From assembly GCF_000379965.1 (NCBI RefSeq), contig NZ_KB904327.1, forward strand, positions 496,001-560,000: 64,000 nt of DNA, given 5' to 3'. Source of the DNA: Hoylesella nanceiensis DSM 19126 = JCM 15639. GTDB taxonomy: Bacteria > Bacteroidota > Bacteroidia > Bacteroidales > Bacteroidaceae. Position numbers and translations under genes: made by a program. Under the pieces are notes generated by a model. The model was not told where the DNA came from and did not search any database. It saw only the letters and a list, made by a program, of their open reading frames with translations. Shown here in pieces: positions 1 through 64,000 of this stretch. Within the stretch, counting starts at the first letter, position 1; every line of letters begins with the position of its first letter.

Positions 1-952
1 GGTGTTGTGTTTCGTCTAATTGCTTACGCAAATTAGCCATTTCTTGGCGCAAATCACTCACATTTCCACGTAGTTCGTAAAGAATTTTATACAGAATCTC
101 ACGTTCACTTTCATACGAGTGAGATCCATTTTTTGATATTGGAGCTAGCTCTGTGCTTTCAGGGTCCTCTGGAATGAATTGAGTTAAAGCCTTTGCATCA
201 ATTTCTCTTTCAGTACTAAGCACCGACATTTGTTCCGTTATGTTTTTAAGCTGTCTTACATTTCCTGGCCACTTATAACGCAACATCATTGCCTTTGCAT
301 CTTCTGTCAATGTTATTTTAGGCAAATGATAGGTTTCTGCCATCTGCATAGCAAACAAACGGAAGAGTAAAAGTATATCATTTCCTCGATCTCTTAATGG
401 TGGAATTTGAATAGGAATGGTGTTTAAGCGATAATAAAGGTCTTCTCTGAATCGTCCTTCACTAATTGCTTTACGCATATTTACATTAGTTGCAGCAACT
501 ATGCGCACATCGGTTTTTAATATTTTTTGCCCTCCTACTTTTATATACTCACCTGTTTCAAGAACTCTCAACAATCGAGCTTGAGTAGCAATGGGCAACT
601 CTCCCACTTCATCTAAGAAGATTGTACCCTTATTTGCGATACCAAAATAGCCTTCACTTTCGCCAATTGCGCCTGTAAAAGAGCCCTTTTCGTGTCCAAA
701 AAGCTCACTATCTATTGTACCTTCAGGTATCGAACCACAGTTTATTGCAAAGTATTTCTCCCTGCGTCGTGTTGAGTTATCATGAATAATGCGTGGAATA
801 ATTTCTTTACCCACACCACTTTCACCAATAATAAGCACAGAAAGATCGGTAGATGCAACCTGCAAAGCCACATCTAAAGCCCTATTTAAGCCATCACTAT
901 TACCAACAACATTATAGCGTTGTTTTATATTTTGCAAATCTGAAGTGTTCAT
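1..952 (-). CDS. Sigma-54-dependent transcriptional activator (AAA+), partial
   Basis: The gene reads leftward and runs off the left edge; about 317 N-terminal residues are present. The protein starts directly with the AAA+ module: Walker A GESGVGKE (about residues 43-50), the sigma-54 contact loop GSFTGA (90-95) and Walker B with IFLDEVGELP (about 111-120). There is no receiver, GAF or PAS domain ahead of it, so control by a separate partner, or by expression alone, is inferred. After the ATPase a charged helical stretch begins; the HTH domain would lie outside the window. Such proteins hydrolyse ATP to remodel RNA polymerase carrying sigma-54. A TAatTTTG box 7 bp before the ATG suggests a leaderless transcript. 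Confidence 0.93.
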   Translation of the reverse strand, partial: MNTSDLQNIKQRYNVVGNSDGLNRALDVALQVASTDLSVLIIGESGVGKEIIPRIIHDNSTRRREKYFAINCGSIPEGTIDSELFGHEKGSFTGAIGESEGYFGIANKGTIFLDEVGELPIATQARLLRVLETGEYIKVGGQKILKTDVRIVAATNVNMRKAISEGRFREDLYYRLNTIPIQIPPLRDRGNDILLLFRLFAMQMAETYHLPKITLTEDAKAMMLRYKWPGNVRQLKNITEQMSVLSTEREIDAKALTQFIPEDPESTELAPISKNGSHSYESEREILYKILYELRGNVSDLRQEMANLRKQLDETQH

Positions 953-959
953 TTTGTTA

Positions 960-967
960 CAAAATTA
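960..967 (-). promoter_or_regulatory. -7 box of the sigma-54 activator gene
   Basis: CAAAATTA on the plus strand reads TAATTTTG toward the gene, matching TAnnTTTG. Only 7 bp separate it from the ATG at 952. No clear -33 TTTG is seen. Confidence 0.55.
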
Positions 968-1111
968 CGCATTTTATTTGAATTAGAGATTTAGAATATA
1001 GGTCTTTTTCTCTTTTTTAAGAGAAGAAATTTTAGCTATGTTCACATATACAAATGTAAACACTCTCCTATATTTCGCTAAGAAACCAAATCTAAATCTC
1101 TGCGGAAAGCT

Positions 1112-2017
1112 CTACCCTAACAATATTCCAAGAGAGAGTAACAAGCCATAAATAAAGATGTTTCGAGCCGTTTTCCCCAAGACTTTATTTAATTCTTTTC
1201 CTTTATCAATGGTCTTCATTTCGATAAAGGTAGATATATGAAAAGGTAAAAACAATAGTGGTAAAAGACAAGCCATGAGGTTTGAATGAATAAGGAACAA
1301 ACCTCCAAGTAATAAGACTGCTACTCCTATTCCACAATACAAAACCAATGTATTTTTCTTACCAATGTAAACCACCAGTGTTTTCTTTCCTGCAGCCTTG
1401 TCATTATCTATATCTCTGAAGTTATTTACAATCAAAAGTAAATCTATTACCAATCCACAATTAATAGCAGAAACAACTACATCTAGATTAAATATCGTAG
1501 AGCCAGGTAGGGCAACTAGATAATATGTAGCTAAAACTGGAACCAATCCAAAGAATACTAAAACAAGAACATCACCTAATCCCCAGTAAGATAAATGTGT
1601 TGTATATAGGAAACAGAAGACAACACATGCTAATCCTAGAAGAATAAGCTGATAACCTCCGAAGAAAATAAGGGGAAATCCAATTGCACTCGCTATAATT
1701 GTGGTTAGAATTATTGCATGAAACATACTTCTAGGTTTTATCCAACCTTGGGCACAAGCACGCTTAGGGCCTAATCGAGTTTCGTTATCATTACCTCGTT
1801 TAAAATCGAAATAATCATTAATAAAATTCGCATCAATCTGCATAACAATAGCAAATGCAAAACAAAGAACCAGTGGTAGTGTATTTACATCGTGTCCTCC
1901 ATGCACAAAAGCCCATGCAGCTCCAATACAAACGGGAATTATTGCACTGATCAAAGTTTTGGGACGAGTGGCAAGTAGCCATGCTTTCCAAGAGTTCTCT
2001 GCTATTCTCTGTTCCAT
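1112..2017 (-). CDS. menA: 1,4-dihydroxy-2-naphthoate polyprenyltransferase
   Basis: UbiA-family integral membrane prenyltransferase of 301 aa, the usual MenA length. It attaches the polyprenyl tail to DHNA in menaquinone synthesis. Both aspartate-rich motifs that bind Mg-diphosphate are visible: NDYFDFKRGND near residue 67 and FRDIDNDKAAGKKT near residue 200. About eight hydrophobic segments follow in the order expected. It stands alone, divergent from an HD-domain gene, with no other men genes nearby. Its promoter interlocks with that of the neighbour and its -7 box ends 7 bp before the ATG. Other UbiA enzymes are possible, but the spacing and motifs fit MenA best. Confidence 0.9.
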   Translation of the reverse strand: MEQRIAENSWKAWLLATRPKTLISAIIPVCIGAAWAFVHGGHDVNTLPLVLCFAFAIVMQIDANFINDYFDFKRGNDNETRLGPKRACAQGWIKPRSMFHAIILTTIIASAIGFPLIFFGGYQLILLGLACVVFCFLYTTHLSYWGLGDVLVLVFFGLVPVLATYYLVALPGSTIFNLDVVVSAINCGLVIDLLLIVNNFRDIDNDKAAGKKTLVVYIGKKNTLVLYCGIGVAVLLLGGLFLIHSNLMACLLPLLFLPFHISTFIEMKTIDKGKELNKVLGKTARNIFIYGLLLSLGILLG

Positions 2018-2021
2018 AATA

Positions 2022-2052
2022 TTGCAAAAATAAACATTTAATTGTATATTTG
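2022..2052 (+). promoter_or_regulatory. Promoter of the HD-domain gene, interlocked with menA promoter
   Basis: TTG at 2022-2024, a 20-bp spacer, then TATATTTG at 2045-2052. The -33 of each divergent promoter abuts the -7 of the other, so the two share the same 35 bp. The TTG at 2050 that opens the longest reading frame lies inside this -7 box and cannot be the translation start. Confidence 0.75.
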
Positions 2053-2056
2053 CAAA
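2025..2056 (-). promoter_or_regulatory. menA promoter
   Basis: On the minus strand a TTTG (2056-2053) is followed after 20 bp by TATTTTTG (2032-2025), a full Bacteroidetes promoter. The -7 box ends 7 bp before the menA ATG, so little or no leader is left. Confidence 0.75.
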
Positions 2057-2073
2057 ATAATAACGGCAGATTT

Positions 2074-2700
2074 ATGAGCAGTAGAGAGGTAAACTTAGAG
2101 CTAATGTCATTTGTAGAAACCAACATTCTTCCACAATATAATGACCTTGAATCACATCACGGGTTAAGTAAAATTCTAAACATAATAAAGCAGAGTTTAC
2201 AGCTTGCAAGAGTCACAACGGCCGATATCAACATGGCTTATACTATTGCTGCGTATCATGATTTAGGACTAAATGGGCCTAAAGCGATACACCACATCAC
2301 AGGAGGAAAAATATTATCTAAAGACGCCCGCTTACTAAATTGGTTCTCAAAAGAACAAATTACAACCATGAAAGAGGCCATTGAAGACCATAGAGCATCG
2401 ATGGCTCATGCCCCAAGAAGCATATATGGTTGTATTATTGCTGAGTCTGTGCGAGATTTAACTCTGGAAACGGTATTTAAAGACACTATAACTGCAATTC
2501 GCCTTCAATATCCCAACGCTACAAAAGAAGAGGTATTTAGATATTTCAAGAAACATATCACTGCCAAATATTCTGTTAATGGCTACATTCGTTTATGGAT
2601 TCCTAACTCTAATAACGCAAAGGGACTAAGCGAAATAAGACGTGTTATTGAATCGGAAGTAGAGCTTCAGAATACTTTTAATCACTACTTTGATTTATAA
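2074..2700 (+). CDS. HD-domain phosphohydrolase
   Basis: A 208-aa soluble protein with the metal-binding pattern of the HD superfamily: His28/His29, the doublet His62-Asp63 in AAYHDLG, further histidines in IHHITGG (73-74) and His106 in EDHRAS. HD proteins usually hydrolyse phosphate esters of nucleotides; the substrate cannot be told from sequence. The ATG at 2074 is chosen because the upstream TTG sits in the promoter. It is single-cistron, divergent from menA and convergent with rprY, with a 22-bp repeat array directly after its stop. Confidence 0.8.
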   Translation: MSSREVNLELMSFVETNILPQYNDLESHHGLSKILNIIKQSLQLARVTTADINMAYTIAAYHDLGLNGPKAIHHITGGKILSKDARLLNWFSKEQITTMKEAIEDHRASMAHAPRSIYGCIIAESVRDLTLETVFKDTITAIRLQYPNATKEEVFRYFKKHITAKYSVNGYIRLWIPNSNNAKGLSEIRRVIESEVELQNTFNHYFDL

Positions 2701-2707
2701 ACCCTAA

Positions 2708-2817
2708 ACAGCAAAACGAAATAGCATTGACTTTGAATTGTAATAACAATGCTTTTAGAATACAAACACAGTGAGTTTATAATATAAAAAGATGCTTTTT
2801 AAAGGATAGAGGCAAGC
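2708..2817. repeat. 22-bp-period degenerate repeat array A
   Basis: Five units start at 2708, 2730, 2752, 2774 and 2796. The first three end in CATTG, CAATG and CAGTG and carry an A-rich centre; units 4-5 are weak. It lies between the HD gene stop and the rprY terminator (convergent genes). The general consensus, CTWTTACATTG followed by CAAAAGCATTG, is shared with seven other arrays in the window. Confidence 0.7.
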
Positions 2818-2866
2818 CTTCAAGGAAGAAACAGAATACATATATTTTCTAATATATCTACAAAAG

Positions 2867-2900
2867 AAAAGAGCTTGATATGTGTTTATCAAGCTCTTTT
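2867..2900 (-). terminator. Terminator of rprXY
   Basis: A perfect 14-bp stem (AAAAGAGCTTGATA and its complement) with a 6-nt loop. The stem ends in four T in either direction. Confidence 0.85.
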
Positions 2901-2906
2901 ACTTTA

Positions 2907-3605
2907 TTAATCTTGTTCGGGAGTAATAAGTTTGTATCCCTTACCATGAATATTAATGATTTCTATTTGATCATCATCTTTCAAATGCTTACGCAATTTG
3001 GTAATATAAACGTCCATTGAACGAGCATTGAAATAATTATCGTCAATCCAAATAGTCTTCAAAGCAAAGTCACGTTGCAAAATTTCGTTTGCATGTGAGC
3101 AAAGTAAAGCCAACAATTCATTTTCTTTTGTAGTAAGCTTTGTTTGCTTATCGCCAATAGTTAGCAATTGCTTCTGTGTATCGAAAGTAAATCTACCGAT
3201 GTTATACAATGTACTTTCTTTGTTTTTCTTGCCATGTACACGACGTAGAATTGCTTCAATACGGAATACCAACTCTTCCATAGAGAATGGCTTGGTGATA
3301 TAATCGTCTGCACCAATCTTGAAACCTTCTAAGATATCCTCCTTTAATGTCTTTGCAGTAAGGAAAATAATAGGCATTTCTGCATTCGATTGTCTTATCT
3401 CTTGTGCAAGAGTGAAACCATCTTTTTTAGGCATCATCACGTCAAGCACGCAAATATCAAACTTACTTTTCAAAAATTCTTTATATCCAGCTTCACCATC
3501 TGGGCAAAGAGTTGCTGCGTAACCTTTTGCTTGTAGATATTCTCTAAGCAACATTCCTAGGTTTTCATCGTCTTCACACAATAGGATTTTTAATTTGTCT
3601 TCCAT
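2907..3605 (-). CDS. rprY: OmpR/PhoB-family response regulator RprY
   Basis: 232 aa with a receiver domain (about 1-120) and a winged-helix DNA-binding domain (about 135-230). The acidic pocket is Glu11-Asp12-Asp13, the phospho-acceptor is Asp55 in VLDVMMPKKDG, and the conserved Lys105 is in ITKPF. The C-terminus carries the usual MDVYITKLRKHL recognition region. It directly follows rprX with 5 bp between them, as in Bacteroides and Porphyromonas, where RprY binds stress and metabolic promoters. The name rests on similarity to RprY as I remember it and on the pairing. Confidence 0.87.
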   Translation of the reverse strand: MEDKLKILLCEDDENLGMLLREYLQAKGYAATLCPDGEAGYKEFLKSKFDICVLDVMMPKKDGFTLAQEIRQSNAEMPIIFLTAKTLKEDILEGFKIGADDYITKPFSMEELVFRIEAILRRVHGKKNKESTLYNIGRFTFDTQKQLLTIGDKQTKLTTKENELLALLCSHANEILQRDFALKTIWIDDNYFNARSMDVYITKLRKHLKDDDQIEIINIHGKGYKLITPEQD

Positions 3606-3610
3606 AATTT

Positions 3611-5170
3611 TTAATTTTTAATTATTGGTAATTTAATTGTAAATGTCGTTCCCTTTCCATATTCACTCTCAACAGTTATTTCACCACCATTGATGTCTAC
3701 AATCTGCTTAACGTATGCAAGTCCTAATCCAAAGCCTTTCACGTCGTGCACATTGCCTGTGTGAACACGGTAGAATTTATCAAATATTTTTTTAAGATTA
3801 TCTCTCTTTATTCCTAAACCAGTATCTCTTATTGAGAGCATAATGGCATCTTCTTCATTCCAAGTCTTCAAGAAAACATCGAGCGGAGTATCGGGTTTAC
3901 GATATTTAACCGCATTATCTAGAAGATTGAAAATTACGTTTTGGAAGTGCATCTCATCAACATATACCGTTGAATCAACCGCCTCTACCTCTGTATATAT
4001 CTTTCCTCCTGTATGCTCTACACGCAGAGTAAAGGTGTTTGCAATATTATAAACCATCTCATTTAAATCCAGTTCTTTAGATTTATAGATAGCTCTATTC
4101 TTGTCAAACATAGACATCTGAAGTACTTTCTCAACCAAAAAGCGTAGGCGTTTCGACTCATCATTAATCACAGTCCCTATGTGTTTAAGCATAAGTGGAC
4201 TTTTACCTATCGACTCATCATTAAGCATCTGAGCTGCGAGTGAAATGCTCGAGATGGGCGTTTTCAACTCGTGAGTCATATTATTGATAAAGTCATTCTT
4301 CAGTTCAGTGTACTTTTTCTGTCTGAATATGATAACTATCGTAAATATAAATGTGATTAATAGCACCACAGTAAATATCAACGATGGAATTACAAACCAC
4401 ACAGAAGAGTAAATATACTTATCCATTTCAGGGAAATGAATACGCACAATACCTATCTTTGCCTGTGGATCATTCCTAAACAGAACTTGAGAATAGCTAT
4501 ATTCTTCACCTGCATCACTATAATCGGGGCATCGATATACTTCTCGTCCATCTTGAGTTGAAACAATGAAATGATAAGGAATGTCTATTCCATAATTCAT
4601 TAATTCAGCCTTAAGGTCTTGATCTAGAAGCTTAAAGTTAATTCTTTCCTTCAACGGTTTCTCTGAAGCTGAATAAAGTATTGAGTAAACAACCTCGTCA
4701 AGTAAGCCTTTCTGATAAATGTATCTACTCTTTACTAATTCCTGAAACGACCTTGATGCCTCTGTTATAGAATTCTTATCTCTACCCAAAATCATTCCCT
4801 TTGGAATTTTTGAGGGGCGTATTGTTATCGTCTTTAACTCGAATGAAGAATAAACTGTTCCGTCTTTGCCTGTAACCGAGTATTGATGAGAATGCTGAAT
4901 GGCTTTTCCTCCTTTCTTAGATACCGCATTTATCGAATCTCGAATAAAGGCTTTACGCTCTGTTTCGTTTATATCTTTTTCAAGATAACGCAACGTTTCA
5001 TTGAGTTCTAAATTCTTTGAGGCTTGATATAAAGCACGATTCACCGATTCGTTGAATTGCTCTTTCTTCATTTGCACCATTCGTTGCATGTATTGCAACT
5101 GCAAAAAGAGTAGTGCAAGGAAAGAAAATCCCATGATAACTGCTATTATTCCTATCGTCCTCTTTTTCAT
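3611..5170 (-). CDS. rprX: Sensor histidine kinase RprX
   Basis: 519 aa. There is a TM segment at about 5-25, a periplasmic sensor region to about 255, a second TM at about 256-282, and then the kinase core. The phospho-acceptor is His300 in NMTHELKTPISS. The N box is FNLLDNAVKY, the G1 box IRDTGLGIK, the F box KIFDKFYR and the G2 box GFGLGLAYV, all intact. It would phosphorylate RprY, encoded 5 bp downstream. The TATATTTG box ends only 5 bp before the ATG. The signal peptide-like first helix makes this start secure. Confidence 0.9.
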   Translation of the reverse strand: MKKRTIGIIAVIMGFSFLALLFLQLQYMQRMVQMKKEQFNESVNRALYQASKNLELNETLRYLEKDINETERKAFIRDSINAVSKKGGKAIQHSHQYSVTGKDGTVYSSFELKTITIRPSKIPKGMILGRDKNSITEASRSFQELVKSRYIYQKGLLDEVVYSILYSASEKPLKERINFKLLDQDLKAELMNYGIDIPYHFIVSTQDGREVYRCPDYSDAGEEYSYSQVLFRNDPQAKIGIVRIHFPEMDKYIYSSVWFVIPSLIFTVVLLITFIFTIVIIFRQKKYTELKNDFINNMTHELKTPISSISLAAQMLNDESIGKSPLMLKHIGTVINDESKRLRFLVEKVLQMSMFDKNRAIYKSKELDLNEMVYNIANTFTLRVEHTGGKIYTEVEAVDSTVYVDEMHFQNVIFNLLDNAVKYRKPDTPLDVFLKTWNEEDAIMLSIRDTGLGIKRDNLKKIFDKFYRVHTGNVHDVKGFGLGLAYVKQIVDINGGEITVESEYGKGTTFTIKLPIIKN

Positions 5171-5175
5171 ATTGG

Positions 5176-5207
5176 CAAATATACGACAAAGAGTAACACT
5201 TTAACAA
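5176..5207 (-). promoter_or_regulatory. rprXY promoter
   Basis: On the minus strand TTG (5207-5205), 21 bp, then TATATTTG (5183-5176). The box ends 5 bp before the rprX ATG at 5170. Confidence 0.6.
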
Positions 5208-5236
5208 CATAACGTTAATAAAATGCTTTATATTTT

Positions 5237-5302
5237 ATTATGTTAACAAAATACATTGATTTAATTTCAAATATACAATTATCTATCTTATAAAAGCTCT
5301 AT
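5237..5302. repeat. Possible ninth 22-bp-period array (weak)
   Basis: Three 22-bp blocks start at 5237, 5259 and 5281. Block 1 ends AAAATACATTG, block 2 ATATACAATT and block 3 has AAAAGC. They keep the register of the other arrays but are very degenerate. They lie between the rprX promoter and the pabA stop. Confidence 0.35.
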
Positions 5303-5875
5303 TTAAACAAATAAAGAAATCCAATTAGACATCATCTTCTCTCCTTGAGGCGTCAAAATACTCTCTGGATGAAATTGTATTCCACATATATTATAATAGG
5401 TATGCTGCAATCCCATTATAATATGATCATCGGTTTGGGCAGTAATTTTTAAAGAATTAGGAAGACTTTCGCTATCAACAGCCCAACTATGATAACGCCC
5501 TACGGATATTTTTGAGGGCATTTCACGAAAAAGAACATTGCTATTATCTACCGAAAGCAGTGAAGTTATACCATGAAAGACATCATTTAAATTGTATAAT
5601 TGTGCTCCAAAATATTGCGCAATAGCTTGATGCCCCAAACAAATACCAAGAATTGACTTCGTTTGAGCATACTTTTCTAATAAAGAAGTAATATTGGGAT
5701 AATCTAAAGGCAAACCAGGGCCAGGACCAATAATGAGTTTTTGATAATTATCTAAAAGATTTATATCTAAAGAAAGACTATCAAATACATCTACTCCACT
5801 CCCCGTTTGTTCAATTAAATATTTGATGTTATAAGTAAACGAGTCGTGATTATCTATTAGAGCAATGTTTTTCAT
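5303..5875 (-). CDS. pabA: Glutamine amidotransferase subunit of aminodeoxychorismate/anthranilate synthase
   Basis: A 190-aa class I glutamine amidotransferase of the TrpG/PabA type. Visible are the oxyanion region GPGPGLP (50-56), the nucleophile Cys79 in GICLGHQ, and His169/Glu171 in FHPES. The N-terminal LIDNHDSFTYN block is typical. It supplies ammonia to a chorismate-binding partner, either for folate (PabB) or tryptophan (TrpE); no such partner is in the window. It lies 15 bp downstream of a TrpF-like gene, which would hint at tryptophan, but that protein looks catalytically changed. The choice of pabA over trpG is therefore tentative. Confidence 0.75.
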   Translation of the reverse strand: MKNIALIDNHDSFTYNIKYLIEQTGSGVDVFDSLSLDINLLDNYQKLIIGPGPGLPLDYPNITSLLEKYAQTKSILGICLGHQAIAQYFGAQLYNLNDVFHGITSLLSVDNSNVLFREMPSKISVGRYHSWAVDSESLPNSLKITAQTDDHIIMGLQHTYYNICGIQFHPESILTPQGEKMMSNWISLFV

Positions 5876-5890
5876 TCTTTCAACAGCTGC

Positions 5891-6586
5891 CTATCTTGCT
5901 AACACCTGCTGTAAAGATTGTAGCTTTTCAATATCTTTTAAACCTTCTTCTGTTTCAATTTCAGCATCTACATTCAATCCCAAGAAAGCTTCATTCTTTA
6001 TTTCTTTTAAGGCATTTACTACGCTTTCGTCAGCAGCCCCACCAACAAAGAAAGGAAGAGAAGATGCAAAGTTATTCAAAGCTTCAACTGTTTTTGAAAT
6101 CTCTTGAGATACTAATAAAGTGGGATTGAGTTTAAAAAATATCATATCGGCATGACCTCCAAAAGGCAAAGCCTTATCGAGTTCATCGTAAGAATTTACC
6201 TCTATTGTTTTTATAACGTCTAAAGATGGAGCAATATCACCTATAACTGTAGTTTTTAAATTGTCGATCATCACTGTATTTTCATCACCATTTAGTTGAA
6301 CTCCATTAAGTTTAAAGTTATAGATACGTGTGATTATGTTTTGAGGCATATCGTCTTTAAATACTCCAAAGACCTTTACATTGGCAAAAGATAGAATGTC
6401 TTTATTTTTCTTTATGGCATCAACTTGAAGAGAACTGTAGTCTGGCTGTATTCCACTATTAGAAGAATACATCTTTACAAAACGTGGATTTCCTTTTTCA
6501 AAGTTTAATCCAATCATTGCAACACCTTGTTCTATCACGGCACGAATATTCTCTTTTTCGTACACTCCGCACACCTTTAATATCAT
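5891..6586 (-). CDS. Divergent TrpF-like (phosphoribosylanthranilate isomerase family) protein
   Basis: A 231-aa TIM-barrel protein. It keeps the TrpF start: KVCG with Cys6 in the place of the general base, and Arg35 in NPRFV where TrpF has the substrate-binding Arg. It also keeps the VFGVFKDD and VQLNGDE strands (TrpF has VQLHGDE) and a GLNVDAEIETEEGLKD tail. Missing are the catalytic Asp of the LLDT strand (here FFKL) and the GGSGxxFDW phosphate loop. The isomerase reaction is thus doubtful. It may be a relic or have a new ligand. It sits 15 bp upstream of pabA and has its own promoter. Confidence 0.65.
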   Translation of the reverse strand: MILKVCGVYEKENIRAVIEQGVAMIGLNFEKGNPRFVKMYSSNSGIQPDYSSLQVDAIKKNKDILSFANVKVFGVFKDDMPQNIITRIYNFKLNGVQLNGDENTVMIDNLKTTVIGDIAPSLDVIKTIEVNSYDELDKALPFGGHADMIFFKLNPTLLVSQEISKTVEALNNFASSLPFFVGGAADESVVNALKEIKNEAFLGLNVDAEIETEEGLKDIEKLQSLQQVLAR

Positions 6587-6648
6587 AAAACGTTATTTTG
6601 TCCTTTGAAATTTACTTACTTTTATCTCTATCAATAATGATATTAATG

Positions 6649-6656
6649 CAAAGATA
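6649..6656 (-). promoter_or_regulatory. -7 box of the trpF-like/pabA unit
   Basis: CAAAGATA reads TATCTTTG toward the gene, 62 bp before the ATG at 6586. No convincing -33 is seen. Confidence 0.5.
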
Positions 6657-7513
6657 TAGTGTTTATTCTAAAATAAAGAGGATTAATGCAAGATTTTTAA
6701 GGATGGAGATTATAACCAAAGGGATAATTTACACTTTATTTATACTTGAAAACATTATCATATTTGTATAACCAAGATTACTAAAACTAGATCAAAGAAT
6801 ACATCTATTTTATATATAAAATCATCACATAACACAAATTCAACAAGCATAATAACCTTTATATACTCAGCTAATTCATCTCCAACTTCATCAAACCTTT
6901 TTCCTTCTTCTATCCTACTCTATACTCATCATAAAACAAGTGGCAAATAGTTATAGATGAATATGATTTCCTCCTCTCAATAAAAGCATAACTTTTACAT
7001 CACAATAACATTGCTTTAACCCTCTAATATCAATGCTTTTAAAGGTCAAAAGCAGTACTTTTAAATTTGAAATAAAATGGCATGGAAATAATATTTAATA
7101 AGAGTAGAAAATGAAAGTGGTAAATAAAGAATTACTTCGACAATAAAACATACTTTTCTCAATAATGAAAAAGATAAGTTGAAGTATTCTTTTACAATCA
7201 AGAATGAACCTAAACAGAAAATAACTGATAAGAAACTACGTTATAAAACTCTAAAACAGAATACATATAGATGATGATTCCACTCATAAAGTACGCAACT
7301 CCAACAGCCTATTTAGACATCATTATAAAGTAAGAAAAATCATATTTCTATTATAAATAGTAAACGTAACCTCCCCCCTCTTTTAATCATTTTATGAATT
7401 ACAAAATATAGTTTAAGTATATATTTATATTAAATCAACTTATACATTGGATTTAAATAAGTTACAAAAGTACAGCAACAGTCCATTAAAGAGAGTATTA
7501 AAACAACGAAAAT
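6657..7513. other. Gene-free stretch with repeat array and orphan -7 box
   Basis: I see no credible gene between the trpF-like promoter and the patatin terminator; only very short frames are present. The region holds repeat array B (6992-7079) and, just past the patatin terminator, CAAAAGTA at 7465-7472, which reads TACTTTTG leftward. That box could start an untranslated RNA toward 6660. A C/T-rich run occupies 6870-6930. Confidence 0.5.
6992..7079. repeat. 22-bp-period degenerate repeat array B
   Basis: Four units start at 6992, 7014, 7036 and 7058. All begin CTTTTA or CTTTAA. Units end CATTG, CAATG, CAGTA and AAATG. Spacing is exactly 22 bp with no slippage. Confidence 0.8.
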
Positions 7514-7541
7514 GGGACCCAAAGGAAACCTTGAGTCCCAC
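7514..7541 (-). terminator. Terminator of the patatin gene
   Basis: Stem TGGGAC/GTCCCA with a partly paired interior. On the minus strand it is followed by TTTTCG and then a T-rich stretch. Confidence 0.7.
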
Positions 7542-7571
7542 TATTATATCTTAAAGAACAAAGAATTATTA

Positions 7572-8423
7572 TTATCTTTTATCCCAATATTCTTGACAAA
7601 ACAATTCTCCTTGCTCAAAACCTTCTTCGTATAAATCTTCAAGTTTTGTAACATCACGTTCTATTCTATCTACTTCTAAAGGATGAACAGGACGAATACA
7701 TACTATTTTTCCTTCATTTTCGAGTTGCTCTATCAAATCTAATTGCGCATTATATACGGCAACTCTCCTACTTAAAGCCACTCTAAGACGAGGATAATTC
7801 TTATAGATAAAACGAGGAATTTTATAGTCTTTCGATGTATTTCGATAACCTCTATTTCGTGTAAGCACCACAACATTGGTAGGATGTCCCTTTTCTATTG
7901 ATCTAAGAACAGGAATACTATCAACAATTCCACCATCAAGCATAGGAATTCCGTCGACTGTTACAATCTTACTTACATAGGGTAAACTCGACGAAGCCTT
8001 TACAATATCAAGTGTTCTTTGCTTGTCTTGCTTATCAACAAGATACATTGCCTCCCCCGTTAAGCAGTTAGTTGTAACCATTTCAAACGTTGCGGGATTT
8101 TTAAAATAGGTGTCAAAATCATAAGGAAGATAATCGTTTGGCAAATCATCGTATAACAATTTCTGATCAAAAATACATCCTTGAGAAAATAAATGTCTAA
8201 GTCCAATATAGTCATAACGTGCTAAAAAATCAATATTTGTCATTCTAGCACGACGATATTGCTTACTCATATACGACATTCCGTTGCCTGCTCCTGCCGA
8301 AACTGCAACGACATAATCAAAGTAAAGATTATGTTTCATGAATGCATCTAATACACCACTGGTGAAAACTCCACGCATCCCACCTCCCTCTAGTACAAGT
8401 CCTACGTCTGATGTGATATTCAT
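7572..8423 (-). CDS. Patatin-like phospholipase
   Basis: 283 aa, the size and order of the YjjU-type patatin family. The glycine-rich oxyanion loop is LEGGGMRGVFTSGVLDAF (11-28), the nucleophile is Ser42 in AVSAGAGNG, and the dyad Asp163 is in DGGIVDS. The nucleophile elbow reads AxSxG, not the usual GxSxG. No signal peptide is visible, so it should act in the cytoplasm on lipid esters; the substrate is unknown. It is single-cistron and divergent from the Xaa-Pro aminopeptidase gene. Confidence 0.87.
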   Translation of the reverse strand: MNITSDVGLVLEGGGMRGVFTSGVLDAFMKHNLYFDYVVAVSAGAGNGMSYMSKQYRRARMTNIDFLARYDYIGLRHLFSQGCIFDQKLLYDDLPNDYLPYDFDTYFKNPATFEMVTTNCLTGEAMYLVDKQDKQRTLDIVKASSSLPYVSKIVTVDGIPMLDGGIVDSIPVLRSIEKGHPTNVVVLTRNRGYRNTSKDYKIPRFIYKNYPRLRVALSRRVAVYNAQLDLIEQLENEGKIVCIRPVHPLEVDRIERDVTKLEDLYEEGFEQGELFCQEYWDKR

Positions 8424-8445
8424 AAGAATACAATTAAAGTTGTTA

Positions 8446-8453
8446 CAAAGTTA
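8446..8453 (-). promoter_or_regulatory. -7 box of the patatin gene
   Basis: CAAAGTTA reads TAACTTTG leftward, 22 bp before the patatin ATG. It is divergent from the identical box TAACTTTG at 8475. Confidence 0.6.
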
Positions 8454-8474
8454 CATAAATTGAACTATTTTTCG

Positions 8475-8482
8475 TAACTTTG
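8475..8482 (+). promoter_or_regulatory. -7 box of the Xaa-Pro aminopeptidase gene
   Basis: TAACTTTG, 27 bp before the ATG at 8510. The TTG at 8480, which opens the longest reading frame, is part of this box, so it is not used as a start. Confidence 0.65.
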
Positions 8483-8509
8483 CGATATATATTAAATAAA
8501 TCTTTTAAT

Positions 8510-9904
8510 ATGTTTGACAAAAATACATACATCAAACGCCGTGAAACGCTAAAGAAGCTGGTTAAAAGTGGCATTATCATATTATTTGGCAATAACGAAT
8601 CGCCTTGTAATTACCCTAATAATGCTTACTCACCATTCAGGCAAGACTCTTCATTTCTTTATTACTTTGGTGCTAATAGAGATGGATTAGTAGGAATTAT
8701 AGATATTGACAACAACACAGAAACACTTATTGGCAATGACATTGACATTGATGATATTGTGTGGATGGGTCCTGTTGACTCGGTTAAAGATATGGCTTCG
8801 GCTGCAGGAGTGGAGCAAACTGCTCCTTTTAAAGAGCTAAAACATATTTGTTGTGAGGCTTTAAAGAATAAAAGAGATATTCATTTCCTTCCTCCTTATA
8901 GGTCGGATATTATGATTTTGATATACGATCTCTTAGGTATTCATCCTAATCAACAAAAAGAAAAGGCATCTTTATCACTTATAAAGGCTGTTGTTAAGAT
9001 GCGTTCTGTTAAAGAACAGCAAGAAATTGAAGAACTTGAACGTGCTTTCGAGATCGGATATTTGATGCATACAACTGCTATGAAGCTTACAAGAGAAGGG
9101 GTTACAGAGAAGTTTATCAGTGGACAACTCGATGGAATTGCTAACTCTTATGGTTCAAAGGTTAGTTTCTCTACTATCTTTACACAAAGAGGTGAGATTC
9201 TACATGGCGCTCCTACAATGACAACTCTAAAGAATGGAAAGCTTGTTTTATGCGATTGTGGTGGCGAAACCATCAATAACTATTGTTCAGACCATACAAG
9301 AACATACCCTGTTAATGGCAAATTCACTCAAAAACAATTAGATATCTACTCTATTGTTGAGGCTGGTCACGACTTAGTTCTACAGATTGCGAAACCTGGT
9401 GTCAAATGGTTTGACGTTCACATGGACGTTTGTAGACTTATGACAACTCGCCTTAAGGAACTTGGTTTGATGAAAGGTGACGTTGAAGAGGCTGTTGCAT
9501 CTGGAGCACACGCATTGTTCTTGCCTCACGGTTTAGGCCATATGATGGGAATGGACGTGCACGATATGGAGGGACTAGGACAAGTATATGTAGGTTATGA
9601 CGATGAAATTCAACCTTCAACACAATTTGGAACTGGCTCACTTCGTATGGGTAGACGAATTGAAGAGAACTTTGTTATCACTGATGAACCTGGTATTTAC
9701 TTTATTCCTGCACTTATTGACGAATGGAAAGCAAAGGGAATTGGAAAAGACTTCATTAACTTTGATGCTTTAGAACAATATAAAGACTTTGGAGGTATTC
9801 GCATTGAAGACGATGTTCTCATCACAAAAGACGGCTGTAGATTCATCGGAAACAAAGAAATTCCATATCATCCCAAAGACATTGAGGCTTTTATGAATCA
9901 ATAA
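8510..9904 (+). CDS. Xaa-Pro aminopeptidase (aminopeptidase P, M24B)
   Basis: 464 aa starting MFDKNTYIKRRETL. It has the N-terminal creatinase-like domain of aminopeptidase P and a C-terminal pita-bread metallopeptidase. The five metal ligands are visible: two Asp in LCDCGGETINNYCSDHTR, His in PHGLGHMMG, Glu in TDEPGIYF and Glu in RIEDDVLI. It removes N-terminal residues ahead of proline in cytosolic peptides. The ATG at 8510 is chosen because the earlier TTG overlaps the promoter. Monocistronic; a secreted peptidase gene follows after 78 bp. Confidence 0.92.
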   Translation: MFDKNTYIKRRETLKKLVKSGIIILFGNNESPCNYPNNAYSPFRQDSSFLYYFGANRDGLVGIIDIDNNTETLIGNDIDIDDIVWMGPVDSVKDMASAAGVEQTAPFKELKHICCEALKNKRDIHFLPPYRSDIMILIYDLLGIHPNQQKEKASLSLIKAVVKMRSVKEQQEIEELERAFEIGYLMHTTAMKLTREGVTEKFISGQLDGIANSYGSKVSFSTIFTQRGEILHGAPTMTTLKNGKLVLCDCGGETINNYCSDHTRTYPVNGKFTQKQLDIYSIVEAGHDLVLQIAKPGVKWFDVHMDVCRLMTTRLKELGLMKGDVEEAVASGAHALFLPHGLGHMMGMDVHDMEGLGQVYVGYDDEIQPSTQFGTGSLRMGRRIEENFVITDEPGIYFIPALIDEWKAKGIGKDFINFDALEQYKDFGGIRIEDDVLITKDGCRFIGNKEIPYHPKDIEAFMNQ

Positions 9905-9982
9905 TAGCTATTCAAAGCTAAAGAATATAGTAACACATTGGACTAATAAAACATATTATATAAATAGTAAAAACAGTAAAAC

Positions 9983-11185
9983 ATGAAAAAATTAATCATG
10001 CTAGCTGCACTTACATGCGCTATAACAGGCATGCAGGCAGAAACAAACAAAGACAGTATTAAAGCGGTTAAGCCAGTATTTACTGTCGTAAAAGCAAATA
10101 AGATTACAAGTATCAAAGACCAAAACAAGAGCGGAACTTGTTGGGCTTATTCAACAATCAGCTTCTTCGAAAGCGAAATCCTAAGAAAAACAGGTAAGAC
10201 TTACGATTTAAGCGAAATGTTTGTTGCAGGTAAAACATACATGGATAGAGCAATTAAAGCTGTTCGCATGCACGGAGATGTTAGCTTTTCTGAAGGCGGT
10301 AGCGGTTATGATGTACAATATTGTTGGGAACATTACGGTATGGTTCCTGAGTCTGCTATGCCATTACCAGGTAAAATGATTGGTGATTCATTAGCAAACT
10401 TCTCTGAATTCTTTAGCGTTATGACTCCATACGTTGAGGCTGTAGCAAAGAATAAGTCATCAAAACTAACTCCAGCATGGAAGAATGGTTTACAAGGTAT
10501 CATCGATTCATATCTTGGTAAAGCACCAACTTCGTTCCAATACGAAGGTAAAACATACACACCACAATCATTCGCTGCTAGCTTAGGATTGGATATGAAA
10601 GATTATATCAGCTTCACAAGCTACACACACCACCCATTCTGGACTGAATTTGCAGTTGAGGTACAAGACAACTGGCGTTGGCCAATGAGCTGGAACGTGC
10701 CCATCGACGACCTATGTAAAATCATTGACCACGCTATCATGAATGGTTATACAGTTATGTGGGGTGGAGATGTTACTGAAGATGGATTCACTCGCAAAGG
10801 TTTAGGTGTTGCTTATGACGTGAAGAAAGCACGCTCTATGGCTGGAACTGACGCTGATCGCTGGTTCAAACTATCAAGCACTGAAAAGAAAAGTAAGCTA
10901 GATGCTCTTGGAATTAATGCTCCTGAGATTGTACCAACACAAGAAATGAGACAAGAAGCTTTCGACAATTGGGAAACAACTGACGACCACGGAATGCACA
11001 TTTATGGTATCGCTAAAGACCAAAACGGTAAAGAATACTACATGGTTAAGAACTCTTGGGGTACTTATGGCGACTATAAAGGAACATGGTATATGACAAA
11101 AGCATTCGTTGCTTACAAAACTATGGACTTCATTGTGAACAAAAATGCAGTTCCAAAGGATATCCGTAAAAAGATTGGTCTATAA
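9983..11185 (+). CDS. Secreted C1B-family cysteine aminopeptidase (bleomycin hydrolase/PepC-like)
   Basis: 400 aa. A signal peptide (about 1-19, ending MQA) is followed directly by the papain-fold enzyme. The catalytic triad is Cys53 in KSGTCWAYST, His336 in DDHGMHIYG and Asn357 in VKNSWGTYG. Family members in the cytosol are about 440-450 aa; this one is shorter and exported, as in other Bacteroidales, so the periplasm is its likely site. It would trim peptides from the N-terminus. A strong terminator with a nested hairpin follows. No promoter was recognised in the 78 bp upstream. Confidence 0.9.
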   Translation: MKKLIMLAALTCAITGMQAETNKDSIKAVKPVFTVVKANKITSIKDQNKSGTCWAYSTISFFESEILRKTGKTYDLSEMFVAGKTYMDRAIKAVRMHGDVSFSEGGSGYDVQYCWEHYGMVPESAMPLPGKMIGDSLANFSEFFSVMTPYVEAVAKNKSSKLTPAWKNGLQGIIDSYLGKAPTSFQYEGKTYTPQSFAASLGLDMKDYISFTSYTHHPFWTEFAVEVQDNWRWPMSWNVPIDDLCKIIDHAIMNGYTVMWGGDVTEDGFTRKGLGVAYDVKKARSMAGTDADRWFKLSSTEKKSKLDALGINAPEIVPTQEMRQEAFDNWETTDDHGMHIYGIAKDQNGKEYYMVKNSWGTYGDYKGTWYMTKAFVAYKTMDFIVNKNAVPKDIRKKIGL

Positions 11186-11229
11186 TAATTGCACCATAAA
11201 CTATAAGTAAATACGCTTATAGTCACAAT

Positions 11230-11310
11230 AAAAAGATAAATAATCTTAAGATTCTTCCACCTTATTATATATAAGGATCAAAGGAAAGGCTTAAGATTAT
11301 TCATCTTTTT
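11230..11310 (+). terminator. Long terminator with nested hairpin after the C1B peptidase
   Basis: Arms of 21 bp at 11230-11250 and 11290-11310 pair with one mismatch and end in TTTTT. The 39-nt loop contains a second hairpin, CCTTAT/ATAAGG, and the 23-bp sequence (11251-11273) that recurs at 20878. Confidence 0.8.
11251..11273. repeat. 23-bp sequence identical to 20878-20900 (copy 1)
   Basis: Starts ATTCTTCCACC and ends TTATTATATATA. It lies in the loop of the terminator. It is identical over 23 bp to a stretch in the mtaB leader. Confidence 0.6.
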
Positions 11311-11410
11311 TATATCTACCTACTACCCTATAAAACTACAATACGAATAAAATATGAGTGTTAAATAAATATTTTAAAGGCTTTTATTTGTTTAATATCA
11401 ATAAAACTAT

Positions 11411-11418
11411 TACTTTTG
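11411..11418 (+). promoter_or_regulatory. -7 box of the GEVED-type protein gene
   Basis: TACTTTTG, 125 bp before the ATG at 11544, implying a leader of about 120 nt rich in A. Apart from this, 11311-11543 shows nothing recognisable. Confidence 0.45.
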
Positions 11419-11543
11419 TATTGAAATAAAACTACACATCTAAACTATACTAACAAAACAAACTAACAAGAATATGTAGATAGAACAAGATGTAAAACGA
11501 AGTAACTTAATAACAATTATTACAAATAAAAAAACAATCTATT

Positions 11544-12347
11544 ATGAAAATGAAAATTTTTACTCCTCTTTTAAGTCTAGGTATGGCTTTATGTGCCTTT
11601 AACTTTGCACAAGCACAAAGCTACACACAACCTTATCAAACCGTTCCTGGTTATAAACATGCACCAAGCCAATCACTTTATAGCGTAAATGTAAGCATCG
11701 ATGGTAATATTGTTATGTCATATACCGATGCAAATGGTAGACAACCATATAACTGGTTGCAAGACGAATATTCATTTACTGCAAAAAAAGGACAAGAAGT
11801 TACACTTGATGTTCGTTCTGGTATTTGGTCGTGGGACATTGCAATTGGTTTTGATTGGGATCATGATGGTACATTCGAAGACCAACAACGTGCTTTTTCT
11901 GAAGTAGGTTCTACAGCTTCAGAAACAAATAGTTCTTGGGGGCATTCACCTTATAACGAAAAGGCATATCGTGAAAGTCAACAAGCAACATTAGGACATC
12001 GTGGTGTAGTTCAACATACATTTAAATTCACTGTACCTGCAACAGCAAAAGCAGAGACCACAAGATTCCGTATTCTTTGTGATGGAAATGGTTATGCTAA
12101 CGGAAGAACAGTACCTCCATTCAACTTAAATGACAAGGTAGGTTATGCTGGTTCTATGCACGATTTCGGTGTAACAATTGAAGAAGAAGCTGGTCCTGAA
12201 ACAGGAATTATCAACACAACAGTAACAGATAATTCAAATAAACCAGTAGAAATCTACACTATAGATGGTCTTCGCCTTAACACTTCAGTAGATAAACTTA
12301 CAAAAGGTATCTACATCATCAATGGTAAAAAGGTGGTTATTAGATAA
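11544..12347 (+). CDS. Secreted GEVED-like protein with C-terminal sorting-type tail
   Basis: 267 aa. Signal peptide about 1-24 (ends AQAQ). The core carries IAIGFDWDHDGTFEDQQRAF, the calcium-loop-like motif of GEVED domains (DWNxDGxFED), within an all-beta region. The last 35 residues (IYTIDGLRLN ... KGIYIINGKKVVIR) match the C-terminal tail common on Bacteroidetes secreted proteins; such tails act as type IX secretion signals where that system exists. The enzyme or ligand function is unknown. It may be a surface carbohydrate- or protein-binding module. It has its own leader and terminator. Confidence 0.75.
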   Translation: MKMKIFTPLLSLGMALCAFNFAQAQSYTQPYQTVPGYKHAPSQSLYSVNVSIDGNIVMSYTDANGRQPYNWLQDEYSFTAKKGQEVTLDVRSGIWSWDIAIGFDWDHDGTFEDQQRAFSEVGSTASETNSSWGHSPYNEKAYRESQQATLGHRGVVQHTFKFTVPATAKAETTRFRILCDGNGYANGRTVPPFNLNDKVGYAGSMHDFGVTIEEEAGPETGIINTTVTDNSNKPVEIYTIDGLRLNTSVDKLTKGIYIINGKKVVIR

Positions 12348-12418
12348 TCAATGAAGTTGCACTGCTACCCTATTTATATTTAAAATGGTGTAGTATATAA
12401 AATAAAGAAACAATAAAG

Positions 12419-12467
12419 GCAAAGATCCGCTATAACTTTCAGTTTTTAATAGGGTCTTTGCTTTTTT
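12419..12467 (+). terminator. Terminator of the GEVED-like gene
   Basis: Stem GCAAAGATCC (12419-12428) with GGGTCTTTGC (12452-12461), one non-Watson-Crick pair, then six T. Confidence 0.85.
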
Positions 12468-12542
12468 ATTTTCACAGATAAATCAACCACAATAGCATTA
12501 ATATAATACCTTGCAACATCTTTACGAGCAAGTAAAAACTAT

Positions 12543-12631
12543 CATATTGCATGCTAATTGCTATCTTTTTGCATTTTAATTGCAATGCTATTAGAGACCA
12601 ATAATAATGCATTTTGTGTAAGAAAGTCAAA
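12543..12631. repeat. 22-bp-period degenerate repeat array H
   Basis: Units start at 12543, 12565 (23 bp long), 12588 and 12610. They end GCTAT, GCAATG, TAATG and GTCAAA. The array sits between a terminator and the sialate O-acetylesterase gene. The ATG at 12558 that opens the longest frame lies inside it. Confidence 0.6.
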
Positions 12632-12749
12632 TTCTTTTATATCGCTTTATCATTATATACAACAATGTGTTGCCATTATTACCACGAATAAAAAAATAGA
12701 TTATCATAGAAAAACAAACAAAACAATTTATTCTTTAATCCAAAACACT

Positions 12750-14753
12750 ATGAAAAAACAAATTTTCTTTATGCTCCTTCTAATGAGTTGCATAATCACA
12801 AAAGCCCAAGTAAGGTTACAACCTCTATTTACTGACAATATGGTTTTACAGCAACAATCTCATGTTCCCATTTGGGGAGAAGACAAAGCAGGGAAAGAAA
12901 TCACTATAATCACGTCTTGGGATAATCACAAATATAAAACAATTACAAGATCTAACGGAAGTTGGAAGATAACAGTAACAACCCCCAAAGCAGGTGGTCC
13001 TTATGAAATTACGTTCAATGATGGTAATATCGTAAAGCTAAAAAATGTTCTTATTGGTGAAGTTTGGCTATGTTCAGGACAATCAAACATGGAAATGCCT
13101 ATTGTTGGCTGGGGAAATAACTATTTTAAAGAAGAACACAAAGATGCTGATAATCATCCAAACATACGACTCCTACAAGTTAATTTAGAAACAAGTTCAC
13201 ATCCTCAAACTCATTTTACAGCACGAAATGATGGATGGATGGTATGCAATTATGAGAACTTAGCAAACTTTTCTGCTACTGCTTATTTCTTCGGAAGAGA
13301 CCTTGAACAGCATCTTAATGTACCAATTGGACTTATACAAACTTGCTGGGGGGGTACTACAATTGAAGCTTGGACAGGAAAAGAAGCACTAAAATTAGAC
13401 CCTGACTTTATAAAAGACCTCAAACTATTATCTGATGTTCCAAGTTCAAAAGAAAATGCACTACAGGAATACAAAAGAAAGAAGCAAAAGTGGCAACAAG
13501 AAATTAATGAGAAAGATACAGGAATGAAGGGAAATAAGGCTATATGGGCTTCTCCCAAGATAAGCACTTACTCATGGAAGACAATACAAATTCCTTCTCC
13601 CTTTTCTCAACAAGGCCTAGATACTTTCGATGGTTTAATATGGATTAGACGTATAGTTGATATTCCATCATCTATGACAGGAAAAGATCTTACATTAAAA
13701 TTAGGACCAATTGATGATAATGATATAACCTACTTTAATGGTATTGAAATCGGAAAAACAGAAGGATGGGATAAAGAGCGTATCTATAAAATCCCTTCAA
13801 ATTTAGTAAAGCCTGGCAAGAATGTAATTGCTATACGTATTTTTGACAGAGAGAGAGATGGTGGATTATATGGAGATACTAATAAAATAAAGATCGAAAA
13901 AGTACAATCTAACCCTTTAGATTCAGTTATACAAGAAATAAATATCAGTGGGGAATGGCTTTATAAGATTAGTAAGCATATACAGGATATTCCTAATGAA
14001 CCTATAAACCCAAATGATAATCCATGTTTTCCCACAGTACTCTACAATGCAATGATAAATCCACTTATACCTTATACGATAAAAGGAGTTATTTGGTATC
14101 AAGGAGAAGCCAATGCTAATAGAGCTTATCAATATCGACGCCTTCTGCCTTTAATGATAAACAACTGGCGCTCATCTTGGGGATACAAGTTCCCTTTCTA
14201 TATTGTTCAACTTGCAAATTTCATGGAACATCATAGCGAACCAACTGAGTCAACATGGGCAGAACTACGTGAAGCACAACAAATGGCAACAGGATTAGAT
14301 AATACAGGAATATCATGTACTATTGATATTGGTATGGAAAAAGATATACATCCAAGTAACAAACAGGACGTAGGACATCGGTTAGCTCTTATTGCAAGAG
14401 CAAAAAGCTATAACGAAAATATAGAATTTAGTGGCCCTACTTATAAAACACATGAAATAAAGGGAGACTCTATTCGTATTTATTTTGATCATACTAAAGG
14501 AGGATTAAAAACAAAAGACAATAACTCCCTCACAGGATTTGCTATAGCTGGCCCAGATAAAAGATGGTATTGGGCACATGCAACAATTGAAGGAAATAGT
14601 GTAATCGTAAAAAGTGATAATGTAAAAATTCCTATTGCAGTACGTTATGCATGGGCAGATAATCCAATCTGCAACTTATATAACGGCGAGAATCTTCCTG
14701 CTTTTCCCTTTAGAACCGACAATTGGAATGGAATAACTTATAATAAGAAATAA
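12750..14753 (+). CDS. Sialate O-acetylesterase
   Basis: 667 aa, exported by a signal peptide (MKKQIFFMLLLMSCIITKAQ). The SGNH-type esterase blocks are present: GQSNM with nucleophile Ser112 after GEVWLCS, VIWYQGEAN, and DIHPSNKQDVGHRLA with the catalytic Asp/His. Between the two catalytic halves lies a beta-sandwich insertion (about residues 280-390) typical of this family. It removes O-acetyl groups from sialic acids before sialidase cleavage or catabolism. The frame is open from 12558, but that extension crosses a repeat array and would bury the signal peptide, so 12750 is used. Confidence 0.9.
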   Translation: MKKQIFFMLLLMSCIITKAQVRLQPLFTDNMVLQQQSHVPIWGEDKAGKEITIITSWDNHKYKTITRSNGSWKITVTTPKAGGPYEITFNDGNIVKLKNVLIGEVWLCSGQSNMEMPIVGWGNNYFKEEHKDADNHPNIRLLQVNLETSSHPQTHFTARNDGWMVCNYENLANFSATAYFFGRDLEQHLNVPIGLIQTCWGGTTIEAWTGKEALKLDPDFIKDLKLLSDVPSSKENALQEYKRKKQKWQQEINEKDTGMKGNKAIWASPKISTYSWKTIQIPSPFSQQGLDTFDGLIWIRRIVDIPSSMTGKDLTLKLGPIDDNDITYFNGIEIGKTEGWDKERIYKIPSNLVKPGKNVIAIRIFDRERDGGLYGDTNKIKIEKVQSNPLDSVIQEINISGEWLYKISKHIQDIPNEPINPNDNPCFPTVLYNAMINPLIPYTIKGVIWYQGEANANRAYQYRRLLPLMINNWRSSWGYKFPFYIVQLANFMEHHSEPTESTWAELREAQQMATGLDNTGISCTIDIGMEKDIHPSNKQDVGHRLALIARAKSYNENIEFSGPTYKTHEIKGDSIRIYFDHTKGGLKTKDNNSLTGFAIAGPDKRWYWAHATIEGNSVIVKSDNVKIPIAVRYAWADNPICNLYNGENLPAFPFRTDNWNGITYNKK

Positions 14754-14933
14754 AACCACTTACCATAAATATACTATTAAATGGTATTTCTATCTTCACT
14801 ATAAATAAATTCAATAGTCTCAAACTGACAATAATAAAGGAAGTATAGTAAACATTCTCTTAAAGATCTATTCTTTTCAAGACTAAGGAAGGAAGATAAA
14901 GGAAAAGTTTTCGGTTAGATATATTGCAAAATA

Positions 14934-14993
14934 AAAGGACTAATAATCAAAGAAAGTAGATAATGATATCTCTTAGTTGATTATTAGTCCTTT
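14934..14993. terminator. Bidirectional terminator between esterase gene and yebC
   Basis: Perfect 17-bp inverted repeat (14934-14950 and 14977-14993) starting AAAGGACTAATAATC. Three A and three T flank the GC-richer part, so it can serve both convergent genes. Confidence 0.85.
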
Positions 14994-15017
14994 ATATAAA
15001 GTCTTTTATCTCTTTTT

Positions 15018-15746
15018 TTATTCTTCAGGCTTCATATTTGTGTAAACATTCTGAACGTCTTCGTCATCTTCTAGGATGTCAACCATCTTATCTATAACCT
15101 CACGCTCTTCGCTTGTAACCTCTTTTAAGTCGTTAGGAATGCGTGTAAACTCAGCACCTGTAACTTCAAATCCAGCCTCTTCAAGGTGTTTTTGCAATTC
15201 ACCAAAGCTCTTAGGGTCACCATAAATAGTTATTTCATTAGCCTCTTCATCTTCATCGAAGTCCTCTTCTACTCCATAATCAATCAATTCCAAGATCAAT
15301 TCTTCCATGTCTAAACCATCTTTTTTCTTGAAAGTAAAGACACATTTTTGGTCGAATAAGAATGAAAGACTACCTTGAGTACCTAGATTTCCACCATATT
15401 TATTAAACACAGCACGTACGTTAGCAACTGTTCTTGTTGTGTTGTCTGTTGCTGCATCTACAAATATTGCAATACCATGAGGTCCGTATCCTTCGTAAGT
15501 AACTTCTTTAAAGTCCTTTTGATCCTTACCCATTGCATTTTTAATGGCTCTTTCTACGTTTGCATTAGGCATGTTCTCACGCTTTGCAGTCTGTATAATA
15601 GCACGCAAATGAGGGTTGTTTTCTGGTTCAGGACCACCAGCTTTCACTGCAATAGCAATTTGTTTACCAATCTTGGTAAATGTTCTTGCCATGTGTCCCC
15701 ATCTCTTCATTTTCGCAGCTTTGCGATATTCAAATGCTCTTCCCAT
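15018..15746 (-). CDS. yebC: YebC/PmpR-family protein (TACO1 homologue)
   Basis: 242 aa, full family length. It starts MGRAFEYRKAAKMKRWGHMARTF, the standard Bacteroidetes variant of the WAxIKHKKAAxDAKR block, followed by GGPEPENNPHLR and KRENMPNANVERAIKNA. The family binds rRNA or the ribosome to relieve stalling, and was earlier annotated as a DNA-binding regulator. It lies 33 bp downstream of pheT and is probably cotranscribed with it. Confidence 0.93.
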   Translation of the reverse strand: MGRAFEYRKAAKMKRWGHMARTFTKIGKQIAIAVKAGGPEPENNPHLRAIIQTAKRENMPNANVERAIKNAMGKDQKDFKEVTYEGYGPHGIAIFVDAATDNTTRTVANVRAVFNKYGGNLGTQGSLSFLFDQKCVFTFKKKDGLDMEELILELIDYGVEEDFDEDEEANEITIYGDPKSFGELQKHLEEAGFEVTGAEFTRIPNDLKEVTSEEREVIDKMVDILEDDEDVQNVYTNMKPEE

Positions 15747-15779
15747 AGGAAATAATATTTATTTTATTTATTATTACAA

Positions 15780-18242
15780 TTATCTTAACTCGGCATTTAA
15801 TCTCTTTGTGAGGTTATCTATGAGTTTGTTCATGATTGAATCGATCTGTTTGTCATTCAAAGTCTTCTGCTCATCTTGTAAGATGAAGTTTACAGCATAA
15901 CTCTTTTTGCCTTCAGGTAGATTCTTTCCTTCATATACGTCGAATAGTTCTACAGCCTTTAAGAGCTTCTTTTCTGTAGAATAAGCTATTTCTTTGATTT
16001 GTTCGAACTCAACAGTTTTTTCTACAAGCAACGCTAAATCACGACTTACAGCAGGATATTTGCTAATTTCTTTATATTCCACTACGTGTTTCTTCACTGC
16101 CTTCAACAAATTATCCCAATAGATATCAGCAAAGAATACTTCGTTTGTTATACCCATATTCTTTGTTAGCTTGTATGCAACAATGCCCAATTCAGCAATG
16201 ATCTTGCCTGCTTTTGTTATGATAGAAATACTATCTTCGAAAATATTATTTTCACCTTTTACAAGTGTAACTGCTTGAAGTGAAAGTCCAAGTCGCACCA
16301 AGATATTCTCTACATAAGCCTTTAACTCATAAAAAGAAGCATCTTCATTGGGGTGAGCCCAGCTATTTTCAACTCTCTTTCCAGTAATCCAAAGTCCTAA
16401 ATGTTGGTCTTGTGTATATGCTTTTATCAACTTATCTGCCTCTTTCTTCGATTCATCATAGTGATAGCAATTACCAAATTCAAAGAATCTAAGATTAGAA
16501 TTCTTTCTATTAGCATTGCGAACAATACTTTCTAAACCTCCAAATAAAAGAGTTTGACGCATCACTCCAAGGTCAGCACTTAAAGGATTAAGAATCTTAA
16601 CTGTTGTTTCTTCTGTATAACGATTGAGGTCTTTATAATAAGAAACTTTGGTTAGAGAGTTATTTAAGATTTCATTAAATCCGCCTCCAACGAGCTGTTC
16701 AGAGATAAGATTGATATATTTACGATTTCTATCTTCATCTGTTGGAATGGTTAAGGTACCTTTTAGTTGCAAAGGGATTTCGACATTGTTATAACCATAG
16801 ATACGAAGTATATCTTCAACAACATCACATGGGCGCTTAACGTCAACTCTATAAGCAGGGACAAGAATTTCTATTTGATTTTCATTCTCTGCTTCAATCT
16901 TCATATCTAAGCTGGTTACGATACTCTTAATGGTATCTTTTCCAATCTCTTTACCGATGAGTGAGTTGACATAATCATATGCAAGCACCACCTTACTGCC
17001 TTCGATTGGCTCGGGATAAACGTCCTTTATTTGCATAGATACTTGGCCACCTGCTAACTCTTTGCAAAGAATTGCAGCTTGTTTCAAAGCATATACCTGT
17101 CCATTAGGATCAATACCACGTTCAAAGCGATAGCTTGCATCTGTACTTAAGCCATGACGTCTTGCGCTTTTTCTTATCCAAGTTGGGTGGAAATACGCAC
17201 TTTCTAAAACTATATTGCGTGTATTTTCGTATGTACCACTACCCTTTCCACCAAAGATTCCCGCAATACACATAGCCTCATTTGCATTGCATATACTCAA
17301 ATCTCTTTCACTTAAGCTATGCTCTTCACCATCTAATGTGATGAATTTGGTGCCTTCTGGCTGAGTGGTAACAACAATTTTATGACCTACAACCATATCT
17401 GCATCGAAGCAATGCATTGGTTGACCGTATGCCATCATAATGTAGTTGGTGATATCTACAATATTATTTATAGGACGAATTCCAACTATCTTCAATTTAT
17501 TTTGTAACCATTCAGGACTTTCTTTCACTTCACAATTGCTGATACTAACGCATGCATAGCGTTTGCAAGCTTCAGTATTCTTTACTTCTACATCAATTGT
17601 TAGTGACTCATTATCTACTTCAAAAGCATCACAATTGGGCTTATGAAGCTCTGTTTGATAATTATTTTGCTTTAGCCATGCATACAAATCACGAGCAACA
17701 CCATAGTGACTCAAAGCATCTGAGCGGTTAGCTGTGATATCAACTTCAATCACCCAATCGCTTTCTAAATTGTAATATTCAGCCGCAGGCATTCCTATTG
17801 GAGCATCTTCTGGTAAAACAATGATACCATCATGACTTGTTCCTACTCCGATTTCATCTTCGGCACAAATCATTCCAAGGCTCTCTACACCTCTTAGCTT
17901 ACTTCTTTTAATTACAAATTCTTTGTCTCCATCATACAAAACACAGCCTAAGTCTGCCACAATCACTTTCTGATTTGCAGCAACATTGTGTGCACCACAA
18001 ACAATTTGTTGTGGTTCTCCTTTACCAAGGTCTACAGTTGTAATATGTAAATGGTCGCTATTAGGATGTAGTTCACATGTTAATACTTTACCAACATATA
18101 ATCCTTTTAATCCACCACGAATCGTTTGTACTTCTTCTAAGCCTCCTACTTCAAGTCCACATGAAGTAAGTGCTTCTGCAACATGCTGTGGAGTAAGATC
18201 AAAATCTACATACTCTTTCAGCCATTTGTAAGAAATATTCAT
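15780..18242 (-). CDS. pheT: Phenylalanine--tRNA ligase beta subunit
   Basis: 820 aa, full length. It has the N-terminal tRNA-binding/EMAP-like domain with the PNSDHLHITTVDLG block (about 60-75), the B3/B4 editing region, B5 domains and the C-terminal ferredoxin-fold anticodon-binding domain (AVSRDLALLV ... LFDVYEGKNLPEGKKS). It charges tRNA-Phe together with PheS, which is not in this window. A TAAATTTG box lies 34 bp upstream of the ATG. Confidence 0.96.
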   Translation of the reverse strand: MNISYKWLKEYVDFDLTPQHVAEALTSCGLEVGGLEEVQTIRGGLKGLYVGKVLTCELHPNSDHLHITTVDLGKGEPQQIVCGAHNVAANQKVIVADLGCVLYDGDKEFVIKRSKLRGVESLGMICAEDEIGVGTSHDGIIVLPEDAPIGMPAAEYYNLESDWVIEVDITANRSDALSHYGVARDLYAWLKQNNYQTELHKPNCDAFEVDNESLTIDVEVKNTEACKRYACVSISNCEVKESPEWLQNKLKIVGIRPINNIVDITNYIMMAYGQPMHCFDADMVVGHKIVVTTQPEGTKFITLDGEEHSLSERDLSICNANEAMCIAGIFGGKGSGTYENTRNIVLESAYFHPTWIRKSARRHGLSTDASYRFERGIDPNGQVYALKQAAILCKELAGGQVSMQIKDVYPEPIEGSKVVLAYDYVNSLIGKEIGKDTIKSIVTSLDMKIEAENENQIEILVPAYRVDVKRPCDVVEDILRIYGYNNVEIPLQLKGTLTIPTDEDRNRKYINLISEQLVGGGFNEILNNSLTKVSYYKDLNRYTEETTVKILNPLSADLGVMRQTLLFGGLESIVRNANRKNSNLRFFEFGNCYHYDESKKEADKLIKAYTQDQHLGLWITGKRVENSWAHPNEDASFYELKAYVENILVRLGLSLQAVTLVKGENNIFEDSISIITKAGKIIAELGIVAYKLTKNMGITNEVFFADIYWDNLLKAVKKHVVEYKEISKYPAVSRDLALLVEKTVEFEQIKEIAYSTEKKLLKAVELFDVYEGKNLPEGKKSYAVNFILQDEQKTLNDKQIDSIMNKLIDNLTKRLNAELR

Positions 18243-18276
18243 TATATTTTTTATTTATGTATACACAATTAATGCG

Positions 18277-18284
18277 CAAATTTA
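18277..18284 (-). promoter_or_regulatory. -7 box of pheT-yebC
   Basis: CAAATTTA reads TAAATTTG leftward, 34 bp before the pheT ATG. No -33 is clear. Confidence 0.5.
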
Positions 18285-18448
18285 CTAAATTATGGGCATT
18301 TGCACAAGTCCAACTAAAGATATTTACAATGATAAAGTCGAACTTTTTCGAATTTTTCTCTTTGTTGTTTCAGTTAATAGAAACCTCATATCCTTTGCGA
18401 CTTGCCTTCTTTTAGTTGATGAAGATAAAAGAAGAGGAAGACAAGCTC

Positions 18449-19477
18449 TTAATCTTCTATTGTTTCAAGCTGAGAAAATAGCTTTCTTTTCTTGGCATAA
18501 TACTGCCACAACAAGAAGAAAGACATTCTTTCTTTAATCATTTTTTGCACAGCATTTGCTTGTATATGCTTGCGTTTTCCTGTTAACTGAGGAATCATTT
18601 GCTTGAAATCTCTTCTCGCTTTTACAACAGCTTGAAAGTCTTTCCATCCGCCTTCAGATAATAAGAGTTTAAATGCTGCAATATAATCGAGAACGAAACG
18701 AGTTCTCATTATTGGCTTTAATTCATCTTCTGGCAAGTTTTTATATAGCATTGCAAGATTATTTCGGAAGTTAAGATAAGTCTTTCTTGGATTGGATTTA
18801 GGCAGAGTTCCCCCTCCAAGGTGATATACTACGCTGTCTGGAACACAATAAATATCATATCCAAGTTGGTGAAGTTGCCAACAAAAATCAATCTCTTCGT
18901 TGTGAGCAAAGAACGAATCGTCTAATCCACCCACTTCCCAATAACACTCACTACGCACCATTAGACAAGCACCTGTTGCCCAAAAGATGGGCATTACATT
19001 ATTATATTGACCTAAATCTTGCTCTATTGTATCAAAAACTCGACCTCTACAAAAAGGATATCCGTATTTATCTATAAAGCCTCCACATGCTCCTGCATAC
19101 TCAAAAGAATCTTTATCTACAACCGATAACAACTTAGGTTGACAAGCTGCAACATGCTGATGACTATCCATGAACTCTATTAAAGGAACTAACCATTCGT
19201 GAGTTACCTCCACATCACTATTCAACAAGACGTAATAGTCGGCCTTCACCTGCTCTAAAGCTTTGTTATAACCTCCAGCAAAGCCATAATTCTTATCTAA
19301 TTGAATCAGCTTACACGTAGGAAAGTGTTGAGATACAAATTCAACCGAATTATCTGTTGAAGCATTATCGGCAACAAACACCTCAGCATCAGAGCTCGAA
19401 TACTGCATAACTTGCGGTAAATAACGCTCCAACATCTCACAACCATTCCAATTTAAGATAACAACAGCAACTTTCAT
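18449..19477 (-). CDS. Family 2 glycosyltransferase
   Basis: 342 aa. The GT-A fold is clear: VVILNWNGCEMLERYL at the start, FVADNASTDNS for nucleotide binding, YVLLNSDVEVT with the DxD-like metal site and an acceptor region with FFAHNEEIDFCWQL. The C-terminus is basic and has no TM segment. The likely role is transfer of a sugar to a surface polysaccharide or lipid, similar to rhamnosyltransferase-type enzymes; donor and acceptor are unknown. It follows mtaB by 13 bp and is probably in one operon with it. Confidence 0.88.
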   Translation of the reverse strand: MKVAVVILNWNGCEMLERYLPQVMQYSSSDAEVFVADNASTDNSVEFVSQHFPTCKLIQLDKNYGFAGGYNKALEQVKADYYVLLNSDVEVTHEWLVPLIEFMDSHQHVAACQPKLLSVVDKDSFEYAGACGGFIDKYGYPFCRGRVFDTIEQDLGQYNNVMPIFWATGACLMVRSECYWEVGGLDDSFFAHNEEIDFCWQLHQLGYDIYCVPDSVVYHLGGGTLPKSNPRKTYLNFRNNLAMLYKNLPEDELKPIMRTRFVLDYIAAFKLLLSEGGWKDFQAVVKARRDFKQMIPQLTGKRKHIQANAVQKMIKERMSFFLLWQYYAKKRKLFSQLETIED

Positions 19478-19490
19478 CTCACCTTATTTA

Positions 19491-20834
19491 TTATAAGAGT
19501 TCTACCTTTACAGCTGATTTATCGTGATTAAAATCTACCAACCGCACTGCCATTATTTGATTATCGTACTCTTCTTTTGAAAGATTTGCAGGCAACTCCA
19601 CTCTAATATAGTTATCTGTAAAGCCGTGCATTGCCTTTCCTTTTATATTCTTTTCAAATAAAACTTGAGCTGTTTTACCCAAATGAGCAGCATAAAAAGC
19701 TTGTGTTTTGGCATCAGAAAGCTCGAGTAAACGCTTTGAACGCAACTTCTTATCTTTATCATTCACAATATATGGAATATTTAAAGCTGCGGTTCCACGA
19801 CGTTCACTGTATGGGAATACATGAAGCTGAGTAACATCTAAGCTATCTAGAAAATTATAACAATCTTCAAAGAACTCAGGCTTCTCTCCTCTACTTCCTA
19901 CCATCACGTCTACACCTATAAAGGCATTAGGAATCAAAGTTTTTATTTTATGCACCTTATCTGCAAACAATTCTCTATCATACTTGCGTTTCATTAAACG
20001 AAGAACATCGTTAGAACCACTTTGAAGAGGCAGATGAAAGTGTGGCATAAAGGCTCTACTATTAGCACAATACTCAATTATTTCATCGCTAAGTAAATCT
20101 GGTTCTAAGCTACTTATACGAAATCGCTTGATACCTTCAACCTTATCGAGGGCTTTAATCAAATCAAAGAAGGTTTCATTTGTACTTACTCCGAAGTCAC
20201 CAATATTCACTCCAGTAAGTACAATCTCTTTTCCTCCCTCGCTTGCAGCCTGTTCAGCCTGCTCAACTAACGACGAAATAGATGGGTTTCGTGAAAAGCC
20301 TCGAGCAAAAGGAATGGTACAATAAGTACAAAAATAGCTACAGCCATCTTGTACTTTTAAGAAATATCGAGTACGATTACCACGAGAACATGATGCAGCA
20401 AAAGTCTTTATATCTTTTGTTTTAACCGAATGGAATGAAGATTCATTTGCATTTTTCTCCTCACCATTGCTCCATGCGTCTGAAAGATACTGAATTAAGT
20501 TGGCTTTTTCATTACTTCCTAACACCAAATCAACACCTTCCATCTTGCTTATTCGTTCAGACTCTAATTGCGCATAGCAGCCCGTTACAATAACAAAAGA
20601 ACCTGGATTTTCTCTAACCATTCTGTTAATTGCTTGGCGACACTTATGATCTGCCACCTCAGTAACCGAACATGTATTGATTAAACATATATCGGCACGT
20701 TCTCCACGCTCAACAGTTCGAACGCCCATGTCTTGTAACATCTTACCAAAAGTAGATGTTTCTGAAAAGTTTAATTTGCAACCTAATGTATAATATGCTG
20801 CTGTTTTGCCTTGAAAGGCAGATGTATCTATCAT
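19491..20834 (-). CDS. mtaB: tRNA (N6-threonylcarbamoyladenosine(37)-C2)-methylthiotransferase
   Basis: 447 aa of the MiaB/MtaB radical-SAM family. The N-terminal domain has the three cluster cysteines Cys19, Cys55 and Cys86. The radical SAM motif is Cys165-x3-Cys169-x2-Cys172 in GCSYFCTYCTIPFARG. A C-terminal TRAM-like region follows (FTDNYIRVEL). It adds the methylthio group to t6A37 of tRNAs reading ANN codons. The MtaB assignment over MiaB rests on the TCSVTEVADHKCRQ block and the IPFARG sequence. It has an 87-bp leader with two hairpin-prone segments. Confidence 0.92.
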   Translation of the reverse strand: MIDTSAFQGKTAAYYTLGCKLNFSETSTFGKMLQDMGVRTVERGERADICLINTCSVTEVADHKCRQAINRMVRENPGSFVIVTGCYAQLESERISKMEGVDLVLGSNEKANLIQYLSDAWSNGEEKNANESSFHSVKTKDIKTFAASCSRGNRTRYFLKVQDGCSYFCTYCTIPFARGFSRNPSISSLVEQAEQAASEGGKEIVLTGVNIGDFGVSTNETFFDLIKALDKVEGIKRFRISSLEPDLLSDEIIEYCANSRAFMPHFHLPLQSGSNDVLRLMKRKYDRELFADKVHKIKTLIPNAFIGVDVMVGSRGEKPEFFEDCYNFLDSLDVTQLHVFPYSERRGTAALNIPYIVNDKDKKLRSKRLLELSDAKTQAFYAAHLGKTAQVLFEKNIKGKAMHGFTDNYIRVELPANLSKEEYDNQIMAVRLVDFNHDKSAVKVELL

Positions 20835-20877
20835 TGTTTTATTTTATCCTCATTATAAAAAGAACTGCTTTTAAAGC

Positions 20878-20900
20878 ATTCTTCCACCTTATTATATATA
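20878..20900. repeat. 23-bp sequence identical to 11251-11273 (copy 2)
   Basis: Located in the mtaB leader, 44-66 bp before the ATG. Next to it, 20904-20917 is the palindrome CCAATTTTAATTGG, a 6-bp hairpin close to the expected transcript start. Confidence 0.6.
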
Positions 20901-20921
20901 TAACCAATTTTAATTGGCTTA

Positions 20922-20929
20922 CAAAGATA
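20922..20929 (-). promoter_or_regulatory. -7 box of mtaB
   Basis: CAAAGATA reads TATCTTTG leftward, 87 bp before the ATG. Between 20930 and 21121 nothing else is recognisable beyond AT-rich sequence. Confidence 0.5.
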
Positions 20930-21121
20930 CAACATTTAGCCCGAAATGGGTAGAAAAAAACACCATGTTTTTATATTGTGTGCGCACAAAATTGACTAAG
21001 AAACGAGATAAAAACAATACAATAAAATCTTTAACTTTTATTCACTCTTTGTAAATTACTGATAAACAATAAGTTACAAATTAGTTACAAAAAGCACTAA
21101 AAAAAAGCAGTTAAAAAAGAG

Positions 21122-21149
21122 TTGAGTATAAAAAAAAGTCTTACCTTTG
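21122..21149 (+). promoter_or_regulatory. Promoter of the 54-aa lipoprotein gene
   Basis: TTG (21122-21124), 17-bp spacer, TACCTTTG (21142-21149). The ATG follows 53 bp later, giving a leader of about 50 nt. Confidence 0.7.
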
Positions 21150-21202
21150 CAATGTTTTAATAAACAAATGATTGTTTTACAGTAAATTAAAAAGCAAAGA
21201 AA

Positions 21203-21367
21203 ATGAAGAAATTAGTTTTAATGTTCGTAGCTATCGCAGCTATCTCATTCGCATCTTGTGGTAACAAAACTGAAAAAGCAGCTGGTACTGATTCATTATC
21301 AAACGATACAACTGCTCAAGTTGACACAACAAGCGCTGATACAACTGCAACAGATTCAGTTAAATAA
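21203..21367 (+). CDS. Small secreted lipoprotein, 54 aa
   Basis: The frame encodes a lipoprotein signal peptide (MKKLVLMFVAIAAISFASC, lipid-modified Cys19) followed by a 35-residue tail that is almost only Gly, Asn, Lys, Glu, Ala, Thr, Ser and Asp, with repeated DTT/DTTS/DTTA. The mature part is acidic and should be unfolded. It has a good promoter, a leader and a strong terminator, all of which support a real and probably abundant product. Function unknown. Similar tiny Thr/Asp-rich lipoproteins are common in Bacteroidales. Confidence 0.82.
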   Translation: MKKLVLMFVAIAAISFASCGNKTEKAAGTDSLSNDTTAQVDTTSADTTATDSVK

Positions 21368-21407
21368 TTAGTGAAGTTTAGTAACTAATACGAACAAATT
21401 GAGAGTG

Positions 21408-21441
21408 AAGTCGTTATATCTTGTAGATATAACGACTTTTT
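21408..21441 (+). terminator. Terminator of the small lipoprotein gene
   Basis: Perfect 13-bp stem AAGTCGTTATATC with a TTGTA loop, ending in TTTTT. Confidence 0.92.
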
Positions 21442-21568
21442 CGTTTATAAGCATATCCCCTTTTCTCTTATATTCGCACAGCTTTTACTTTCCTTCTGCT
21501 CCTCTAAGTATATCTAAACAGAAAGCTGTATCTTCTTTTCTACTTTCTTTCTCTTATTATATAACACT

Positions 21569-21656
21569 TCATCACACCACAAAAGCTATGCTGTTATGAT
21601 ACAAAAGGATAGTTATTATCCTATAAAAGCTATACTTTTGCAAGACAAAAGAAGAG
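21569..21656. repeat. 22-bp-period degenerate repeat array C
   Basis: Four units start at 21569, 21591, 21613 and 21635. All contain AAAAG at the same place. It lies between two terminators of convergent genes. The rest of 21442-21755 shows no gene. Confidence 0.75.
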
Positions 21657-21755
21657 AGTTTACTTGGAAAGGAATAACTAAAAGACTTTTATTGCTTTCC
21701 TTTTATAAATAAACAGAAATAAGTTTTACCCATAAAGACAATAAAATAAAAATTA

Positions 21756-21792
21756 TCCTTCATACTTTTTGTATTTAGAAAAGCATGAAGGA
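21756..21792 (-). terminator. Terminator of the DUF5686 gene
   Basis: Stem TCCTTCATACTTTT (21756-21769) with AAAAGCATGAAGGA (21779-21792), one internal mismatch, followed leftward by a T-rich run. Confidence 0.8.
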
Positions 21793-21853
21793 CAACCTTT
21801 TATTGAGCAGTTTAAAAGAACAATACCGCTCTTATTCAAATTCAAGTAGTCAT

Positions 21854-24415
21854 TTAGAAACTCATATTAAAGCCAAAACGAATTCCGTTTTTCTTTGTTC
21901 CAGGAACATCGTTATAATTAAATCGATGTACATAATCAATTGCAAAGAACTTAAAGATATTATGAACTCCCGCCACTAACTCCATATATGGAACCTTTTT
22001 ATCCATCAATTGAGTTGTTGAAGGCAATTCAAATAGCAACTCATCTGTTGCATTTTGAGTTAGCAAACGAGGATTATTCTTGTCTGTAAGCGTTCCCCAC
22101 ATTCCCTTAAAGGCAACGTATTCACGCCATTTTAAGTGTTTCACAAGCGGTAAACGATTTAGAATCTTTCCATTTAAATCCCATGCAACTGACCAGAATG
22201 CATATCTATCGTTCAAGAACTCCATATTCTTCATCATACTGAAGGTATTCTCATGTTCGAAGAAAGATAAGTTTACAGGAGGCATAATCAAAAGTGGGAA
22301 GGGTACTTTGTTCCACTCTATTCCTCCATTTAGATGCGTATCAACATATCCCCAGCTACCCATCCAAAAGCGTTTGTACACTCCTAACTCGGTTCTATTA
22401 AACTGATATTGACCTCCAAGCACGTTACTTAATCCCATGGTGTGAGAAAGTTTGAACTCAGGAGAATCTAAATTCACTGGCCAACGACGTTGTTTGGTAT
22501 TCATATAGGTTTGTCCTGGGTTATAACGGATACCTACCGCCAATTCAGTTGTACGTATTTTATCTACAAATGGGTCTGTCAATATCTGCGAAGAAGCAGG
22601 CATTCGCTTAAATACAAGACCTCCAGTTGGCTCGTTACTCTCTGCTTTTAGTGAAGTGTTAAAGCTAAATCCCCAGTCTGTTTCATAATCAAAGCTCAAC
22701 TTTTGTCTATGATAGAAATACAATTGTTGCACTTTTTGAGTTCTAAAAGCCATAAAGATATTGTCTTTATTATGACGCAAGAACTTATCAGAAGGCGACA
22801 TTATATCATAAGAAGTCTCGAAAGTGATATTTCTTTGTGGGAATTCAAATGGTAAATTCTTTTTCTTATTCAGACTATAGGTTACCTCTGAGCTATAATA
22901 ATGTTTGTGACTCTTCGAACCATAAGCATAATATCCACTCCAGAACCAATGTTTATTGAGATTAGCTGTGGTTCTTCCGCTTAGTCTAAAGCGTAAACCA
23001 TCTACGAAATTACTAGACACCATTGTTGTAACAGGACCTATATCGAACTTACTTGGCGTGTTTGTTGACCCTGTCTCAACATAGTTTTCAAGGAAAGCTC
23101 TTACACCAAAGATAACCCATTTATATCCTTTAGACTGCTGCATCTTATGAATAAACGAGTTCATAGAGGTCTCTCCCCTAGTTAAATCCACCGTTCTATA
23201 CTGCTCCCAAAAGGCTTCATCTCTAATCATAGCATCAGCTTCGTGTCGCACTTTCGCCTTTCCTTTAAACAATTTGTTGGGCAACTCATCGAAAGCATAG
23301 TCGTTTAATCGGGTTGTTCTAACAACTAATAGCTTGTTAAATAGTTTATTTAGCTTTAGTTCTGCAAACATATCATCTTTTGTAAGCACCCAATCTCCAT
23401 CTGGTAAACGTGTATATTCTTGCTCAATCTTCATATTTTCTACGAAGTTTACATCACTACGAGCAGGAATAGTCATCGTACATTTCTTTACATGTAATGT
23501 AGAATCAGCAAGCACATAGAGGTCTCCTCTGAACCCAAAGTCTTGTTGGTTATTGGGAATGAAGTTGATATGATAGCACAAATCTCTATCAACATAAACA
23601 GTATCCTGTATATAATATCGATAGAAAGAAATCGCTGTTTTACCTATTGGGCTTGTAAAAGGATATTGAAGAAGACGTACATAATCGTCATAAATATCCA
23701 CATCAGTAAAGATATCCTTTAAAAGTGTGTTGAGAATCTCACCAGTTTGAATCACTTTATTGATACCTTCGGTCTTTTGTCCCATCACAATTTCACGCTC
23801 TGTCTTTGGATTTTTTCGGTAAATATGCTGAGTTACCGTTTCATCTACGGACAAAGGAAGAATAAGTTTGTTGTTATATGGACTTGTTTCTATTTGATCT
23901 AACAACCAAGAAGACTTCTTAAACATACCTGTTTCAAGGTCTTTGGGTTGTAAATCGTTCATCGATAGAGTTATCTTTTGATACTTATTAAATTGATAAT
24001 AATCGTGATTATCAAGGTGTGTCTTGCTTTTTGCAGCAATAACTCTACGCATTAGGGCTACAGCCGGATTGTCTTTACGAGAATAACGTGCACGTTTAGA
24101 CTTTACAATCACCTCATTTAGACTCTTAGAATCCTCTTTCAATACTATTTTTAGATGACTTGGGGTAGACGCATCTACCTTTATTGTCTGCGAACGAAAG
24201 CCTACAGAGCTAATAGTTAAAGTCCATCCTTCGTGTCTTTCGATTGTAAATGCACCATTCATATCACTTGCTGTAGCGATATGATGCCCCTTATACATTG
24301 CACTTGCATAAGGAATTGCATAGCCATCTTTATCTACTATTTCTCCAGTTATCTGAGCATTGATACTTACAAAAGCAACAATACTCAAACAAAATACTAT
24401 AAATAATCTCTTCAC
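21854..24415 (-). CDS. DUF5686/carboxypeptidase-regulatory-like outer-membrane protein
   Basis: 853 aa. The signal peptide (about 1-20) is followed by a carboxypeptidase-D regulatory-like beta-sandwich (ITGEIVDKDGYAIPYASAMYKG ... SSVGFRSQTIKV, about 21-95). Then comes a long region matching the DUF5686 family, ending in beta-rich, aromatic strands and a terminal Phe (FGFNMSF), typical of an outer-membrane barrel. The function of the family is not established. It resembles TonB-dependent receptors in the N-terminal domain but has no plug. Promoter box at 24471-24478; single gene with its own terminator. Confidence 0.8.
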   Translation of the reverse strand: MKRLFIVFCLSIVAFVSINAQITGEIVDKDGYAIPYASAMYKGHHIATASDMNGAFTIERHEGWTLTISSVGFRSQTIKVDASTPSHLKIVLKEDSKSLNEVIVKSKRARYSRKDNPAVALMRRVIAAKSKTHLDNHDYYQFNKYQKITLSMNDLQPKDLETGMFKKSSWLLDQIETSPYNNKLILPLSVDETVTQHIYRKNPKTEREIVMGQKTEGINKVIQTGEILNTLLKDIFTDVDIYDDYVRLLQYPFTSPIGKTAISFYRYYIQDTVYVDRDLCYHINFIPNNQQDFGFRGDLYVLADSTLHVKKCTMTIPARSDVNFVENMKIEQEYTRLPDGDWVLTKDDMFAELKLNKLFNKLLVVRTTRLNDYAFDELPNKLFKGKAKVRHEADAMIRDEAFWEQYRTVDLTRGETSMNSFIHKMQQSKGYKWVIFGVRAFLENYVETGSTNTPSKFDIGPVTTMVSSNFVDGLRFRLSGRTTANLNKHWFWSGYYAYGSKSHKHYYSSEVTYSLNKKKNLPFEFPQRNITFETSYDIMSPSDKFLRHNKDNIFMAFRTQKVQQLYFYHRQKLSFDYETDWGFSFNTSLKAESNEPTGGLVFKRMPASSQILTDPFVDKIRTTELAVGIRYNPGQTYMNTKQRRWPVNLDSPEFKLSHTMGLSNVLGGQYQFNRTELGVYKRFWMGSWGYVDTHLNGGIEWNKVPFPLLIMPPVNLSFFEHENTFSMMKNMEFLNDRYAFWSVAWDLNGKILNRLPLVKHLKWREYVAFKGMWGTLTDKNNPRLLTQNATDELLFELPSTTQLMDKKVPYMELVAGVHNIFKFFAIDYVHRFNYNDVPGTKKNGIRFGFNMSF

Positions 24416-24470
24416 TTTATCTTTTATCTAATAAAAATTCAAATCTATTTCCATTATCCAGAATAGGTTA

Positions 24471-24478
24471 CAAAGTTA
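24471..24478 (-). promoter_or_regulatory. -7 box of the DUF5686 gene
   Basis: CAAAGTTA reads TAACTTTG leftward, 55 bp before the ATG at 24415. Confidence 0.5.
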
Positions 24479-24532
24479 GAAATAATATATATAAAAAGTC
24501 AGAAAACTATTTCCTTTTTATTGTTTTTTCAG

Positions 24533-24540
24533 TAATTTTG
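24533..24540 (+). promoter_or_regulatory. -7 box of the inositol-lipid operon
   Basis: TAATTTTG ends 8 bp before the ATG at 24549 (and 2 bp before the in-frame GTG at 24543), so the mRNA should have almost no leader. No -33 TTTG is visible. Confidence 0.55.
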
Positions 24541-24548
24541 CAGTGAAT

Positions 24549-25019
24549 ATGAGTAGAACGCCTTTAATACCCACCATAATTGCTACAGGACTTGGTAGTG
24601 GGTTTGCGCCAAAAGCACCAGGAACAGCAGGTGCAATACTTGCAACCATCATGTGGTTTGTAGCCTCTTACCTACTAGAGCCAACAACTTTAGTTTGCAC
24701 AACACTTGCAGCTATTGTTCTTGCAACCATCATTGGAACATGGGCTACAAACAAATTAATGCCTTATTGGGGTGAAGATCCATCGAAAGTAGTTATCGAC
24801 GAGATGATAGGAGTATGGATTCCGCTTCTCGTTTCTCCTGCAATGAGTGTTGAATATGCCCTTCTTTCACTCTTTTTATTTAGGTTTTTCGATATTCTAA
24901 AGCCCTTAGGAATAAGAGCATTAGATAAAAGACACGGAGCATTTTGGGTGATGGCAGACGACATTTTGGCTGGAATTTACAGTCTTTTTATTGTTCTTAT
25001 TATACGGTGGATAATATAA
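24549..25019 (+). CDS. PgpA-like phosphatase, probable phosphatidylinositol-phosphate phosphatase
   Basis: 156 aa, PgpA family, with the signature blocks GSGFAPKAPGTAGA near the N-terminus, VVIDEMIGVW, FRFFDILKPLGIRALDKR and MADDILAGI. Four hydrophobic segments. PgpA normally dephosphorylates phosphatidylglycerol phosphate. In Bacteroides the gene in this exact setting dephosphorylates phosphatidylinositol phosphate, so that role is inferred from synteny. ATG 24549 is preferred to GTG 24543 because the -7 box ends at 24540. It is the first of four overlapping or abutting genes. Confidence 0.8.
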   Translation: MSRTPLIPTIIATGLGSGFAPKAPGTAGAILATIMWFVASYLLEPTTLVCTTLAAIVLATIIGTWATNKLMPYWGEDPSKVVIDEMIGVWIPLLVSPAMSVEYALLSLFLFRFFDILKPLGIRALDKRHGAFWVMADDILAGIYSLFIVLIIRWII

Positions 25020-25405
25020 AGCGGTCACTTTCACAATTTATTAAGGCACAAGTATCTGCTTCTGGCGCATCTGTAGTTGATTTTTTAGTAACGATATTCC
25101 TCACTGAAGTAATCCAACTATGGTATGTTTATTCTACATTTATTGGTGCTTGTTCTGGTGGAATATGCAATTGTGTAACTAATTATAAATGGGTTTTTAA
25201 AGTAAAAGACAAGAAAAAGAAAGATATTGCATGGCGTTATACCCTCGTATGGGGCACAAGTATTGCTCTAAATACAATGGGAACCGCTTTCATTAAAGAG
25301 TCTTTCGGCATCAACTACCTATATTCTAAAATTATAACTGCTATTTGTGTAGCGGTTTGTTGGAATTATCAAATACAACGAAAATTTGTTTTTAAGAAGA
25401 TATGA
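25007..25405 (+). CDS. GtrA-family membrane protein
   Basis: About 132 aa with four TM helices of the GtrA/DPMS family ([23 protein letters not shown] ... [12 protein letters not shown]). A GTG at 25007 is the best start, overlapping the previous gene by 13 bp. The frame is open further upstream, but that part lies inside the PgpA-like gene. GtrA proteins are thought to move polyprenyl- or lipid-linked sugars across membranes. Here it may serve the inositol-lipid pathway, which is inference from the operon. Its stop overlaps the next start as ATGA. Confidence 0.8.
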
Positions 25406-26034
25406 ACTATAGAGATTTCTTACAAAAAGTGATTTATTATCTTATAAATCCATTGATTAAAGGAATGATTAAGATCGGAATCACTCCTAACTTCATAACA
25501 ACCACAGGGTTTATACTTAACTTATTCGCTACAGGTCTTATGATTTATGCTGCGATTTACGATCCTTCTAACACCACTATCATTGGTTATGCAGGAGGAG
25601 TGATTATCTTTGCAGGCTTATTTGATATGATGGATGGTCGTTTAGCACGTTTAGGTAACATGCAATCAACCTTTGGTGCGCTATGGGACTCAACCTTAGA
25701 CCGATACAGTGAATTGTTTACTCTCTTTGGAATACTATTCTATTTGCTTGCAAACCAATGGGTTTGGTCGGGAATTATCACCTTTTTAGCCATTATAGGC
25801 TCTATTATGGTGAGCTATGTAAGGGCAAGAGGCGAAGGATTAGGCATCGATGTTAAGGTGGGTTTCATGCAACGTCCCGAGCGAGTAGTCGTTACTGCCA
25901 TCGGATCCATAGTGTGCGGAGCATGTAATTCGTTATGGGCTCTTGCCATTCCAATGATGCTTATCGCCCTATTGGCTAACATAACAGCTTTTTGGCGCAT
26001 TGCATATTGCTACAAACAACTAAAAGAAAAGTAA
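25402..26034 (+). CDS. CDP-alcohol phosphotransferase, probable phosphatidylinositol-phosphate synthase
   Basis: 210 aa, about six TM helices. The CDP-alcohol phosphotransferase signature DGxxARx8Gx3Dx3D is complete, beginning DGRLARLG and ending in [13 protein letters not shown]. This class transfers a phosphatidyl group from CDP-diacylglycerol to an alcohol. With the adjacent PgpA-like phosphatase and AUR1-like gene, the acceptor is probably inositol phosphate, as shown for the syntenic Bacteroides thetaiotaomicron cluster. Phosphatidylglycerol-phosphate synthase is the main alternative. Confidence 0.8.
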
Positions 26035-26865
26035 ATGTTTAGTATTTATGTAATCCTTTTATGGTTTCTACTTGCAGTGATAAAGCCAACAAGAAAGATG
26101 GCAATTGCCCTACTTCCTTGGCTCATCTTTGCTTGCTGTTACGACTGGATGCGCCTTTATCCCAATTATAAAGTAAATCCTATAGATGTAAAAGACTTGT
26201 TCGATGCAGAAAAGATGTTGTTTGGAATTCACTCAACTAATGGTGAACTCATCATTCCTTCACAGTATTTTGCATTACATCATTCTACATTCTTAGATAT
26301 ACTTGCAGGATTTTTCTATTTATGTTGGATTCCTGTTCCTTTGGGATTCGCCATCTATCTATATTTAAAAGGAAACAAAAAAGGCTATATTCAATTCTCA
26401 ATTGCCTTCCTTTTTGTTAACTTATTGGGCTTTTGTGGCTACTATATTCACCCTGCAGCACCACCTTGGTATGCTCTTCAATATGGCTTTGAACCCATTT
26501 TGAATACTCCTGGCAATACAGCAGGATTGGAACGATTCGACCAACTCACTGGAATTGGAATATTTAAGATGCTCTATGGTAAGAATGCCAACGTGTTTGC
26601 TGCCGTACCTTCATTGCATGCTGCTTATATGTTAATCACAACCATCTATGCATTCATCACAAAGCAGAACAAAATAACATGTATTTCGTTTGCATTTATC
26701 TGCGCAGGAATATGGTTTACTGCCGTTTATAGCTCGCATCATTACATCATAGATGTAATTTTAGGTATAGCCGTCACCCTGTTAGGTGTCGCTCTTTGGA
26801 GCTTATTTATCAACAGAACAGCTGTTGGAAAGAACTTTATAGCACGATATATCGATAATATTTAA
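26035..26865 (+). CDS. AUR1-like PAP2-family enzyme, probable inositol phosphorylceramide synthase
   Basis: 276 aa polytopic membrane protein. It shares the fungal AUR1 pattern: FFYLCWIPVPLGF, HPAAPPWYALQYG, then VPSLHAAY and SSHHYIIDVILG, which carry the two catalytic His and the Asp of the PAP2 lipid phosphatase fold. AUR1 enzymes move the inositol phosphate head from phosphatidylinositol to ceramide. The gene follows the CDP-alcohol transferase with no gap and ends the operon. Function is inferred from motifs plus synteny with Bacteroides; a generic lipid phosphatase is the alternative. Confidence 0.8.
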   Translation: MFSIYVILLWFLLAVIKPTRKMAIALLPWLIFACCYDWMRLYPNYKVNPIDVKDLFDAEKMLFGIHSTNGELIIPSQYFALHHSTFLDILAGFFYLCWIPVPLGFAIYLYLKGNKKGYIQFSIAFLFVNLLGFCGYYIHPAAPPWYALQYGFEPILNTPGNTAGLERFDQLTGIGIFKMLYGKNANVFAAVPSLHAAYMLITTIYAFITKQNKITCISFAFICAGIWFTAVYSSHHYIIDVILGIAVTLLGVALWSLFINRTAVGKNFIARYIDNI

Positions 26866-26880
26866 TTTGAAGATACACTA

Positions 26881-26920
26881 AAAAGAGGCGATAACTTGTT
26901 GCAGAGCTATCGCCTCTTTT
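26881..26920 (+). terminator. Terminator of the inositol-lipid operon
   Basis: Perfect 13-bp stem AAAAGAGGCGATA (26881-26893) with 26908-26920. The A and T runs on both sides allow use by the convergent DUF2807 gene too. Confidence 0.9.
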
Positions 26921-27000
26921 CGTTATTAATAACTTAGAAACTTTACTATTATATCTTGAAAATAATGTTCTTCTTTTATCTTTAAAATGACACTACCCTA

Positions 27001-27756
27001 TTATCGATTTACTCTTAACTGAGCAGTATTTATCATTCCTGAGCCAATCTTACTCTTTTCTAAACTCACAGCAGTACCTGATAGTCTAATATCACCGCTT
27101 CCAACCAAATTACATCTAACCTTTCCACAGTCTTGAAGATATCCTTTAAAATCGCCAGATCCCTTCAATGAGATGTCTGTTGCACGCACTCTATCTTGAC
27201 GAACACTAATATCTCCCGAGCCAACTAATTCATATTTAGCAGCAGAACAACGCAATTGTTTAATTTCTACATCTCCACTTCCATTCATTTTTGCATAGAG
27301 ATTATCGCAAATAACATCATATAAGCTAATATCGCCCGAACCTAATACTGTTAAAGAGAGATTATCTGAGTCTATTTTTCCTTGTGCTTTGAAATCGCCT
27401 GAACCATTTACTACAACCGAAGTTAAGTCGGGTGAGGTGATATAAATATCTAAATCATCATCTTTAGAGAATGAGAATAAACCCGAAGCTTTTTTATTTC
27501 TTGTAATCTTTAGGGTGGTTCCATCTGATGAAACTAACACTCTATCAATCTCTTTTTGCTCTCCTACAAGTCTTACAGAAACTGTATTACTTTGTTGATA
27601 ATGCACATCATAACCTCCTTCTACAACTACTTTATGGAAATTCTTCACGTTTCTATCTTCGTGTACATCATCTCTATCATGTAAAACTGCTGCTGAAACA
27701 GACATTGTTAATGCACTCACAGTAAGGGCAATAGCTGCCAATATTACTTTTTTCAT
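27001..27756 (-). CDS. DUF2807 (head GIN domain) secreted protein
   Basis: 251 aa after moving the start to the signal peptide MKKVILAAIALTVSALTMSVSA; the frame extends 21 codons further but without signal character. The mature part is the DUF2807 beta-helix: a repeat centred on GSGD recurs about every 20 residues (NGSGDFKAQG, LGSGDISLYD, NGSGDVEIKQ, VGSGDISVRQ, KGSGDFKGYL, VGSGDIRLSG). It was once called a putative autotransporter adhesin; no function is proven. Expected in the periplasm or at the surface. Confidence 0.87.
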   Translation of the reverse strand: MKKVILAAIALTVSALTMSVSAAVLHDRDDVHEDRNVKNFHKVVVEGGYDVHYQQSNTVSVRLVGEQKEIDRVLVSSDGTTLKITRNKKASGLFSFSKDDDLDIYITSPDLTSVVVNGSGDFKAQGKIDSDNLSLTVLGSGDISLYDVICDNLYAKMNGSGDVEIKQLRCSAAKYELVGSGDISVRQDRVRATDISLKGSGDFKGYLQDCGKVRCNLVGSGDIRLSGTAVSLEKSKIGSGMINTAQLRVNR

Positions 27757-27958
27757 ATTCTTTCTTATTTTATTGGTTATTACACTCATTAGACGAAAGG
27801 GGATAAAAAAAAGTTGCATTAATTGATATTTTATTTCAAGAACAACCTCATTTTTTCTCGTATCTCTACCTATATTGTTGTATAAAAATCAGCTTTAAAC
27901 TGCGATTAATAACGGATTTCAAGAGAAATTGAAGAGATAAAAAAAAATAAAATCATCA

Positions 27959-28046
27959 CTTTTATAAAATAATTGCATTGATATTGCTTGCTAAACACAT
28001 TGCTTTTACATTGCAATAGCATATCTTTTACATCCATACAATAAGC
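27959..28046. repeat. 22-bp-period degenerate repeat array D
   Basis: Four units start at 27959, 27981, 28003 and 28025. The first two end GCATTG and ACATTG and the third has CTTTTACATTGC, close to consensus. It sits between the MFS terminator and the DUF2807 gene. The remaining part of 27757-28147 shows no gene and no clear promoter. Confidence 0.8.
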
Positions 28047-28147
28047 TTATTATATTATAAGATAGAATGAATCACAATTTCACTATACTTTATTTATATT
28101 GATATCACAATCAAGAAACAAGTCAAAGAAAGATACAGACAAAAGAA

Positions 28148-28182
28148 AAGCACCCAGATTATATTTCATAACCTGAGTGCTT
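28148..28182 (-). terminator. Terminator of the MFS gene
   Basis: 15-bp stem AAGCACCCAGATTAT (28148-28162) with 28168-28182, two wobble or mismatched pairs, 5-nt loop, followed leftward by TTTTCTTTTG. Confidence 0.8.
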
Positions 28183-28207
28183 CGTTTCATATTTCAAACT
28201 TCTTAAA

Positions 28208-29869
28208 TTACTCTTTTACGTTTGGTTCTTCCAAACCATAGCCTTTCTTCTTATCAACAATCTTGAGATAGAAGCCAAGGAATAGCGCAATTAAGCCTAA
28301 AACAGCTAACATCAACAATGGATTGGTGTAGTTATAAGCAGTTGTTGCCTGACTTGGCGTGATAATATTTTCTGCTAACTGGCGTTCCACTTCAGGATTT
28401 GAGCTCTTTAATACCTTACCAATCAATAGTGGGAATAGCCATAGTCCGATGTTTTGAATCCAGAAAATAAGTGCATAAGCAGAACCAATAATCTTACTAT
28501 CCACCAACTTGGGCACAGAAGGCCATAGTGATGCAGGAACAAGTGAGAAACTTGCACCCAAAATAAGAATAGTTACGAATGCCAAAGAGATTCCTCCAAT
28601 GTTATTACCCTTAAGCTGTGGCAACAAGAAAGCAAAGGTTAAGTGGCAAAGAATCAAAAGAACACTTCCTAAAATAAGCATTGAAGCTGCCTTACCTTTA
28701 TAATCGACATATCGTCCAAGGATAGGAGTAATACCCACAGCAAGTAGTGGGAACACTGCAAAAATAGCTTCTGCAGATTGACGATGGTATGCCATATAGC
28801 AATAAACCAATAGGAACAACACCGCAACACCTAATAGAGTGTATTTCCAGATCTTGTTTTTACAGAAGTTACTGATAAATGAAGATGTTGCAATAGCAAT
28901 CATTACAAGATATTGAAACACTGTTACTGTATTTGAAGCCCATGGATCGTTTGGAGCAAGTTTGTTGAAAGTAATAGTACTTTGCAACATATTCACAGCA
29001 TACTTTTGGAATGGGAAAATTGCAGAATAATACAAAACACAAAGTAAAGCTACTATCCAAAAGCCTTGACTCTTTAAGATTAGTCCTATATCCGACAAGC
29101 GGAAAGGATCGTCTTTTTCTTCTGCTTCACCTGTTTGAGCATCTAGTCGTTTGTCCATAAAGAAATATACAACAAACATAATACATGCAATCATCAAAAG
29201 AATAAGACCGAATGCTGCTGAACGAGATACGTCTACTTTGCCAAACATCTTTGCAAATACAGGCGAGAAAATCATACATGTAGCCACACCAAGGCGTGCT
29301 AATGCCATTTCTGAACCCATTGCAAGAGCAACTTCTTTGCCCTTAAACCATTTAACAACACCTCTTGAAACTGTGATTCCAGCCATTTCTGCTCCACAGC
29401 CAAATATCATAAAGCCGATTGAAGCAAATTTTGCAGATGCAGGCATACCCTCATAGAAAGGAGAAACCCCTAATTCATCGAAAACAGGAATGTAATTTAA
29501 ATGAGTCTTGAACCACTCTTCAAGAGCAGACCCCATAAACATTTCGGTAATTGCATACCAATTGATACATGCTCCTAACAACATCACTGCCCCAGAGAGT
29601 AACGCTGTGAAACGAACTCCCATCTTATCGAGAATAATTCCCGCAATGATGAGGAAGAAGATGAATACATTTAAGAAGGTTTCAGAACCCGCATAAGTAC
29701 CAAAGGCTGTTGAGTCCCATCCTCTTGTAGATTCCATTAAGTCTTTGATTGGCGACAATATATCCATAAAGATATAAGCAAAGAACATTGCCACCGCCAA
29801 CAGTAAAAGTGCCGACCAGCGCATTACGGCTGAGTCTCGCATTGTAGTTGTGTTGTTAATGTTTGACAT
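28208..29869 (-). CDS. Major facilitator superfamily transporter
   Basis: 553 aa with about twelve hydrophobic helices; the loop after TM2 has the MFS motif variant DKMGVRFT. There are large loops between TM4 and TM7 (about 215-260, charged: DAQTGEAEEKDDPF). Longer than the common 400-450 aa MFS size. The substrate is not predictable; the nearest Bacteroidetes relatives I recall are only annotated as MFS transporters. It lies 46 bp downstream of an S9 peptidase, so peptide uptake is conceivable but unsupported. Confidence 0.82.
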   Translation of the reverse strand: MSNINNTTTMRDSAVMRWSALLLLAVAMFFAYIFMDILSPIKDLMESTRGWDSTAFGTYAGSETFLNVFIFFLIIAGIILDKMGVRFTALLSGAVMLLGACINWYAITEMFMGSALEEWFKTHLNYIPVFDELGVSPFYEGMPASAKFASIGFMIFGCGAEMAGITVSRGVVKWFKGKEVALAMGSEMALARLGVATCMIFSPVFAKMFGKVDVSRSAAFGLILLMIACIMFVVYFFMDKRLDAQTGEAEEKDDPFRLSDIGLILKSQGFWIVALLCVLYYSAIFPFQKYAVNMLQSTITFNKLAPNDPWASNTVTVFQYLVMIAIATSSFISNFCKNKIWKYTLLGVAVLFLLVYCYMAYHRQSAEAIFAVFPLLAVGITPILGRYVDYKGKAASMLILGSVLLILCHLTFAFLLPQLKGNNIGGISLAFVTILILGASFSLVPASLWPSVPKLVDSKIIGSAYALIFWIQNIGLWLFPLLIGKVLKSSNPEVERQLAENIITPSQATTAYNYTNPLLMLAVLGLIALFLGFYLKIVDKKKGYGLEEPNVKE

Positions 29870-29915
29870 AATAATATTATTGTATTTAGATTTATAAATC
29901 AGGTTTCATAAAATC

Positions 29916-32084
29916 CTACTTCTTTAACCACTTATCTAACCAATTAAAGAATGTTCTTTGCCACAAGATACCATTTTGTGGTTTGAGAACCCAGTGGTTT
30001 TCGTCTGGGAAAAGAAGTAATTGTGCAGGAATACCTTTAAGTCTTGCAGCATTGAAAGCTCCAAATCCTTGGTTTGCATTGATGCGATAATCTTTCTCTC
30101 CATGTATACATAAGATTGGAGTATCCCACTTATCAATGAAACGATGTGGTGAGTTTTCGTATGTACGACGTGCATTTTCTGTTTGATCTTTATTCCAATA
30201 AGCATCTTCATATTCCCAATTTGAGAACCAAGCTTCTTCTGTATCGGTGTACATTGATTCGAGGTTGAATGCTCCATCATGTGCAATAAAAGCCTTAAAG
30301 CGTTTGTTGTGATGACCTGCAAGATAATAAACACTAAATCCACCGAATGATGCTCCAACGCAACCTAAACGATCCTTATCTACATAAGGAAGATTATTAG
30401 CGGCATCATCAATAGCACTTAGATAGTCATTCATACATTGTCCTGTCCAATCTCCACTCACTTCCTCATTCCATTCTGAACCATAACCTGGCAAACCACG
30501 TCTGTTTGGCGCAATAACCACATAACCATTAGCTGCCATTATTTGGAAATTCCAACGATAACTCCAGAACTGACTTACAGGACTTTGTGGTCCTCCTTCA
30601 CAGAAAAGAATTGTTGGATATTTTTTATTAGGATCGAAATGAGGAGGAAGAATTACCCATACTTGCATCTTCTTACCATCGGTTGTTGTCACCCAGCGAT
30701 CTTCTACCTTACCTAAAGCTAGCTGTGAAAAGATGTGTTTATTCTCATCTGTTACTTGAGTAGCTGTAACATATCCGTTCTTTTTATCTTTTAGATTAAG
30801 AACGAACAAGTCATCGGGATGCGACATTGAATGAAATTTAGCCAATAACTTATCTTGATTGCCTAAAAGTTGAATACCTCCACAATCGTGTACACCATCG
30901 GCTAGTTTCTTAACCTCTCCTTTTAAATTGGTTTGGTATACTTGAACTGTTGCGTGCCAGCAACCAATGAAATATAATGTCTTATTATCTTTTGCCCAAC
31001 AAAACTCATCTACGTTTGAATCGAACTTCTCTGTAACATAGTTTTTCTTACCTGTTGCAAGCTCATAAACACACAAACGATTTCTATCACTTTCGTAACC
31101 GTTGTTCTTCATGCTTTGCCATGCAATGTACTTGCCGTCAAATGAGAATTTAGGATTGATGTCATAACCCACGTTGTAGTCTGCATTTTGATGATTAACC
31201 GCTTGGGTCTTCATTGTTTTAGAAGTGTCAATAGCAGGTTCTTTATAATCTGCAGGCTTACAGAGATTGCGAGTTTGCTTTGTAGAAATGGTGTAAAGGA
31301 AGATATCTGAATCTGTAGATATAGCATAGTTCACGCCTTCTTTCTTTCTACAAGTATAGGCAATTGTTTTAGAATCGGGACTCCATACAAGCTGTTCGAC
31401 TCCACCAAATGGTGCCATAGGACATTCATAAGGTTCTCCGTCTAATATATCTTTTCCTTCATTGATGGTATTTCCAGTTACATCTGCTAAAAAAGGATGA
31501 AGATTTTCTTGTACATAATGATCCCAATGACGATAATTCATATCATTAATAACCATACCTGTAGTTAATGGAAGATCTGCAGGTTTAGCCTCAATTGTAC
31601 CATGATAAGGGATTGATTTAATTAGAATAACTTGCTTTTCATTTGGAGAGAAAAGGAAACCTTCGATATCTTTAGAATCATTTGTAAGCTTCACACGATT
31701 GGTTCCGTCTACATTCATCTTCCAAAGTTGACCTTCTGACAAGAACGCAATAGCTTTTCCGTTTTCTATCCATGCTGGGTCTGTGTCTTTCTTACCTGCC
31801 GGTGTAAGCAGCTTTTTATTGCTTCCATCTGCATTAATAAGGTAAAGTACTTGTGTACTCTTATTTTCTTTCACATTATAATATGAAACTTGGTACACAA
31901 CTTTACTTCCATCTGGAGATGCAACACATGTTCCAATACGTCCCATAGCCCATAAAGCCTCTGGGGTCATCAAGTCACTTTGTAGCGTAATGTTATTCAT
32001 TGGACTACTCTCTGCATTTGCTTTTGAGGCAAAACTGCTGCCCCCTAATAGGACAGCAGCAGCCATTATTATTGATTTATACAT
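29916..32084 (-). CDS. S9-family serine peptidase (DPP5-like prolyl oligopeptidase)
   Basis: 722 aa, starting at MYKSIIMAAAVLLGGSSFASKANA, a signal peptide; the open frame runs 15 codons further into the yidC end. An N-terminal beta-propeller (WD40/TolB-like repeats, about 40-440) is followed by an alpha/beta hydrolase. The nucleophile Ser is in GASFGGFSVYY, the Asp in HGEKDYRIN and the His in DENHWV. Resembles dipeptidyl-peptidase 5 of Porphyromonas, which releases dipeptides from oligopeptides in the periplasm. It begins 17 nt after yidC and belongs to the pyrG-yidC unit. Confidence 0.88.
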   Translation of the reverse strand: MYKSIIMAAAVLLGGSSFASKANAESSPMNNITLQSDLMTPEALWAMGRIGTCVASPDGSKVVYQVSYYNVKENKSTQVLYLINADGSNKKLLTPAGKKDTDPAWIENGKAIAFLSEGQLWKMNVDGTNRVKLTNDSKDIEGFLFSPNEKQVILIKSIPYHGTIEAKPADLPLTTGMVINDMNYRHWDHYVQENLHPFLADVTGNTINEGKDILDGEPYECPMAPFGGVEQLVWSPDSKTIAYTCRKKEGVNYAISTDSDIFLYTISTKQTRNLCKPADYKEPAIDTSKTMKTQAVNHQNADYNVGYDINPKFSFDGKYIAWQSMKNNGYESDRNRLCVYELATGKKNYVTEKFDSNVDEFCWAKDNKTLYFIGCWHATVQVYQTNLKGEVKKLADGVHDCGGIQLLGNQDKLLAKFHSMSHPDDLFVLNLKDKKNGYVTATQVTDENKHIFSQLALGKVEDRWVTTTDGKKMQVWVILPPHFDPNKKYPTILFCEGGPQSPVSQFWSYRWNFQIMAANGYVVIAPNRRGLPGYGSEWNEEVSGDWTGQCMNDYLSAIDDAANNLPYVDKDRLGCVGASFGGFSVYYLAGHHNKRFKAFIAHDGAFNLESMYTDTEEAWFSNWEYEDAYWNKDQTENARRTYENSPHRFIDKWDTPILCIHGEKDYRINANQGFGAFNAARLKGIPAQLLLFPDENHWVLKPQNGILWQRTFFNWLDKWLKK

Positions 32085-32100
32085 GATAATACGATAATAA

Positions 32101-33999
32101 TTATTTGTTTTTCTTTTGTTGCAACTCATTTCTTTTACGCAACATTTCTTGTTGTTCTTGTTGCATAGCTTGTAGACGAGCAGCTAATCCACTTAATTTC
32201 TTAGGATTATCTTTGTTCTCTTTGTACTTCTTATCTAAGATTGCAAGAAGTTTTTCATCATCTGTTGTCTTTCTTAATATCCACATTATCAATGCACTAA
32301 AGAACAATGACATGAAGTAATAGAAGTTAAGACCTGCAGAATAATCATTAAACATGAAGAAGAACATTAGCGGCATGATGAACATCATGTATTGCATCAT
32401 CTTCATTTGCTCTGCTTGTTGACCAATCATTTGATCTTTTTGTTGCTTCATTGTCATCCAAGAGTAAAGCAAGTTAGCAGCACAGAACAAGATACAGGTT
32501 AATGATAAGTGGTCACCTATGAGCCAATAGTTATTGTGCCACTCAAGAATAGGGTCGTAAGTACTTAGATCTGAGATCCACAAGAAGCTCTCTCCACGTA
32601 ATTGAATGGCATTTGGAACGAAGTTAAACATCGCAATCCAAATAGGCATTTGTATTAACATTGGTAAGCAACCTGATAAAGGACTCACACCATATTTTGC
32701 ATACTCAGACATCATTGCTTGTTGTTTCTGCATTTGATTGTCTGGTCCATTAAGATGCTTTGTAGCCTCTTCGAGACGTGGTTTAAGTACTCTCATCTTT
32801 GCAGAGCTCATATAACTCTTCTTAACCAATGGATAAGTAAGAAGCTTTAGCAATAAAGTTATGAGAATAAGGACGATTCCCATATTCATGTTCATTGATG
32901 TCAAGAAATCAAAAACATAAATAGTGAACCAGCGATTGATGATTCTAAACAATGGCCAACCTAAGTAAACCAATCGTTGCATTTGAAGATCTTTGCCAGT
33001 AAAACTAACATTATCTTCTATATTTTGCAACAAACGGAAATCGTTTGGACCATAATAGAACTCAAATTCTGTAGGCTTCTTACCTGTAGGATCAAAGAAA
33101 GTCTTAAGCTTTGCCTCATAATCTTTAAGGTAGCCAGAGCCTTTCTCTTGTGGAATAGAAGTTAAAAGAGCATTTGATTGGAAGTCATCCTTAGCAATCA
33201 TCACTGCAGAGAAGAACTGATTCTTAAAGGCAATCCAATCTAATTTATCTTCGATTTTCTCATCAACTTTTTCAGATGACTCGCTTAAATAATCGGTTCC
33301 GCCATCTGCTTTATGATAAGTTAAAGTTGAATATCTATTTTCAAAGGTGAAACCTTTCTCTTGTTGACGACATTTATCTTGCCATACAACGTCCATACTA
33401 TTGGTATTTGGAGCAAAAATTGCATTCATACCTTGAGCTTGGATACTTGTATGTAATAGATAATTGTGCTTTAATTGATAGTTAATTACAAGCTTCTTAG
33501 CTCCTTGTAACTGTGCTGTAAAGGTTACTGTACTATCTGTTACGTTAGAAGGTTGGAAGTAAAGTTCCTTTGTATCGATGTTTTCTTCCTTTGTAGATAG
33601 TATATAACTTAAGTTTTGATCATTACTATTAAACAATGTAACATCAGGATTTCCATTTCTATCTTTAAATCCTTTAATCAAAACTTTACGTACAACAGCT
33701 CCCTTTGAGTTAAGAGTTAAAGTTAACTTCTCACTTTTTAAGGTTACATCTTGTGCAGTTCCTTTTAATGCATTAAACAAAACTGAGGTTGTATCTGCAT
33801 TAGCTAACGAACTATCTGTAGCGGTATTAGCTACAGAAGTTTTACTAACAAGATTCTTTTCTTGTGCTTTCTTAACGTTTGCAATAGAATCTTGCCGTGC
33901 AATCTCTGCTCGTTCTTCTGCTGATGGCTGGTTCCAAATACTGAAACCGATAAGAACTGCAGCAATAAGGCTAAAGCCTATAATATTATTTTTATCCAT
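32101..33999 (-). CDS. yidC: Membrane protein insertase YidC
   Basis: 632 aa. N-terminal TM helix (GFSLIAAVLIGFSIW), a large periplasmic beta-supersandwich domain (about 50-350), then the five-helix insertase core with the cytosolic coiled hairpin (SYMSSAKMRVLKPRLEEATK) and SPLSGCLPMLIQMPIWIAMF. A long basic Gln/Lys-rich C-tail is usual in Bacteroidetes. It inserts inner-membrane proteins with or without SecYEG. The start overlaps the pyrG stop by one base (TAATG). Confidence 0.95.
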   Translation of the reverse strand: MDKNNIIGFSLIAAVLIGFSIWNQPSAEERAEIARQDSIANVKKAQEKNLVSKTSVANTATDSSLANADTTSVLFNALKGTAQDVTLKSEKLTLTLNSKGAVVRKVLIKGFKDRNGNPDVTLFNSNDQNLSYILSTKEENIDTKELYFQPSNVTDSTVTFTAQLQGAKKLVINYQLKHNYLLHTSIQAQGMNAIFAPNTNSMDVVWQDKCRQQEKGFTFENRYSTLTYHKADGGTDYLSESSEKVDEKIEDKLDWIAFKNQFFSAVMIAKDDFQSNALLTSIPQEKGSGYLKDYEAKLKTFFDPTGKKPTEFEFYYGPNDFRLLQNIEDNVSFTGKDLQMQRLVYLGWPLFRIINRWFTIYVFDFLTSMNMNMGIVLILITLLLKLLTYPLVKKSYMSSAKMRVLKPRLEEATKHLNGPDNQMQKQQAMMSEYAKYGVSPLSGCLPMLIQMPIWIAMFNFVPNAIQLRGESFLWISDLSTYDPILEWHNNYWLIGDHLSLTCILFCAANLLYSWMTMKQQKDQMIGQQAEQMKMMQYMMFIMPLMFFFMFNDYSAGLNFYYFMSLFFSALIMWILRKTTDDEKLLAILDKKYKENKDNPKKLSGLAARLQAMQQEQQEMLRKRNELQQKKNK

Positions 34000-35606
34000 T
34001 ATTTCTTGTTATTCTCAATTGATGCCTTTATAAAGTCTACGAATAAAGGATGAGGATTTAATACTGTACTTCGATATTCTGGGTGGAATTGTGTTCCAAT
34101 ATACCACTTTAATCCAGGTATTTCAACGATTTCTACCAAGTCACTTTCAGGGTTTCTACCGCTACAAATCATACCATGACGTTCGTATTCTTTTAGGTAT
34201 TCATTATTAAACTCATAGCGATGGCGATGGCGTTCTTGAATATTTTCTTTCTTATAAATATCTAAAACACGTGAACCTTGAGCAAGAACACACTCGTAAG
34301 CACCAAGTCTCATGGTACCTCCCATGCTGGTAATGTTCTTTTGTTCTTCCATAATATCAATTACATTGTGCTCTGTCTTTTCGTCAATCTCACGGCTATT
34401 CGCATCAGAGTAACCCAAAACATTACGAGCAAACTCTATCACCATCATCTGCATACCTAAACAAATACCAAATGTTGGAATATCATTTACACGAGCATAA
34501 TGTGCTGCTATAATCTTTCCTTCAATGCCTCTTTGACCGAAACCAGGACAAATCATGATACCATCTTGCCCCTTTAGACGTTCACCCACATTCTCATTGG
34601 TTAGTTCTTCTGAATTAATGAAAGATAAAATTACCTTTCTATCATTATAAACTCCTGCTTGTAAAAGGCTTTCACGAATACTCTTATAAGCATCTTGCAA
34701 GTCATATTTACCAACAAGACCGATATGTACTTCTTCAACTGATTTGTTTCTACGTTCCAAGAACTTACGCCATGGACCTAAAGAAGGTGTTTCTCCAATT
34801 GGAAGTTGCATTTTCTTTAAGATAGCAACATCAAGACCTTGCGTTTGCATTTCAACTGGAACCTCATAAATACTTGGTAAGTCTTCACTTTGAATTACGC
34901 AATCAAAGTCTACATTACAGAATCCTGCCACCTTTTTAAGAACGCCATCGTTAAGATGTTGCTCAGTTCTTAGGATCAGGATATCTGGCTGTATTCCGAT
35001 ACTTTGAAGTTCTTTTACACTATGTTGAGTTGGTTTTGTCTTCAACTCTTGCGCAGCTTTAAGATAAGGAACATAAGTAAGGTGAACACAAACTGCATCT
35101 TTTCCTAGCTCCCACTTCAATTGTCGAATGGCTTCAAGGAAAGGAGTTGACTCTATATCACCGACGGTTCCACCAATTTCAGTAATCACAAAGTCGTAAT
35201 TATACTTCTTTCCAATAACCTTAACGTTACGCTTTATCTCATCAGTAATATGTGGTACGACTTGAATTGTCTTACCCAAATAATCTCCACGACGCTCTTT
35301 GTCAATCACCGACTTATATATTCGTCCGGTTGTTAATGAGTTCTCTTTGGTTGTTTTAATACCAGTAAAGCGCTCATAGTGACCTAAATCCAAATCGGTT
35401 TCCATTCCATCCTCTGTTACATAACATTCTCCATGCTCATAAGGGTTAAGAGTTCCTGGATCGATATTAATGTATGGATCGAATTTTTGGATAGTAATAT
35501 TATAACCTCTAGCTTGCAATAGTTTACCTATTGATGAAGAGATTATTCCTTTTCCCAATGATGATACAACACCACCAGTTACAAAAATGTACTTAGTTTC
35601 AGCCAC
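33999..35606 (-). CDS. pyrG: CTP synthase
   Basis: 535 aa. N-terminal amidoligase domain (VTGGVVSSLGKGIISSSIGKLLQ P-loop, EIGGTVGDIES) and C-terminal glutamine amidotransferase with nucleophile Cys in FGICLGMQMM and FHPEY. Converts UTP to CTP. First gene of the pyrG-yidC-S9 peptidase operon, with a good promoter and a leader of about 40 nt. Confidence 0.97.
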   Translation of the reverse strand: MAETKYIFVTGGVVSSLGKGIISSSIGKLLQARGYNITIQKFDPYINIDPGTLNPYEHGECYVTEDGMETDLDLGHYERFTGIKTTKENSLTTGRIYKSVIDKERRGDYLGKTIQVVPHITDEIKRNVKVIGKKYNYDFVITEIGGTVGDIESTPFLEAIRQLKWELGKDAVCVHLTYVPYLKAAQELKTKPTQHSVKELQSIGIQPDILILRTEQHLNDGVLKKVAGFCNVDFDCVIQSEDLPSIYEVPVEMQTQGLDVAILKKMQLPIGETPSLGPWRKFLERRNKSVEEVHIGLVGKYDLQDAYKSIRESLLQAGVYNDRKVILSFINSEELTNENVGERLKGQDGIMICPGFGQRGIEGKIIAAHYARVNDIPTFGICLGMQMMVIEFARNVLGYSDANSREIDEKTEHNVIDIMEEQKNITSMGGTMRLGAYECVLAQGSRVLDIYKKENIQERHRHRYEFNNEYLKEYERHGMICSGRNPESDLVEIVEIPGLKWYIGTQFHPEYRSTVLNPHPLFVDFIKASIENNKK

Positions 35607-35651
35607 GTTTTTATCTTTAATTTAATGAATAATTATAATAAATACGGAGTG

Positions 35652-35683
35652 CAAAGTTAGCATAAAAATACGAATTGTACAAA
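35652..35683 (-). promoter_or_regulatory. pyrG-yidC promoter
   Basis: On the minus strand TTTG (35683-35680), 20-bp spacer, TAACTTTG (35659-35652); 45 bp to the pyrG ATG. Confidence 0.75.
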
Positions 35684-35703
35684 CAAGTTTATATTTTTAT
35701 TAT

Positions 35704-35711
35704 TACCTTTG
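35704..35711 (+). promoter_or_regulatory. -7 box of the DUF3078 gene
   Basis: TACCTTTG, 24 bp before ATG 35736. The TTG at 35709 that opens the longest frame is part of this box. Confidence 0.6.
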
Positions 35712-35735
35712 CACCATCAAAGTAAATGTTTCTAT

Positions 35736-37046
35736 ATGAATTCAATAACAAAAATTGCTATTTTACTGATTTTTAGCGGAATAATACCCGTAAATGCGCA
35801 AGTTCGCAATAAGAAAGCAACAAACAAATTATACGATACAGATAACAAAATCGTAACAAACTATGTAGATTCTTTGACTCAATTTAGAAGTAAGCAAGAT
35901 TCTACTTACAAAAAAATAGGAAAAGAAAGCAAGACTTATAACACTCTAAGTACCTTTGCTCCTCTTTTTATTCCTACCACTTATTATAGAGAAATCACCC
36001 ACAATTCGTTTAGTCTTGATGACTATTACGATACTGATAATTTATTAAGTAGTTCAATAAACAAATCACTGATGAGTGTTTATTTGAACAGACCCGACCT
36101 TGTTCGTTTTATTGACAAGGACGTTTTAGCAGCAAATATATTGTCACCTAATAGTATTAACGACTTAAAAACTTTACCAGCAGTTACCGATAAAGCAGAC
36201 ATAACTCCTCAAGAAGATGGACCTGCAACAATTGATGTAGTTGTAAAGAAACCTAATTTCTGGACTTTCACAGGAGATTATTACTTGCAATTCCTTCAAA
36301 ACTATGTTTCAGAAAACTGGTATAAGGGTGGAGAAAGCAACTATTCTATGGTTGCAAGCGCAATTATTCAAGCGAATTACAATAACAAACAAAAGGTAAA
36401 ATGGGACAACAAGCTAGAACTTAAGCTTGGTTTCCAAACTTCTAAGGGAGACTCTATCCATCGTTTTAAGACCTCAGAAGACCTTATTCGCTACACAAGT
36501 AAATTTGGTTTACAAGCAAGTAAGAAGTGGTATTACACCCTACAACTCATTGCTAGTACTCAGTTTATGAGAGGTTTTAAGAATAATGACCCTAAAATCT
36601 ACTCTTCTTTCATTGCTCCTTTAAATGTAAACCTTTCTATCGGTATGGATTACAACGTATTATTCTTCAAAGAAAGGCTTAAAGGTACAATCCATATGGC
36701 TCCCGTTGCTTACAACTTTAAATATGTTCAACGCCCAGAATTGGCAGAAAGATATGGTTTAAAGCCTTTCCACAGAACACTACACGACATCGGTAGTGAG
36801 TTTACTGCAGACCTTACTTGGATTTTAAGTGATATGATTAAATGGAGAACTCGTTTATATGGCTACACAACTTATAAGCGTGCAGAACTTGAATGGGAAA
36901 ATACTTTATCATTCCAATTCAACAAATTCATTTCAACTAATATATTCTTATATCCTCGTTTCGACGATGCTAGAGGCAGAGACAGTAAACATGGATACTG
37001 GGAATTTAAGGAATACGCTTCAATTGGATTTGCTTACTCATTCTAA
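35736..37046 (+). CDS. DUF3078 outer-membrane protein
   Basis: 436 aa. Signal peptide about 1-21 (ending VNAQ). The second half is DUF3078: alternating amphipathic strands (FLQNYVSENWYKGGESNYSM, KVKWDNKLELKLGF and others), ending in ASIGFAYSF with a terminal Phe, so a beta-barrel is likely. Function unknown in the family. Start moved to ATG 35736 because the upstream TTG lies in the promoter. A MurU-like gene follows after 60 bp. Confidence 0.83.
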   Translation: MNSITKIAILLIFSGIIPVNAQVRNKKATNKLYDTDNKIVTNYVDSLTQFRSKQDSTYKKIGKESKTYNTLSTFAPLFIPTTYYREITHNSFSLDDYYDTDNLLSSSINKSLMSVYLNRPDLVRFIDKDVLAANILSPNSINDLKTLPAVTDKADITPQEDGPATIDVVVKKPNFWTFTGDYYLQFLQNYVSENWYKGGESNYSMVASAIIQANYNNKQKVKWDNKLELKLGFQTSKGDSIHRFKTSEDLIRYTSKFGLQASKKWYYTLQLIASTQFMRGFKNNDPKIYSSFIAPLNVNLSIGMDYNVLFFKERLKGTIHMAPVAYNFKYVQRPELAERYGLKPFHRTLHDIGSEFTADLTWILSDMIKWRTRLYGYTTYKRAELEWENTLSFQFNKFISTNIFLYPRFDDARGRDSKHGYWEFKEYASIGFAYSF

Positions 37047-37106
37047 GCATTTTGTTTAAAGGATACAAATCTCTATTCATAAAAATATAATTCTTGATTG
37101 ATTATG

Positions 37107-37850
37107 ATGCAAGCGATGATTTTTGCAGCAGGACTAGGAACCCGTTTGAAACCCGTCACCAATGAGATTCCCAAAGCATTGGTAAACATTGGTGGGCAAA
37201 CTCTGCTCGAAAGAACAGTCAATACCCTTGAGTCTGCAGGCTTTAACAACATCGTTATCAACGTGCATCACTTTGCCTCACAAATCAAGGATTATCTAGT
37301 TGAAAAACAAAATTTCGGCCTTAATATAAAGGTAAGCGACGAAACCCAACACCTTTTAAACACTGGTGGAGGACTAAAGGCAGCGGCTTCTTTATTTAAT
37401 GATGAAGAGCCCATTCTCATACACAATGTAGATATAGTTAGTAACGTCAACCTCAAACACTTGTATCATCTTCCTTCAACTCTTAATGCAGAAGCAATTC
37501 TGTTAGTAAGCAAGCGAAAAACAAAACGATATCTGCTGTTTAATGAGGATATGAACTTATGTGGTTGGATCAATACTGAAACAAATGAGATAAAGACTCC
37601 TTATCCATCACTCGACATTCATAAGTGCACTCAATTGGCATTCTCTGGTATTCACATCTTTTCTCCTACCCTATTCTCTTTAATGGACTCATTTCCTGAT
37701 GAATTTGGAATCATCGATTTCTATCTTAAAGTTTGCAACAAGGTAAACATAAAAGGATATATCCAAGACGATTTACAATTGATTGACGTAGGCAAATTTG
37801 AGACATTAGACCAAGCAGAGCAATTTATTAGTACGCTAGATCATAAATAA
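37107..37850 (+). CDS. Sugar-1-phosphate nucleotidyltransferase (MurU-like)
   Basis: 247 aa. It starts MQAMIFAAGLGTRLKPVTNEIPKALV, the GxGxRxxPxTxxxPK nucleotide-binding signature, and has HNVDIVSNV for metal binding. Length and layout resemble MurU, which makes UDP-MurNAc from MurNAc-1-phosphate in the cell-wall recycling bypass. Its usual partner kinase AmgK has a homologue 2 kb away (39766-41262), on the other strand beyond guaA, which supports the idea. ATG 37104 is an equally possible start; the TTG at 37098 is less likely. Confidence 0.78.
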   Translation: MQAMIFAAGLGTRLKPVTNEIPKALVNIGGQTLLERTVNTLESAGFNNIVINVHHFASQIKDYLVEKQNFGLNIKVSDETQHLLNTGGGLKAAASLFNDEEPILIHNVDIVSNVNLKHLYHLPSTLNAEAILLVSKRKTKRYLLFNEDMNLCGWINTETNEIKTPYPSLDIHKCTQLAFSGIHIFSPTLFSLMDSFPDEFGIIDFYLKVCNKVNIKGYIQDDLQLIDVGKFETLDQAEQFISTLDHK

Positions 37851-37880
37851 TAAAGAATCATCATATAAAAACAAAGATAC

Positions 37881-39425
37881 ATGCAACAAAAAATTATTAT
37901 CTTGGACTTTGGTTCACAGACTACACAACTTATCGGACGACGTGTTCGTGAGCTTGATACTTTCTGTGAAATACTACCTTATAATAAGTTTCCTAAGAAC
38001 GACCCAGATGTGATTGGTGTTATTCTTAGTGGTTCTCCTTATTCGGTTCATGATCCAGAAGCATTCCAATGCGACCTAAACGAATTCGTTGGTAAGTATC
38101 CAGTACTAGGCATTTGCTATGGTGCTCAATACATCTCACACTCAACAGGAGGTAAAGTAGAGCGCACAGAATCACGTGAATATGGTCGTGCTCACCTAAA
38201 ATCTGTGGATAACTCAAATCCTTTATTCATTGGTTTTGAGCAAAACTCACAAGTTTGGATGAGCCATGGCGATACTATTACAAAGATTCCTGAAGATTGT
38301 AAAGTAATTGCTTCTACTGAAGATGTTGAAAACGCAGCTTATGCAAGTAGTGAAAAGCCTCTTTGGGCAGTGCAATTCCACCCAGAAGTATTCCATTCAC
38401 TACAAGGAAAAACTCTTCTTAAAAACTTTGTTGTAGACATTTGTGGCAGTAAACAAGAATGGAGTGCTGCTTCATACGTTGAGACCACAGTAGAAGAACT
38501 AAAGAAACAAGTTGGAAATGATCGTGTTATCCTTGGTCTGTCGGGTGGTGTTGACTCTACTGTATGTGCAATGTTGCTCAAAAAAGCTATAGGTAACCAG
38601 CTTACTTGTATTTTTGTTGACCATGGAATGCTAAGAAAGAACGAATTCAATAACGTTATGGAAGCTTACAGCGGACTTGGTTTGAACGTTATTGGAGTTG
38701 ACGCTAGCGAGAAATTCTTTAAGGACTTAGAAGGCATTACCGATCCTGAACAAAAGCGAAAGATTATTGGTCGTGACTTTGTTGAGGTGTTCAACGCTGA
38801 AGCCAAGAAGATTACTGACGCTAAATGGTTGGCTCAAGGTACTATTTATCCTGACAGGATTGAAAGCTTGAGTATTACAGGTATGACCATAAAGAGCCAC
38901 CACAATGTTGGAGGTTTACCAAAAGAAATGCACCTTCAACTATGCGAACCTCTTCAATGGTTATTTAAAGACGAAGTGAGACGTGTAGGATATGAACTCG
39001 GAATACCTGCGAGTCTTATTGAAAGACATCCTTTCCCAGGTCCAGGTTTGGCTGTACGTATCTTAGGAGATATCACTCCTGAGCGTGTAAAAATACTTCA
39101 AGATGCAGACGATATCTACATTGAAACAATGAAGAAATGGGTTTGCGAAGATGGCGAAGTATTATATAACAAGGTTTGGCAAGCTGGAACTGTACTTTTA
39201 ACAACAGTAAGAAGCGTTGGTGTTATGGGCGATGAACGTACTTACGAGCATCCTGTTGCACTACGTGCAGTTACAAGTACTGATGCAATGACAGCAGATT
39301 GGGCACACCTTCCTTATGAGTTCTTGGCAAAAGTGTCAAACGAAATCATTAATAAGGTGAAAGGTGTCAACCGTGTTTGCTACGATATCTCGTCAAAACC
39401 ACCAGCAACAATTGAATGGGAATAA
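37881..39425 (+). CDS. guaA: GMP synthase (glutamine-hydrolysing)
   Basis: 514 aa. N-terminal amidotransferase (Cys in [10 protein letters not shown], His/Glu in FHPEVFHS), then the ATP pyrophosphatase P-loop [10 protein letters not shown] and the C-terminal dimerisation domain ending in KPPATIEWE. Converts XMP to GMP. It follows the MurU-like gene by 30 bp and ends before a weak terminator. Confidence 0.97.
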
Positions 39426-39473
39426 TACCAATTAAGCAATGAAATTCACTTAATAAATTATATAACTCGTTAT

Positions 39474-39510
39474 AAGGGGGCACGTCTGCGAAGATTTTGC
39501 TCCCTTTCTT
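39474..39510 (+). terminator. Probable guaA terminator
   Basis: Stem AAGGGGGCA (39474-39482) with TGCTCCCTT (39498-39506), one G-U pair, then TTCTTTG. Confidence 0.6.
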
Positions 39511-39590
39511 TGTCTTTATACAATTACATTATACATAAAGCAGAATTGTTCTTTACCATCATTCTATTCCAAAATACAAGAAAGAAAAAG

Positions 39591-39616
39591 TGCCTACTCA
39601 CAATTATGAGTAGGCA
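39591..39616 (-). terminator. Terminator of the kinase-RapZ gene
   Basis: Perfect 10-bp stem TGCCTACTCA/TGAGTAGGCA with a 6-nt loop, followed leftward by CTTTTTCTTTC. It lies 150 bp past the stop, so array E would be in the 3' UTR. Confidence 0.8.
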
Positions 39617-39646
39617 TCCCTATAATGATTGATTCTAATTACATTA

Positions 39647-39734
39647 ATATTACATTGCAAAAACATTGACTTTGTTTCTTAAAAGGATTACTATTACGCT
39701 GCAAAAGCGATCCTTTTACAAGCAAAATATGTTC
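39647..39734. repeat. 22-bp-period degenerate repeat array E
   Basis: Four units start at 39647, 39669, 39691 and 39713. Unit 1 is near consensus (ATATTACATTG then CAAAAACATTG). Unit 3 begins CTATTAC and has CAAAAGC. The array lies between the kinase-RapZ stop and its terminator. Confidence 0.85.
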
Positions 39735-39765
39735 TATTGCTTTCTACAATGCAAGTTATCTTATT

Positions 39766-41262
39766 CTACTTAGCCTCGTAATGTTCTTCAATATGCTGTT
39801 CTCTGTGAATTAACTGCACTTCACAACCAAACTTATTACTGATATATTCGGCTACATGTTGAGCAGAATAAACGCTTCTATGTTGCCCCCCTGTACAACC
39901 AAAAGAAAACATCAAGTTGGTAAATCCACGTTCGATATATCTAGCAACATGCATATCTACCAGTCCATACACATGACTTAAGAATTCTGTTATTTCTCCA
40001 TCATCTTCCAAGAACTGAATAACTTCAGCATCTCTACCTGTTAATTTCTTATATTGAGCATATCTTCCTGGGTTATGAACGGCTCTACAATCGAACATAT
40101 ATCCTCCCCCATTACCTGATAAATCTTTAGGTATTCCTCGATGATAAGAAAAACTATATACTAGAACTTTTAGCTTTTTATTATTCGATACCTCTTGAGT
40201 TTCGGTTGTTTTGCATGAAGAAGCTGTTGCATCTGCTTTCGATTTATTTTCGAATTGTGGAAGGCTTACTAGTTTTTCTAAAACCTCTTTTAAATAAGTA
40301 TAAGGCTTAAAGAGATCTTCATGCTGAAGTAATGCCTTTAAATTATTAATAGCAAAAGGTATACTTCTCACGAAATAGCTCTTTTCTTCGATATAGCCTC
40401 TAAATCCATAGGCACCCAATACTTGCAAGGTTCTGAACAAAACAAATAAGTTTAAGTTGCTTTTAAACTCTTCGAAAGAACCTATTGCTACCCACTTTTT
40501 AAGTTCTTGATAATAAACCTCAATCAAGTGAGCACGCAATTCATCGTTATATTGAGCAGAAGCCTGCCATAAGAACGAGGCAAGGTCGTAATAGAAAGGT
40601 CCTTTTCTACCTCCTTGAAAGTCGATAAAACAAGGTTCTGAGCCTTGGGTTAGCATCACATTACGAGCTTGAAAATCACGATACATAAAAGAATTACCCG
40701 TAAGTTGAAAGAGATGATCAGCAAGAGAATAGAATTCATGCTGTAATTTAAACTCATTAAAATCGATGTTTGTGATTTTCAAAAAGCAATATTTGAAATA
40801 GTTTAAGTCAAACATTACATTCTCTTTATCGAACTCTGGCTGAGGATAACAACGATTCCAATCGAGATTTTCAGCTCCCTTAACTTGAATAAGCGGTAGT
40901 TGTTTGATGGTATTTTCTAGTAATGCAATTTCAGATTCGTTATAGTTTCCTCCATTGTTTCTTCCTTCTTTTAAGGCATCGAACAAAGAAACAGAGCCTA
41001 AATCGGTTTGCAAATAACACAATCTATCGCTGCTTACAGCAAGAACTGAAGGCATTGGCAAATGAAGTGCATTAAAATGAGAAGCCAAATATATAAAAGA
41101 TTCGTTCTCTTCAACACTTGTTCCTTCTACAGCAATAAGCGTTTCGCCCTGCTTATCATAGCATCTGTAATAGCAACGGTTGCTTCCTGCTCCTGCAAGT
41201 TGTTCTATTTTCTCGGCATGAAAGCCCTTATATTCAAAATATAACTGCGCAATCTTTTCCAT
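39766..41262 (-). CDS. Fusion of AmgK-like sugar kinase with RapZ C-terminal domain
   Basis: 498 aa. Residues 1-330 are an aminoglycoside-phosphotransferase-type kinase of the AmgK kind, with the catalytic loop MYRDFQARNVML and metal motif FIDFQGGRKGP. After a Ser/Thr-rich linker (about 335-365) comes the RapZ C-terminal domain: KVLVYSFSYHRGIP, GGGYMFDCRAVHNPG and FSFGCTGGQHRSV. AmgK phosphorylates MurNAc or GlcNAc at the anomeric carbon. The RapZ C-terminal domain senses glucosamine-6-phosphate in enteric bacteria. The N-terminal P-loop domain of RapZ is absent. ATG 41262 is preferred to GTG 41268. Confidence 0.87.
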   Translation of the reverse strand: MEKIAQLYFEYKGFHAEKIEQLAGAGSNRCYYRCYDKQGETLIAVEGTSVEENESFIYLASHFNALHLPMPSVLAVSSDRLCYLQTDLGSVSLFDALKEGRNNGGNYNESEIALLENTIKQLPLIQVKGAENLDWNRCYPQPEFDKENVMFDLNYFKYCFLKITNIDFNEFKLQHEFYSLADHLFQLTGNSFMYRDFQARNVMLTQGSEPCFIDFQGGRKGPFYYDLASFLWQASAQYNDELRAHLIEVYYQELKKWVAIGSFEEFKSNLNLFVLFRTLQVLGAYGFRGYIEEKSYFVRSIPFAINNLKALLQHEDLFKPYTYLKEVLEKLVSLPQFENKSKADATASSCKTTETQEVSNNKKLKVLVYSFSYHRGIPKDLSGNGGGYMFDCRAVHNPGRYAQYKKLTGRDAEVIQFLEDDGEITEFLSHVYGLVDMHVARYIERGFTNLMFSFGCTGGQHRSVYSAQHVAEYISNKFGCEVQLIHREQHIEEHYEAK

Positions 41263-41283
41263 AATCACAATTGTATAGCCATT

Positions 41284-41457
41284 TTAAAGATTATCATTTT
41301 TCTTCTTTGAAAAGAACTCTACAAAGAAATGTTCAATAACAAAGAGCAACAAAACGATACCCAATGACATAAAGAAAGATTGGGTTATATAGAGCAAACC
41401 GCATGTAATAACGAGAAATGCTACAAAAATTTTCCAGCTTATTCCTAATTTTTTCAT
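41284..41457 (-). CDS. Small membrane protein, 57 aa
   Basis: Starts MKKLGISWKIFVAFLV and contains two hydrophobic helices (about 8-25 and 29-48) followed by a basic end FFSKKKNDNL. Its stop is 21 bp before the kinase-RapZ ATG, so both are likely cotranscribed. TATCTTTG ends only 4 bp before the ATG. Function unknown; a membrane anchor or regulator of the downstream enzyme is speculation. Confidence 0.72.
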   Translation of the reverse strand: MKKLGISWKIFVAFLVITCGLLYITQSFFMSLGIVLLLFVIEHFFVEFFSKKKNDNL

Positions 41458-41461
41458 ACTA

Positions 41462-41469
41462 CAAAGATA
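41462..41469 (-). promoter_or_regulatory. -7 box of the small membrane protein/kinase-RapZ unit
   Basis: CAAAGATA reads TATCTTTG leftward and ends 4 bp before the ATG at 41457. No -33 recognised. Confidence 0.55.
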
Positions 41470-41505
41470 GTGATTATTATTAAAACAGAATACATAAAAA
41501 GAAAA

Positions 41506-41529
41506 AAGAGAGCCTTCTCAGACTCTCTT
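41506..41529 (-). terminator. Terminator of the tRNA-Asp pair
   Basis: Stem AAGAGAG/CTCTCTT (41506-41512, 41523-41529) directly after the tRNA 3' end, then TTTTTTCTTTTT leftward (arm included). Confidence 0.8.
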
Positions 41530-41530
41530 G

Positions 41531-41604
41531 CGGTGCGTACGGGACTCGAACCCGTGACCCCATGCGTGACAGGCATGTATTCTAACCAACTGAACTAACG
41601 CACC
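41531..41604 (-). tRNA. tRNA-Asp (GUC), second of pair
   Basis: 74 nt cloverleaf. Acceptor GGTGCGT pairs with ACGCACC, the discriminator is G, the anticodon loop is CTGTCAC with GUC, and the T arm is ACGGGTTCGAGTCCCGT. CCA is not encoded. It is identical to the copy at 41641-41714. Confidence 0.96.
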
Positions 41605-41640
41605 TTTTAAAGGTACTCAATAAACAATTAAACTCTTATG

Positions 41641-41714
41641 CGGTGCGTACGGGACTCGAACCCGTGACCCCATGCGTGACAGGCATGTATTCTAACCAAC
41701 TGAACTAACGCACC
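41641..41714 (-). tRNA. tRNA-Asp (GUC), first of pair
   Basis: Identical in all 74 positions to the next copy, from which it is separated by 36 bp. Transcribed leftward from the promoter at 41744-41774. Confidence 0.96.
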
Positions 41715-41743
41715 AATTGCGAGTTATTGTTATTTTGCGGTTG

Positions 41744-41774
41744 CAAAGGTACACATATTTTTCGGACTAGCAAA
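41744..41774 (-). promoter_or_regulatory. Promoter of the tRNA-Asp operon
   Basis: On the minus strand TTTG (41774-41771), 19-bp spacer, TACCTTTG (41751-41744), the exact Bacteroidetes consensus, about 25-30 bp before the first tRNA. Confidence 0.88.
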
Positions 41775-41810
41775 CTTTTTCTTAACTTTTTATTCAAATG
41801 CTCTTATTTT

Positions 41811-42329
41811 TTATAAAATATACTGCATTAAGACAGCATCATTGTAGTTTTCCCCATCAAAAAGCCAATCTTTAAGCTCTGCATTGAGCTTAAAGCCTAC
41901 TCTAGTAAATAAATCGATAGACGCTTGATTTGCTTTTGGAACTACTGCATATAACTGATGAAGATGCAAAACACGCAAAGAATAATCTAAAAGCTGCAAA
42001 AGAGCACTTTGAGCTAGACCTTTTTTCCTGAATTCTTTACGCAAAACAATGCTCACCTCTGCCCTTCTATGCTTGGGATCGAAATGAACTACATCAAGAA
42101 GTCCTATACATTGCTCTTTATCTGCATCGATAACAAAACGCACTTGCTTATCTACATAGATGTCATTCACTGTATTTGCAAGATAATTGTGCAACACATA
42201 GCGTGAGTAAGGAACGTTAGTAGGACTAACATCCCACACTTCTGGGTTGTTTTCTATACCATATAGCAAATCTAAATCTTCGGGTTCTAAAGCCCTAAGA
42301 AGAACTTTTGGTTTATTATCTTTATCCAT
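41811..42329 (-). CDS. GNAT-family N-acetyltransferase
   Basis: 172 aa, RimJ/RimL-like GNAT. It has LRALEPEDLDLLYGIENNPEVW at the start and the acetyl-CoA loop RKEFRKKGLAQSAL (Q/RxxGxA pattern), then YAVVPKANQASIDLFTRVGF. Related to ribosomal-protein or spermidine acetyltransferases; the substrate is not predictable. Start overlaps the GT2 stop by one base (TAATG), so it is translationally coupled as the last protein gene of the recR unit. Confidence 0.87.
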   Translation of the reverse strand: MDKDNKPKVLLRALEPEDLDLLYGIENNPEVWDVSPTNVPYSRYVLHNYLANTVNDIYVDKQVRFVIDADKEQCIGLLDVVHFDPKHRRAEVSIVLRKEFRKKGLAQSALLQLLDYSLRVLHLHQLYAVVPKANQASIDLFTRVGFKLNAELKDWLFDGENYNDAVLMQYIL

Positions 42330-43522
42330 TACACAAAAACATCTTCTTGAGTTATTATTACATCAGAGCGTTTATCATAAGTTCCTAATGATATGTTTTC
42401 AGCCGAATGTTGCTTAAACAGATCTAGAATATGTTGATAAGAGTATGCATTGACGTCGTAAACAACATAAATTGTTTGATTATTAGGCAATGAAAGATAC
42501 GTATGCCCATCAGGGAGCGATTGCTCATTTCCCTCAACAGTTTGTATTTCTAAACCATATTGCTGAGCCTTTGCACTGCATTTTTCTATCATCTCTTTTT
42601 CACCTATTATTATATAAAGGTCTTGTTTGCGAGGTTTTACTCTCAATAAACCCAAACTTTTCTTGATATTATGGACTTGCATGCCCATTAAAGCAATGAA
42701 AGCCTTTGAGTAAATCGCAACTTTTATAGGGAAAGAGAAGAAAAAAGAGCTACCACCATAATGCTTTTTGAAGAAGATCAGCATAGCCTCGTAGAATACA
42801 TGCACGTACTTAAACGATGTTTTTTGGGTACTTTCTCCTTTATAATGCAATATATCAGTAGGATAATACCAGTTTTCATATCCTCCTTTTAATAAGCGAT
42901 AAGACAAGTCAATATCCTCTCCATACATAAAAAAATCTTGATCTAACAAGCCAACTTTATCGAGTGCAGAGCGACGAAGCATACAAAAAGCTCCACTCAT
43001 CACCTCTATTTGCTCAGGTTTATCCCACGAAAGATAACCCATATAGTATTTTCCAAACTTCTTATGAGTAGGATATTTTGCGCAAAGCCCACTCATTTTA
43101 TAAAAGGCAGTCAATGGAGTTGGCAAGCCTCTACGTGACTCTAAAGCATAAGTTCCATCACTTTTAAGCATACGAACACCCACTCCTCCAGCCTTAGTAT
43201 GCTTGTCCATAAATTGCAATACATCTGCAATGGAATCTTCAGTAACAATAGTATCGGGGTTAAGTAACAAAACATACTCACCCGAACTCTTTTCTATTGC
43301 CAAGTTATTACCCCTTGAGAAGCCTAAATTATGCTTACTACTAATAAAAGAGACACTAGGAAAACGAGGAGTTAAATATTGTACTGAGTCATCACTTGAA
43401 TGATTATCTACAACAAAAACCTCTGCATCTATATTCGATAAAGCTTTCATTAGAGCATTTAAACACTGCTCTAAATAGTGCTTTACATTATAATTTACTA
43501 TAATTACAGATAGCTTTTTCAC
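42329..43522 (-). CDS. Family 2 glycosyltransferase
   Basis: 397 aa. GT-A domain (about 1-270): VIIVNYNVKHYLEQCL, VVDNHSSDDSV, VLLLNPDTIV with the DxD-like site, and FMYGEDIDLSYRL. A hydrophobic segment (FFSFPIKVAIYSKAFIALMGM, about 257-278) and a 100-residue C-terminal domain of unknown role follow. Probably adds a sugar to an envelope glycan. Operon: recR, membrane protein, this gene, GNAT. Confidence 0.87.
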   Translation of the reverse strand: MKKLSVIIVNYNVKHYLEQCLNALMKALSNIDAEVFVVDNHSSDDSVQYLTPRFPSVSFISSKHNLGFSRGNNLAIEKSSGEYVLLLNPDTIVTEDSIADVLQFMDKHTKAGGVGVRMLKSDGTYALESRRGLPTPLTAFYKMSGLCAKYPTHKKFGKYYMGYLSWDKPEQIEVMSGAFCMLRRSALDKVGLLDQDFFMYGEDIDLSYRLLKGGYENWYYPTDILHYKGESTQKTSFKYVHVFYEAMLIFFKKHYGGSSFFFSFPIKVAIYSKAFIALMGMQVHNIKKSLGLLRVKPRKQDLYIIIGEKEMIEKCSAKAQQYGLEIQTVEGNEQSLPDGHTYLSLPNNQTIYVVYDVNAYSYQHILDLFKQHSAENISLGTYDKRSDVIITQEDVFV

Positions 43523-43531
43523 GATAAATGA

Positions 43532-43972
43532 TTAGTTATTGTTTGATGAAGTGGTATCATTTTTTAATCTATCTTCCGATGGAAAGACAAACATTAGTGC
43601 CAAAAGATGAATAGCAGATAATCCAGCAAAGGTGGTATTGATGAATAAATAGTAAAAAAGGACATTCAGAATAAGAGGTAATCCTATAGCAAGAATACGA
43701 CTTGAAGCAAGTAAGAAGTATCTCGATTCTATCTTCTTACTATCAGAAAACAACCAGTTTTGAATTTTATCAAATTTCAATAATCTCAAACTTAACCATA
43801 CTAATACAATAGCCAACAATTCCATTGTGTAAGTTACAACAAACTCTTTCATAGGTTGTTCGGTCCAACCTCCTTCAAGAAGAATGTTACTTTCGAAAAG
43901 TATAAAAAGCACTAACGCTATAAGAATGTTGCTATAAAACAGGATATTTAAATAAAGATTCTTCTTATTCAT
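43532..43972 (-). CDS. Four-helix membrane protein of unknown function
   Basis: 146 aa with four hydrophobic segments (about 8-28, 45-63, 85-108, 114-131) and a charged C-terminus ending in SSNNN. I do not recognise the family. It lies 11 bp after recR and 9 bp before the glycosyltransferase, so a link to envelope glycans is possible by context only. Confidence 0.72.
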   Translation of the reverse strand: MNKKNLYLNILFYSNILIALVLFILFESNILLEGGWTEQPMKEFVVTYTMELLAIVLVWLSLRLLKFDKIQNWLFSDSKKIESRYFLLASSRILAIGLPLILNVLFYYLFINTTFAGLSAIHLLALMFVFPSEDRLKNDTTSSNNN

Positions 43973-43983
43973 TGCTATTGGTA

Positions 43984-44601
43984 TTATTTATCAAATGGTG
44001 TTCTATTTAAAATTGAGCGTCCTAAGGTCACTTCATCGGTGTACTCTAACTCATTACCCACAGATATTCCTCGTGCAATAACGGTTAGCAAGACTCCATA
44101 ATTGGCCAAACGCTTTGATATATAGAAGTTGGTTGTGTCGCCTTCCATTGTACTTCCAAGGGCAAAAATGATCTCTTTCACTCCACCTTGCGCCACTCTT
44201 TCTACCAAAGAGTCTATCTCAATGTCAGCAGGTCCAATGCCGTCCATAGGAGAAATGACACCTCCGAGAACATGATATAAGCCATTATACTGCTGAGTAT
44301 TCTCTATTGCCATCACATCTTGAATGTTTTCTACAACGCAAACAACGCTTGAATCACGACGAGCATCAGCACAAATAGGACATAATTCTGTATCTGAAAC
44401 ATTATGACAACAGCTGCAATGTTTTATTTCTTGCTTCATTTTAAGTATTGAAGACGAAAAAGTTTCTACCTCGCTTTCATTCTGTCGCAATAAATGAAGT
44501 GCCAAACGCAATGCTGTTTTGCGTCCTACTCCTGGGAGTTTAGACAACTCTCCTACTGCCTTTTCTAATAATAACGAGGGATATTGCTGATTTATTGCCA
44601 T
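43984..44601 (-). CDS. recR: Recombination protein RecR
   Basis: 205 aa, full length. HhH region ([20 protein letters not shown]), the C4 zinc finger with [16 protein letters not shown], and the Toprim domain ([15 protein letters not shown] ... [19 protein letters not shown]). Works with RecO/RecF to load RecA at gaps. It begins an operon with three envelope-type genes; repeat array F lies just upstream. Confidence 0.96.
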
Positions 44602-44613
44602 TCTATATGATTG

Positions 44614-44723
44614 ATATTACTTTGTAAAAACATTGATATTACGATGTAAAAGCATTGCTATTGACCTATAAAAGGACAACTATTAGAAGGGAAAAGGATA
44701 CCTTTTAAACTCCAAATAATTTG
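44614..44723. repeat. 22-bp-period degenerate repeat array F
   Basis: Five units start at 44614, 44636, 44658, 44680 and 44702, with perfect 22-bp register. Units 1 and 2 differ at only three positions (both start ATATTAC and end CATTG). It lies between the DUF4293 terminator and recR, starting 12 bp before the recR ATG. Confidence 0.88.
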
Positions 44724-44764
44724 TTACTCTGCCTCATTTGAAAGACGATTCTCTTGTTAATAGA

Positions 44765-44807
44765 AAAAGATGGATTTATAAGAAATATATTATAAAATCC
44801 ATCTTTT
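44765..44807 (-). terminator. Terminator of bamD-rpoZ-DUF4293
   Basis: 13-bp stem AAAAGATGGATTT (44765-44777) with 44795-44807 and an AT-rich loop; T-rich on the leftward side. Confidence 0.8.
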
Positions 44808-44829
44808 GAAATTGTTTTACCCGTAATTT

Positions 44830-45288
44830 TTATCTTATTCTATTCGCTGAACGAACTAATTTCTCATCTTTCCATATCGCTTTTCTAGCCATGAAATACA
44901 AAATGATTTCTATTAATGGGAAAGATACAGCCAACAAGGGCTGGAATTGTTCGTCATTTGGCTTCATTGCCCAAACAAAATAGCCTAGGAATGCATACCA
45001 TAATACCAATAATAATATATTTAAAAGACATAAACGAGCCTGAAAAGGACGATTATTGTATTTAAATATACTATAAAGTCCAACAGGGATTGTTGTTACT
45101 TGTAATATAAATAATGGTATAACAGTGAAACCAAATGTTCCGTTTGCGTTGTCTTTTAACCAAAAGTTAAATAGAGTATGACCTAATCCCATTCCTGTAT
45201 TGACTAAATAAGCAATAGGTAAGATAAGAGATAATATTCCAAGAACAACCGCAATACAGATGTATATTGTCTGAATTCGCTGTATCAT
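44830..45288 (-). CDS. DUF4293 membrane protein
   Basis: 152 aa, MIQRIQTIYICIAVVLGILSL at the start, four TM helices in all and a basic C-terminus. Matches the Bacteroidetes DUF4293 family, which regularly follows rpoZ; function unknown. Start and rpoZ stop overlap by one base (TAATG). Confidence 0.85.
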   Translation of the reverse strand: MIQRIQTIYICIAVVLGILSLILPIAYLVNTGMGLGHTLFNFWLKDNANGTFGFTVIPLFILQVTTIPVGLYSIFKYNNRPFQARLCLLNILLLVLWYAFLGYFVWAMKPNDEQFQPLLAVSFPLIEIILYFMARKAIWKDEKLVRSANRIR

Positions 45289-45623
45289 TATATTCTTTCT
45301 ACTTCTTCTTTCGAAGGATCACGGAAATAAATATTACCTTCTATAAACTCTTGTGTAGCCAAAAGTGTTGGCTTTGGTAACTTTTCATAATAACGAGAGA
45401 TTTCTATTTGCTCACGATTTTCAAACACTTCCTCAAGTGAATCGTTATAAGAAGCAAACTCTGCAAGCTTCTTATTGAGCTCTTGTTTAATCTCTACAGA
45501 TATTTGATTAGCACGTTTTGAGATGATAGAAACGCTCTCATAGATGTTTCCTGTCTCTTCACACAAATCTAGAATGTTTCTTGTTACTGTGTTTGTTGGT
45601 GCCTTTGTTCTTTTAAAATCCAT
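45288..45623 (-). CDS. rpoZ: RNA polymerase omega subunit, Bacteroidetes type
   Basis: 111 aa. Starts MDFKRTKAPTNTVTRNILDLCEETGNIYESVSIISKRANQIS, with the conserved KRANQI core of RpoZ in the diverged Bacteroidetes form. Helps assemble RNA polymerase. Located between bamD and DUF4293, the usual order in the phylum. Confidence 0.9.
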   Translation of the reverse strand: MDFKRTKAPTNTVTRNILDLCEETGNIYESVSIISKRANQISVEIKQELNKKLAEFASYNDSLEEVFENREQIEISRYYEKLPKPTLLATQEFIEGNIYFRDPSKEEVERI

Positions 45624-45649
45624 AATGATAATTCTTTATTTCTACTTTA

Positions 45650-46486
45650 TTATGATTTATTCTTTGTTATTTCTTGACATTTCTTGATGTACTTCTCTGC
45701 TAAAGTTCTACTTTTTGACTCTGGATATTCATTAATAAAACCATAGCATTCGTCTTCTGCATCTTGGTATCTTTCAAGCTTTTTCTCCTCAATACTTTGT
45801 GTTGCAAGTTCATATTTGCTTTTCATTATAAGTAAAGCAAAGTCTTCTCGCATTGCACTATAAGGATAATCTTTCAATGCATTCTGTGCAGTTATGATAC
45901 AAGCATCATAGTTATTCTCTCCAGGACCACAGTTTCCGAAATATGTTCCCAAGTCAAAATAAAGCTGAGCAGAGTATAACTCTTTCTTAATTAGCTTATC
46001 TTGAAGAGCAAACAAACGTTGTTGTGCTTCTGTTTTATGGTTTGCATCAGGGAAAAGATCTAAGTATTCTTGGAACGCTGCGATAGCTGCAATGGTCTGA
46101 GTTTGGTCTAATCGTGGTTCAGGAGTACTCATATAAAGACTCTGACCGATATAAAATTCAGCGTTTTCAGCATACACTCCCTTTGGATAACTGCTATAAT
46201 ATTTTTTGAATGTTTGTGCTGCTAGGTCATATTCCTTATTTAAGTATTGCGCCATACCTAACATATAAAGGCATTCTTGTGCATTATCGGTACCCTTTTG
46301 CTGCACAACTACGTCTTGTAAAAGGATAGATGCACGTTGATATTTCTTGTTTAAGAAACATTCTTTTGCGTATTCGTATTTATAATTGAAATCAGTTGTT
46401 TTATAAACCTGATTGAACTCATTCGCACATGATGAGAATACGCATAATGAGGCAATATATATAACGATGAAACTTAAATTCTTCAT
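45650..46486 (-). CDS. bamD: Outer-membrane assembly lipoprotein BamD
   Basis: 278 aa. Lipoprotein signal MKNLSFIVIYIASLCVFSSC with Cys20 as the lipid site, then TPR-like helices (YEYAKECFLNKKYQRASILLQDVV, AAQTFKKYYSSYPKGVYAENAEFYIGQ). Works with BamA to fold outer-membrane barrels. The frame is open 17 codons further upstream, but the lipobox fixes this start. It has the consensus promoter at 46508-46538. Confidence 0.92.
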   Translation of the reverse strand: MKNLSFIVIYIASLCVFSSCANEFNQVYKTTDFNYKYEYAKECFLNKKYQRASILLQDVVVQQKGTDNAQECLYMLGMAQYLNKEYDLAAQTFKKYYSSYPKGVYAENAEFYIGQSLYMSTPEPRLDQTQTIAAIAAFQEYLDLFPDANHKTEAQQRLFALQDKLIKKELYSAQLYFDLGTYFGNCGPGENNYDACIITAQNALKDYPYSAMREDFALLIMKSKYELATQSIEEKKLERYQDAEDECYGFINEYPESKSRTLAEKYIKKCQEITKNKS

Positions 46487-46507
46487 ATAACCAATTCTTT
46501 GAGTATG

Positions 46508-46538
46508 CAAAAATACATAATTATCTATTAAGAACAAA
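46508..46538 (-). promoter_or_regulatory. bamD-rpoZ promoter
   Basis: On the minus strand TTTG (46538-46535), 19-bp spacer, TATTTTTG (46515-46508); 21 bp to the bamD ATG. Confidence 0.82.
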
Positions 46539-46600
46539 CTATTTAGTATTATTTTTGTGATTTATAAGGTATCTTACTGCGATAAAATAACTTTTTTTCC

Positions 46601-46608
46601 TACTTTTG
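46601..46608 (+). promoter_or_regulatory. -7 box of uvrB, near-leaderless
   Basis: TACTTTTG ends 5 bp before the ATG at 46614. A second box, TATTTTTG at 46550-46557, could start a transcript with a leader of about 50 nt. Neither has a clear -33. Confidence 0.55.
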
Positions 46609-46613
46609 CATAT

Positions 46614-48650
46614 ATGGATTTCAAGATAACATCAAAATACAAGCCAACTGGTGACCAACCTGAGGCTATTAAACAATTAACTGATGGCGTTTTAGCTGGA
46701 GATAAAGCTCAAGTTTTATTAGGTGTAACTGGCTCGGGCAAAACATTTACAATAGCAAACACCATTGCTAATGTTAAGAAACCTACTCTTATACTAAGTC
46801 ACAACAAGACTCTTGCAGCTCAATTATACGAAGAAATGAAAGCTTTCTTCCCCGAAAATGCGGTTGAATATTATGTATCATACTACGATTATTATCAACC
46901 TGAGGCGTATTTACCAACGAGCGACACCTATATTGAAAAGGATTTAGCAATAAATGAAGATATTGATAAATTACGATTATCAGCTGTTTCTGCCCTACTT
47001 TCAGGCAGACAAGATGTAATTATTGTTTCTTCTGTGTCATGTATTTATGGTATGGGTGGTCCAACTGCTATGGGAGAGAGTATCATTAGCATACAACAAG
47101 GACAACAACTAGATAGAAACGACTTTCTAAGAAGGCTCGTTGATGCGTTATATACACGTAATGATATCGAACTAACACGTGGTACTTTCCGTGTAAAAGG
47201 GGAAACAGTTGATGTCTTTATGGCTTATAGTGATCACATTTTACGCATCACTTGGTGGGACGAAGAGATCGAAAGTATTGAAGAACTCGATAGTGTTACA
47301 TTTAAGCGCATTGCTTCTTTCGCTTCATATCAAATATATCCGGCGAATCTTTTTGTGACTTCAAAAGATCAAGTCAATGATGCTATTCGACAAATTCAAG
47401 ACGATTTAACCGATCAAATTGCATTTTTTGAATCTGTTGGCGACACGATTAAAGCGCAAAGAATCAAAGAACGTGTTGAATATGATATGGAAATGATTAA
47501 GGAATTGGGGCATTGTAGCGGAATAGAGAATTACTCTCGCTACTTTGATGGACGCTCTCCAGGTGAAAGACCCTATTGTTTATTGGACTTCTTTCCACAA
47601 GATTTTCTCCTAGTTGTCGACGAAAGCCATGTTACTATACCACAAATCAGAGCTATGTATGGTGGAGATAGAGCTAGAAAACAAAACCTTGTTGAGTTTG
47701 GTTTCCGTCTTCCTGCAGCCTTTGATAATCGCCCTTTGCGCTTTGAAGAGTTCCATGAGATGGTTAATCAAGCTATTTATGTGTCGGCAACTCCTGCTGA
47801 TTACGAGCTAGAAGAATCCGATGGAGTTATTGTTGAGCAAATTATTCGACCCACAGGTCTGTTAGATCCACTTATAGTTGTACGTCCAAGTGAGAATCAA
47901 ATCGATGATTTAATGGACGAAATCATTGAATGTATAAAACGAGAAGAGCGTATTTTGGTTACAACTCTTACTAAACGAATGGCAGAAGAGTTGACTGATT
48001 ATCTCATTAATAATGGAATTAAAACCAGCTATATACACAGTGACGTTGCTACTCTTGACCGAGTGAAGATTATGAACGGCTTAAGAAGTGGCGAATTCGA
48101 TGTTTTAGTGGGAGTAAACCTATTGAGAGAAGGTCTCGATTTGCCTGAAGTTTCACTCGTTGCGATATTAGATGCAGATAAAGAAGGATTCCTTAGAAGT
48201 CACAGAAGCTTAACCCAAACAGCGGGAAGAGCGGCTCGTAACGTCAATGGAAAGGTGATTATGTATGCCGATACTATCACAGAAAGTATGCAAAAGACCA
48301 TCGATGAGACTGAAAGACGCCGTTTAATCCAAATGAAATACAACGAGGAACACGGCATAACTCCTCAGCAAATTAAAAAGAGTATCAAGTCTTTATTAAC
48401 AAATGATACTGCTAATAGCAATACAACTAAGGAGTACTCTATCAGCGAAAACGAGCTTAATAGCAATAAAGTGATGCTCGCTGCCGATGAAATTGTAGTT
48501 AAGATGTCGAAAGAACAGTTGCGTAAGAGCATTCAATATACCACAGAATTAATGAAACAAGCAGCTAAAGACCTCGACTTTTTACAAGCCGCTCAGTATC
48601 GAGATGAGCTGTTAAAGCTCCAAGAACAACTTGAACTGAAAGAAAGTTAA
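46614..48650 (+). CDS. uvrB: Excinuclease ABC subunit B
   Basis: 678 aa, full length. Starts MDFKITSKYKPTGDQPEAI, then Walker A GVTGSGKTFT, the beta-hairpin YYDYYQPEAYLP, DESHVTIPQ, helicase motifs V/VI (GLDLPEVSLVAILDADKEGFLRS, QTAGRAARN) and the C-terminal UVR coiled coil. Verifies damage in nucleotide-excision repair. The frame is open from 46557, but that part overlaps two promoter boxes and is not UvrB-like. Confidence 0.97.
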   Translation: MDFKITSKYKPTGDQPEAIKQLTDGVLAGDKAQVLLGVTGSGKTFTIANTIANVKKPTLILSHNKTLAAQLYEEMKAFFPENAVEYYVSYYDYYQPEAYLPTSDTYIEKDLAINEDIDKLRLSAVSALLSGRQDVIIVSSVSCIYGMGGPTAMGESIISIQQGQQLDRNDFLRRLVDALYTRNDIELTRGTFRVKGETVDVFMAYSDHILRITWWDEEIESIEELDSVTFKRIASFASYQIYPANLFVTSKDQVNDAIRQIQDDLTDQIAFFESVGDTIKAQRIKERVEYDMEMIKELGHCSGIENYSRYFDGRSPGERPYCLLDFFPQDFLLVVDESHVTIPQIRAMYGGDRARKQNLVEFGFRLPAAFDNRPLRFEEFHEMVNQAIYVSATPADYELEESDGVIVEQIIRPTGLLDPLIVVRPSENQIDDLMDEIIECIKREERILVTTLTKRMAEELTDYLINNGIKTSYIHSDVATLDRVKIMNGLRSGEFDVLVGVNLLREGLDLPEVSLVAILDADKEGFLRSHRSLTQTAGRAARNVNGKVIMYADTITESMQKTIDETERRRLIQMKYNEEHGITPQQIKKSIKSLLTNDTANSNTTKEYSISENELNSNKVMLAADEIVVKMSKEQLRKSIQYTTELMKQAAKDLDFLQAAQYRDELLKLQEQLELKES

Positions 48651-48687
48651 ATATAAAACATAATAGTATTATAATGCTTTCTTTTAC

Positions 48688-48695
48688 TAATTTTG
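48688..48695 (+). promoter_or_regulatory. -7 box of the DUF4468-porin operon
   Basis: TAATTTTG, 26 bp before ATG 48722. It overlaps the start of the longest frame, which begins at 48674. Confidence 0.55.
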
Positions 48696-48721
48696 CATTA
48701 CTAATTGAATTAAAAGAACTT

Positions 48722-49411
48722 ATGAAGAAGATATTCACTCTTATTTTAGCTTTCTTTCCTTTGTGTAATTTGATGGCACAAAGCGAATGGGAGCTTCCAA
48801 ACTCTAGCGTTCCAACAGAGAAAACCACCAAAACTAAAACAAAGAAAGAAAACACTTCTATCGCAAAAGAAGACAACTCGAAAGTTGTTGAGATAAAAGA
48901 AGAAGACAAGCCATACTTAGAAGGTGCGGTACCTGAAGTGGAAGGAAAGATTGTTTTCAGTAGAACTATCAACATTCCCAATAAGAATGCGAGCGAAATA
49001 TACGATAAAACCTATCAGTATCTTGAGCAATTTACAAAGTCAAACACTTCACTTCCAGGTAGTAGAATTGTGATTGTAAATAAGAAACAGCACATTATTG
49101 CAGCCACAATTAATGAATGGTTAGTGTTTTCTAACAACTTTTTTTCTATCGATAGAGCTCAATTCTTCTACACACTCATTGCAACTTGCAAAGACAATGA
49201 ATTGCTCATAAACGTTGAAAGAATTAAATATAAATACGAAATAGGACGCCCTTCTGAACTCAAAACAACTGCAGAAGAACTTATCTCTGATAAAGTTGCA
49301 CTTAGCAAAGATAAGACTAAGGTGAAGAAAGCTGAGAAAAAGTTCAGATATAAAACTATTGATAGAGTAAAAGAGATTATGGATAACATTCAATCGAATG
49401 TGACTTTATAA
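48722..49411 (+). CDS. DUF4468 domain secreted protein
   Basis: 229 aa. Signal peptide MKKIFTLILAFFPLCNLMAQ, a Lys/Thr/Glu-rich stretch (about 32-65), then a region like DUF4468 (VFSRTINIPNKNASEIYDKTYQYLEQF ... FYTLIATCKDNELLINVERIKYKYEIG), an alpha/beta TBP-like fold. Function unknown. First gene of an operon with a small membrane protein and a porin; the frame from 48674 overlaps the promoter. Confidence 0.78.
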   Translation: MKKIFTLILAFFPLCNLMAQSEWELPNSSVPTEKTTKTKTKKENTSIAKEDNSKVVEIKEEDKPYLEGAVPEVEGKIVFSRTINIPNKNASEIYDKTYQYLEQFTKSNTSLPGSRIVIVNKKQHIIAATINEWLVFSNNFFSIDRAQFFYTLIATCKDNELLINVERIKYKYEIGRPSELKTTAEELISDKVALSKDKTKVKKAEKKFRYKTIDRVKEIMDNIQSNVTL

Positions 49412-49420
49412 TAAAAAGAT

Positions 49421-49648
49421 ATGATGACTACAGAACAAAACACTTCAATTCCCACAAGAAAAAGAGGCAATCAGAATAATGAAAAGCCCTTTATGAAGAT
49501 TAGAACCATATTAAATATCATCTTTATGGTGGGTGCTATTATTGGTGTTTTCTTATATTTTTATAGTTCACATTATGTTGGAACTATTGTAATTCTGGTA
49601 TCAATGGTATTTAAGTTCATTGAAACCATCCTACGAATGATTCGTTAA
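49421..49648 (+). CDS. Small two-helix membrane protein, 75 aa
   Basis: Polar N-terminus (about 1-24) and two TM helices (about 27-46 and 52-70). Not recognised as a known family. The stop overlaps the porin start (TAATG), so it is translationally coupled, and it lies 9 bp after the DUF4468 gene. Probably an inner-membrane protein. Confidence 0.7.
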   Translation: MMTTEQNTSIPTRKRGNQNNEKPFMKIRTILNIIFMVGAIIGVFLYFYSSHYVGTIVILVSMVFKFIETILRMIR

Positions 49649-51945
49649 TGAAAAAGACTTTATTATTTTTTGCTTCGTTGTTTGTTGGCTTTTATGCACA
49701 AGCACAAAACACTGAATACAATCAAATAGATGAAAATGGAGTTATTTCACGTCGTAACACGATGGGAAATAACAGCTCCGACTCTCTACATTCAAACAAA
49801 GAGATTCCTATTGGCATTAAAGCATGGACCGTAGATGAAAAGTTTGGTGACAGAACTGTTGCCAAAGTAGATACCATGCAATATATGTTTATGAACTCTA
49901 TATTCACTTCTGGACTAGAAGGACAATATAACACAACGGGAAATCTTGGTTCGCCACGTATTAATAGAATTTTTATTAATCGTCAAGACCATAGTCAATT
50001 TATATTTACAGACCCTTATAGTTATTTCATTACACCTGTAAATCAGTTCCATTTCACCAATACTCTTTCACCATTTACCATACTTAATTATAACACTGGC
50101 GGTGGAAGTTCGAATGGAGAAGACCACTTTAAGGCTATATTTGGCGTGAATGCAGGTCGCAAATTGGGTGTAGGATTTAAATTCGATTATATTTATGGAC
50201 GTGGATTCTACAACAATCAAAGCTCAGCTCACTTCAACTATACGATGTATGGCTCATATCTTGGTGAGCAATACCAAGCCCATCTATTGCTTTCTACTAA
50301 TCATCAAAAGAACGCAGAGAATGGAGGTATAACCAATGATGGCTATATTACCACTCCTGAAGCATACAACGAGGATTATTCTAGTAATGAGATCCCTACC
50401 GTTTTAAATAAGAACTGGAATAGAAATAACAACTTACACGCTTTTCTTACACATCGTTATAGTGTGGGCTTTACTAGAAAAGTAAAGATGACTGAAGAGG
50501 AAATCAAAGCGAAGAAGTTTGCCCTTAGTTCTAAAGAACAAAACAACACTAAACCAACAGACAAACGTTTGTCGGCAAAAGAGCGTGAGAAAAACAAGTC
50601 TATTGCACTTGGACGCCCCGAAGATGCTAAGGTTGTGGGAAGCGAGCCCGTTGATTCTATCTCTAAAACAAATAATAGAATTCAGGTTAAAGACAACGCA
50701 ACAAGAGATAGTTTGTTGGCAATCAGCAAAAAGAACGAGACTGACTCCCTTTGGTTTAAAAGCGAATATGTTCCTGTAACCAGTTTCATTCACACTGCAA
50801 AGTTTGATACTTACGACAGAATATACCAAGCTTATTACACCTCAAGCAATTATTACAAAAATCAATATTATAATGCTGGTCGTTTACTTAACGACTCTAT
50901 ATACGACCAAACCAAGCATTTCCGTTTACAAAACACCTTTGCAATATCTCTATTAGAAGGCTTTAATAAATGGGCTAAAGCTGGGGTTAAAGCATTTATT
51001 ACGAGTGATTTCAGACATTTTGAGCTACCTTTAATAGATGGTTCACTAGGAACTTACAACGAACACAATTTAAGTGTAGGTGGAGAAATTAGTAAAACAC
51101 TTGGTAAAACGCTACATTACAAGGCATTATTAGAGACTTGGGTTACTGGAAAAGATGCAGGACAGCTTAAATTAGACGTTAATACTGATGTCAATTTCAA
51201 GCTCTTTGGCGACACTGTTACATTGGCTGCAAGTGGCTTCTTCCATCGAATCAACCCCTCATTCTATTTCCGTCACTATCATTCTCGTCACTTCTGGTGG
51301 GATAATAATAGTATGGATAAGATGATACATACACGTCTTGAGGGTCTATTTAGCTATAAAAAGACCAATACTGCACTACGAGTTGCTGTTGACAACATTA
51401 AGAATTATACCTATTTTGCACAGAGTTATAGTATAGACAATCAGTATAACAGATTGAACGTGGACGTTACCACCAATCAATACCAAAGTCCTATAAGTCT
51501 ACTGACTCTCGAATTGATTCAGAAAATCAAGTTTGGTATCTTCAGATGGGAGAACACTATTACCTATCAAAAGTCATCAAATAATGATATTTTGGGCGTT
51601 CCCGACTTAAACATATATAGCAACCTTTACATGAAGTTTAAGATTGCAAAGGTTCTTTCGTGTGATTTAGGAGCAGATGTACGTTACTTCACCGAGTATT
51701 ATGCTCCCGATTATAGTCCTGCATTAGGCTCTTACACTGTACAAGACGGAACAGACAAGGTTAAAATTGGCAACTACCCATTTGTGAATGTATATGCCAA
51801 CTTCTTGTTAAAGCACACCCGTTTCTTTGTAATGTATAGTCACGTAAACGCTGGTTCGGGTTCTAAACGCTATTTCTTAACACCTCACTACCCCACTAAT
51901 GAGCGCATCTTTAGATTTGGAGTGAGCTGGAATTTCTTTAATTAA
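49648..51945 (+). CDS. Putative porin, outer-membrane beta-barrel
   Basis: 765 aa. Signal peptide MKKTLLFFASLFVGFYAQAQ, then the Bacteroidetes putative porin family: a segment IGIKAWTVDEKFGDRTVAKVDTMQY, long runs of alternating aromatic strands, a charged insert (about 270-350, Lys/Ser/Asp rich) likely to be a loop, and a terminal barrel strand ending RFGVSWNFFN. The transported solute is unknown. Last gene of its operon, with a strong terminator at 52081. Confidence 0.85.
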   Translation: MKKTLLFFASLFVGFYAQAQNTEYNQIDENGVISRRNTMGNNSSDSLHSNKEIPIGIKAWTVDEKFGDRTVAKVDTMQYMFMNSIFTSGLEGQYNTTGNLGSPRINRIFINRQDHSQFIFTDPYSYFITPVNQFHFTNTLSPFTILNYNTGGGSSNGEDHFKAIFGVNAGRKLGVGFKFDYIYGRGFYNNQSSAHFNYTMYGSYLGEQYQAHLLLSTNHQKNAENGGITNDGYITTPEAYNEDYSSNEIPTVLNKNWNRNNNLHAFLTHRYSVGFTRKVKMTEEEIKAKKFALSSKEQNNTKPTDKRLSAKEREKNKSIALGRPEDAKVVGSEPVDSISKTNNRIQVKDNATRDSLLAISKKNETDSLWFKSEYVPVTSFIHTAKFDTYDRIYQAYYTSSNYYKNQYYNAGRLLNDSIYDQTKHFRLQNTFAISLLEGFNKWAKAGVKAFITSDFRHFELPLIDGSLGTYNEHNLSVGGEISKTLGKTLHYKALLETWVTGKDAGQLKLDVNTDVNFKLFGDTVTLAASGFFHRINPSFYFRHYHSRHFWWDNNSMDKMIHTRLEGLFSYKKTNTALRVAVDNIKNYTYFAQSYSIDNQYNRLNVDVTTNQYQSPISLLTLELIQKIKFGIFRWENTITYQKSSNNDILGVPDLNIYSNLYMKFKIAKVLSCDLGADVRYFTEYYAPDYSPALGSYTVQDGTDKVKIGNYPFVNVYANFLLKHTRFFVMYSHVNAGSGSKRYFLTPHYPTNERIFRFGVSWNFFN

Positions 51946-52080
51946 TAGCACCAGCCACTATATAAATTGCAATAGATAAAAGAAAGCTATAATTCTATTA
52001 TGAAAACATTACATCAACAACAGAAATCAAACAAACACAAATTACAACATAAAGCCAGTCTCCATATTATTGAGATAAAC

Positions 52081-52119
52081 AAAAATCCCTCAACAAAATA
52101 GATCTGTTGAGGGATTTTT
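52081..52119 (+). terminator. Terminator of the porin operon
   Basis: Perfect 15-bp stem AAAAATCCCTCAACA with 52105-52119 and a T-run. Confidence 0.9.
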
Positions 52120-52214
52120 TATATATGAACATCATATTACTTATTGACATTTTTAAGCATATTCATTTTCTTTTCATCACATTCTCTTTGCAAAAACATT
52201 TCTATATTTCGTTC

Positions 52215-52324
52215 TTATCATACTACAAATACAATGCTATTATAGGTTATAACTCCATTTTTTGTAGTTCAATAACAATGCTATTATATACTAAAAGCAG
52301 TGTGCTTTGATATAAGTAAGCATA
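52215..52324. repeat. 22-bp-period degenerate repeat array G
   Basis: Five units start at 52215, 52237, 52259, 52281 and 52303. Three end CAATG or CAGTG and two begin CTATTAT. It lies between terminators of convergent genes. The rest of 51946-52493 shows no gene. Confidence 0.75.
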
Positions 52325-52404
52325 ACATATTGATAAACAAAGAAAAAGATATTCTCTCCGACTTTCAATATTGTTATTATAAAGAAGAAAGAAAAGGGCA
52401 TCAA

Positions 52405-52470
52405 AAAAAGTTTAATAATGAGCCAATATTCGTTCTTTCGAACTAGTATAACTGCATTATTAAACTTTTT
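52405..52470. terminator. Terminator of the lysozyme-like gene
   Basis: Perfect 16-bp inverted repeat (52405-52420, 52455-52470; AAAAAGTTTAATAATG). The loop holds a second hairpin, TTCG(TTC)T near 52430. Usable in both directions. Confidence 0.8.
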
Positions 52471-52493
52471 CCTATAGTTATTTTACAAACAGC

Positions 52494-52943
52494 CTATCGC
52501 TTTTTGTTTAACGCTCTCATCACTTTCTCAAAATATCTTTGTGTTCTTGTAATCTTATATCTCATGCCACCATTCCAAGAACGAATTGCTCTTTCGATGT
52601 TATTCATGGGGTTATGAAAAGATTGAATAATCAAAAACATTTCTTTTGATTTAGCAATACTAAAGCGATCTTTCAATGAATAGCGCTTATTGTTGTTACG
52701 CATCTTCATGATATTGTTGCATTCTGCAACTAAAATTGGTGTTATTTGCAATACACCTACTGAGTTTCCACTCTTTGCATTGGGGTCTCCTTTACTCTCA
52801 ACATGTATAATTGCCTCGATAATAGGCTCCCAATTAAACTCTGTTTTCGTGTTGTTATCGTTCTTATTTGAACCAAAAACCAACACATTTGTCGCTACAA
52901 TTAATCCAAAAATTAAAATTACACGTTTAAAATAATTATTCAT
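52494..52943 (-). CDS. Secreted lytic transglycosylase/lysozyme-like protein
   Basis: 149 aa. N-terminal hydrophobic helix (FKRVILIFGLIVATNVLVFGS) acts as signal or anchor. The body has AIIHVESKGDPNAKSGNSVGVLQITP, the SLT-type pattern with a candidate catalytic Glu in VESKG, and a SWNGGMRY block near the end. It is shorter than typical SLT enzymes. It should cut peptidoglycan; activity is not certain. The start is placed at MNNYF because the 28-codon extension upstream has no signal character. It has an unusually long leader. Confidence 0.72.
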   Translation of the reverse strand: MNNYFKRVILIFGLIVATNVLVFGSNKNDNNTKTEFNWEPIIEAIIHVESKGDPNAKSGNSVGVLQITPILVAECNNIMKMRNNNKRYSLKDRFSIAKSKEMFLIIQSFHNPMNNIERAIRSWNGGMRYKITRTQRYFEKVMRALNKKR

Positions 52944-53215
52944 TACTACATGATTTATGGAACCGGAACAAACCAGAAAGCAACTTTTTGTGATAAAGCT
53001 GAGTGATGTAAGAGCGTTGAAAATCAAACACTAAAAAACGTTTTCAAATACAACAAGAAAGCGTTTCTCATACAAAAGAATTGTCCTTACATAACTCTTG
53101 TTCGCCACAGGACTCTAATATAATGAATTAAAGCACTGCACTAATTCCGTTACTACTCAGCAAACACGAACTTATGTCAAATGAAATAAAGTCCGAAATC
53201 TGCCCTTCGACGATG

Positions 53216-53223
53216 CAAAGGTA
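53216..53223 (-). promoter_or_regulatory. -7 box giving a long leader to the lysozyme-like gene
   Basis: CAAAGGTA reads TACCTTTG leftward, 272 bp before ATG 52943. The leader between holds a possible 15-codon frame (MRNAFLLYLKTFFSV) and no other gene. No -33 is visible. Nothing is recognised between 53224 and 53419. Confidence 0.5.
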
Positions 53224-53419
53224 CTAAAAAAAGATGTAACACCATAACTTTTTAGCATAAAATACGCCATAAAATAGCAGCATATAAAACATAAATTACT
53301 AATAATCAGAATATTACAAACAAACACTAAAGAATATCATTTTGACCATTTTTTATAATAAAAGTGCCTCAAAACAAGCAAAACACACATCTTTTAGAGC
53401 AATATTTAGATGTAAAAAG

Positions 53420-53450
53420 TTGAAAATATGAAAAATAAGGGTTATTTTTG
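53420..53450 (+). promoter_or_regulatory. Promoter of the AraC-type HTH gene
   Basis: TTG (53420-53422), 20-bp spacer, TATTTTTG (53443-53450). The leader of about 95 nt contains a small hairpin, TATCATT/AATGATA (53495-53515). Confidence 0.72.
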
Positions 53451-53549
53451 CATTTGCAGGAAATGAGTATATAAATGGTAAAAAGAAATGCAATTATCAT
53501 TCATTTAAAATGATAGCAATTTATCACTGCATATTCTATATTAAATAAG

Positions 53550-53975
53550 ATGCAAACAAACACAAAGAAGACATACAACTCTGAATTACCAAACTATTGC
53601 AAAAGAATCAACATTGAAACGCTTAATAGTTTGAAAAATAATATCATAGAGCTGATTGTTAGAAAGAAAAAATACCGTGATAGATGCTATAATATCAATC
53701 AATTGTCAAAAGAACTCAACACGAATACCCGTTATATCTCTGCTACTTTCAATGTTATTTGGAACACCAACTACAATGGTTATGTAAACAAATATCGTGT
53801 TTTAGAAGCAAAGAAATTATTAATGGATTCGAAATTCTCCCATCTTTCTATGGAAGATGTGTGGATTAAAGTTGGTTTTTCAAATCGACAATCCTTCTTT
53901 AAAAGTTTCAAAACACTTGTGGGAGTATCACCAAAGCAATTTAAATTGCAAAATCAAGCTCTTTCAAAAGAATAA
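53550..53975 (+). CDS. AraC-type helix-turn-helix protein without sensor domain
   Basis: 141 aa. Residues 40-138 form an AraC/XylS double HTH: INQLSKELNTNTRYISATFN (first helix pair) and the signature WIKVGFSNRQSFFKSFKTLVGVSPKQFK. The first 40 residues are too short for a ligand domain, so control may come from protein contacts or its own level. Similar short proteins are frequent in Prevotella. DPP III follows 107 bp downstream on the same strand; whether it is a target is unknown. Confidence 0.85.
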   Translation: MQTNTKKTYNSELPNYCKRINIETLNSLKNNIIELIVRKKKYRDRCYNINQLSKELNTNTRYISATFNVIWNTNYNGYVNKYRVLEAKKLLMDSKFSHLSMEDVWIKVGFSNRQSFFKSFKTLVGVSPKQFKLQNQALSKE

Positions 53976-54082
53976 AAGACGAATAAAAGGATATACAAAC
54001 ACCCTATCAACAACAATATCAAAGCAATGCGAAAACTATTTTTTCAAGTTGCAACACATCAATATTCAACAATCAATACAAT

Positions 54083-56029
54083 ATGGATAAATTCAATTAT
54101 ATAGACGAACGTTTTGCTGACATTCAAATACTTAGATATCAGTTGCATGGCTTCGATAGCCTAAACACTCAACAAAAAGCGTTGATTTATTATCTATCTC
54201 AAGCCACATTATGGGGAAGAGACATCACAACCGACCAATTCGGGAAATATAATCTACGCATAAGAAAAACACTGGAAGCTGTATATTTACACTATAAAGG
54301 AAATAAAGAAAACGATGATTTTAAAGCCCTTACAACCTATCTAAAACAAGTTTGGTTTGCAAACGGCATTCATCATCACTATGGAGGCGAAAAGTTTACT
54401 CCGCTTTTTGGTGAGCAATTCTTTAAAGAAGCCGTAAATGAGATCGATAAAGCACACCTCCCACTCGAAAAGGGCTGTTCTGTTAATGAATTGTTAGATA
54501 CCATTTGCCCCATTATTTTCGATCCTTCAATTCATGCTAAGAAGGTAAATAAAACCGACGGCATTGACATTATCCAAGAATCGGCAGTAAACTATTATGA
54601 AGATGTAACTCAACAAGAAGTTGAACAATATTACGCTTCACTCAATAATCCTGCTAATTCTCAGGCTCCTTCATACGGATTAAACAGTAAGCTAGTGAAA
54701 ATTGAAGGACAATTAACCGAATTGGTGTGGAAAGAAGGTGGCTTATATGGATCTGCTATTGAACATATTATCTATTGGTTAGACAAAGCTCGCAGTGTTG
54801 CAGAGAACGAACAGCAGCGAAAGGTAATAGACCTTCTAATTGAATATTATAAAACTGGTGACTTAGAACTATTCGATCAATATTCTATTGAATGGCTCAA
54901 AGAGCAAGAAGGAATGGTTGATTTCATCAATGGATTTATCGAAGTGTATAGCGATCCACTAGGTATTAAAGCTTCATGGGAAGGCTTAGTGGAATATAAA
55001 GATATGGAAGCAACCAAGCGCACACGTCTGATTAGCGACAATGCTCAATGGTTTGAAGATCATTCTCCTGTAAATTCGCAATTCAAAAAGAAAACGGTTA
55101 AGGGAGTAACTGCCAACGTTATTTGTGCAGCAATGCTGGGTGGAGACGAATATCCCTCAACTGCTATCGGTATAAACCTACCTAATGCGGATTGGATTAG
55201 AGCGCAATATGGTAGCAAGAGTGTAACCATTGGAAATATAACCGATGCTTATAATAAGGCATCTCACGGCAATGGATTTGATGAAGAATTTGTTGTTGAT
55301 TGTGAAACATTAGCACTTATACAACAATATGGTGACAAATGCGATGACCTTCATACAGACTTACACGAGTGTTTAGGTCATGGTAGTGGTCAATTGCTAC
55401 CCGATGTAGATTCTAATGCACTCAAATCGTATGGTAATGTTATTGAGGAAGCTCGTGCAGACCTATTTGGTTTGTATTATATTGCAGATGATAAGCTCGT
55501 TGAATTGGGTCTTCTTCCTAATAAAGAGGCGCATAAATCACAATATTACACTTACTTAATGAATGGTCTTCTTACACAACTTGTAAGAATAAACGAAGGA
55601 AACGACATCGAAGAAGCACACATGAGAAATCGTGCTTTAATTGCCCGTTGGGTATATAAACATTCTAAAGGTGCCGTAGAAATTATCAAGAAAGATAACA
55701 AGAGCTTTGTGATTGTTAATGATTACGACAAACTTAGAACGCTATTTGCCACTCTTCTCGCTGAAATACAACGTATAAAGAGTGAAGGAGACTTTGAGGC
55801 TGCACGTGAACTGGTGGAAGAATATGCCATAAAAATAAAGCCTCAACTTCATAAAGAGATAAGAGAAAGATATCAAAAATTAAATCTTGCTCCCTATAAA
55901 GGCTTTGTTAACCCATTATTAACACCTGTATTTGATAGTTCAAACAATATTATCGACGTAAAAGTTGAATACAACGAAAGCTATACTCAACAAATGTTAC
56001 GTTATTCACAAACATATTCTGCATTATAA
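54083..56029 (+). CDS. Dipeptidyl-peptidase III (M49)
   Basis: 648 aa. Zinc motif HECLGHGSGQ with His428, Glu429 and His433 (the HExxxH form unique to M49) and the third ligand in VIEEARADLFGL (about Glu455/456). No signal peptide, so cytosolic. Removes dipeptides from the N-terminus of short peptides. The downstream gene overlaps by one base (TAATG). Confidence 0.92.
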   Translation: MDKFNYIDERFADIQILRYQLHGFDSLNTQQKALIYYLSQATLWGRDITTDQFGKYNLRIRKTLEAVYLHYKGNKENDDFKALTTYLKQVWFANGIHHHYGGEKFTPLFGEQFFKEAVNEIDKAHLPLEKGCSVNELLDTICPIIFDPSIHAKKVNKTDGIDIIQESAVNYYEDVTQQEVEQYYASLNNPANSQAPSYGLNSKLVKIEGQLTELVWKEGGLYGSAIEHIIYWLDKARSVAENEQQRKVIDLLIEYYKTGDLELFDQYSIEWLKEQEGMVDFINGFIEVYSDPLGIKASWEGLVEYKDMEATKRTRLISDNAQWFEDHSPVNSQFKKKTVKGVTANVICAAMLGGDEYPSTAIGINLPNADWIRAQYGSKSVTIGNITDAYNKASHGNGFDEEFVVDCETLALIQQYGDKCDDLHTDLHECLGHGSGQLLPDVDSNALKSYGNVIEEARADLFGLYYIADDKLVELGLLPNKEAHKSQYYTYLMNGLLTQLVRINEGNDIEEAHMRNRALIARWVYKHSKGAVEIIKKDNKSFVIVNDYDKLRTLFATLLAEIQRIKSEGDFEAARELVEEYAIKIKPQLHKEIRERYQKLNLAPYKGFVNPLLTPVFDSSNNIIDVKVEYNESYTQQMLRYSQTYSAL

Positions 56030-56646
56030 TGAAAGAAGAAACAAGCGAAAAAATAAAAGCCATTAAACAGTCGTTCCGCCTTTTTATGGACGGAGCTGTG
56101 GCACAATCAATGCGCAATAAAGGCGTTAATTATCATATAAACTGGGGTATTCCTGTAACTCGTTTGAAGGAAATGGCAGCCCCATATGGTAAAGATTATG
56201 ACTTAGCTATCGAGCTTTGGAAAGAAAACATTCGTGAATGTAAGATTCTTGCAACGCTCATTATGCCTGTAGAACAAATGCTTCCTGAGGTTGTTGATAT
56301 ATGGATGGAGCAAACTCCATCGCAAGAATTAGCTGAAATAGCATGCTTCAACTTATATCAACACTTAGACTTTGCTCCTATGCTGGCATATAAATGGATG
56401 GCATCGAACAATGAACAAGAGCAATTATGCGGTTATTTGATACTTACAAGACTATTCATGAAGGGGCAAGAACCAAACGAACGAGGTATTAATGAGTTTC
56501 TCGATCAAGCCTATTCTGCTATCCAAACAGATAACATGGGATTGAAACGAGCAATACACAATTGTTTACTTAGATTCACAGAGCTAGATGAAGAATATCT
56601 AAAGATGGTACAAAAAGCTTTTAAACCTCTTCAGATAGAATTCTAA
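56029..56646 (+). CDS. AlkD-like HEAT-repeat protein (DNA alkylation repair family)
   Basis: 205 aa, all helical. It has WGIPVTRLKEMAAPYGKDYDLAIELWKENIRECKILATLI, typical of the DNA-alkylation-repair family of HEAT-like repeats. AlkD enzymes excise alkylated purines; whether this short member is an active glycosylase is not clear. Translationally coupled to DPP III. Confidence 0.75.
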   Translation: MKEETSEKIKAIKQSFRLFMDGAVAQSMRNKGVNYHINWGIPVTRLKEMAAPYGKDYDLAIELWKENIRECKILATLIMPVEQMLPEVVDIWMEQTPSQELAEIACFNLYQHLDFAPMLAYKWMASNNEQEQLCGYLILTRLFMKGQEPNERGINEFLDQAYSAIQTDNMGLKRAIHNCLLRFTELDEEYLKMVQKAFKPLQIEF

Positions 56647-56686
56647 AATTATTGTTCTCACATTAATATATGTCGAGAAAATATAG

Positions 56687-56694
56687 TACTTTTG
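56687..56694 (+). promoter_or_regulatory. -7 box of purA-hisS
   Basis: TACTTTTG, 60 bp before the purA ATG. No -33 recognised. Confidence 0.5.
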
Positions 56695-56754
56695 TACAGT
56701 CTAAATACTCAATAGACAAATAAAGAGAAGACTAAAGATAGAAAATTTACAGCT

Positions 56755-58032
56755 ATGAACACAGCAAAAGTTGACGTTCTACTAGGTTTACAGTGGGGCG
56801 ATGAAGGTAAAGGAAAAGTTGTTGACGTGTTAACTCCACAGTATGATGTTATTGCACGCTTCCAAGGAGGCCCCAATGCAGGTCATACTTTAGAGTTCGA
56901 AGGAGAGAAATATGTACTCCGTAGCATTCCTTCAGGAATCTTCCAAGGAGGCAAGGTCAATATCATTGGTAATGGAGTTGTGCTTGCACCAGACTTATTT
57001 ATGCAAGAAGTAAAGGAGTTAGAGAAGAGTGGTCACAATCTAAAAGACCGTCTTAAGATCTCTACTAAGGCACATCTTATCATGCCAACTCATCGTCTTA
57101 TCGATGCAGCTCAAGAGGCAAAGAAAGGTAAAAACAAAGTAGGTACAACTGGAAAAGGTATCGGTCCTACTTATACTGACAAGATAAGCAGAACTGGTTT
57201 GCGTGTTGGTGACATCTTAGATAACTTCAAAGAGAAATACGAAGCACACAAAGCAGCCCACTTAGACCAACTAAAAGCATTGAACTATACCGATTTCGAC
57301 ATCACAGAAATTGAGAAAACATGGCTCGAAGGAATTGAGTTTATGAAGAACTTCCAATTTGTTGAAGGTGAATATGCTGTAAACAACTACTTAAAAGAAG
57401 GTAAATCTGTTCTTTGTGAAGGTGCTCAAGGAACTATGTTAGATGTGGACTTTGGCTCTTATCCTTTTGTAACTTCATCTAACACAATATGCTCTGGCGC
57501 TTGTTCAGGATTGGGAATTGGTCCTAATAAGATTGGAGATGTATTCGGAATTATGAAAGCTTACTGCACAAGAGTAGGCTCTGGTCCCTTCCCTACTGAG
57601 CTTTTCGATGAAGAAGGGAAAAAGATTAGAGACTTAGGACACGAATATGGCGCTGTAACAGGTCGTGAACGTCGTTGCGGTTGGATTGACCTTGTTGCGT
57701 TGAAGTATGCTATTATGATTAATGGAGTAACCAAGTTGATCATGATGAAGAGTGATGTTCTCGACACATTTGCTACTATTAAAGCTTGTGTTGCATACAA
57801 CATCAATGGTAAAATCACAACAGAACTTCCTTATGACCTAGCAAAGGACGTTGAACCTGTGTACAAAGAGATTAAAGGTTGGCAAACAGATTTAACTCAA
57901 TGTACTAGTGAAGAACAGCTTCCTCAAGCGTTCTTAGATTATATTACCTTCCTAGAAAAAGAATTAGAAACACCAATTTCAATTATATCTGTTGGTCCAG
58001 ACAGAGCTCAGACCATAACAAGAAAACAATAA
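56755..58032 (+). CDS. purA: Adenylosuccinate synthase
   Basis: 425 aa. Starts [19 protein letters not shown], the GTP-binding QWGDEGKGK signature, with [22 protein letters not shown] and [17 protein letters not shown] further on. Makes adenylosuccinate from IMP and Asp. hisS follows after 7 bp, so they form an operon. Confidence 0.97.
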
Positions 58033-58039
58033 TCAACGA

Positions 58040-59401
58040 ATGGCAAACAAACCAAATATACCTAAAGGCACAAGAGATTTCTCTCCTTTAGAGATGATTA
58101 AACGAAACTATATATTCAATACCATCAAAGATGTGTATAAATTATATGGTTTCCAACAAATCGAAACACCTGCAATGGAGTCGTTACAGACCCTCATGGG
58201 CAAGTATGGAGATGAGGGAGATAAACTACTTTTCAAAATACTTAACTCTGGAGATTACCTTAAAAAGGTTTCAGACGATGAACTATTGCAACGCAATCCT
58301 CTAAAACTTGCACCTCAACTATGCGAAAAAGGCTTGAGATATGACTTAACAGTACCTTTCGCTCGATATGTTGTTATGCATAGAGAAGAGCTTCAAATGC
58401 CTTTCAAACGATATCAAATACAACCTGTTTGGCGTGCAGACAGACCTCAAAAAGGCCGTTACAGAGAATTTTATCAATGTGATGCCGACGTAGTTGGTTC
58501 TGATTCTCTTCTAAATGAAGTTGAGTTGGTGCAAATTATGGATACTGTTTTCACCAAATTTGGTATCAGAGTACAAATCAAAATCAACAATAGAAAGATT
58601 CTAACAGGTATCGCTGAGGTTATAGGTGAAGCCGAAAAGATTATTGATATTACTGTTGCAATAGACAAACTCGATAAAATTGGCATTGATAATGTTAACA
58701 AAGAACTAAAAGAAAACGGTATAAGCGACGAAGCCATAACAAAACTTCAACCCATTATTGCACTGAAAGGTAGTAATGAAGACAAGCTTAATACCTTACA
58801 AGAAGTTCTTTCTACCTCTGAGATTGGCTTAAAAGGAATTGAAGAAACACGCTACATTCTAAATAAGCTATCTTCTGTTGACATTCAAAATGAAATTGAA
58901 CTTGATCTAACTCTTGCACGTGGACTAAACTATTACACTGGAGCTATATTCGAAGTAAAAGCCCTTGATGTTGCAATTGGCAGTATTACAGGTGGCGGAC
59001 GCTATGATAATTTAACTGGAATCTTTGGAATGCCAGGCATAAGTGGCGTTGGAATTAGCTTTGGAGCAGATAGAATATACGACGTTTTGAATACTCTTGA
59101 CTTGTATCCACATGAAAGTGTAGAACAAACTCAAATTCTTTTCATCAACTTTGGTGAAGAAGAGGTTAGCTATTGTCTTCCTATCGCAACCCAACTGCGT
59201 AATAATGGAGTTTTCACAGAAGTGTTCCCCGACAACACTAAGATGAAAAAGCAAATGAATTATGCCAATGCAAAGCAGATTCCATTTGTAGTTATTGCTG
59301 GCGAAAACGAAATAAAAGAAGGCAAACTAACACTTAAAAATATGGTTACAGGTGAGCAATCACTTCTTACAAAAGAAGAACTTATTGCTCAATTCCAATA
59401 A
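58040..59401 (+). CDS. hisS: Histidine--tRNA ligase
   Basis: 453 aa class II synthetase: [13 protein letters not shown] at the start, motif 2 [29 protein letters not shown], the histidine loop [14 protein letters not shown] and motif 3 [13 protein letters not shown], then the anticodon domain. Last gene of the purA-hisS unit. Confidence 0.97.
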
Positions 59402-59468
59402 GACTATCAACTCGCTTGCAAGTAATTAGTTCCTTTATTCAAAGCAACAATGACTGAAAAGCAAAATG

Positions 59469-59536
59469 AAAAACATAGAGAATGAATTTGTTTTAGTACC
59501 AATCAGTGCATAAACAAATCTTTCTCTATGCTTTTT
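59469..59536 (+). terminator. Terminator of purA-hisS
   Basis: Stem around CATAGAGAA/TTCTCTATG (arms 59469-59482, 59522-59536), a 39-nt loop, ending in CTTTTT. Confidence 0.75.
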
Positions 59537-59643
59537 AAATAGATTTTTACCTAATATTTTCTTATTTATAAAATGAGAATCTAGATTAAAAGACATTTTA
59601 TAGAACTATCTCAACATTGTCGAAAACATTCTATTTTATAACA

Positions 59644-62463
59644 ATGAAGCAATATTTTATATACGCATCTCTTGCACTTCTATGTTGGTCATGCCAAGAT
59701 AGCACTATTATCAACGAAAACGAAACCCCTCCTTCGATATCTTCTACTAAGCAAATAGAAGACTACGTCATTAACGTTAAGTTTACAAAAGAGGTTATCT
59801 CTCAAATAGATAACAATAGAAATCAACTTACTTTACCAACAGGTAATACAGAACTCGACAACTATCTTTCTTCTATAGGGGCGGAAAAAGCCACTAGAAC
59901 CTTTCCTTATGCGGGTAAGCACGAAGCAACTCAAAAAGAAGAAGGATTGAACTTGTGGTACACAATCACTCTAAACCACACAAAGAACGCAGTTACCAGA
60001 GCTTTAAACAACAAAAAGAACAGCAATATTACACAAGTTGTAGAACCTGTTTACACTCCTAAATTAGAAGAGTATACTGTTGTTGAAGCCTCAACTAGCA
60101 ACACACGCTCTTCTCTTGATGCTCCTTTTGACGACCCTTATTGGCCTCTTCAATGGGATTTATATAACAAAGGAAATATAGGTAACTACACAGATACCGA
60201 CGGAAAGAGGATTATTAGCTCTATAAAAGATGCAGATATAAACGTAATCAATGCATGGCAACAAACCAAAGGAAATCCTAATGTGATTGTTTCTGTGGTT
60301 GATGGTGGTGTAGATATTGAACACGAAGACCTTAAGGACAATCTTTGGGTGAATGAAGGAGAAATTCCCGACAATGGAATAGACGACGACAACAATGGCT
60401 ATATTGACGATGTCAATGGCTATAACTTTGTTGATAACAAAGGAACTATTGTGCCTCAAGACCACGGAACACATGTGGCTGGAACCATAGCAGCGAAAAA
60501 TAACAATAAAAAAGGTATATGTGGAATTGCTGGAGGTGATGGAACTCCCAACTCTGGAGCACGTATAATGGTTTGTCAAATATTTAAACCTAATCCTAAT
60601 TACAATCCCAATCTTCCTAATTCACATAGAGATCTCTCTACAAGAGATGCAACAGTAACAGCTGCTGCCATTGTTTATGGAGCAAACAACGGGGCTTTAA
60701 TTAGTCAAAACTCGTGGGGATACGATAGCGAAGTAAAGAAAGAGCCACAAGTAATACGTGATGCTATCGACTATTTCATTAAATATGCAGGTTCAAAACC
60801 AAACTCTTTAATGAAAGGTGGCATTGTTTTCTTTGCAGCAGGAAACTCTGGTAGTGAAGAAAAAGAATATCCAGGAGCAAATGAAAACGTTATTGCTGTT
60901 GCGGCAGCAGCACCTGATTACACTGCTGCATGGTATACTAACTATGGTAATTGGGTCGATATTCTTGCTCCAGGAGGTAGCAGTCCACATAACAAACGCT
61001 ATCCTCTTCAAAGCGGAAAGCCCACTTCTGAAATATTAAGTACGCTTCCTTCACAGAACAATATAAGTAAATACGGATATCTTCAGGGTACATCAATGGC
61101 GTGTCCTCACATGTCTGGAATTGCTGCTCTTGCCATTTCTAAGTTTGGAAGCGATTCTTTCACAGCAGAAGAACTGAAGCAACGCATTCTTTCAGGAGTG
61201 AAATCCATTGATTTAAGAGATTATAACGAGAGTAAATACACCAATAAATTGGGTATAGGTTATGCCGATGCAGCTCTAACTCTTGAAGAATTTGATATGA
61301 ACACACCTGCCTCTACACCTGAATTCGTAACAAGCGAGACTCAAAGTAGCTATACTTCTATTCAACTAGGACTAACAAGTAGTTCTATTACCAGCGACAA
61401 TACTTTCAGATATCGCATTTATTATTCTACACAACCCATTATTTCTGTAGATAATAACACAGACAATGTTTCGTATAGAGATATTCCAGCTTATTACAAT
61501 ACAAGCAATAACAAACTAAAAGTCACAATTGATGAGCTACAACCTGGCACAAAATATTACTTTGCAGTGAAGACATTTGCTCGAAACGGCAAAGCATCTA
61601 ACCTCGTTGTATATAATAGTTCCATAGCAACTCTTGTCAACACCGCTCCCGAAATTATTGCTAATAAGAATGTTTCTGAACCCTTTGAAGTAGCAGGTAA
61701 AGATACTTTGCGTCTTACTTTCAAGATTATAGATAAAGAAAATCATAGTTTTACCTACGAAATATCTAAAAGATCATTCATCGAAATTGATCAGAAGAAA
61801 GAGGAAGCCACAATTCTTGTATGGGCTGAAAAGATGTTTGAAGGTAAAAACTCATTCATCATCACAGCAAAAGACGAGCTAGGTGCATTGAGAACTCTTG
61901 AAGTTTTCTTTATAAAAAAACAAGATAAAGCCCCTACTCTCAACGCTTTTGCACGTAATATCTATCTTGAAAAAGGTGAAGAAAAGGTCATACCACTCAC
62001 TTCTTTCATTATTGATGAAGACCCACAAAGCGTTCAAATTGAGATAAAAAACCAACTCCACAAGAGTGTTAAGGCGTCAATTAAAGACCAAATGCTTACC
62101 CTTAAAGGACTACAATTTGGCGAATCTACTCTTTCTTTATTGCTAACTGATAAGCATAATCAAACAAGTAGCGTTGATATTACACCTTATGTATATATGA
62201 ACAAAGGCATTCTTAGTCTGTTCCCAACCATTGCAAATAAGAATGTTTATATCAAACTAGGTGACAAAATACAAAACAATGTGAAGATTGAGATACGCAA
62301 TAGTGCCAATAAAATGGTGTTTGAACAAAGTTATAACACATCAACTATCAACTCATCTCAAAACACTTTACACATTAACACTAGCTCTTTCGCACCAGGA
62401 AGATATCAAGTGGTGTTGAAAGCAAACAACCAACAATATCAAGAATATTTCTTTAAGCAATAG
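59644..62463 (+). CDS. Surface S8 subtilisin-like serine protease
   Basis: 939 aa. Lipoprotein-type signal with lipobox ending CWSC (Cys17). After a prodomain (about 30-150), the S8 catalytic domain has Asp220 in SVVDGGVDIEH, His274 in DHGTHVAGT, Asn401 in AAGNSG and Ser484 in GTSMACPHMSG. A fibronectin-III-like part (about 555-660) and further beta domains follow. The last 80 residues (LSLFPTIANKNVYIKL ... FAPGRYQVVLKANNQQYQEYFFKQ) resemble the type IX secretion tail. A lipobox plus such a tail on one protein is odd. The barrel gene starts 4 bp later. The frame from 59617 adds nine residues ahead of the signal. Confidence 0.9.
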   Translation: MKQYFIYASLALLCWSCQDSTIINENETPPSISSTKQIEDYVINVKFTKEVISQIDNNRNQLTLPTGNTELDNYLSSIGAEKATRTFPYAGKHEATQKEEGLNLWYTITLNHTKNAVTRALNNKKNSNITQVVEPVYTPKLEEYTVVEASTSNTRSSLDAPFDDPYWPLQWDLYNKGNIGNYTDTDGKRIISSIKDADINVINAWQQTKGNPNVIVSVVDGGVDIEHEDLKDNLWVNEGEIPDNGIDDDNNGYIDDVNGYNFVDNKGTIVPQDHGTHVAGTIAAKNNNKKGICGIAGGDGTPNSGARIMVCQIFKPNPNYNPNLPNSHRDLSTRDATVTAAAIVYGANNGALISQNSWGYDSEVKKEPQVIRDAIDYFIKYAGSKPNSLMKGGIVFFAAGNSGSEEKEYPGANENVIAVAAAAPDYTAAWYTNYGNWVDILAPGGSSPHNKRYPLQSGKPTSEILSTLPSQNNISKYGYLQGTSMACPHMSGIAALAISKFGSDSFTAEELKQRILSGVKSIDLRDYNESKYTNKLGIGYADAALTLEEFDMNTPASTPEFVTSETQSSYTSIQLGLTSSSITSDNTFRYRIYYSTQPIISVDNNTDNVSYRDIPAYYNTSNNKLKVTIDELQPGTKYYFAVKTFARNGKASNLVVYNSSIATLVNTAPEIIANKNVSEPFEVAGKDTLRLTFKIIDKENHSFTYEISKRSFIEIDQKKEEATILVWAEKMFEGKNSFIITAKDELGALRTLEVFFIKKQDKAPTLNAFARNIYLEKGEEKVIPLTSFIIDEDPQSVQIEIKNQLHKSVKASIKDQMLTLKGLQFGESTLSLLLTDKHNQTSSVDITPYVYMNKGILSLFPTIANKNVYIKLGDKIQNNVKIEIRNSANKMVFEQSYNTSTINSSQNTLHINTSSFAPGRYQVVLKANNQQYQEYFFKQ

Positions 62464-62467
62464 ATTT

Positions 62468-63409
62468 ATGAGAAATGTCATTATAACAACATTGGGCTTA
62501 CTAGCCTTTTCATCACAAGCCAATGCCCAAAGTCGCCCTATGCCCCTACTAGAAATGCCTGTTTCGGCAGAGGCATTATCAGTTGGTAACACCTTAAAGG
62601 GTAGCCAACAAAGTCACTATATATTCACTAATCCATCTTCTATGATGCAACAAGGCTCTAAAATGAATATTAGTTATGGGTCTGAACTTATTTCTTCAAA
62701 AGGCAACACTTCCTCTCTTCATATCATTGATGGAGCTATTAAACATCAAAAGAATGCTTTCTTTGCAGGCGTAAGATATTGGCATATTGGCAGTAAAGAT
62801 ACCTTTGTGGGTTTAACTGAGCACGAAACAAATCATAAGAAGATAACTGAAATAGCTTTTTCTATTGATTTAGGCTATGCCTATCAGTGGAATAAGCACC
62901 TAACATCATATGTAACAACGGGCTATTCACACGAATCAGGCGTTACAAAACAACACGCTTGGCAAAATAATATTGGTATTACATGGAACGATTCTACGCA
63001 CTTGATAGGAAAAGACTTTACTTATAACATTGGAATATCTGCCGATCATTTAGGTGTTATCAGTTATCGTAAGGTAACTAAAGCACTTTCTCCTCGCTTA
63101 TCTGTTGGTGGAAGTGCTCATATGATGCTCACAAATGCTCACCAAATAGAACTATTTGCAGATGCAGGCCTATACCCTTCTATCCAAAAAAGAAAGTCAT
63201 CTACAGAATGTTCTCTTGGTATTGGATATGCTCTCAATAATAAAATTAGAGTTAGGATGGGTCGCCATTTAGGTGACAAGGATAATTATTGGACTATGGG
63301 CGCAGGCTATACTACTCCAAAATTCAATATTTTTGCAGCTGCAAAGCTTACTCCAAGTAGCGAACAACCTAATATTTATATGCTCAATCTAGGATTTAAT
63401 ATTAAGTAA
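62468..63409 (+). CDS. PorV/PorQ-like outer-membrane barrel protein
   Basis: 313 aa. Signal peptide about 1-20 (SSQANAQ). Then LLEMPVSAEALSVGNTLKG ... FTNPSSM, matching the start of PorV/PorQ proteins (LxLPxSARxxALGG ... NPA). The rest is a series of amphipathic strands ending in YMLNLGFNIK. PorV and PorQ are FadL-like barrels of the type IX system that bind secreted proteins. It is 4 bp after the protease and presumably handles it. It is divergent enough that only family level is claimed. Confidence 0.72.
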   Translation: MRNVIITTLGLLAFSSQANAQSRPMPLLEMPVSAEALSVGNTLKGSQQSHYIFTNPSSMMQQGSKMNISYGSELISSKGNTSSLHIIDGAIKHQKNAFFAGVRYWHIGSKDTFVGLTEHETNHKKITEIAFSIDLGYAYQWNKHLTSYVTTGYSHESGVTKQHAWQNNIGITWNDSTHLIGKDFTYNIGISADHLGVISYRKVTKALSPRLSVGGSAHMMLTNAHQIELFADAGLYPSIQKRKSSTECSLGIGYALNNKIRVRMGRHLGDKDNYWTMGAGYTTPKFNIFAAAKLTPSSEQPNIYMLNLGFNIK

Positions 63410-63452
63410 AAACATCATTAAACTATTTCACCTAGATAGTAATAACATAGAA

Positions 63453-63499
63453 AAAGACCTTTAGATCATTCAAACTTATGAACCAATCTAAAGGTCTTT
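63453..63499. terminator. Bidirectional terminator between barrel gene and sialidase-like gene
   Basis: Perfect 14-bp stem AAAGACCTTTAGAT (63453-63466) with 63486-63499; A run and T run on the flanks. Confidence 0.85.
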
Positions 63500-63527
63500 C
63501 TTTTATTTATATATCAAAAAGCTTATC

Positions 63528-64000
63528 TTATTTCTTTCTATAAGTGTACTTACCTGCTGTGATTGTCTCAATAGAAAGCGGTAAATAAGTTAGCTCGTGA
63601 AGGTCTTTTGGTGCTTCTTCATAGAAAAATCCTAGCTTACCATCTGCTTGAACACACATTGTACTATAAGAAGAATTGGTGTTTGACACTTTATAAACGC
63701 CGTTCCAATCAGATGCAATGTCCATAGAAGAAATGCTATTCTTCTTATTTTTGATTAAAGATCCCATGTCTTTATAATACACAGAAACATCTTTTCTACC
63801 AGGACCAGCAGGTATACTTTGTAAAAGTAGATATGTTTTTGCTCCTGTTAGTGTTTCTTTTGCAGGAACTAAAAGTACTTCTCCGTTGCAAGGTGTACCA
63901 GCATTAGCTATTCCTCCCTTTGCTTTTCTTGAGTCAACTTCTACTTCCCAAGCTCCAATAGCTTTCTTTAAATCTTTGAAATGGAAGATATTGAAATAGC
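63528..64000 (-). CDS. Probable exo-alpha-sialidase (GH33), C-terminal part
   Basis: The frame is open to the right edge; only the last 156 residues are visible, so the start is outside. It contains VSNTNSSYSTMCVQADGKLGFFYEE, like the last blade of sialidases (YSTM ... DGKIGxxYE), and ends ELTYLPLSIETITAGKYTYRKK, a tail I recognise from Bacteroides and Prevotella sialidases. Upstream is VLLVPAKETLTGAKTYLLLQSIP. Sialidases release terminal sialic acid from host glycans. Catalytic residues are not in view, so another BNR-type hydrolase is possible. Confidence 0.65.
   Translation of the reverse strand, partial: YFNIFHFKDLKKAIGAWEVEVDSRKAKGGIANAGTPCNGEVLLVPAKETLTGAKTYLLLQSIPAGPGRKDVSVYYKDMGSLIKNKKNSISSMDIASDWNGVYKVSNTNSSYSTMCVQADGKLGFFYEEAPKDLHELTYLPLSIETITAGKYTYRKK

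Follow-up and report, generated by a model that had tools for sequence, protein, structure and literature searches.

Phased TTTT/AAAA arrays with a 22-bp period dispersed in the intergenic DNA of Hoylesella nanceiensis and several of its relatives

It has long been asked how a bacterial genome specifies where its supercoiled loops lie, and the phasing of A-tracts has so far offered mostly a statistical hint. A discrete element that occurs in hundreds of copies, keeps exact register with the helix and shows signs of selection allows loop-position encoding to be tested directly. The question of what such an element might be is raised by a stretch of 64,000 nt (the window) from Hoylesella nanceiensis DSM 19126 = JCM 15639 (GCF_000379965.1, NZ_KB904327.1, positions 496,001-560,000, forward strand), in which an earlier note claimed eight intergenic sites, and possibly a ninth, with degenerate tandem repeats of 22 bp. 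These arrays may help to shape the chromosome, and their rhythm is seemingly protected from mutation.

Arrays in the window and their copies elsewhere

The sites were located with a cyclic profile of 22 states whose training set was confined to positions 1-400000 of the second contig (C2) of the same genome (G000), i.e., to DNA outside the window, which itself lies on contig C1. A sister species about 90% identical to G000, F0039, served for comparison. The eight claimed sites are real, as they hold the top eight scores in the window (Table 1). Their single-piece scores range from 24.3 to 56.3, while the next best elsewhere in the window is 18.1 and the maximum in one shuffled sequence of 400 kb was 17.1. 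The possible ninth site, at 5237, gave no match in the profile scan of the window.

Table 1. Phased arrays in the window
Feature	Position	Strand	Profile score	Remarks
22-bp phased array, 3.6 units	2720..2799	.	40	convergent ORFs end at 2700 (+) and 2907 (-)
22-bp phased array, 3.8 units	6981..7063	.	45	collinear F0039 gap likewise with array
22-bp phased array, 3.8 units	12532..12614	.	38	TRF period 22
22-bp phased array, 4.4 units	21574..21670	.	39	
22-bp phased array, 4.0 units	27948..28035	.	42	
22-bp phased array, 4.4 units	39631..39727	.	42	convergent ORFs either side
22-bp phased array, 5.6 units	44593..44716	.	56	TRF period 22
22-bp phased array, three joined pieces	52186..52302	.	35 (joined), 24.3 (best piece)	convergent ORFs

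The periodicity also stood out when 27 intergenic segments from the window, 7,608 bases in all, were autocorrelated and compared with 200 dinucleotide shuffles. For this sample one ORF start was shifted by hand from 12558 to 12680, which made the upstream part intergenic. The match fraction at lag 22 was 0.342 (z 6.5), above all 200 shuffles, with raised values at lags 66 (z 5.3) and 44 (z 4.8); lag 11 gave z 3.2 and lag 33 gave z 1.1. Further copies occur elsewhere in the genome, with 624 matches genome-wide versus none for the backward control. On C2:1-400000 the profile itself puts the share of intergenic DNA taken up by such arrays at about 12%. Chance periodicity was rejected on the strength of the shuffles, the backward control and the profile scores. 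The short lags 3, 6, 5 and 4 were likewise raised in the autocorrelation (z 5.0 to 3.4).

The statement that none of the sites lies in a gene needs some adjustment, since all eight are mainly intergenic but two overlap ORF starts. The array at 44593-44716, upstream of a recR-like ORF, covers the first 9 bp of that ORF, and the mechanical TTG start of ORF 12558-14753 falls within the one at 12532-12614.

Unit geometry and species dialects

The repeat unit is a rotation of CTWTTRCNNNGYAAAAGCAWTG, and the profile carries 15.8 bits of information per unit. What is invariant is the geometry TTTT-N7-AAAA-N7, with one A/T tract per 11 bp and TTTT and AAAA alternating. A typical array spans about 90-110 bp and mostly has 6-9 tracts with 7-bp spacers. 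No phase slip is found in 41 of 46 arrays on C1, 52 of 65 on C2 and 135 of 163 in F0039, the remainder being mostly joined pieces. About one unit in three in G000 has an impure tract (TATT or AATA). The unit is also near-palindromic, with dyad-related half-sites GYAAWAG(C) that flip orientation from one 11-bp step to the next, a symmetry absent from the earlier account.

Across 90 genomes of the genus, tract geometry with free spacers was searched at period 11 and, as a control, at a spacing of 12 bp. The alternation of A/T tracts every 11 bp, as originally described, recurred at 10 or more places in 15 of the 90 genomes (among them G084 512, G017 479, G006 210, G039 154, G010 131, G078 120 and G000 75), and the 12-bp control gave at most 2 matches in any of the 90. 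At least 20 matches with species-specific spacers were found in 14 of the 90, and G076 combines 48 sequence-pattern matches with no pure-tract geometry matches. These genus-wide dialects had not been foreseen.

The earlier note did not recognise the family. A search of largely open literature found no description of the genus-wide phased tract geometry; one of its dialects is probably already published. This is PINSR, the group-specific 188-bp repeat of P. intermedia and P. nigrescens (Naito et al. 2015, PMC4755523), which the available text of that paper presents as dispersed, intergenic and thought to be non-coding, with 177 and 184 copies in two strains. It is reported there as apparently absent from other clades, and helical phasing goes unmentioned in the same text. 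G084, G017 and P. nigrescens carry an element of about 190 bp that is very probably PINSR, matched by description, and that shares the 11/22-bp tract geometry of the window arrays. With an E-value cutoff of 0.001 its profile found 20 places on C2 and 11 in F0039; it had no match on C1. Both kinds of array are intergenic, high in copy number and mostly shared in place between relatives. They differ in that window-type arrays have neither the ends nor the spacers of PINSR. The ends are present in the copies of G084, G017 and P. nigrescens, those of G084 being short and TGTAAA/TTTACA-like, and P. histicola has its own dialect with element ends resembling those of PINSR. No end motif was found in the window's species: the 60-bp flanks of 251 arrays in G000 and F0039 (502 flanks) have no widely shared one, and TTGTAA occurs in 14 of these flanks versus 22.8 expected. 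The unexplained PINSR repeat would thereby gain a wider family and a structural rule. The link to PINSR is absent from the earlier note.

Selection, placement and predicted bending

The claim that spacing stays fixed while sequence drifts was confirmed between G000 and F0039. Among 187 collinear gaps, arrays are shared in 39 and one-sided in 6, and 32 of the 39 shared arrays are untouched by indels, the rest having between them one gap of exactly 22 bp and seven of 1 bp. At 44593-44716, for instance, F0039 has an array at the collinear place, the gap length is 228 in both species, and one 1-bp gap lies inside. In the 30 of 44 arrays usable for the substitution test, 5.5% of core TT/AA sites changed (30/544), compared with 28.4% at variable positions and 14.9% in A/T runs of at least 3 in the flanks. 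The core/run substitution ratio is 0.36 (bootstrap 0.16-0.68) and the array/flank indel ratio 0.41 (0.12-0.85). The slower change of the cores and the rarity of indels, relative to the flanks, indicate purifying selection on the arrays. A minisatellite or VNTR was rejected, as only one whole-unit (22-bp) difference occurs in the 39 shared arrays; five traced gap differences of 22, 44 or 66 bp, candidates for unit gain or loss, all lie outside arrays.

The reading preferred here, tentative and falling short of probable, is that the arrays are a dispersed DNA-architecture element that provides bent DNA or docking for a nucleoid protein and is tuned to underwound DNA. In a wedge model, with relatives' arrays selected for pure tracts, the phased tracts are predicted to bend the helix axis in one direction. 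The bend would be greatest at an underwound pitch of about 11 bp per turn, such as negative supercoiling produces: predicted bending is maximal near this value in all five sets tested, and the end-to-end/contour ratio in G084 is 0.77 at 10.5, 0.69 at 11 and 0.72 at 11.5. The curved DNA suggested earlier is predicted, but only moderately in G000, where the ratio over 100 bp is 0.896 versus 0.936 for other intergenic DNA. It is stronger in the relatives' pure-tract arrays (0.735-0.819 versus 0.952-0.966 at random genome positions), which would come near a U-turn within 100 bp. Such an array might occupy a plectoneme tip or, alternatively, serve as a wrapping site for gyrase, HU or an oligomerising nucleoid protein that touches one face each turn. 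The earlier suggestion of a protein along one face is a possible reading. In either case the arrays would fix the ends of supercoiled loops at a distance from promoters, and each lineage would have amplified its own spacer dialect, the spacers being free to drift because the bend or backbone is what would count.

Phased A-tracts with a period of about 11 bp and a length of about 100 bp have been proposed, in the accessible text of two papers, as marks of plectoneme loops and nucleoid packing (PMC4132750, PMC3940949), and the arrays show this phasing over this length. The E. coli and cyanobacterial clusters described there share the period, the length and the predicted bending of underwound DNA. 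Those clusters, however, are described as enrichments across the genome, which in cyanobacteria fall mainly in coding DNA, whereas the arrays have a defined alternating unit and orthologous intergenic places. A bolder and rather doubtful extension is that a group of Prevotella species has a chromosome-architecture code, in which phased TTTT/AAAA arrays, about one per 6-11 kb, would mark supercoiled-loop ends, be read by a common nucleoid factor or gyrase, and be re-seeded in every lineage with a spacer dialect of its own, of which PINSR would be an example.

In G000, 100 of 111 arrays lie in gaps of 100 bp or more, with 27 in convergent gaps (about 19 expected) and 12 in divergent gaps (about 19 expected). 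Compared with random placement in the same gaps, gene starts are avoided: 10.6% of arrays versus 22.6% lie within 60 bp in G000, 13% versus 23% in F0039, and 1% versus 11% within 40 bp in G084. Gene ends show no such effect, with 24% versus 25% (G000) and 28% versus 29% (F0039) within 60 bp, and 21% versus 16% within 40 bp in G084, where no excess is claimed. This absence of a gene-end excess counts against the architecture explanation, as do the moderate bending and impure tracts of G000 and the sequence-pattern matches of G076 without pure-tract geometry.

Against a null with matching gap lengths and types, neighbours closer than 3 kb are scarce on C1 (0 versus 5.7), in F0039 (12 versus 26.2) and in G084 (4 versus 12.7), as are those closer than 2 kb on C2 (0 versus 8.3). 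On C2 under 3 kb (14 versus 17.4) and in G084 under 2 kb (2 versus 5.0) the deficit falls short of significance. It could stem from recombination loss or transposition immunity. Regular 10-kb spacing is unsupported, the CV being below the null only on C1, within it on C2 and G084, and above a simpler null in F0039. This scarcity had not been anticipated by the earlier note.

Competing explanations

The main rival, somewhat improbable in itself, holds that the arrays are remnants of a mobile or self-spreading repeat, amplified lineage by lineage, avoiding genes and existing copies (target immunity) and having little present function. The lineage-specific dialects favour it, and the scarcity of close neighbours is compatible with target immunity. 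Moreover, in the 14 gaps of at least 200 bp at adjacencies conserved between G084 and F0039, no array is present in both (4 F0039 only, 1 G084 only, 9 neither), a difference in places that counts against the architecture explanation at long range; in four of the five one-sided gaps the two genomes differ in gap length by at least about 190 bp. Sixteen motif-picked G084/G017 copies have common sequence well beyond the array. Against mobility stand the slower change of tract cores, the fewer indels and the 39 shared versus 6 one-sided places. According to the available text of PMC4755523, about three quarters of PINSR regions are common to two P. intermedia strains, and PINSR lacks terminal inverted repeats. 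BrickBuilt and other tandem-repeat MITEs of P. gingivalis are likewise tandem direct repeats in Bacteroidales DNA, but the accessible part of their description gives 23- or 41-nt units inside IS-like terminal inverted repeats (PMC4596501), and no ends of that kind were found around window-type arrays. A RAYT mobiliser was rejected. Its domain, PF01797 (Y1_Tnp), occurs in four of ten array-rich versus five of ten array-poor genomes chosen, is thus absent from six of the array-rich ones, and was not found in G000, G084, G017, G039, G012 or G078.

It is unlikely that the arrays are cooperative sites for one sequence-specific protein, either a regulator or a filament-forming nucleoid protein, that reads GYAAWAG(C) in alternating orientation every 11 bp, the dialects reflecting co-evolution of reader and site. 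The dyad-related half-sites, the information content per unit, the conserved core sites and the RC...GY that flanks tracts in several dialects agree with such a protein. The highest information in the profile lies in the C and G of spacer 2, which looks more like recognition than curvature and counts against the architecture explanation; yet some informative sites (C0, G16, R5 and C6) changed between species at 24-29%, about the flank rate. Against a single reader, spacer 2 varies between species and among arrays within one P. nigrescens stretch, the common part is mainly short A/T tracts, and gene starts are avoided.

Sites of recombination that shuffle gene blocks are a very unlikely explanation. 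The accessible text on PINSR places copies at some P. intermedia rearrangements (PMC4755523). Compared with F0039, arrays occur at 18 of 30 broken versus 5 of 72 intact C1 adjacencies, and the 18 exceed the 13.7 expected once gap length and type are matched (p 0.0026). From the F0039 side, however, the figures are 6 of 25 versus 5 of 74 (p 0.028), not significant for gaps of at least 250 bp (6/16 versus 3/20), and of the 74 matching block ends in F0039 only 12 have an array nearby. The breakpoint association, seen from one genome only, is suggestive.

REP/BIME elements have hundreds of extragenic copies and are proposed sites for gyrase and nucleoid proteins; the arrays differ from them in having neither a hairpin signature nor a RAYT association. 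Least probable of all are RNA-level tandem hairpins that, like REP/BIME, would end transcription or guard mRNA 3' ends: near-palindromic units and the somewhat enriched convergent gaps fit them, but Rfam at gathering thresholds matches two tRNAs in the window but none of the arrays, the oriented form has no strand preference in tandem gaps (27 same, 19 opposite), two of three arrays in the 15 kb scanned adjoin a separate long terminator-like hairpin, and dyad covariation is negative. Dyad-paired positions are complementary less often than by chance (combined z -5.67 in 93 G000 arrays, z -5.54 in 113 F0039 arrays; one unit further, at the same phases, z -1.85 and +0.22), so perfect dyads are avoided and hairpins are therefore unlikely, which rules against a REP/BIME-type palindrome. 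The consensus terminator scan of the 15 kb gave 8 terminator-like hairpins, equal to the shuffled mean of 8.0, and those at 39591-39616 and 52081-52119 are separate from the arrays at 39631-39727 and 52186-52302, respectively.

Anatomy, detection and placement of the arrays

The 22-bp register that the earlier note had proposed is borne out in the intergenic DNA of the window (C1:496001-560000 in the 2.65-Mb, 12-contig Hoylesella nanceiensis genome, G000) by a lag-22 autocorrelation z of 6.5. A cyclic profile of 22 positions, trained only on positions 1-400000 of another contig, C2, with the window unseen in training, gives its eight top scores in the window to the eight sites claimed; a suggested ninth, at 5237, is absent from the profile matches. 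Further copies occur in the genome, with 205 consensus-pattern matches (at most three mismatches) versus none for the backward control.

The array unit is CTWTTRCNNNGYAAAAGCAWTG. It contains two approximate dyads 11 bp apart, and the array can thus be described as repeated TTTT-N7-AAAA-N7. Six to nine tracts are present in 78 of 95 counted G000 arrays (range 4-16), and median length is 89 bp on C1, 105 bp on C2 and 95 bp in F0039, the sister species Prevotella sp. oral taxon 299. Register slips are absent from most arrays. In both species, two-fold partner positions are complementary below chance, with no clear effect in control pairs, which indicates that the array sequence avoids perfect hairpins.

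Relative to ORFs called in this analysis, gaps of at least 100 bp hold 100 of the 111 G000 arrays, called ORFs (some perhaps spurious) hold eight, and small gaps three. Arrays are somewhat over-represented in convergent gaps (27 versus about 19 expected) and under-represented in divergent ones (12 versus about 19). Gene starts are avoided, and arrays lie no closer to gene ends than under random placement within the same gaps. Placement is similar in the compared genome G084 (87 elements, of which 30 lie in convergent, 11 in divergent and 46 in tandem gaps) and less clear in F0039. Moreover, array pairs less than 3 kb apart are scarce on C1 (0 versus 5.7 expected), in F0039 (12 versus 26.2) and in G084 (4 versus 12.7); C2 shows a clear deficit only below 2 kb (0 versus 8.3). 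In these counts G084 is independent, and G000 and F0039 have common sites and are not.

Constraint between sister species

F0039 matches G000 at 91.7% over 3.4 kb, with aligned blocks mostly at 87-94%. Among 187 collinear intergenic gaps, arrays are found in both species in 39, in G000 only in five, in F0039 only in one and in neither in 142. Of the five G000-only arrays, three have scores of 23-31 and gaps of the same length in both species; in F0039 a fourth has visibly decayed and the fifth is replaced. Indels affect 7 of the 39 shared arrays, as seven 1-bp gaps and one of exactly 22 bp.

Rates were taken from 30 of the 44 gaps in which G000 carries an array, whether or not F0039 has one, leaving out gap differences above 150 bp, gaps above 1,400 bp and broken paths. 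In this modest sample from a single species pair, change between G000 and F0039 amounts to 5.5% in the TT/AA core, 14.9% in flanking A/T runs, 23.4% in the whole flank and 28.4% at variable positions, and indels number 9 per 3,124 array bases versus 62 per 8,803 flank bases. Informative C/G sites adjoining tracts change at 24-29%, close to the level of the flank; for C and G in spacer 2 the figure is 17-19%. The constraint therefore falls mainly on TT/AA.

Contig C1 is heavily reordered relative to F0039, and C2 is mostly collinear. Arrays are found at 18 of 30 broken C1 adjacencies versus 5 of 72 intact ones, a count of 18 versus 13.7 once gap length and type are matched, and from the F0039 side the effect weakens with gap length; the interpretation is not built on this association. 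C1:96001-560000 aligns to the F0039 replicon NC_022111.1 (1.77 Mb, deposited as an unnamed plasmid, one annotated feature being listed in the copy of the record that was used) in 53 blocks of about 0.5-17 kb, and collinear runs on C2 are longer. The C2 intergenic gaps after 84734, 239073, 347384, 351187 and 357058 differ in length from F0039 by 22, 44, 46 or 66 bp through changes placed outside the arrays, the 66-bp difference lying inside another, C/T-rich repeat.

Dialects and the probable link to PINSR

A spacer-relaxed pattern matches 624 times in G000, 1,109 in G084, 799 in G017, 529 in G039, 401 in G012, 234 in G078, 174 in G053, 152 in G065 and 128 in G010. At least 20 matches occur in 14 of 90 genomes of the genus, identified as Prevotella by way of those relatives that carry names; the 59 genomes examined from the order's other families never exceed two. 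Counts for the backward control stay at two or fewer per genome, G058 aside (22, as 14 and 8; forward pattern 0); that genome perhaps carries a further dialect, one whose spacers are inverted. With all spacers free at 11-bp spacing, at least 10 matches occur in 15 of 90 genus genomes and, outside the genus, only in G099 (86) and G146 (37); 12-bp control spacing gives 58 and 27 there and at most two in every genus genome. The two tests disagree on some genomes, such as G076 (48 spacer-relaxed matches, 0 free-spacer).

Each species has its own spacers: CATTG in G000, CTATG in G012 and G039, CTACG and AGCCG in G084 and G017, GGTCATC-like in G010 and GGGCGTC-like in P. histicola. An array at L144:27703-27842 (P. 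nigrescens NZ_CP082843.1, near 157700) repeats a spacer of its own, GGCACTG, which sets it apart from the PINSR-like copies elsewhere in that stretch.

Between G084 and F0039 (median protein identity 59%), 14 conserved adjacencies with gaps of at least 200 bp hold no shared arrays, four in F0039 only and one in G084 only; small as they are, these numbers suggest that each lineage was seeded independently.

In G084 and G017 the element spans about 190 bp; it is conserved outside the array too (16 motif-picked copies) and matches two P. nigrescens records. PINSR is reported to be an intergenic repeat, 188 bp in length, carried by the P. intermedia/nigrescens group (PMC4755523). By inference, the element is very probably PINSR. 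Its profile finds 20 matches on C2, 11 in F0039 and none on C1, the window's contig. It also matches all nine loci fetched by exact tract pattern (eight P. histicola, one Prevotella metagenome bin; best E 2e-14 to 3e-8), a choice by which shared geometry explains part of the score. Like PINSR, the P. histicola elements have a GTTACA- or ATTACA-like end past the array (9 of 10 aligned sequences); their alignment also has a TGTAA motif and a TTGAT-like motif, the latter visible partly because the sequences were oriented by it. That paper's report of PINSR as absent from other clades is based on PCR with PINSR primers (PMC4755523), which diverged relatives could escape.

Predicted bending and interpretation

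Bending was predicted by a wedge model and expressed as end-to-end ratio. Over 100 bp, the predicted mean is 0.896 in 90 G000 array windows versus 0.936 in 658 other intergenic windows and 0.943 in shuffled arrays. In relatives, arrays selected for the purity of their tracts (84 from G084, 10 P. histicola, five G012, four G010, three G039) have predicted ratios of 0.735-0.819 versus 0.952-0.966 at random genome positions, and their lowest, 0.69-0.78, arise in the model with twist lowered to about 11 bp per turn. Converted to a planar arc, a ratio of 0.69 equals about 165 degrees, and the 0.877 predicted for underwound G000 arrays about 100 degrees. In synthetic control sequences, A5 tracts spaced at 10.5 bp give 0.343, versus 0.929 when the spacing is 13 bp.

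Because the arrays are strand-independent, hairpin-avoiding, register-locked, tract-constrained, sparse and away from gene starts, they fit an element shaping or anchoring supercoiled DNA; the candidate agent would be curvature alone, gyrase, HU or a dedicated protein. Mobile amplification probably explains the spread of each dialect, and may be the whole story should the selection signal fail in more species. The scarcity of close arrays could also come from recombination loss between near copies or from transposition immunity.

Further features of the window
Feature	Window coordinates
Two tandem tRNA genes, equal scores	41531-41714
ORF with an APH-like kinase domain fused to a RapZ C-terminal domain	39766-41268
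Short 21-bp tandem repeat within ORF 59617-62463	60385-60424
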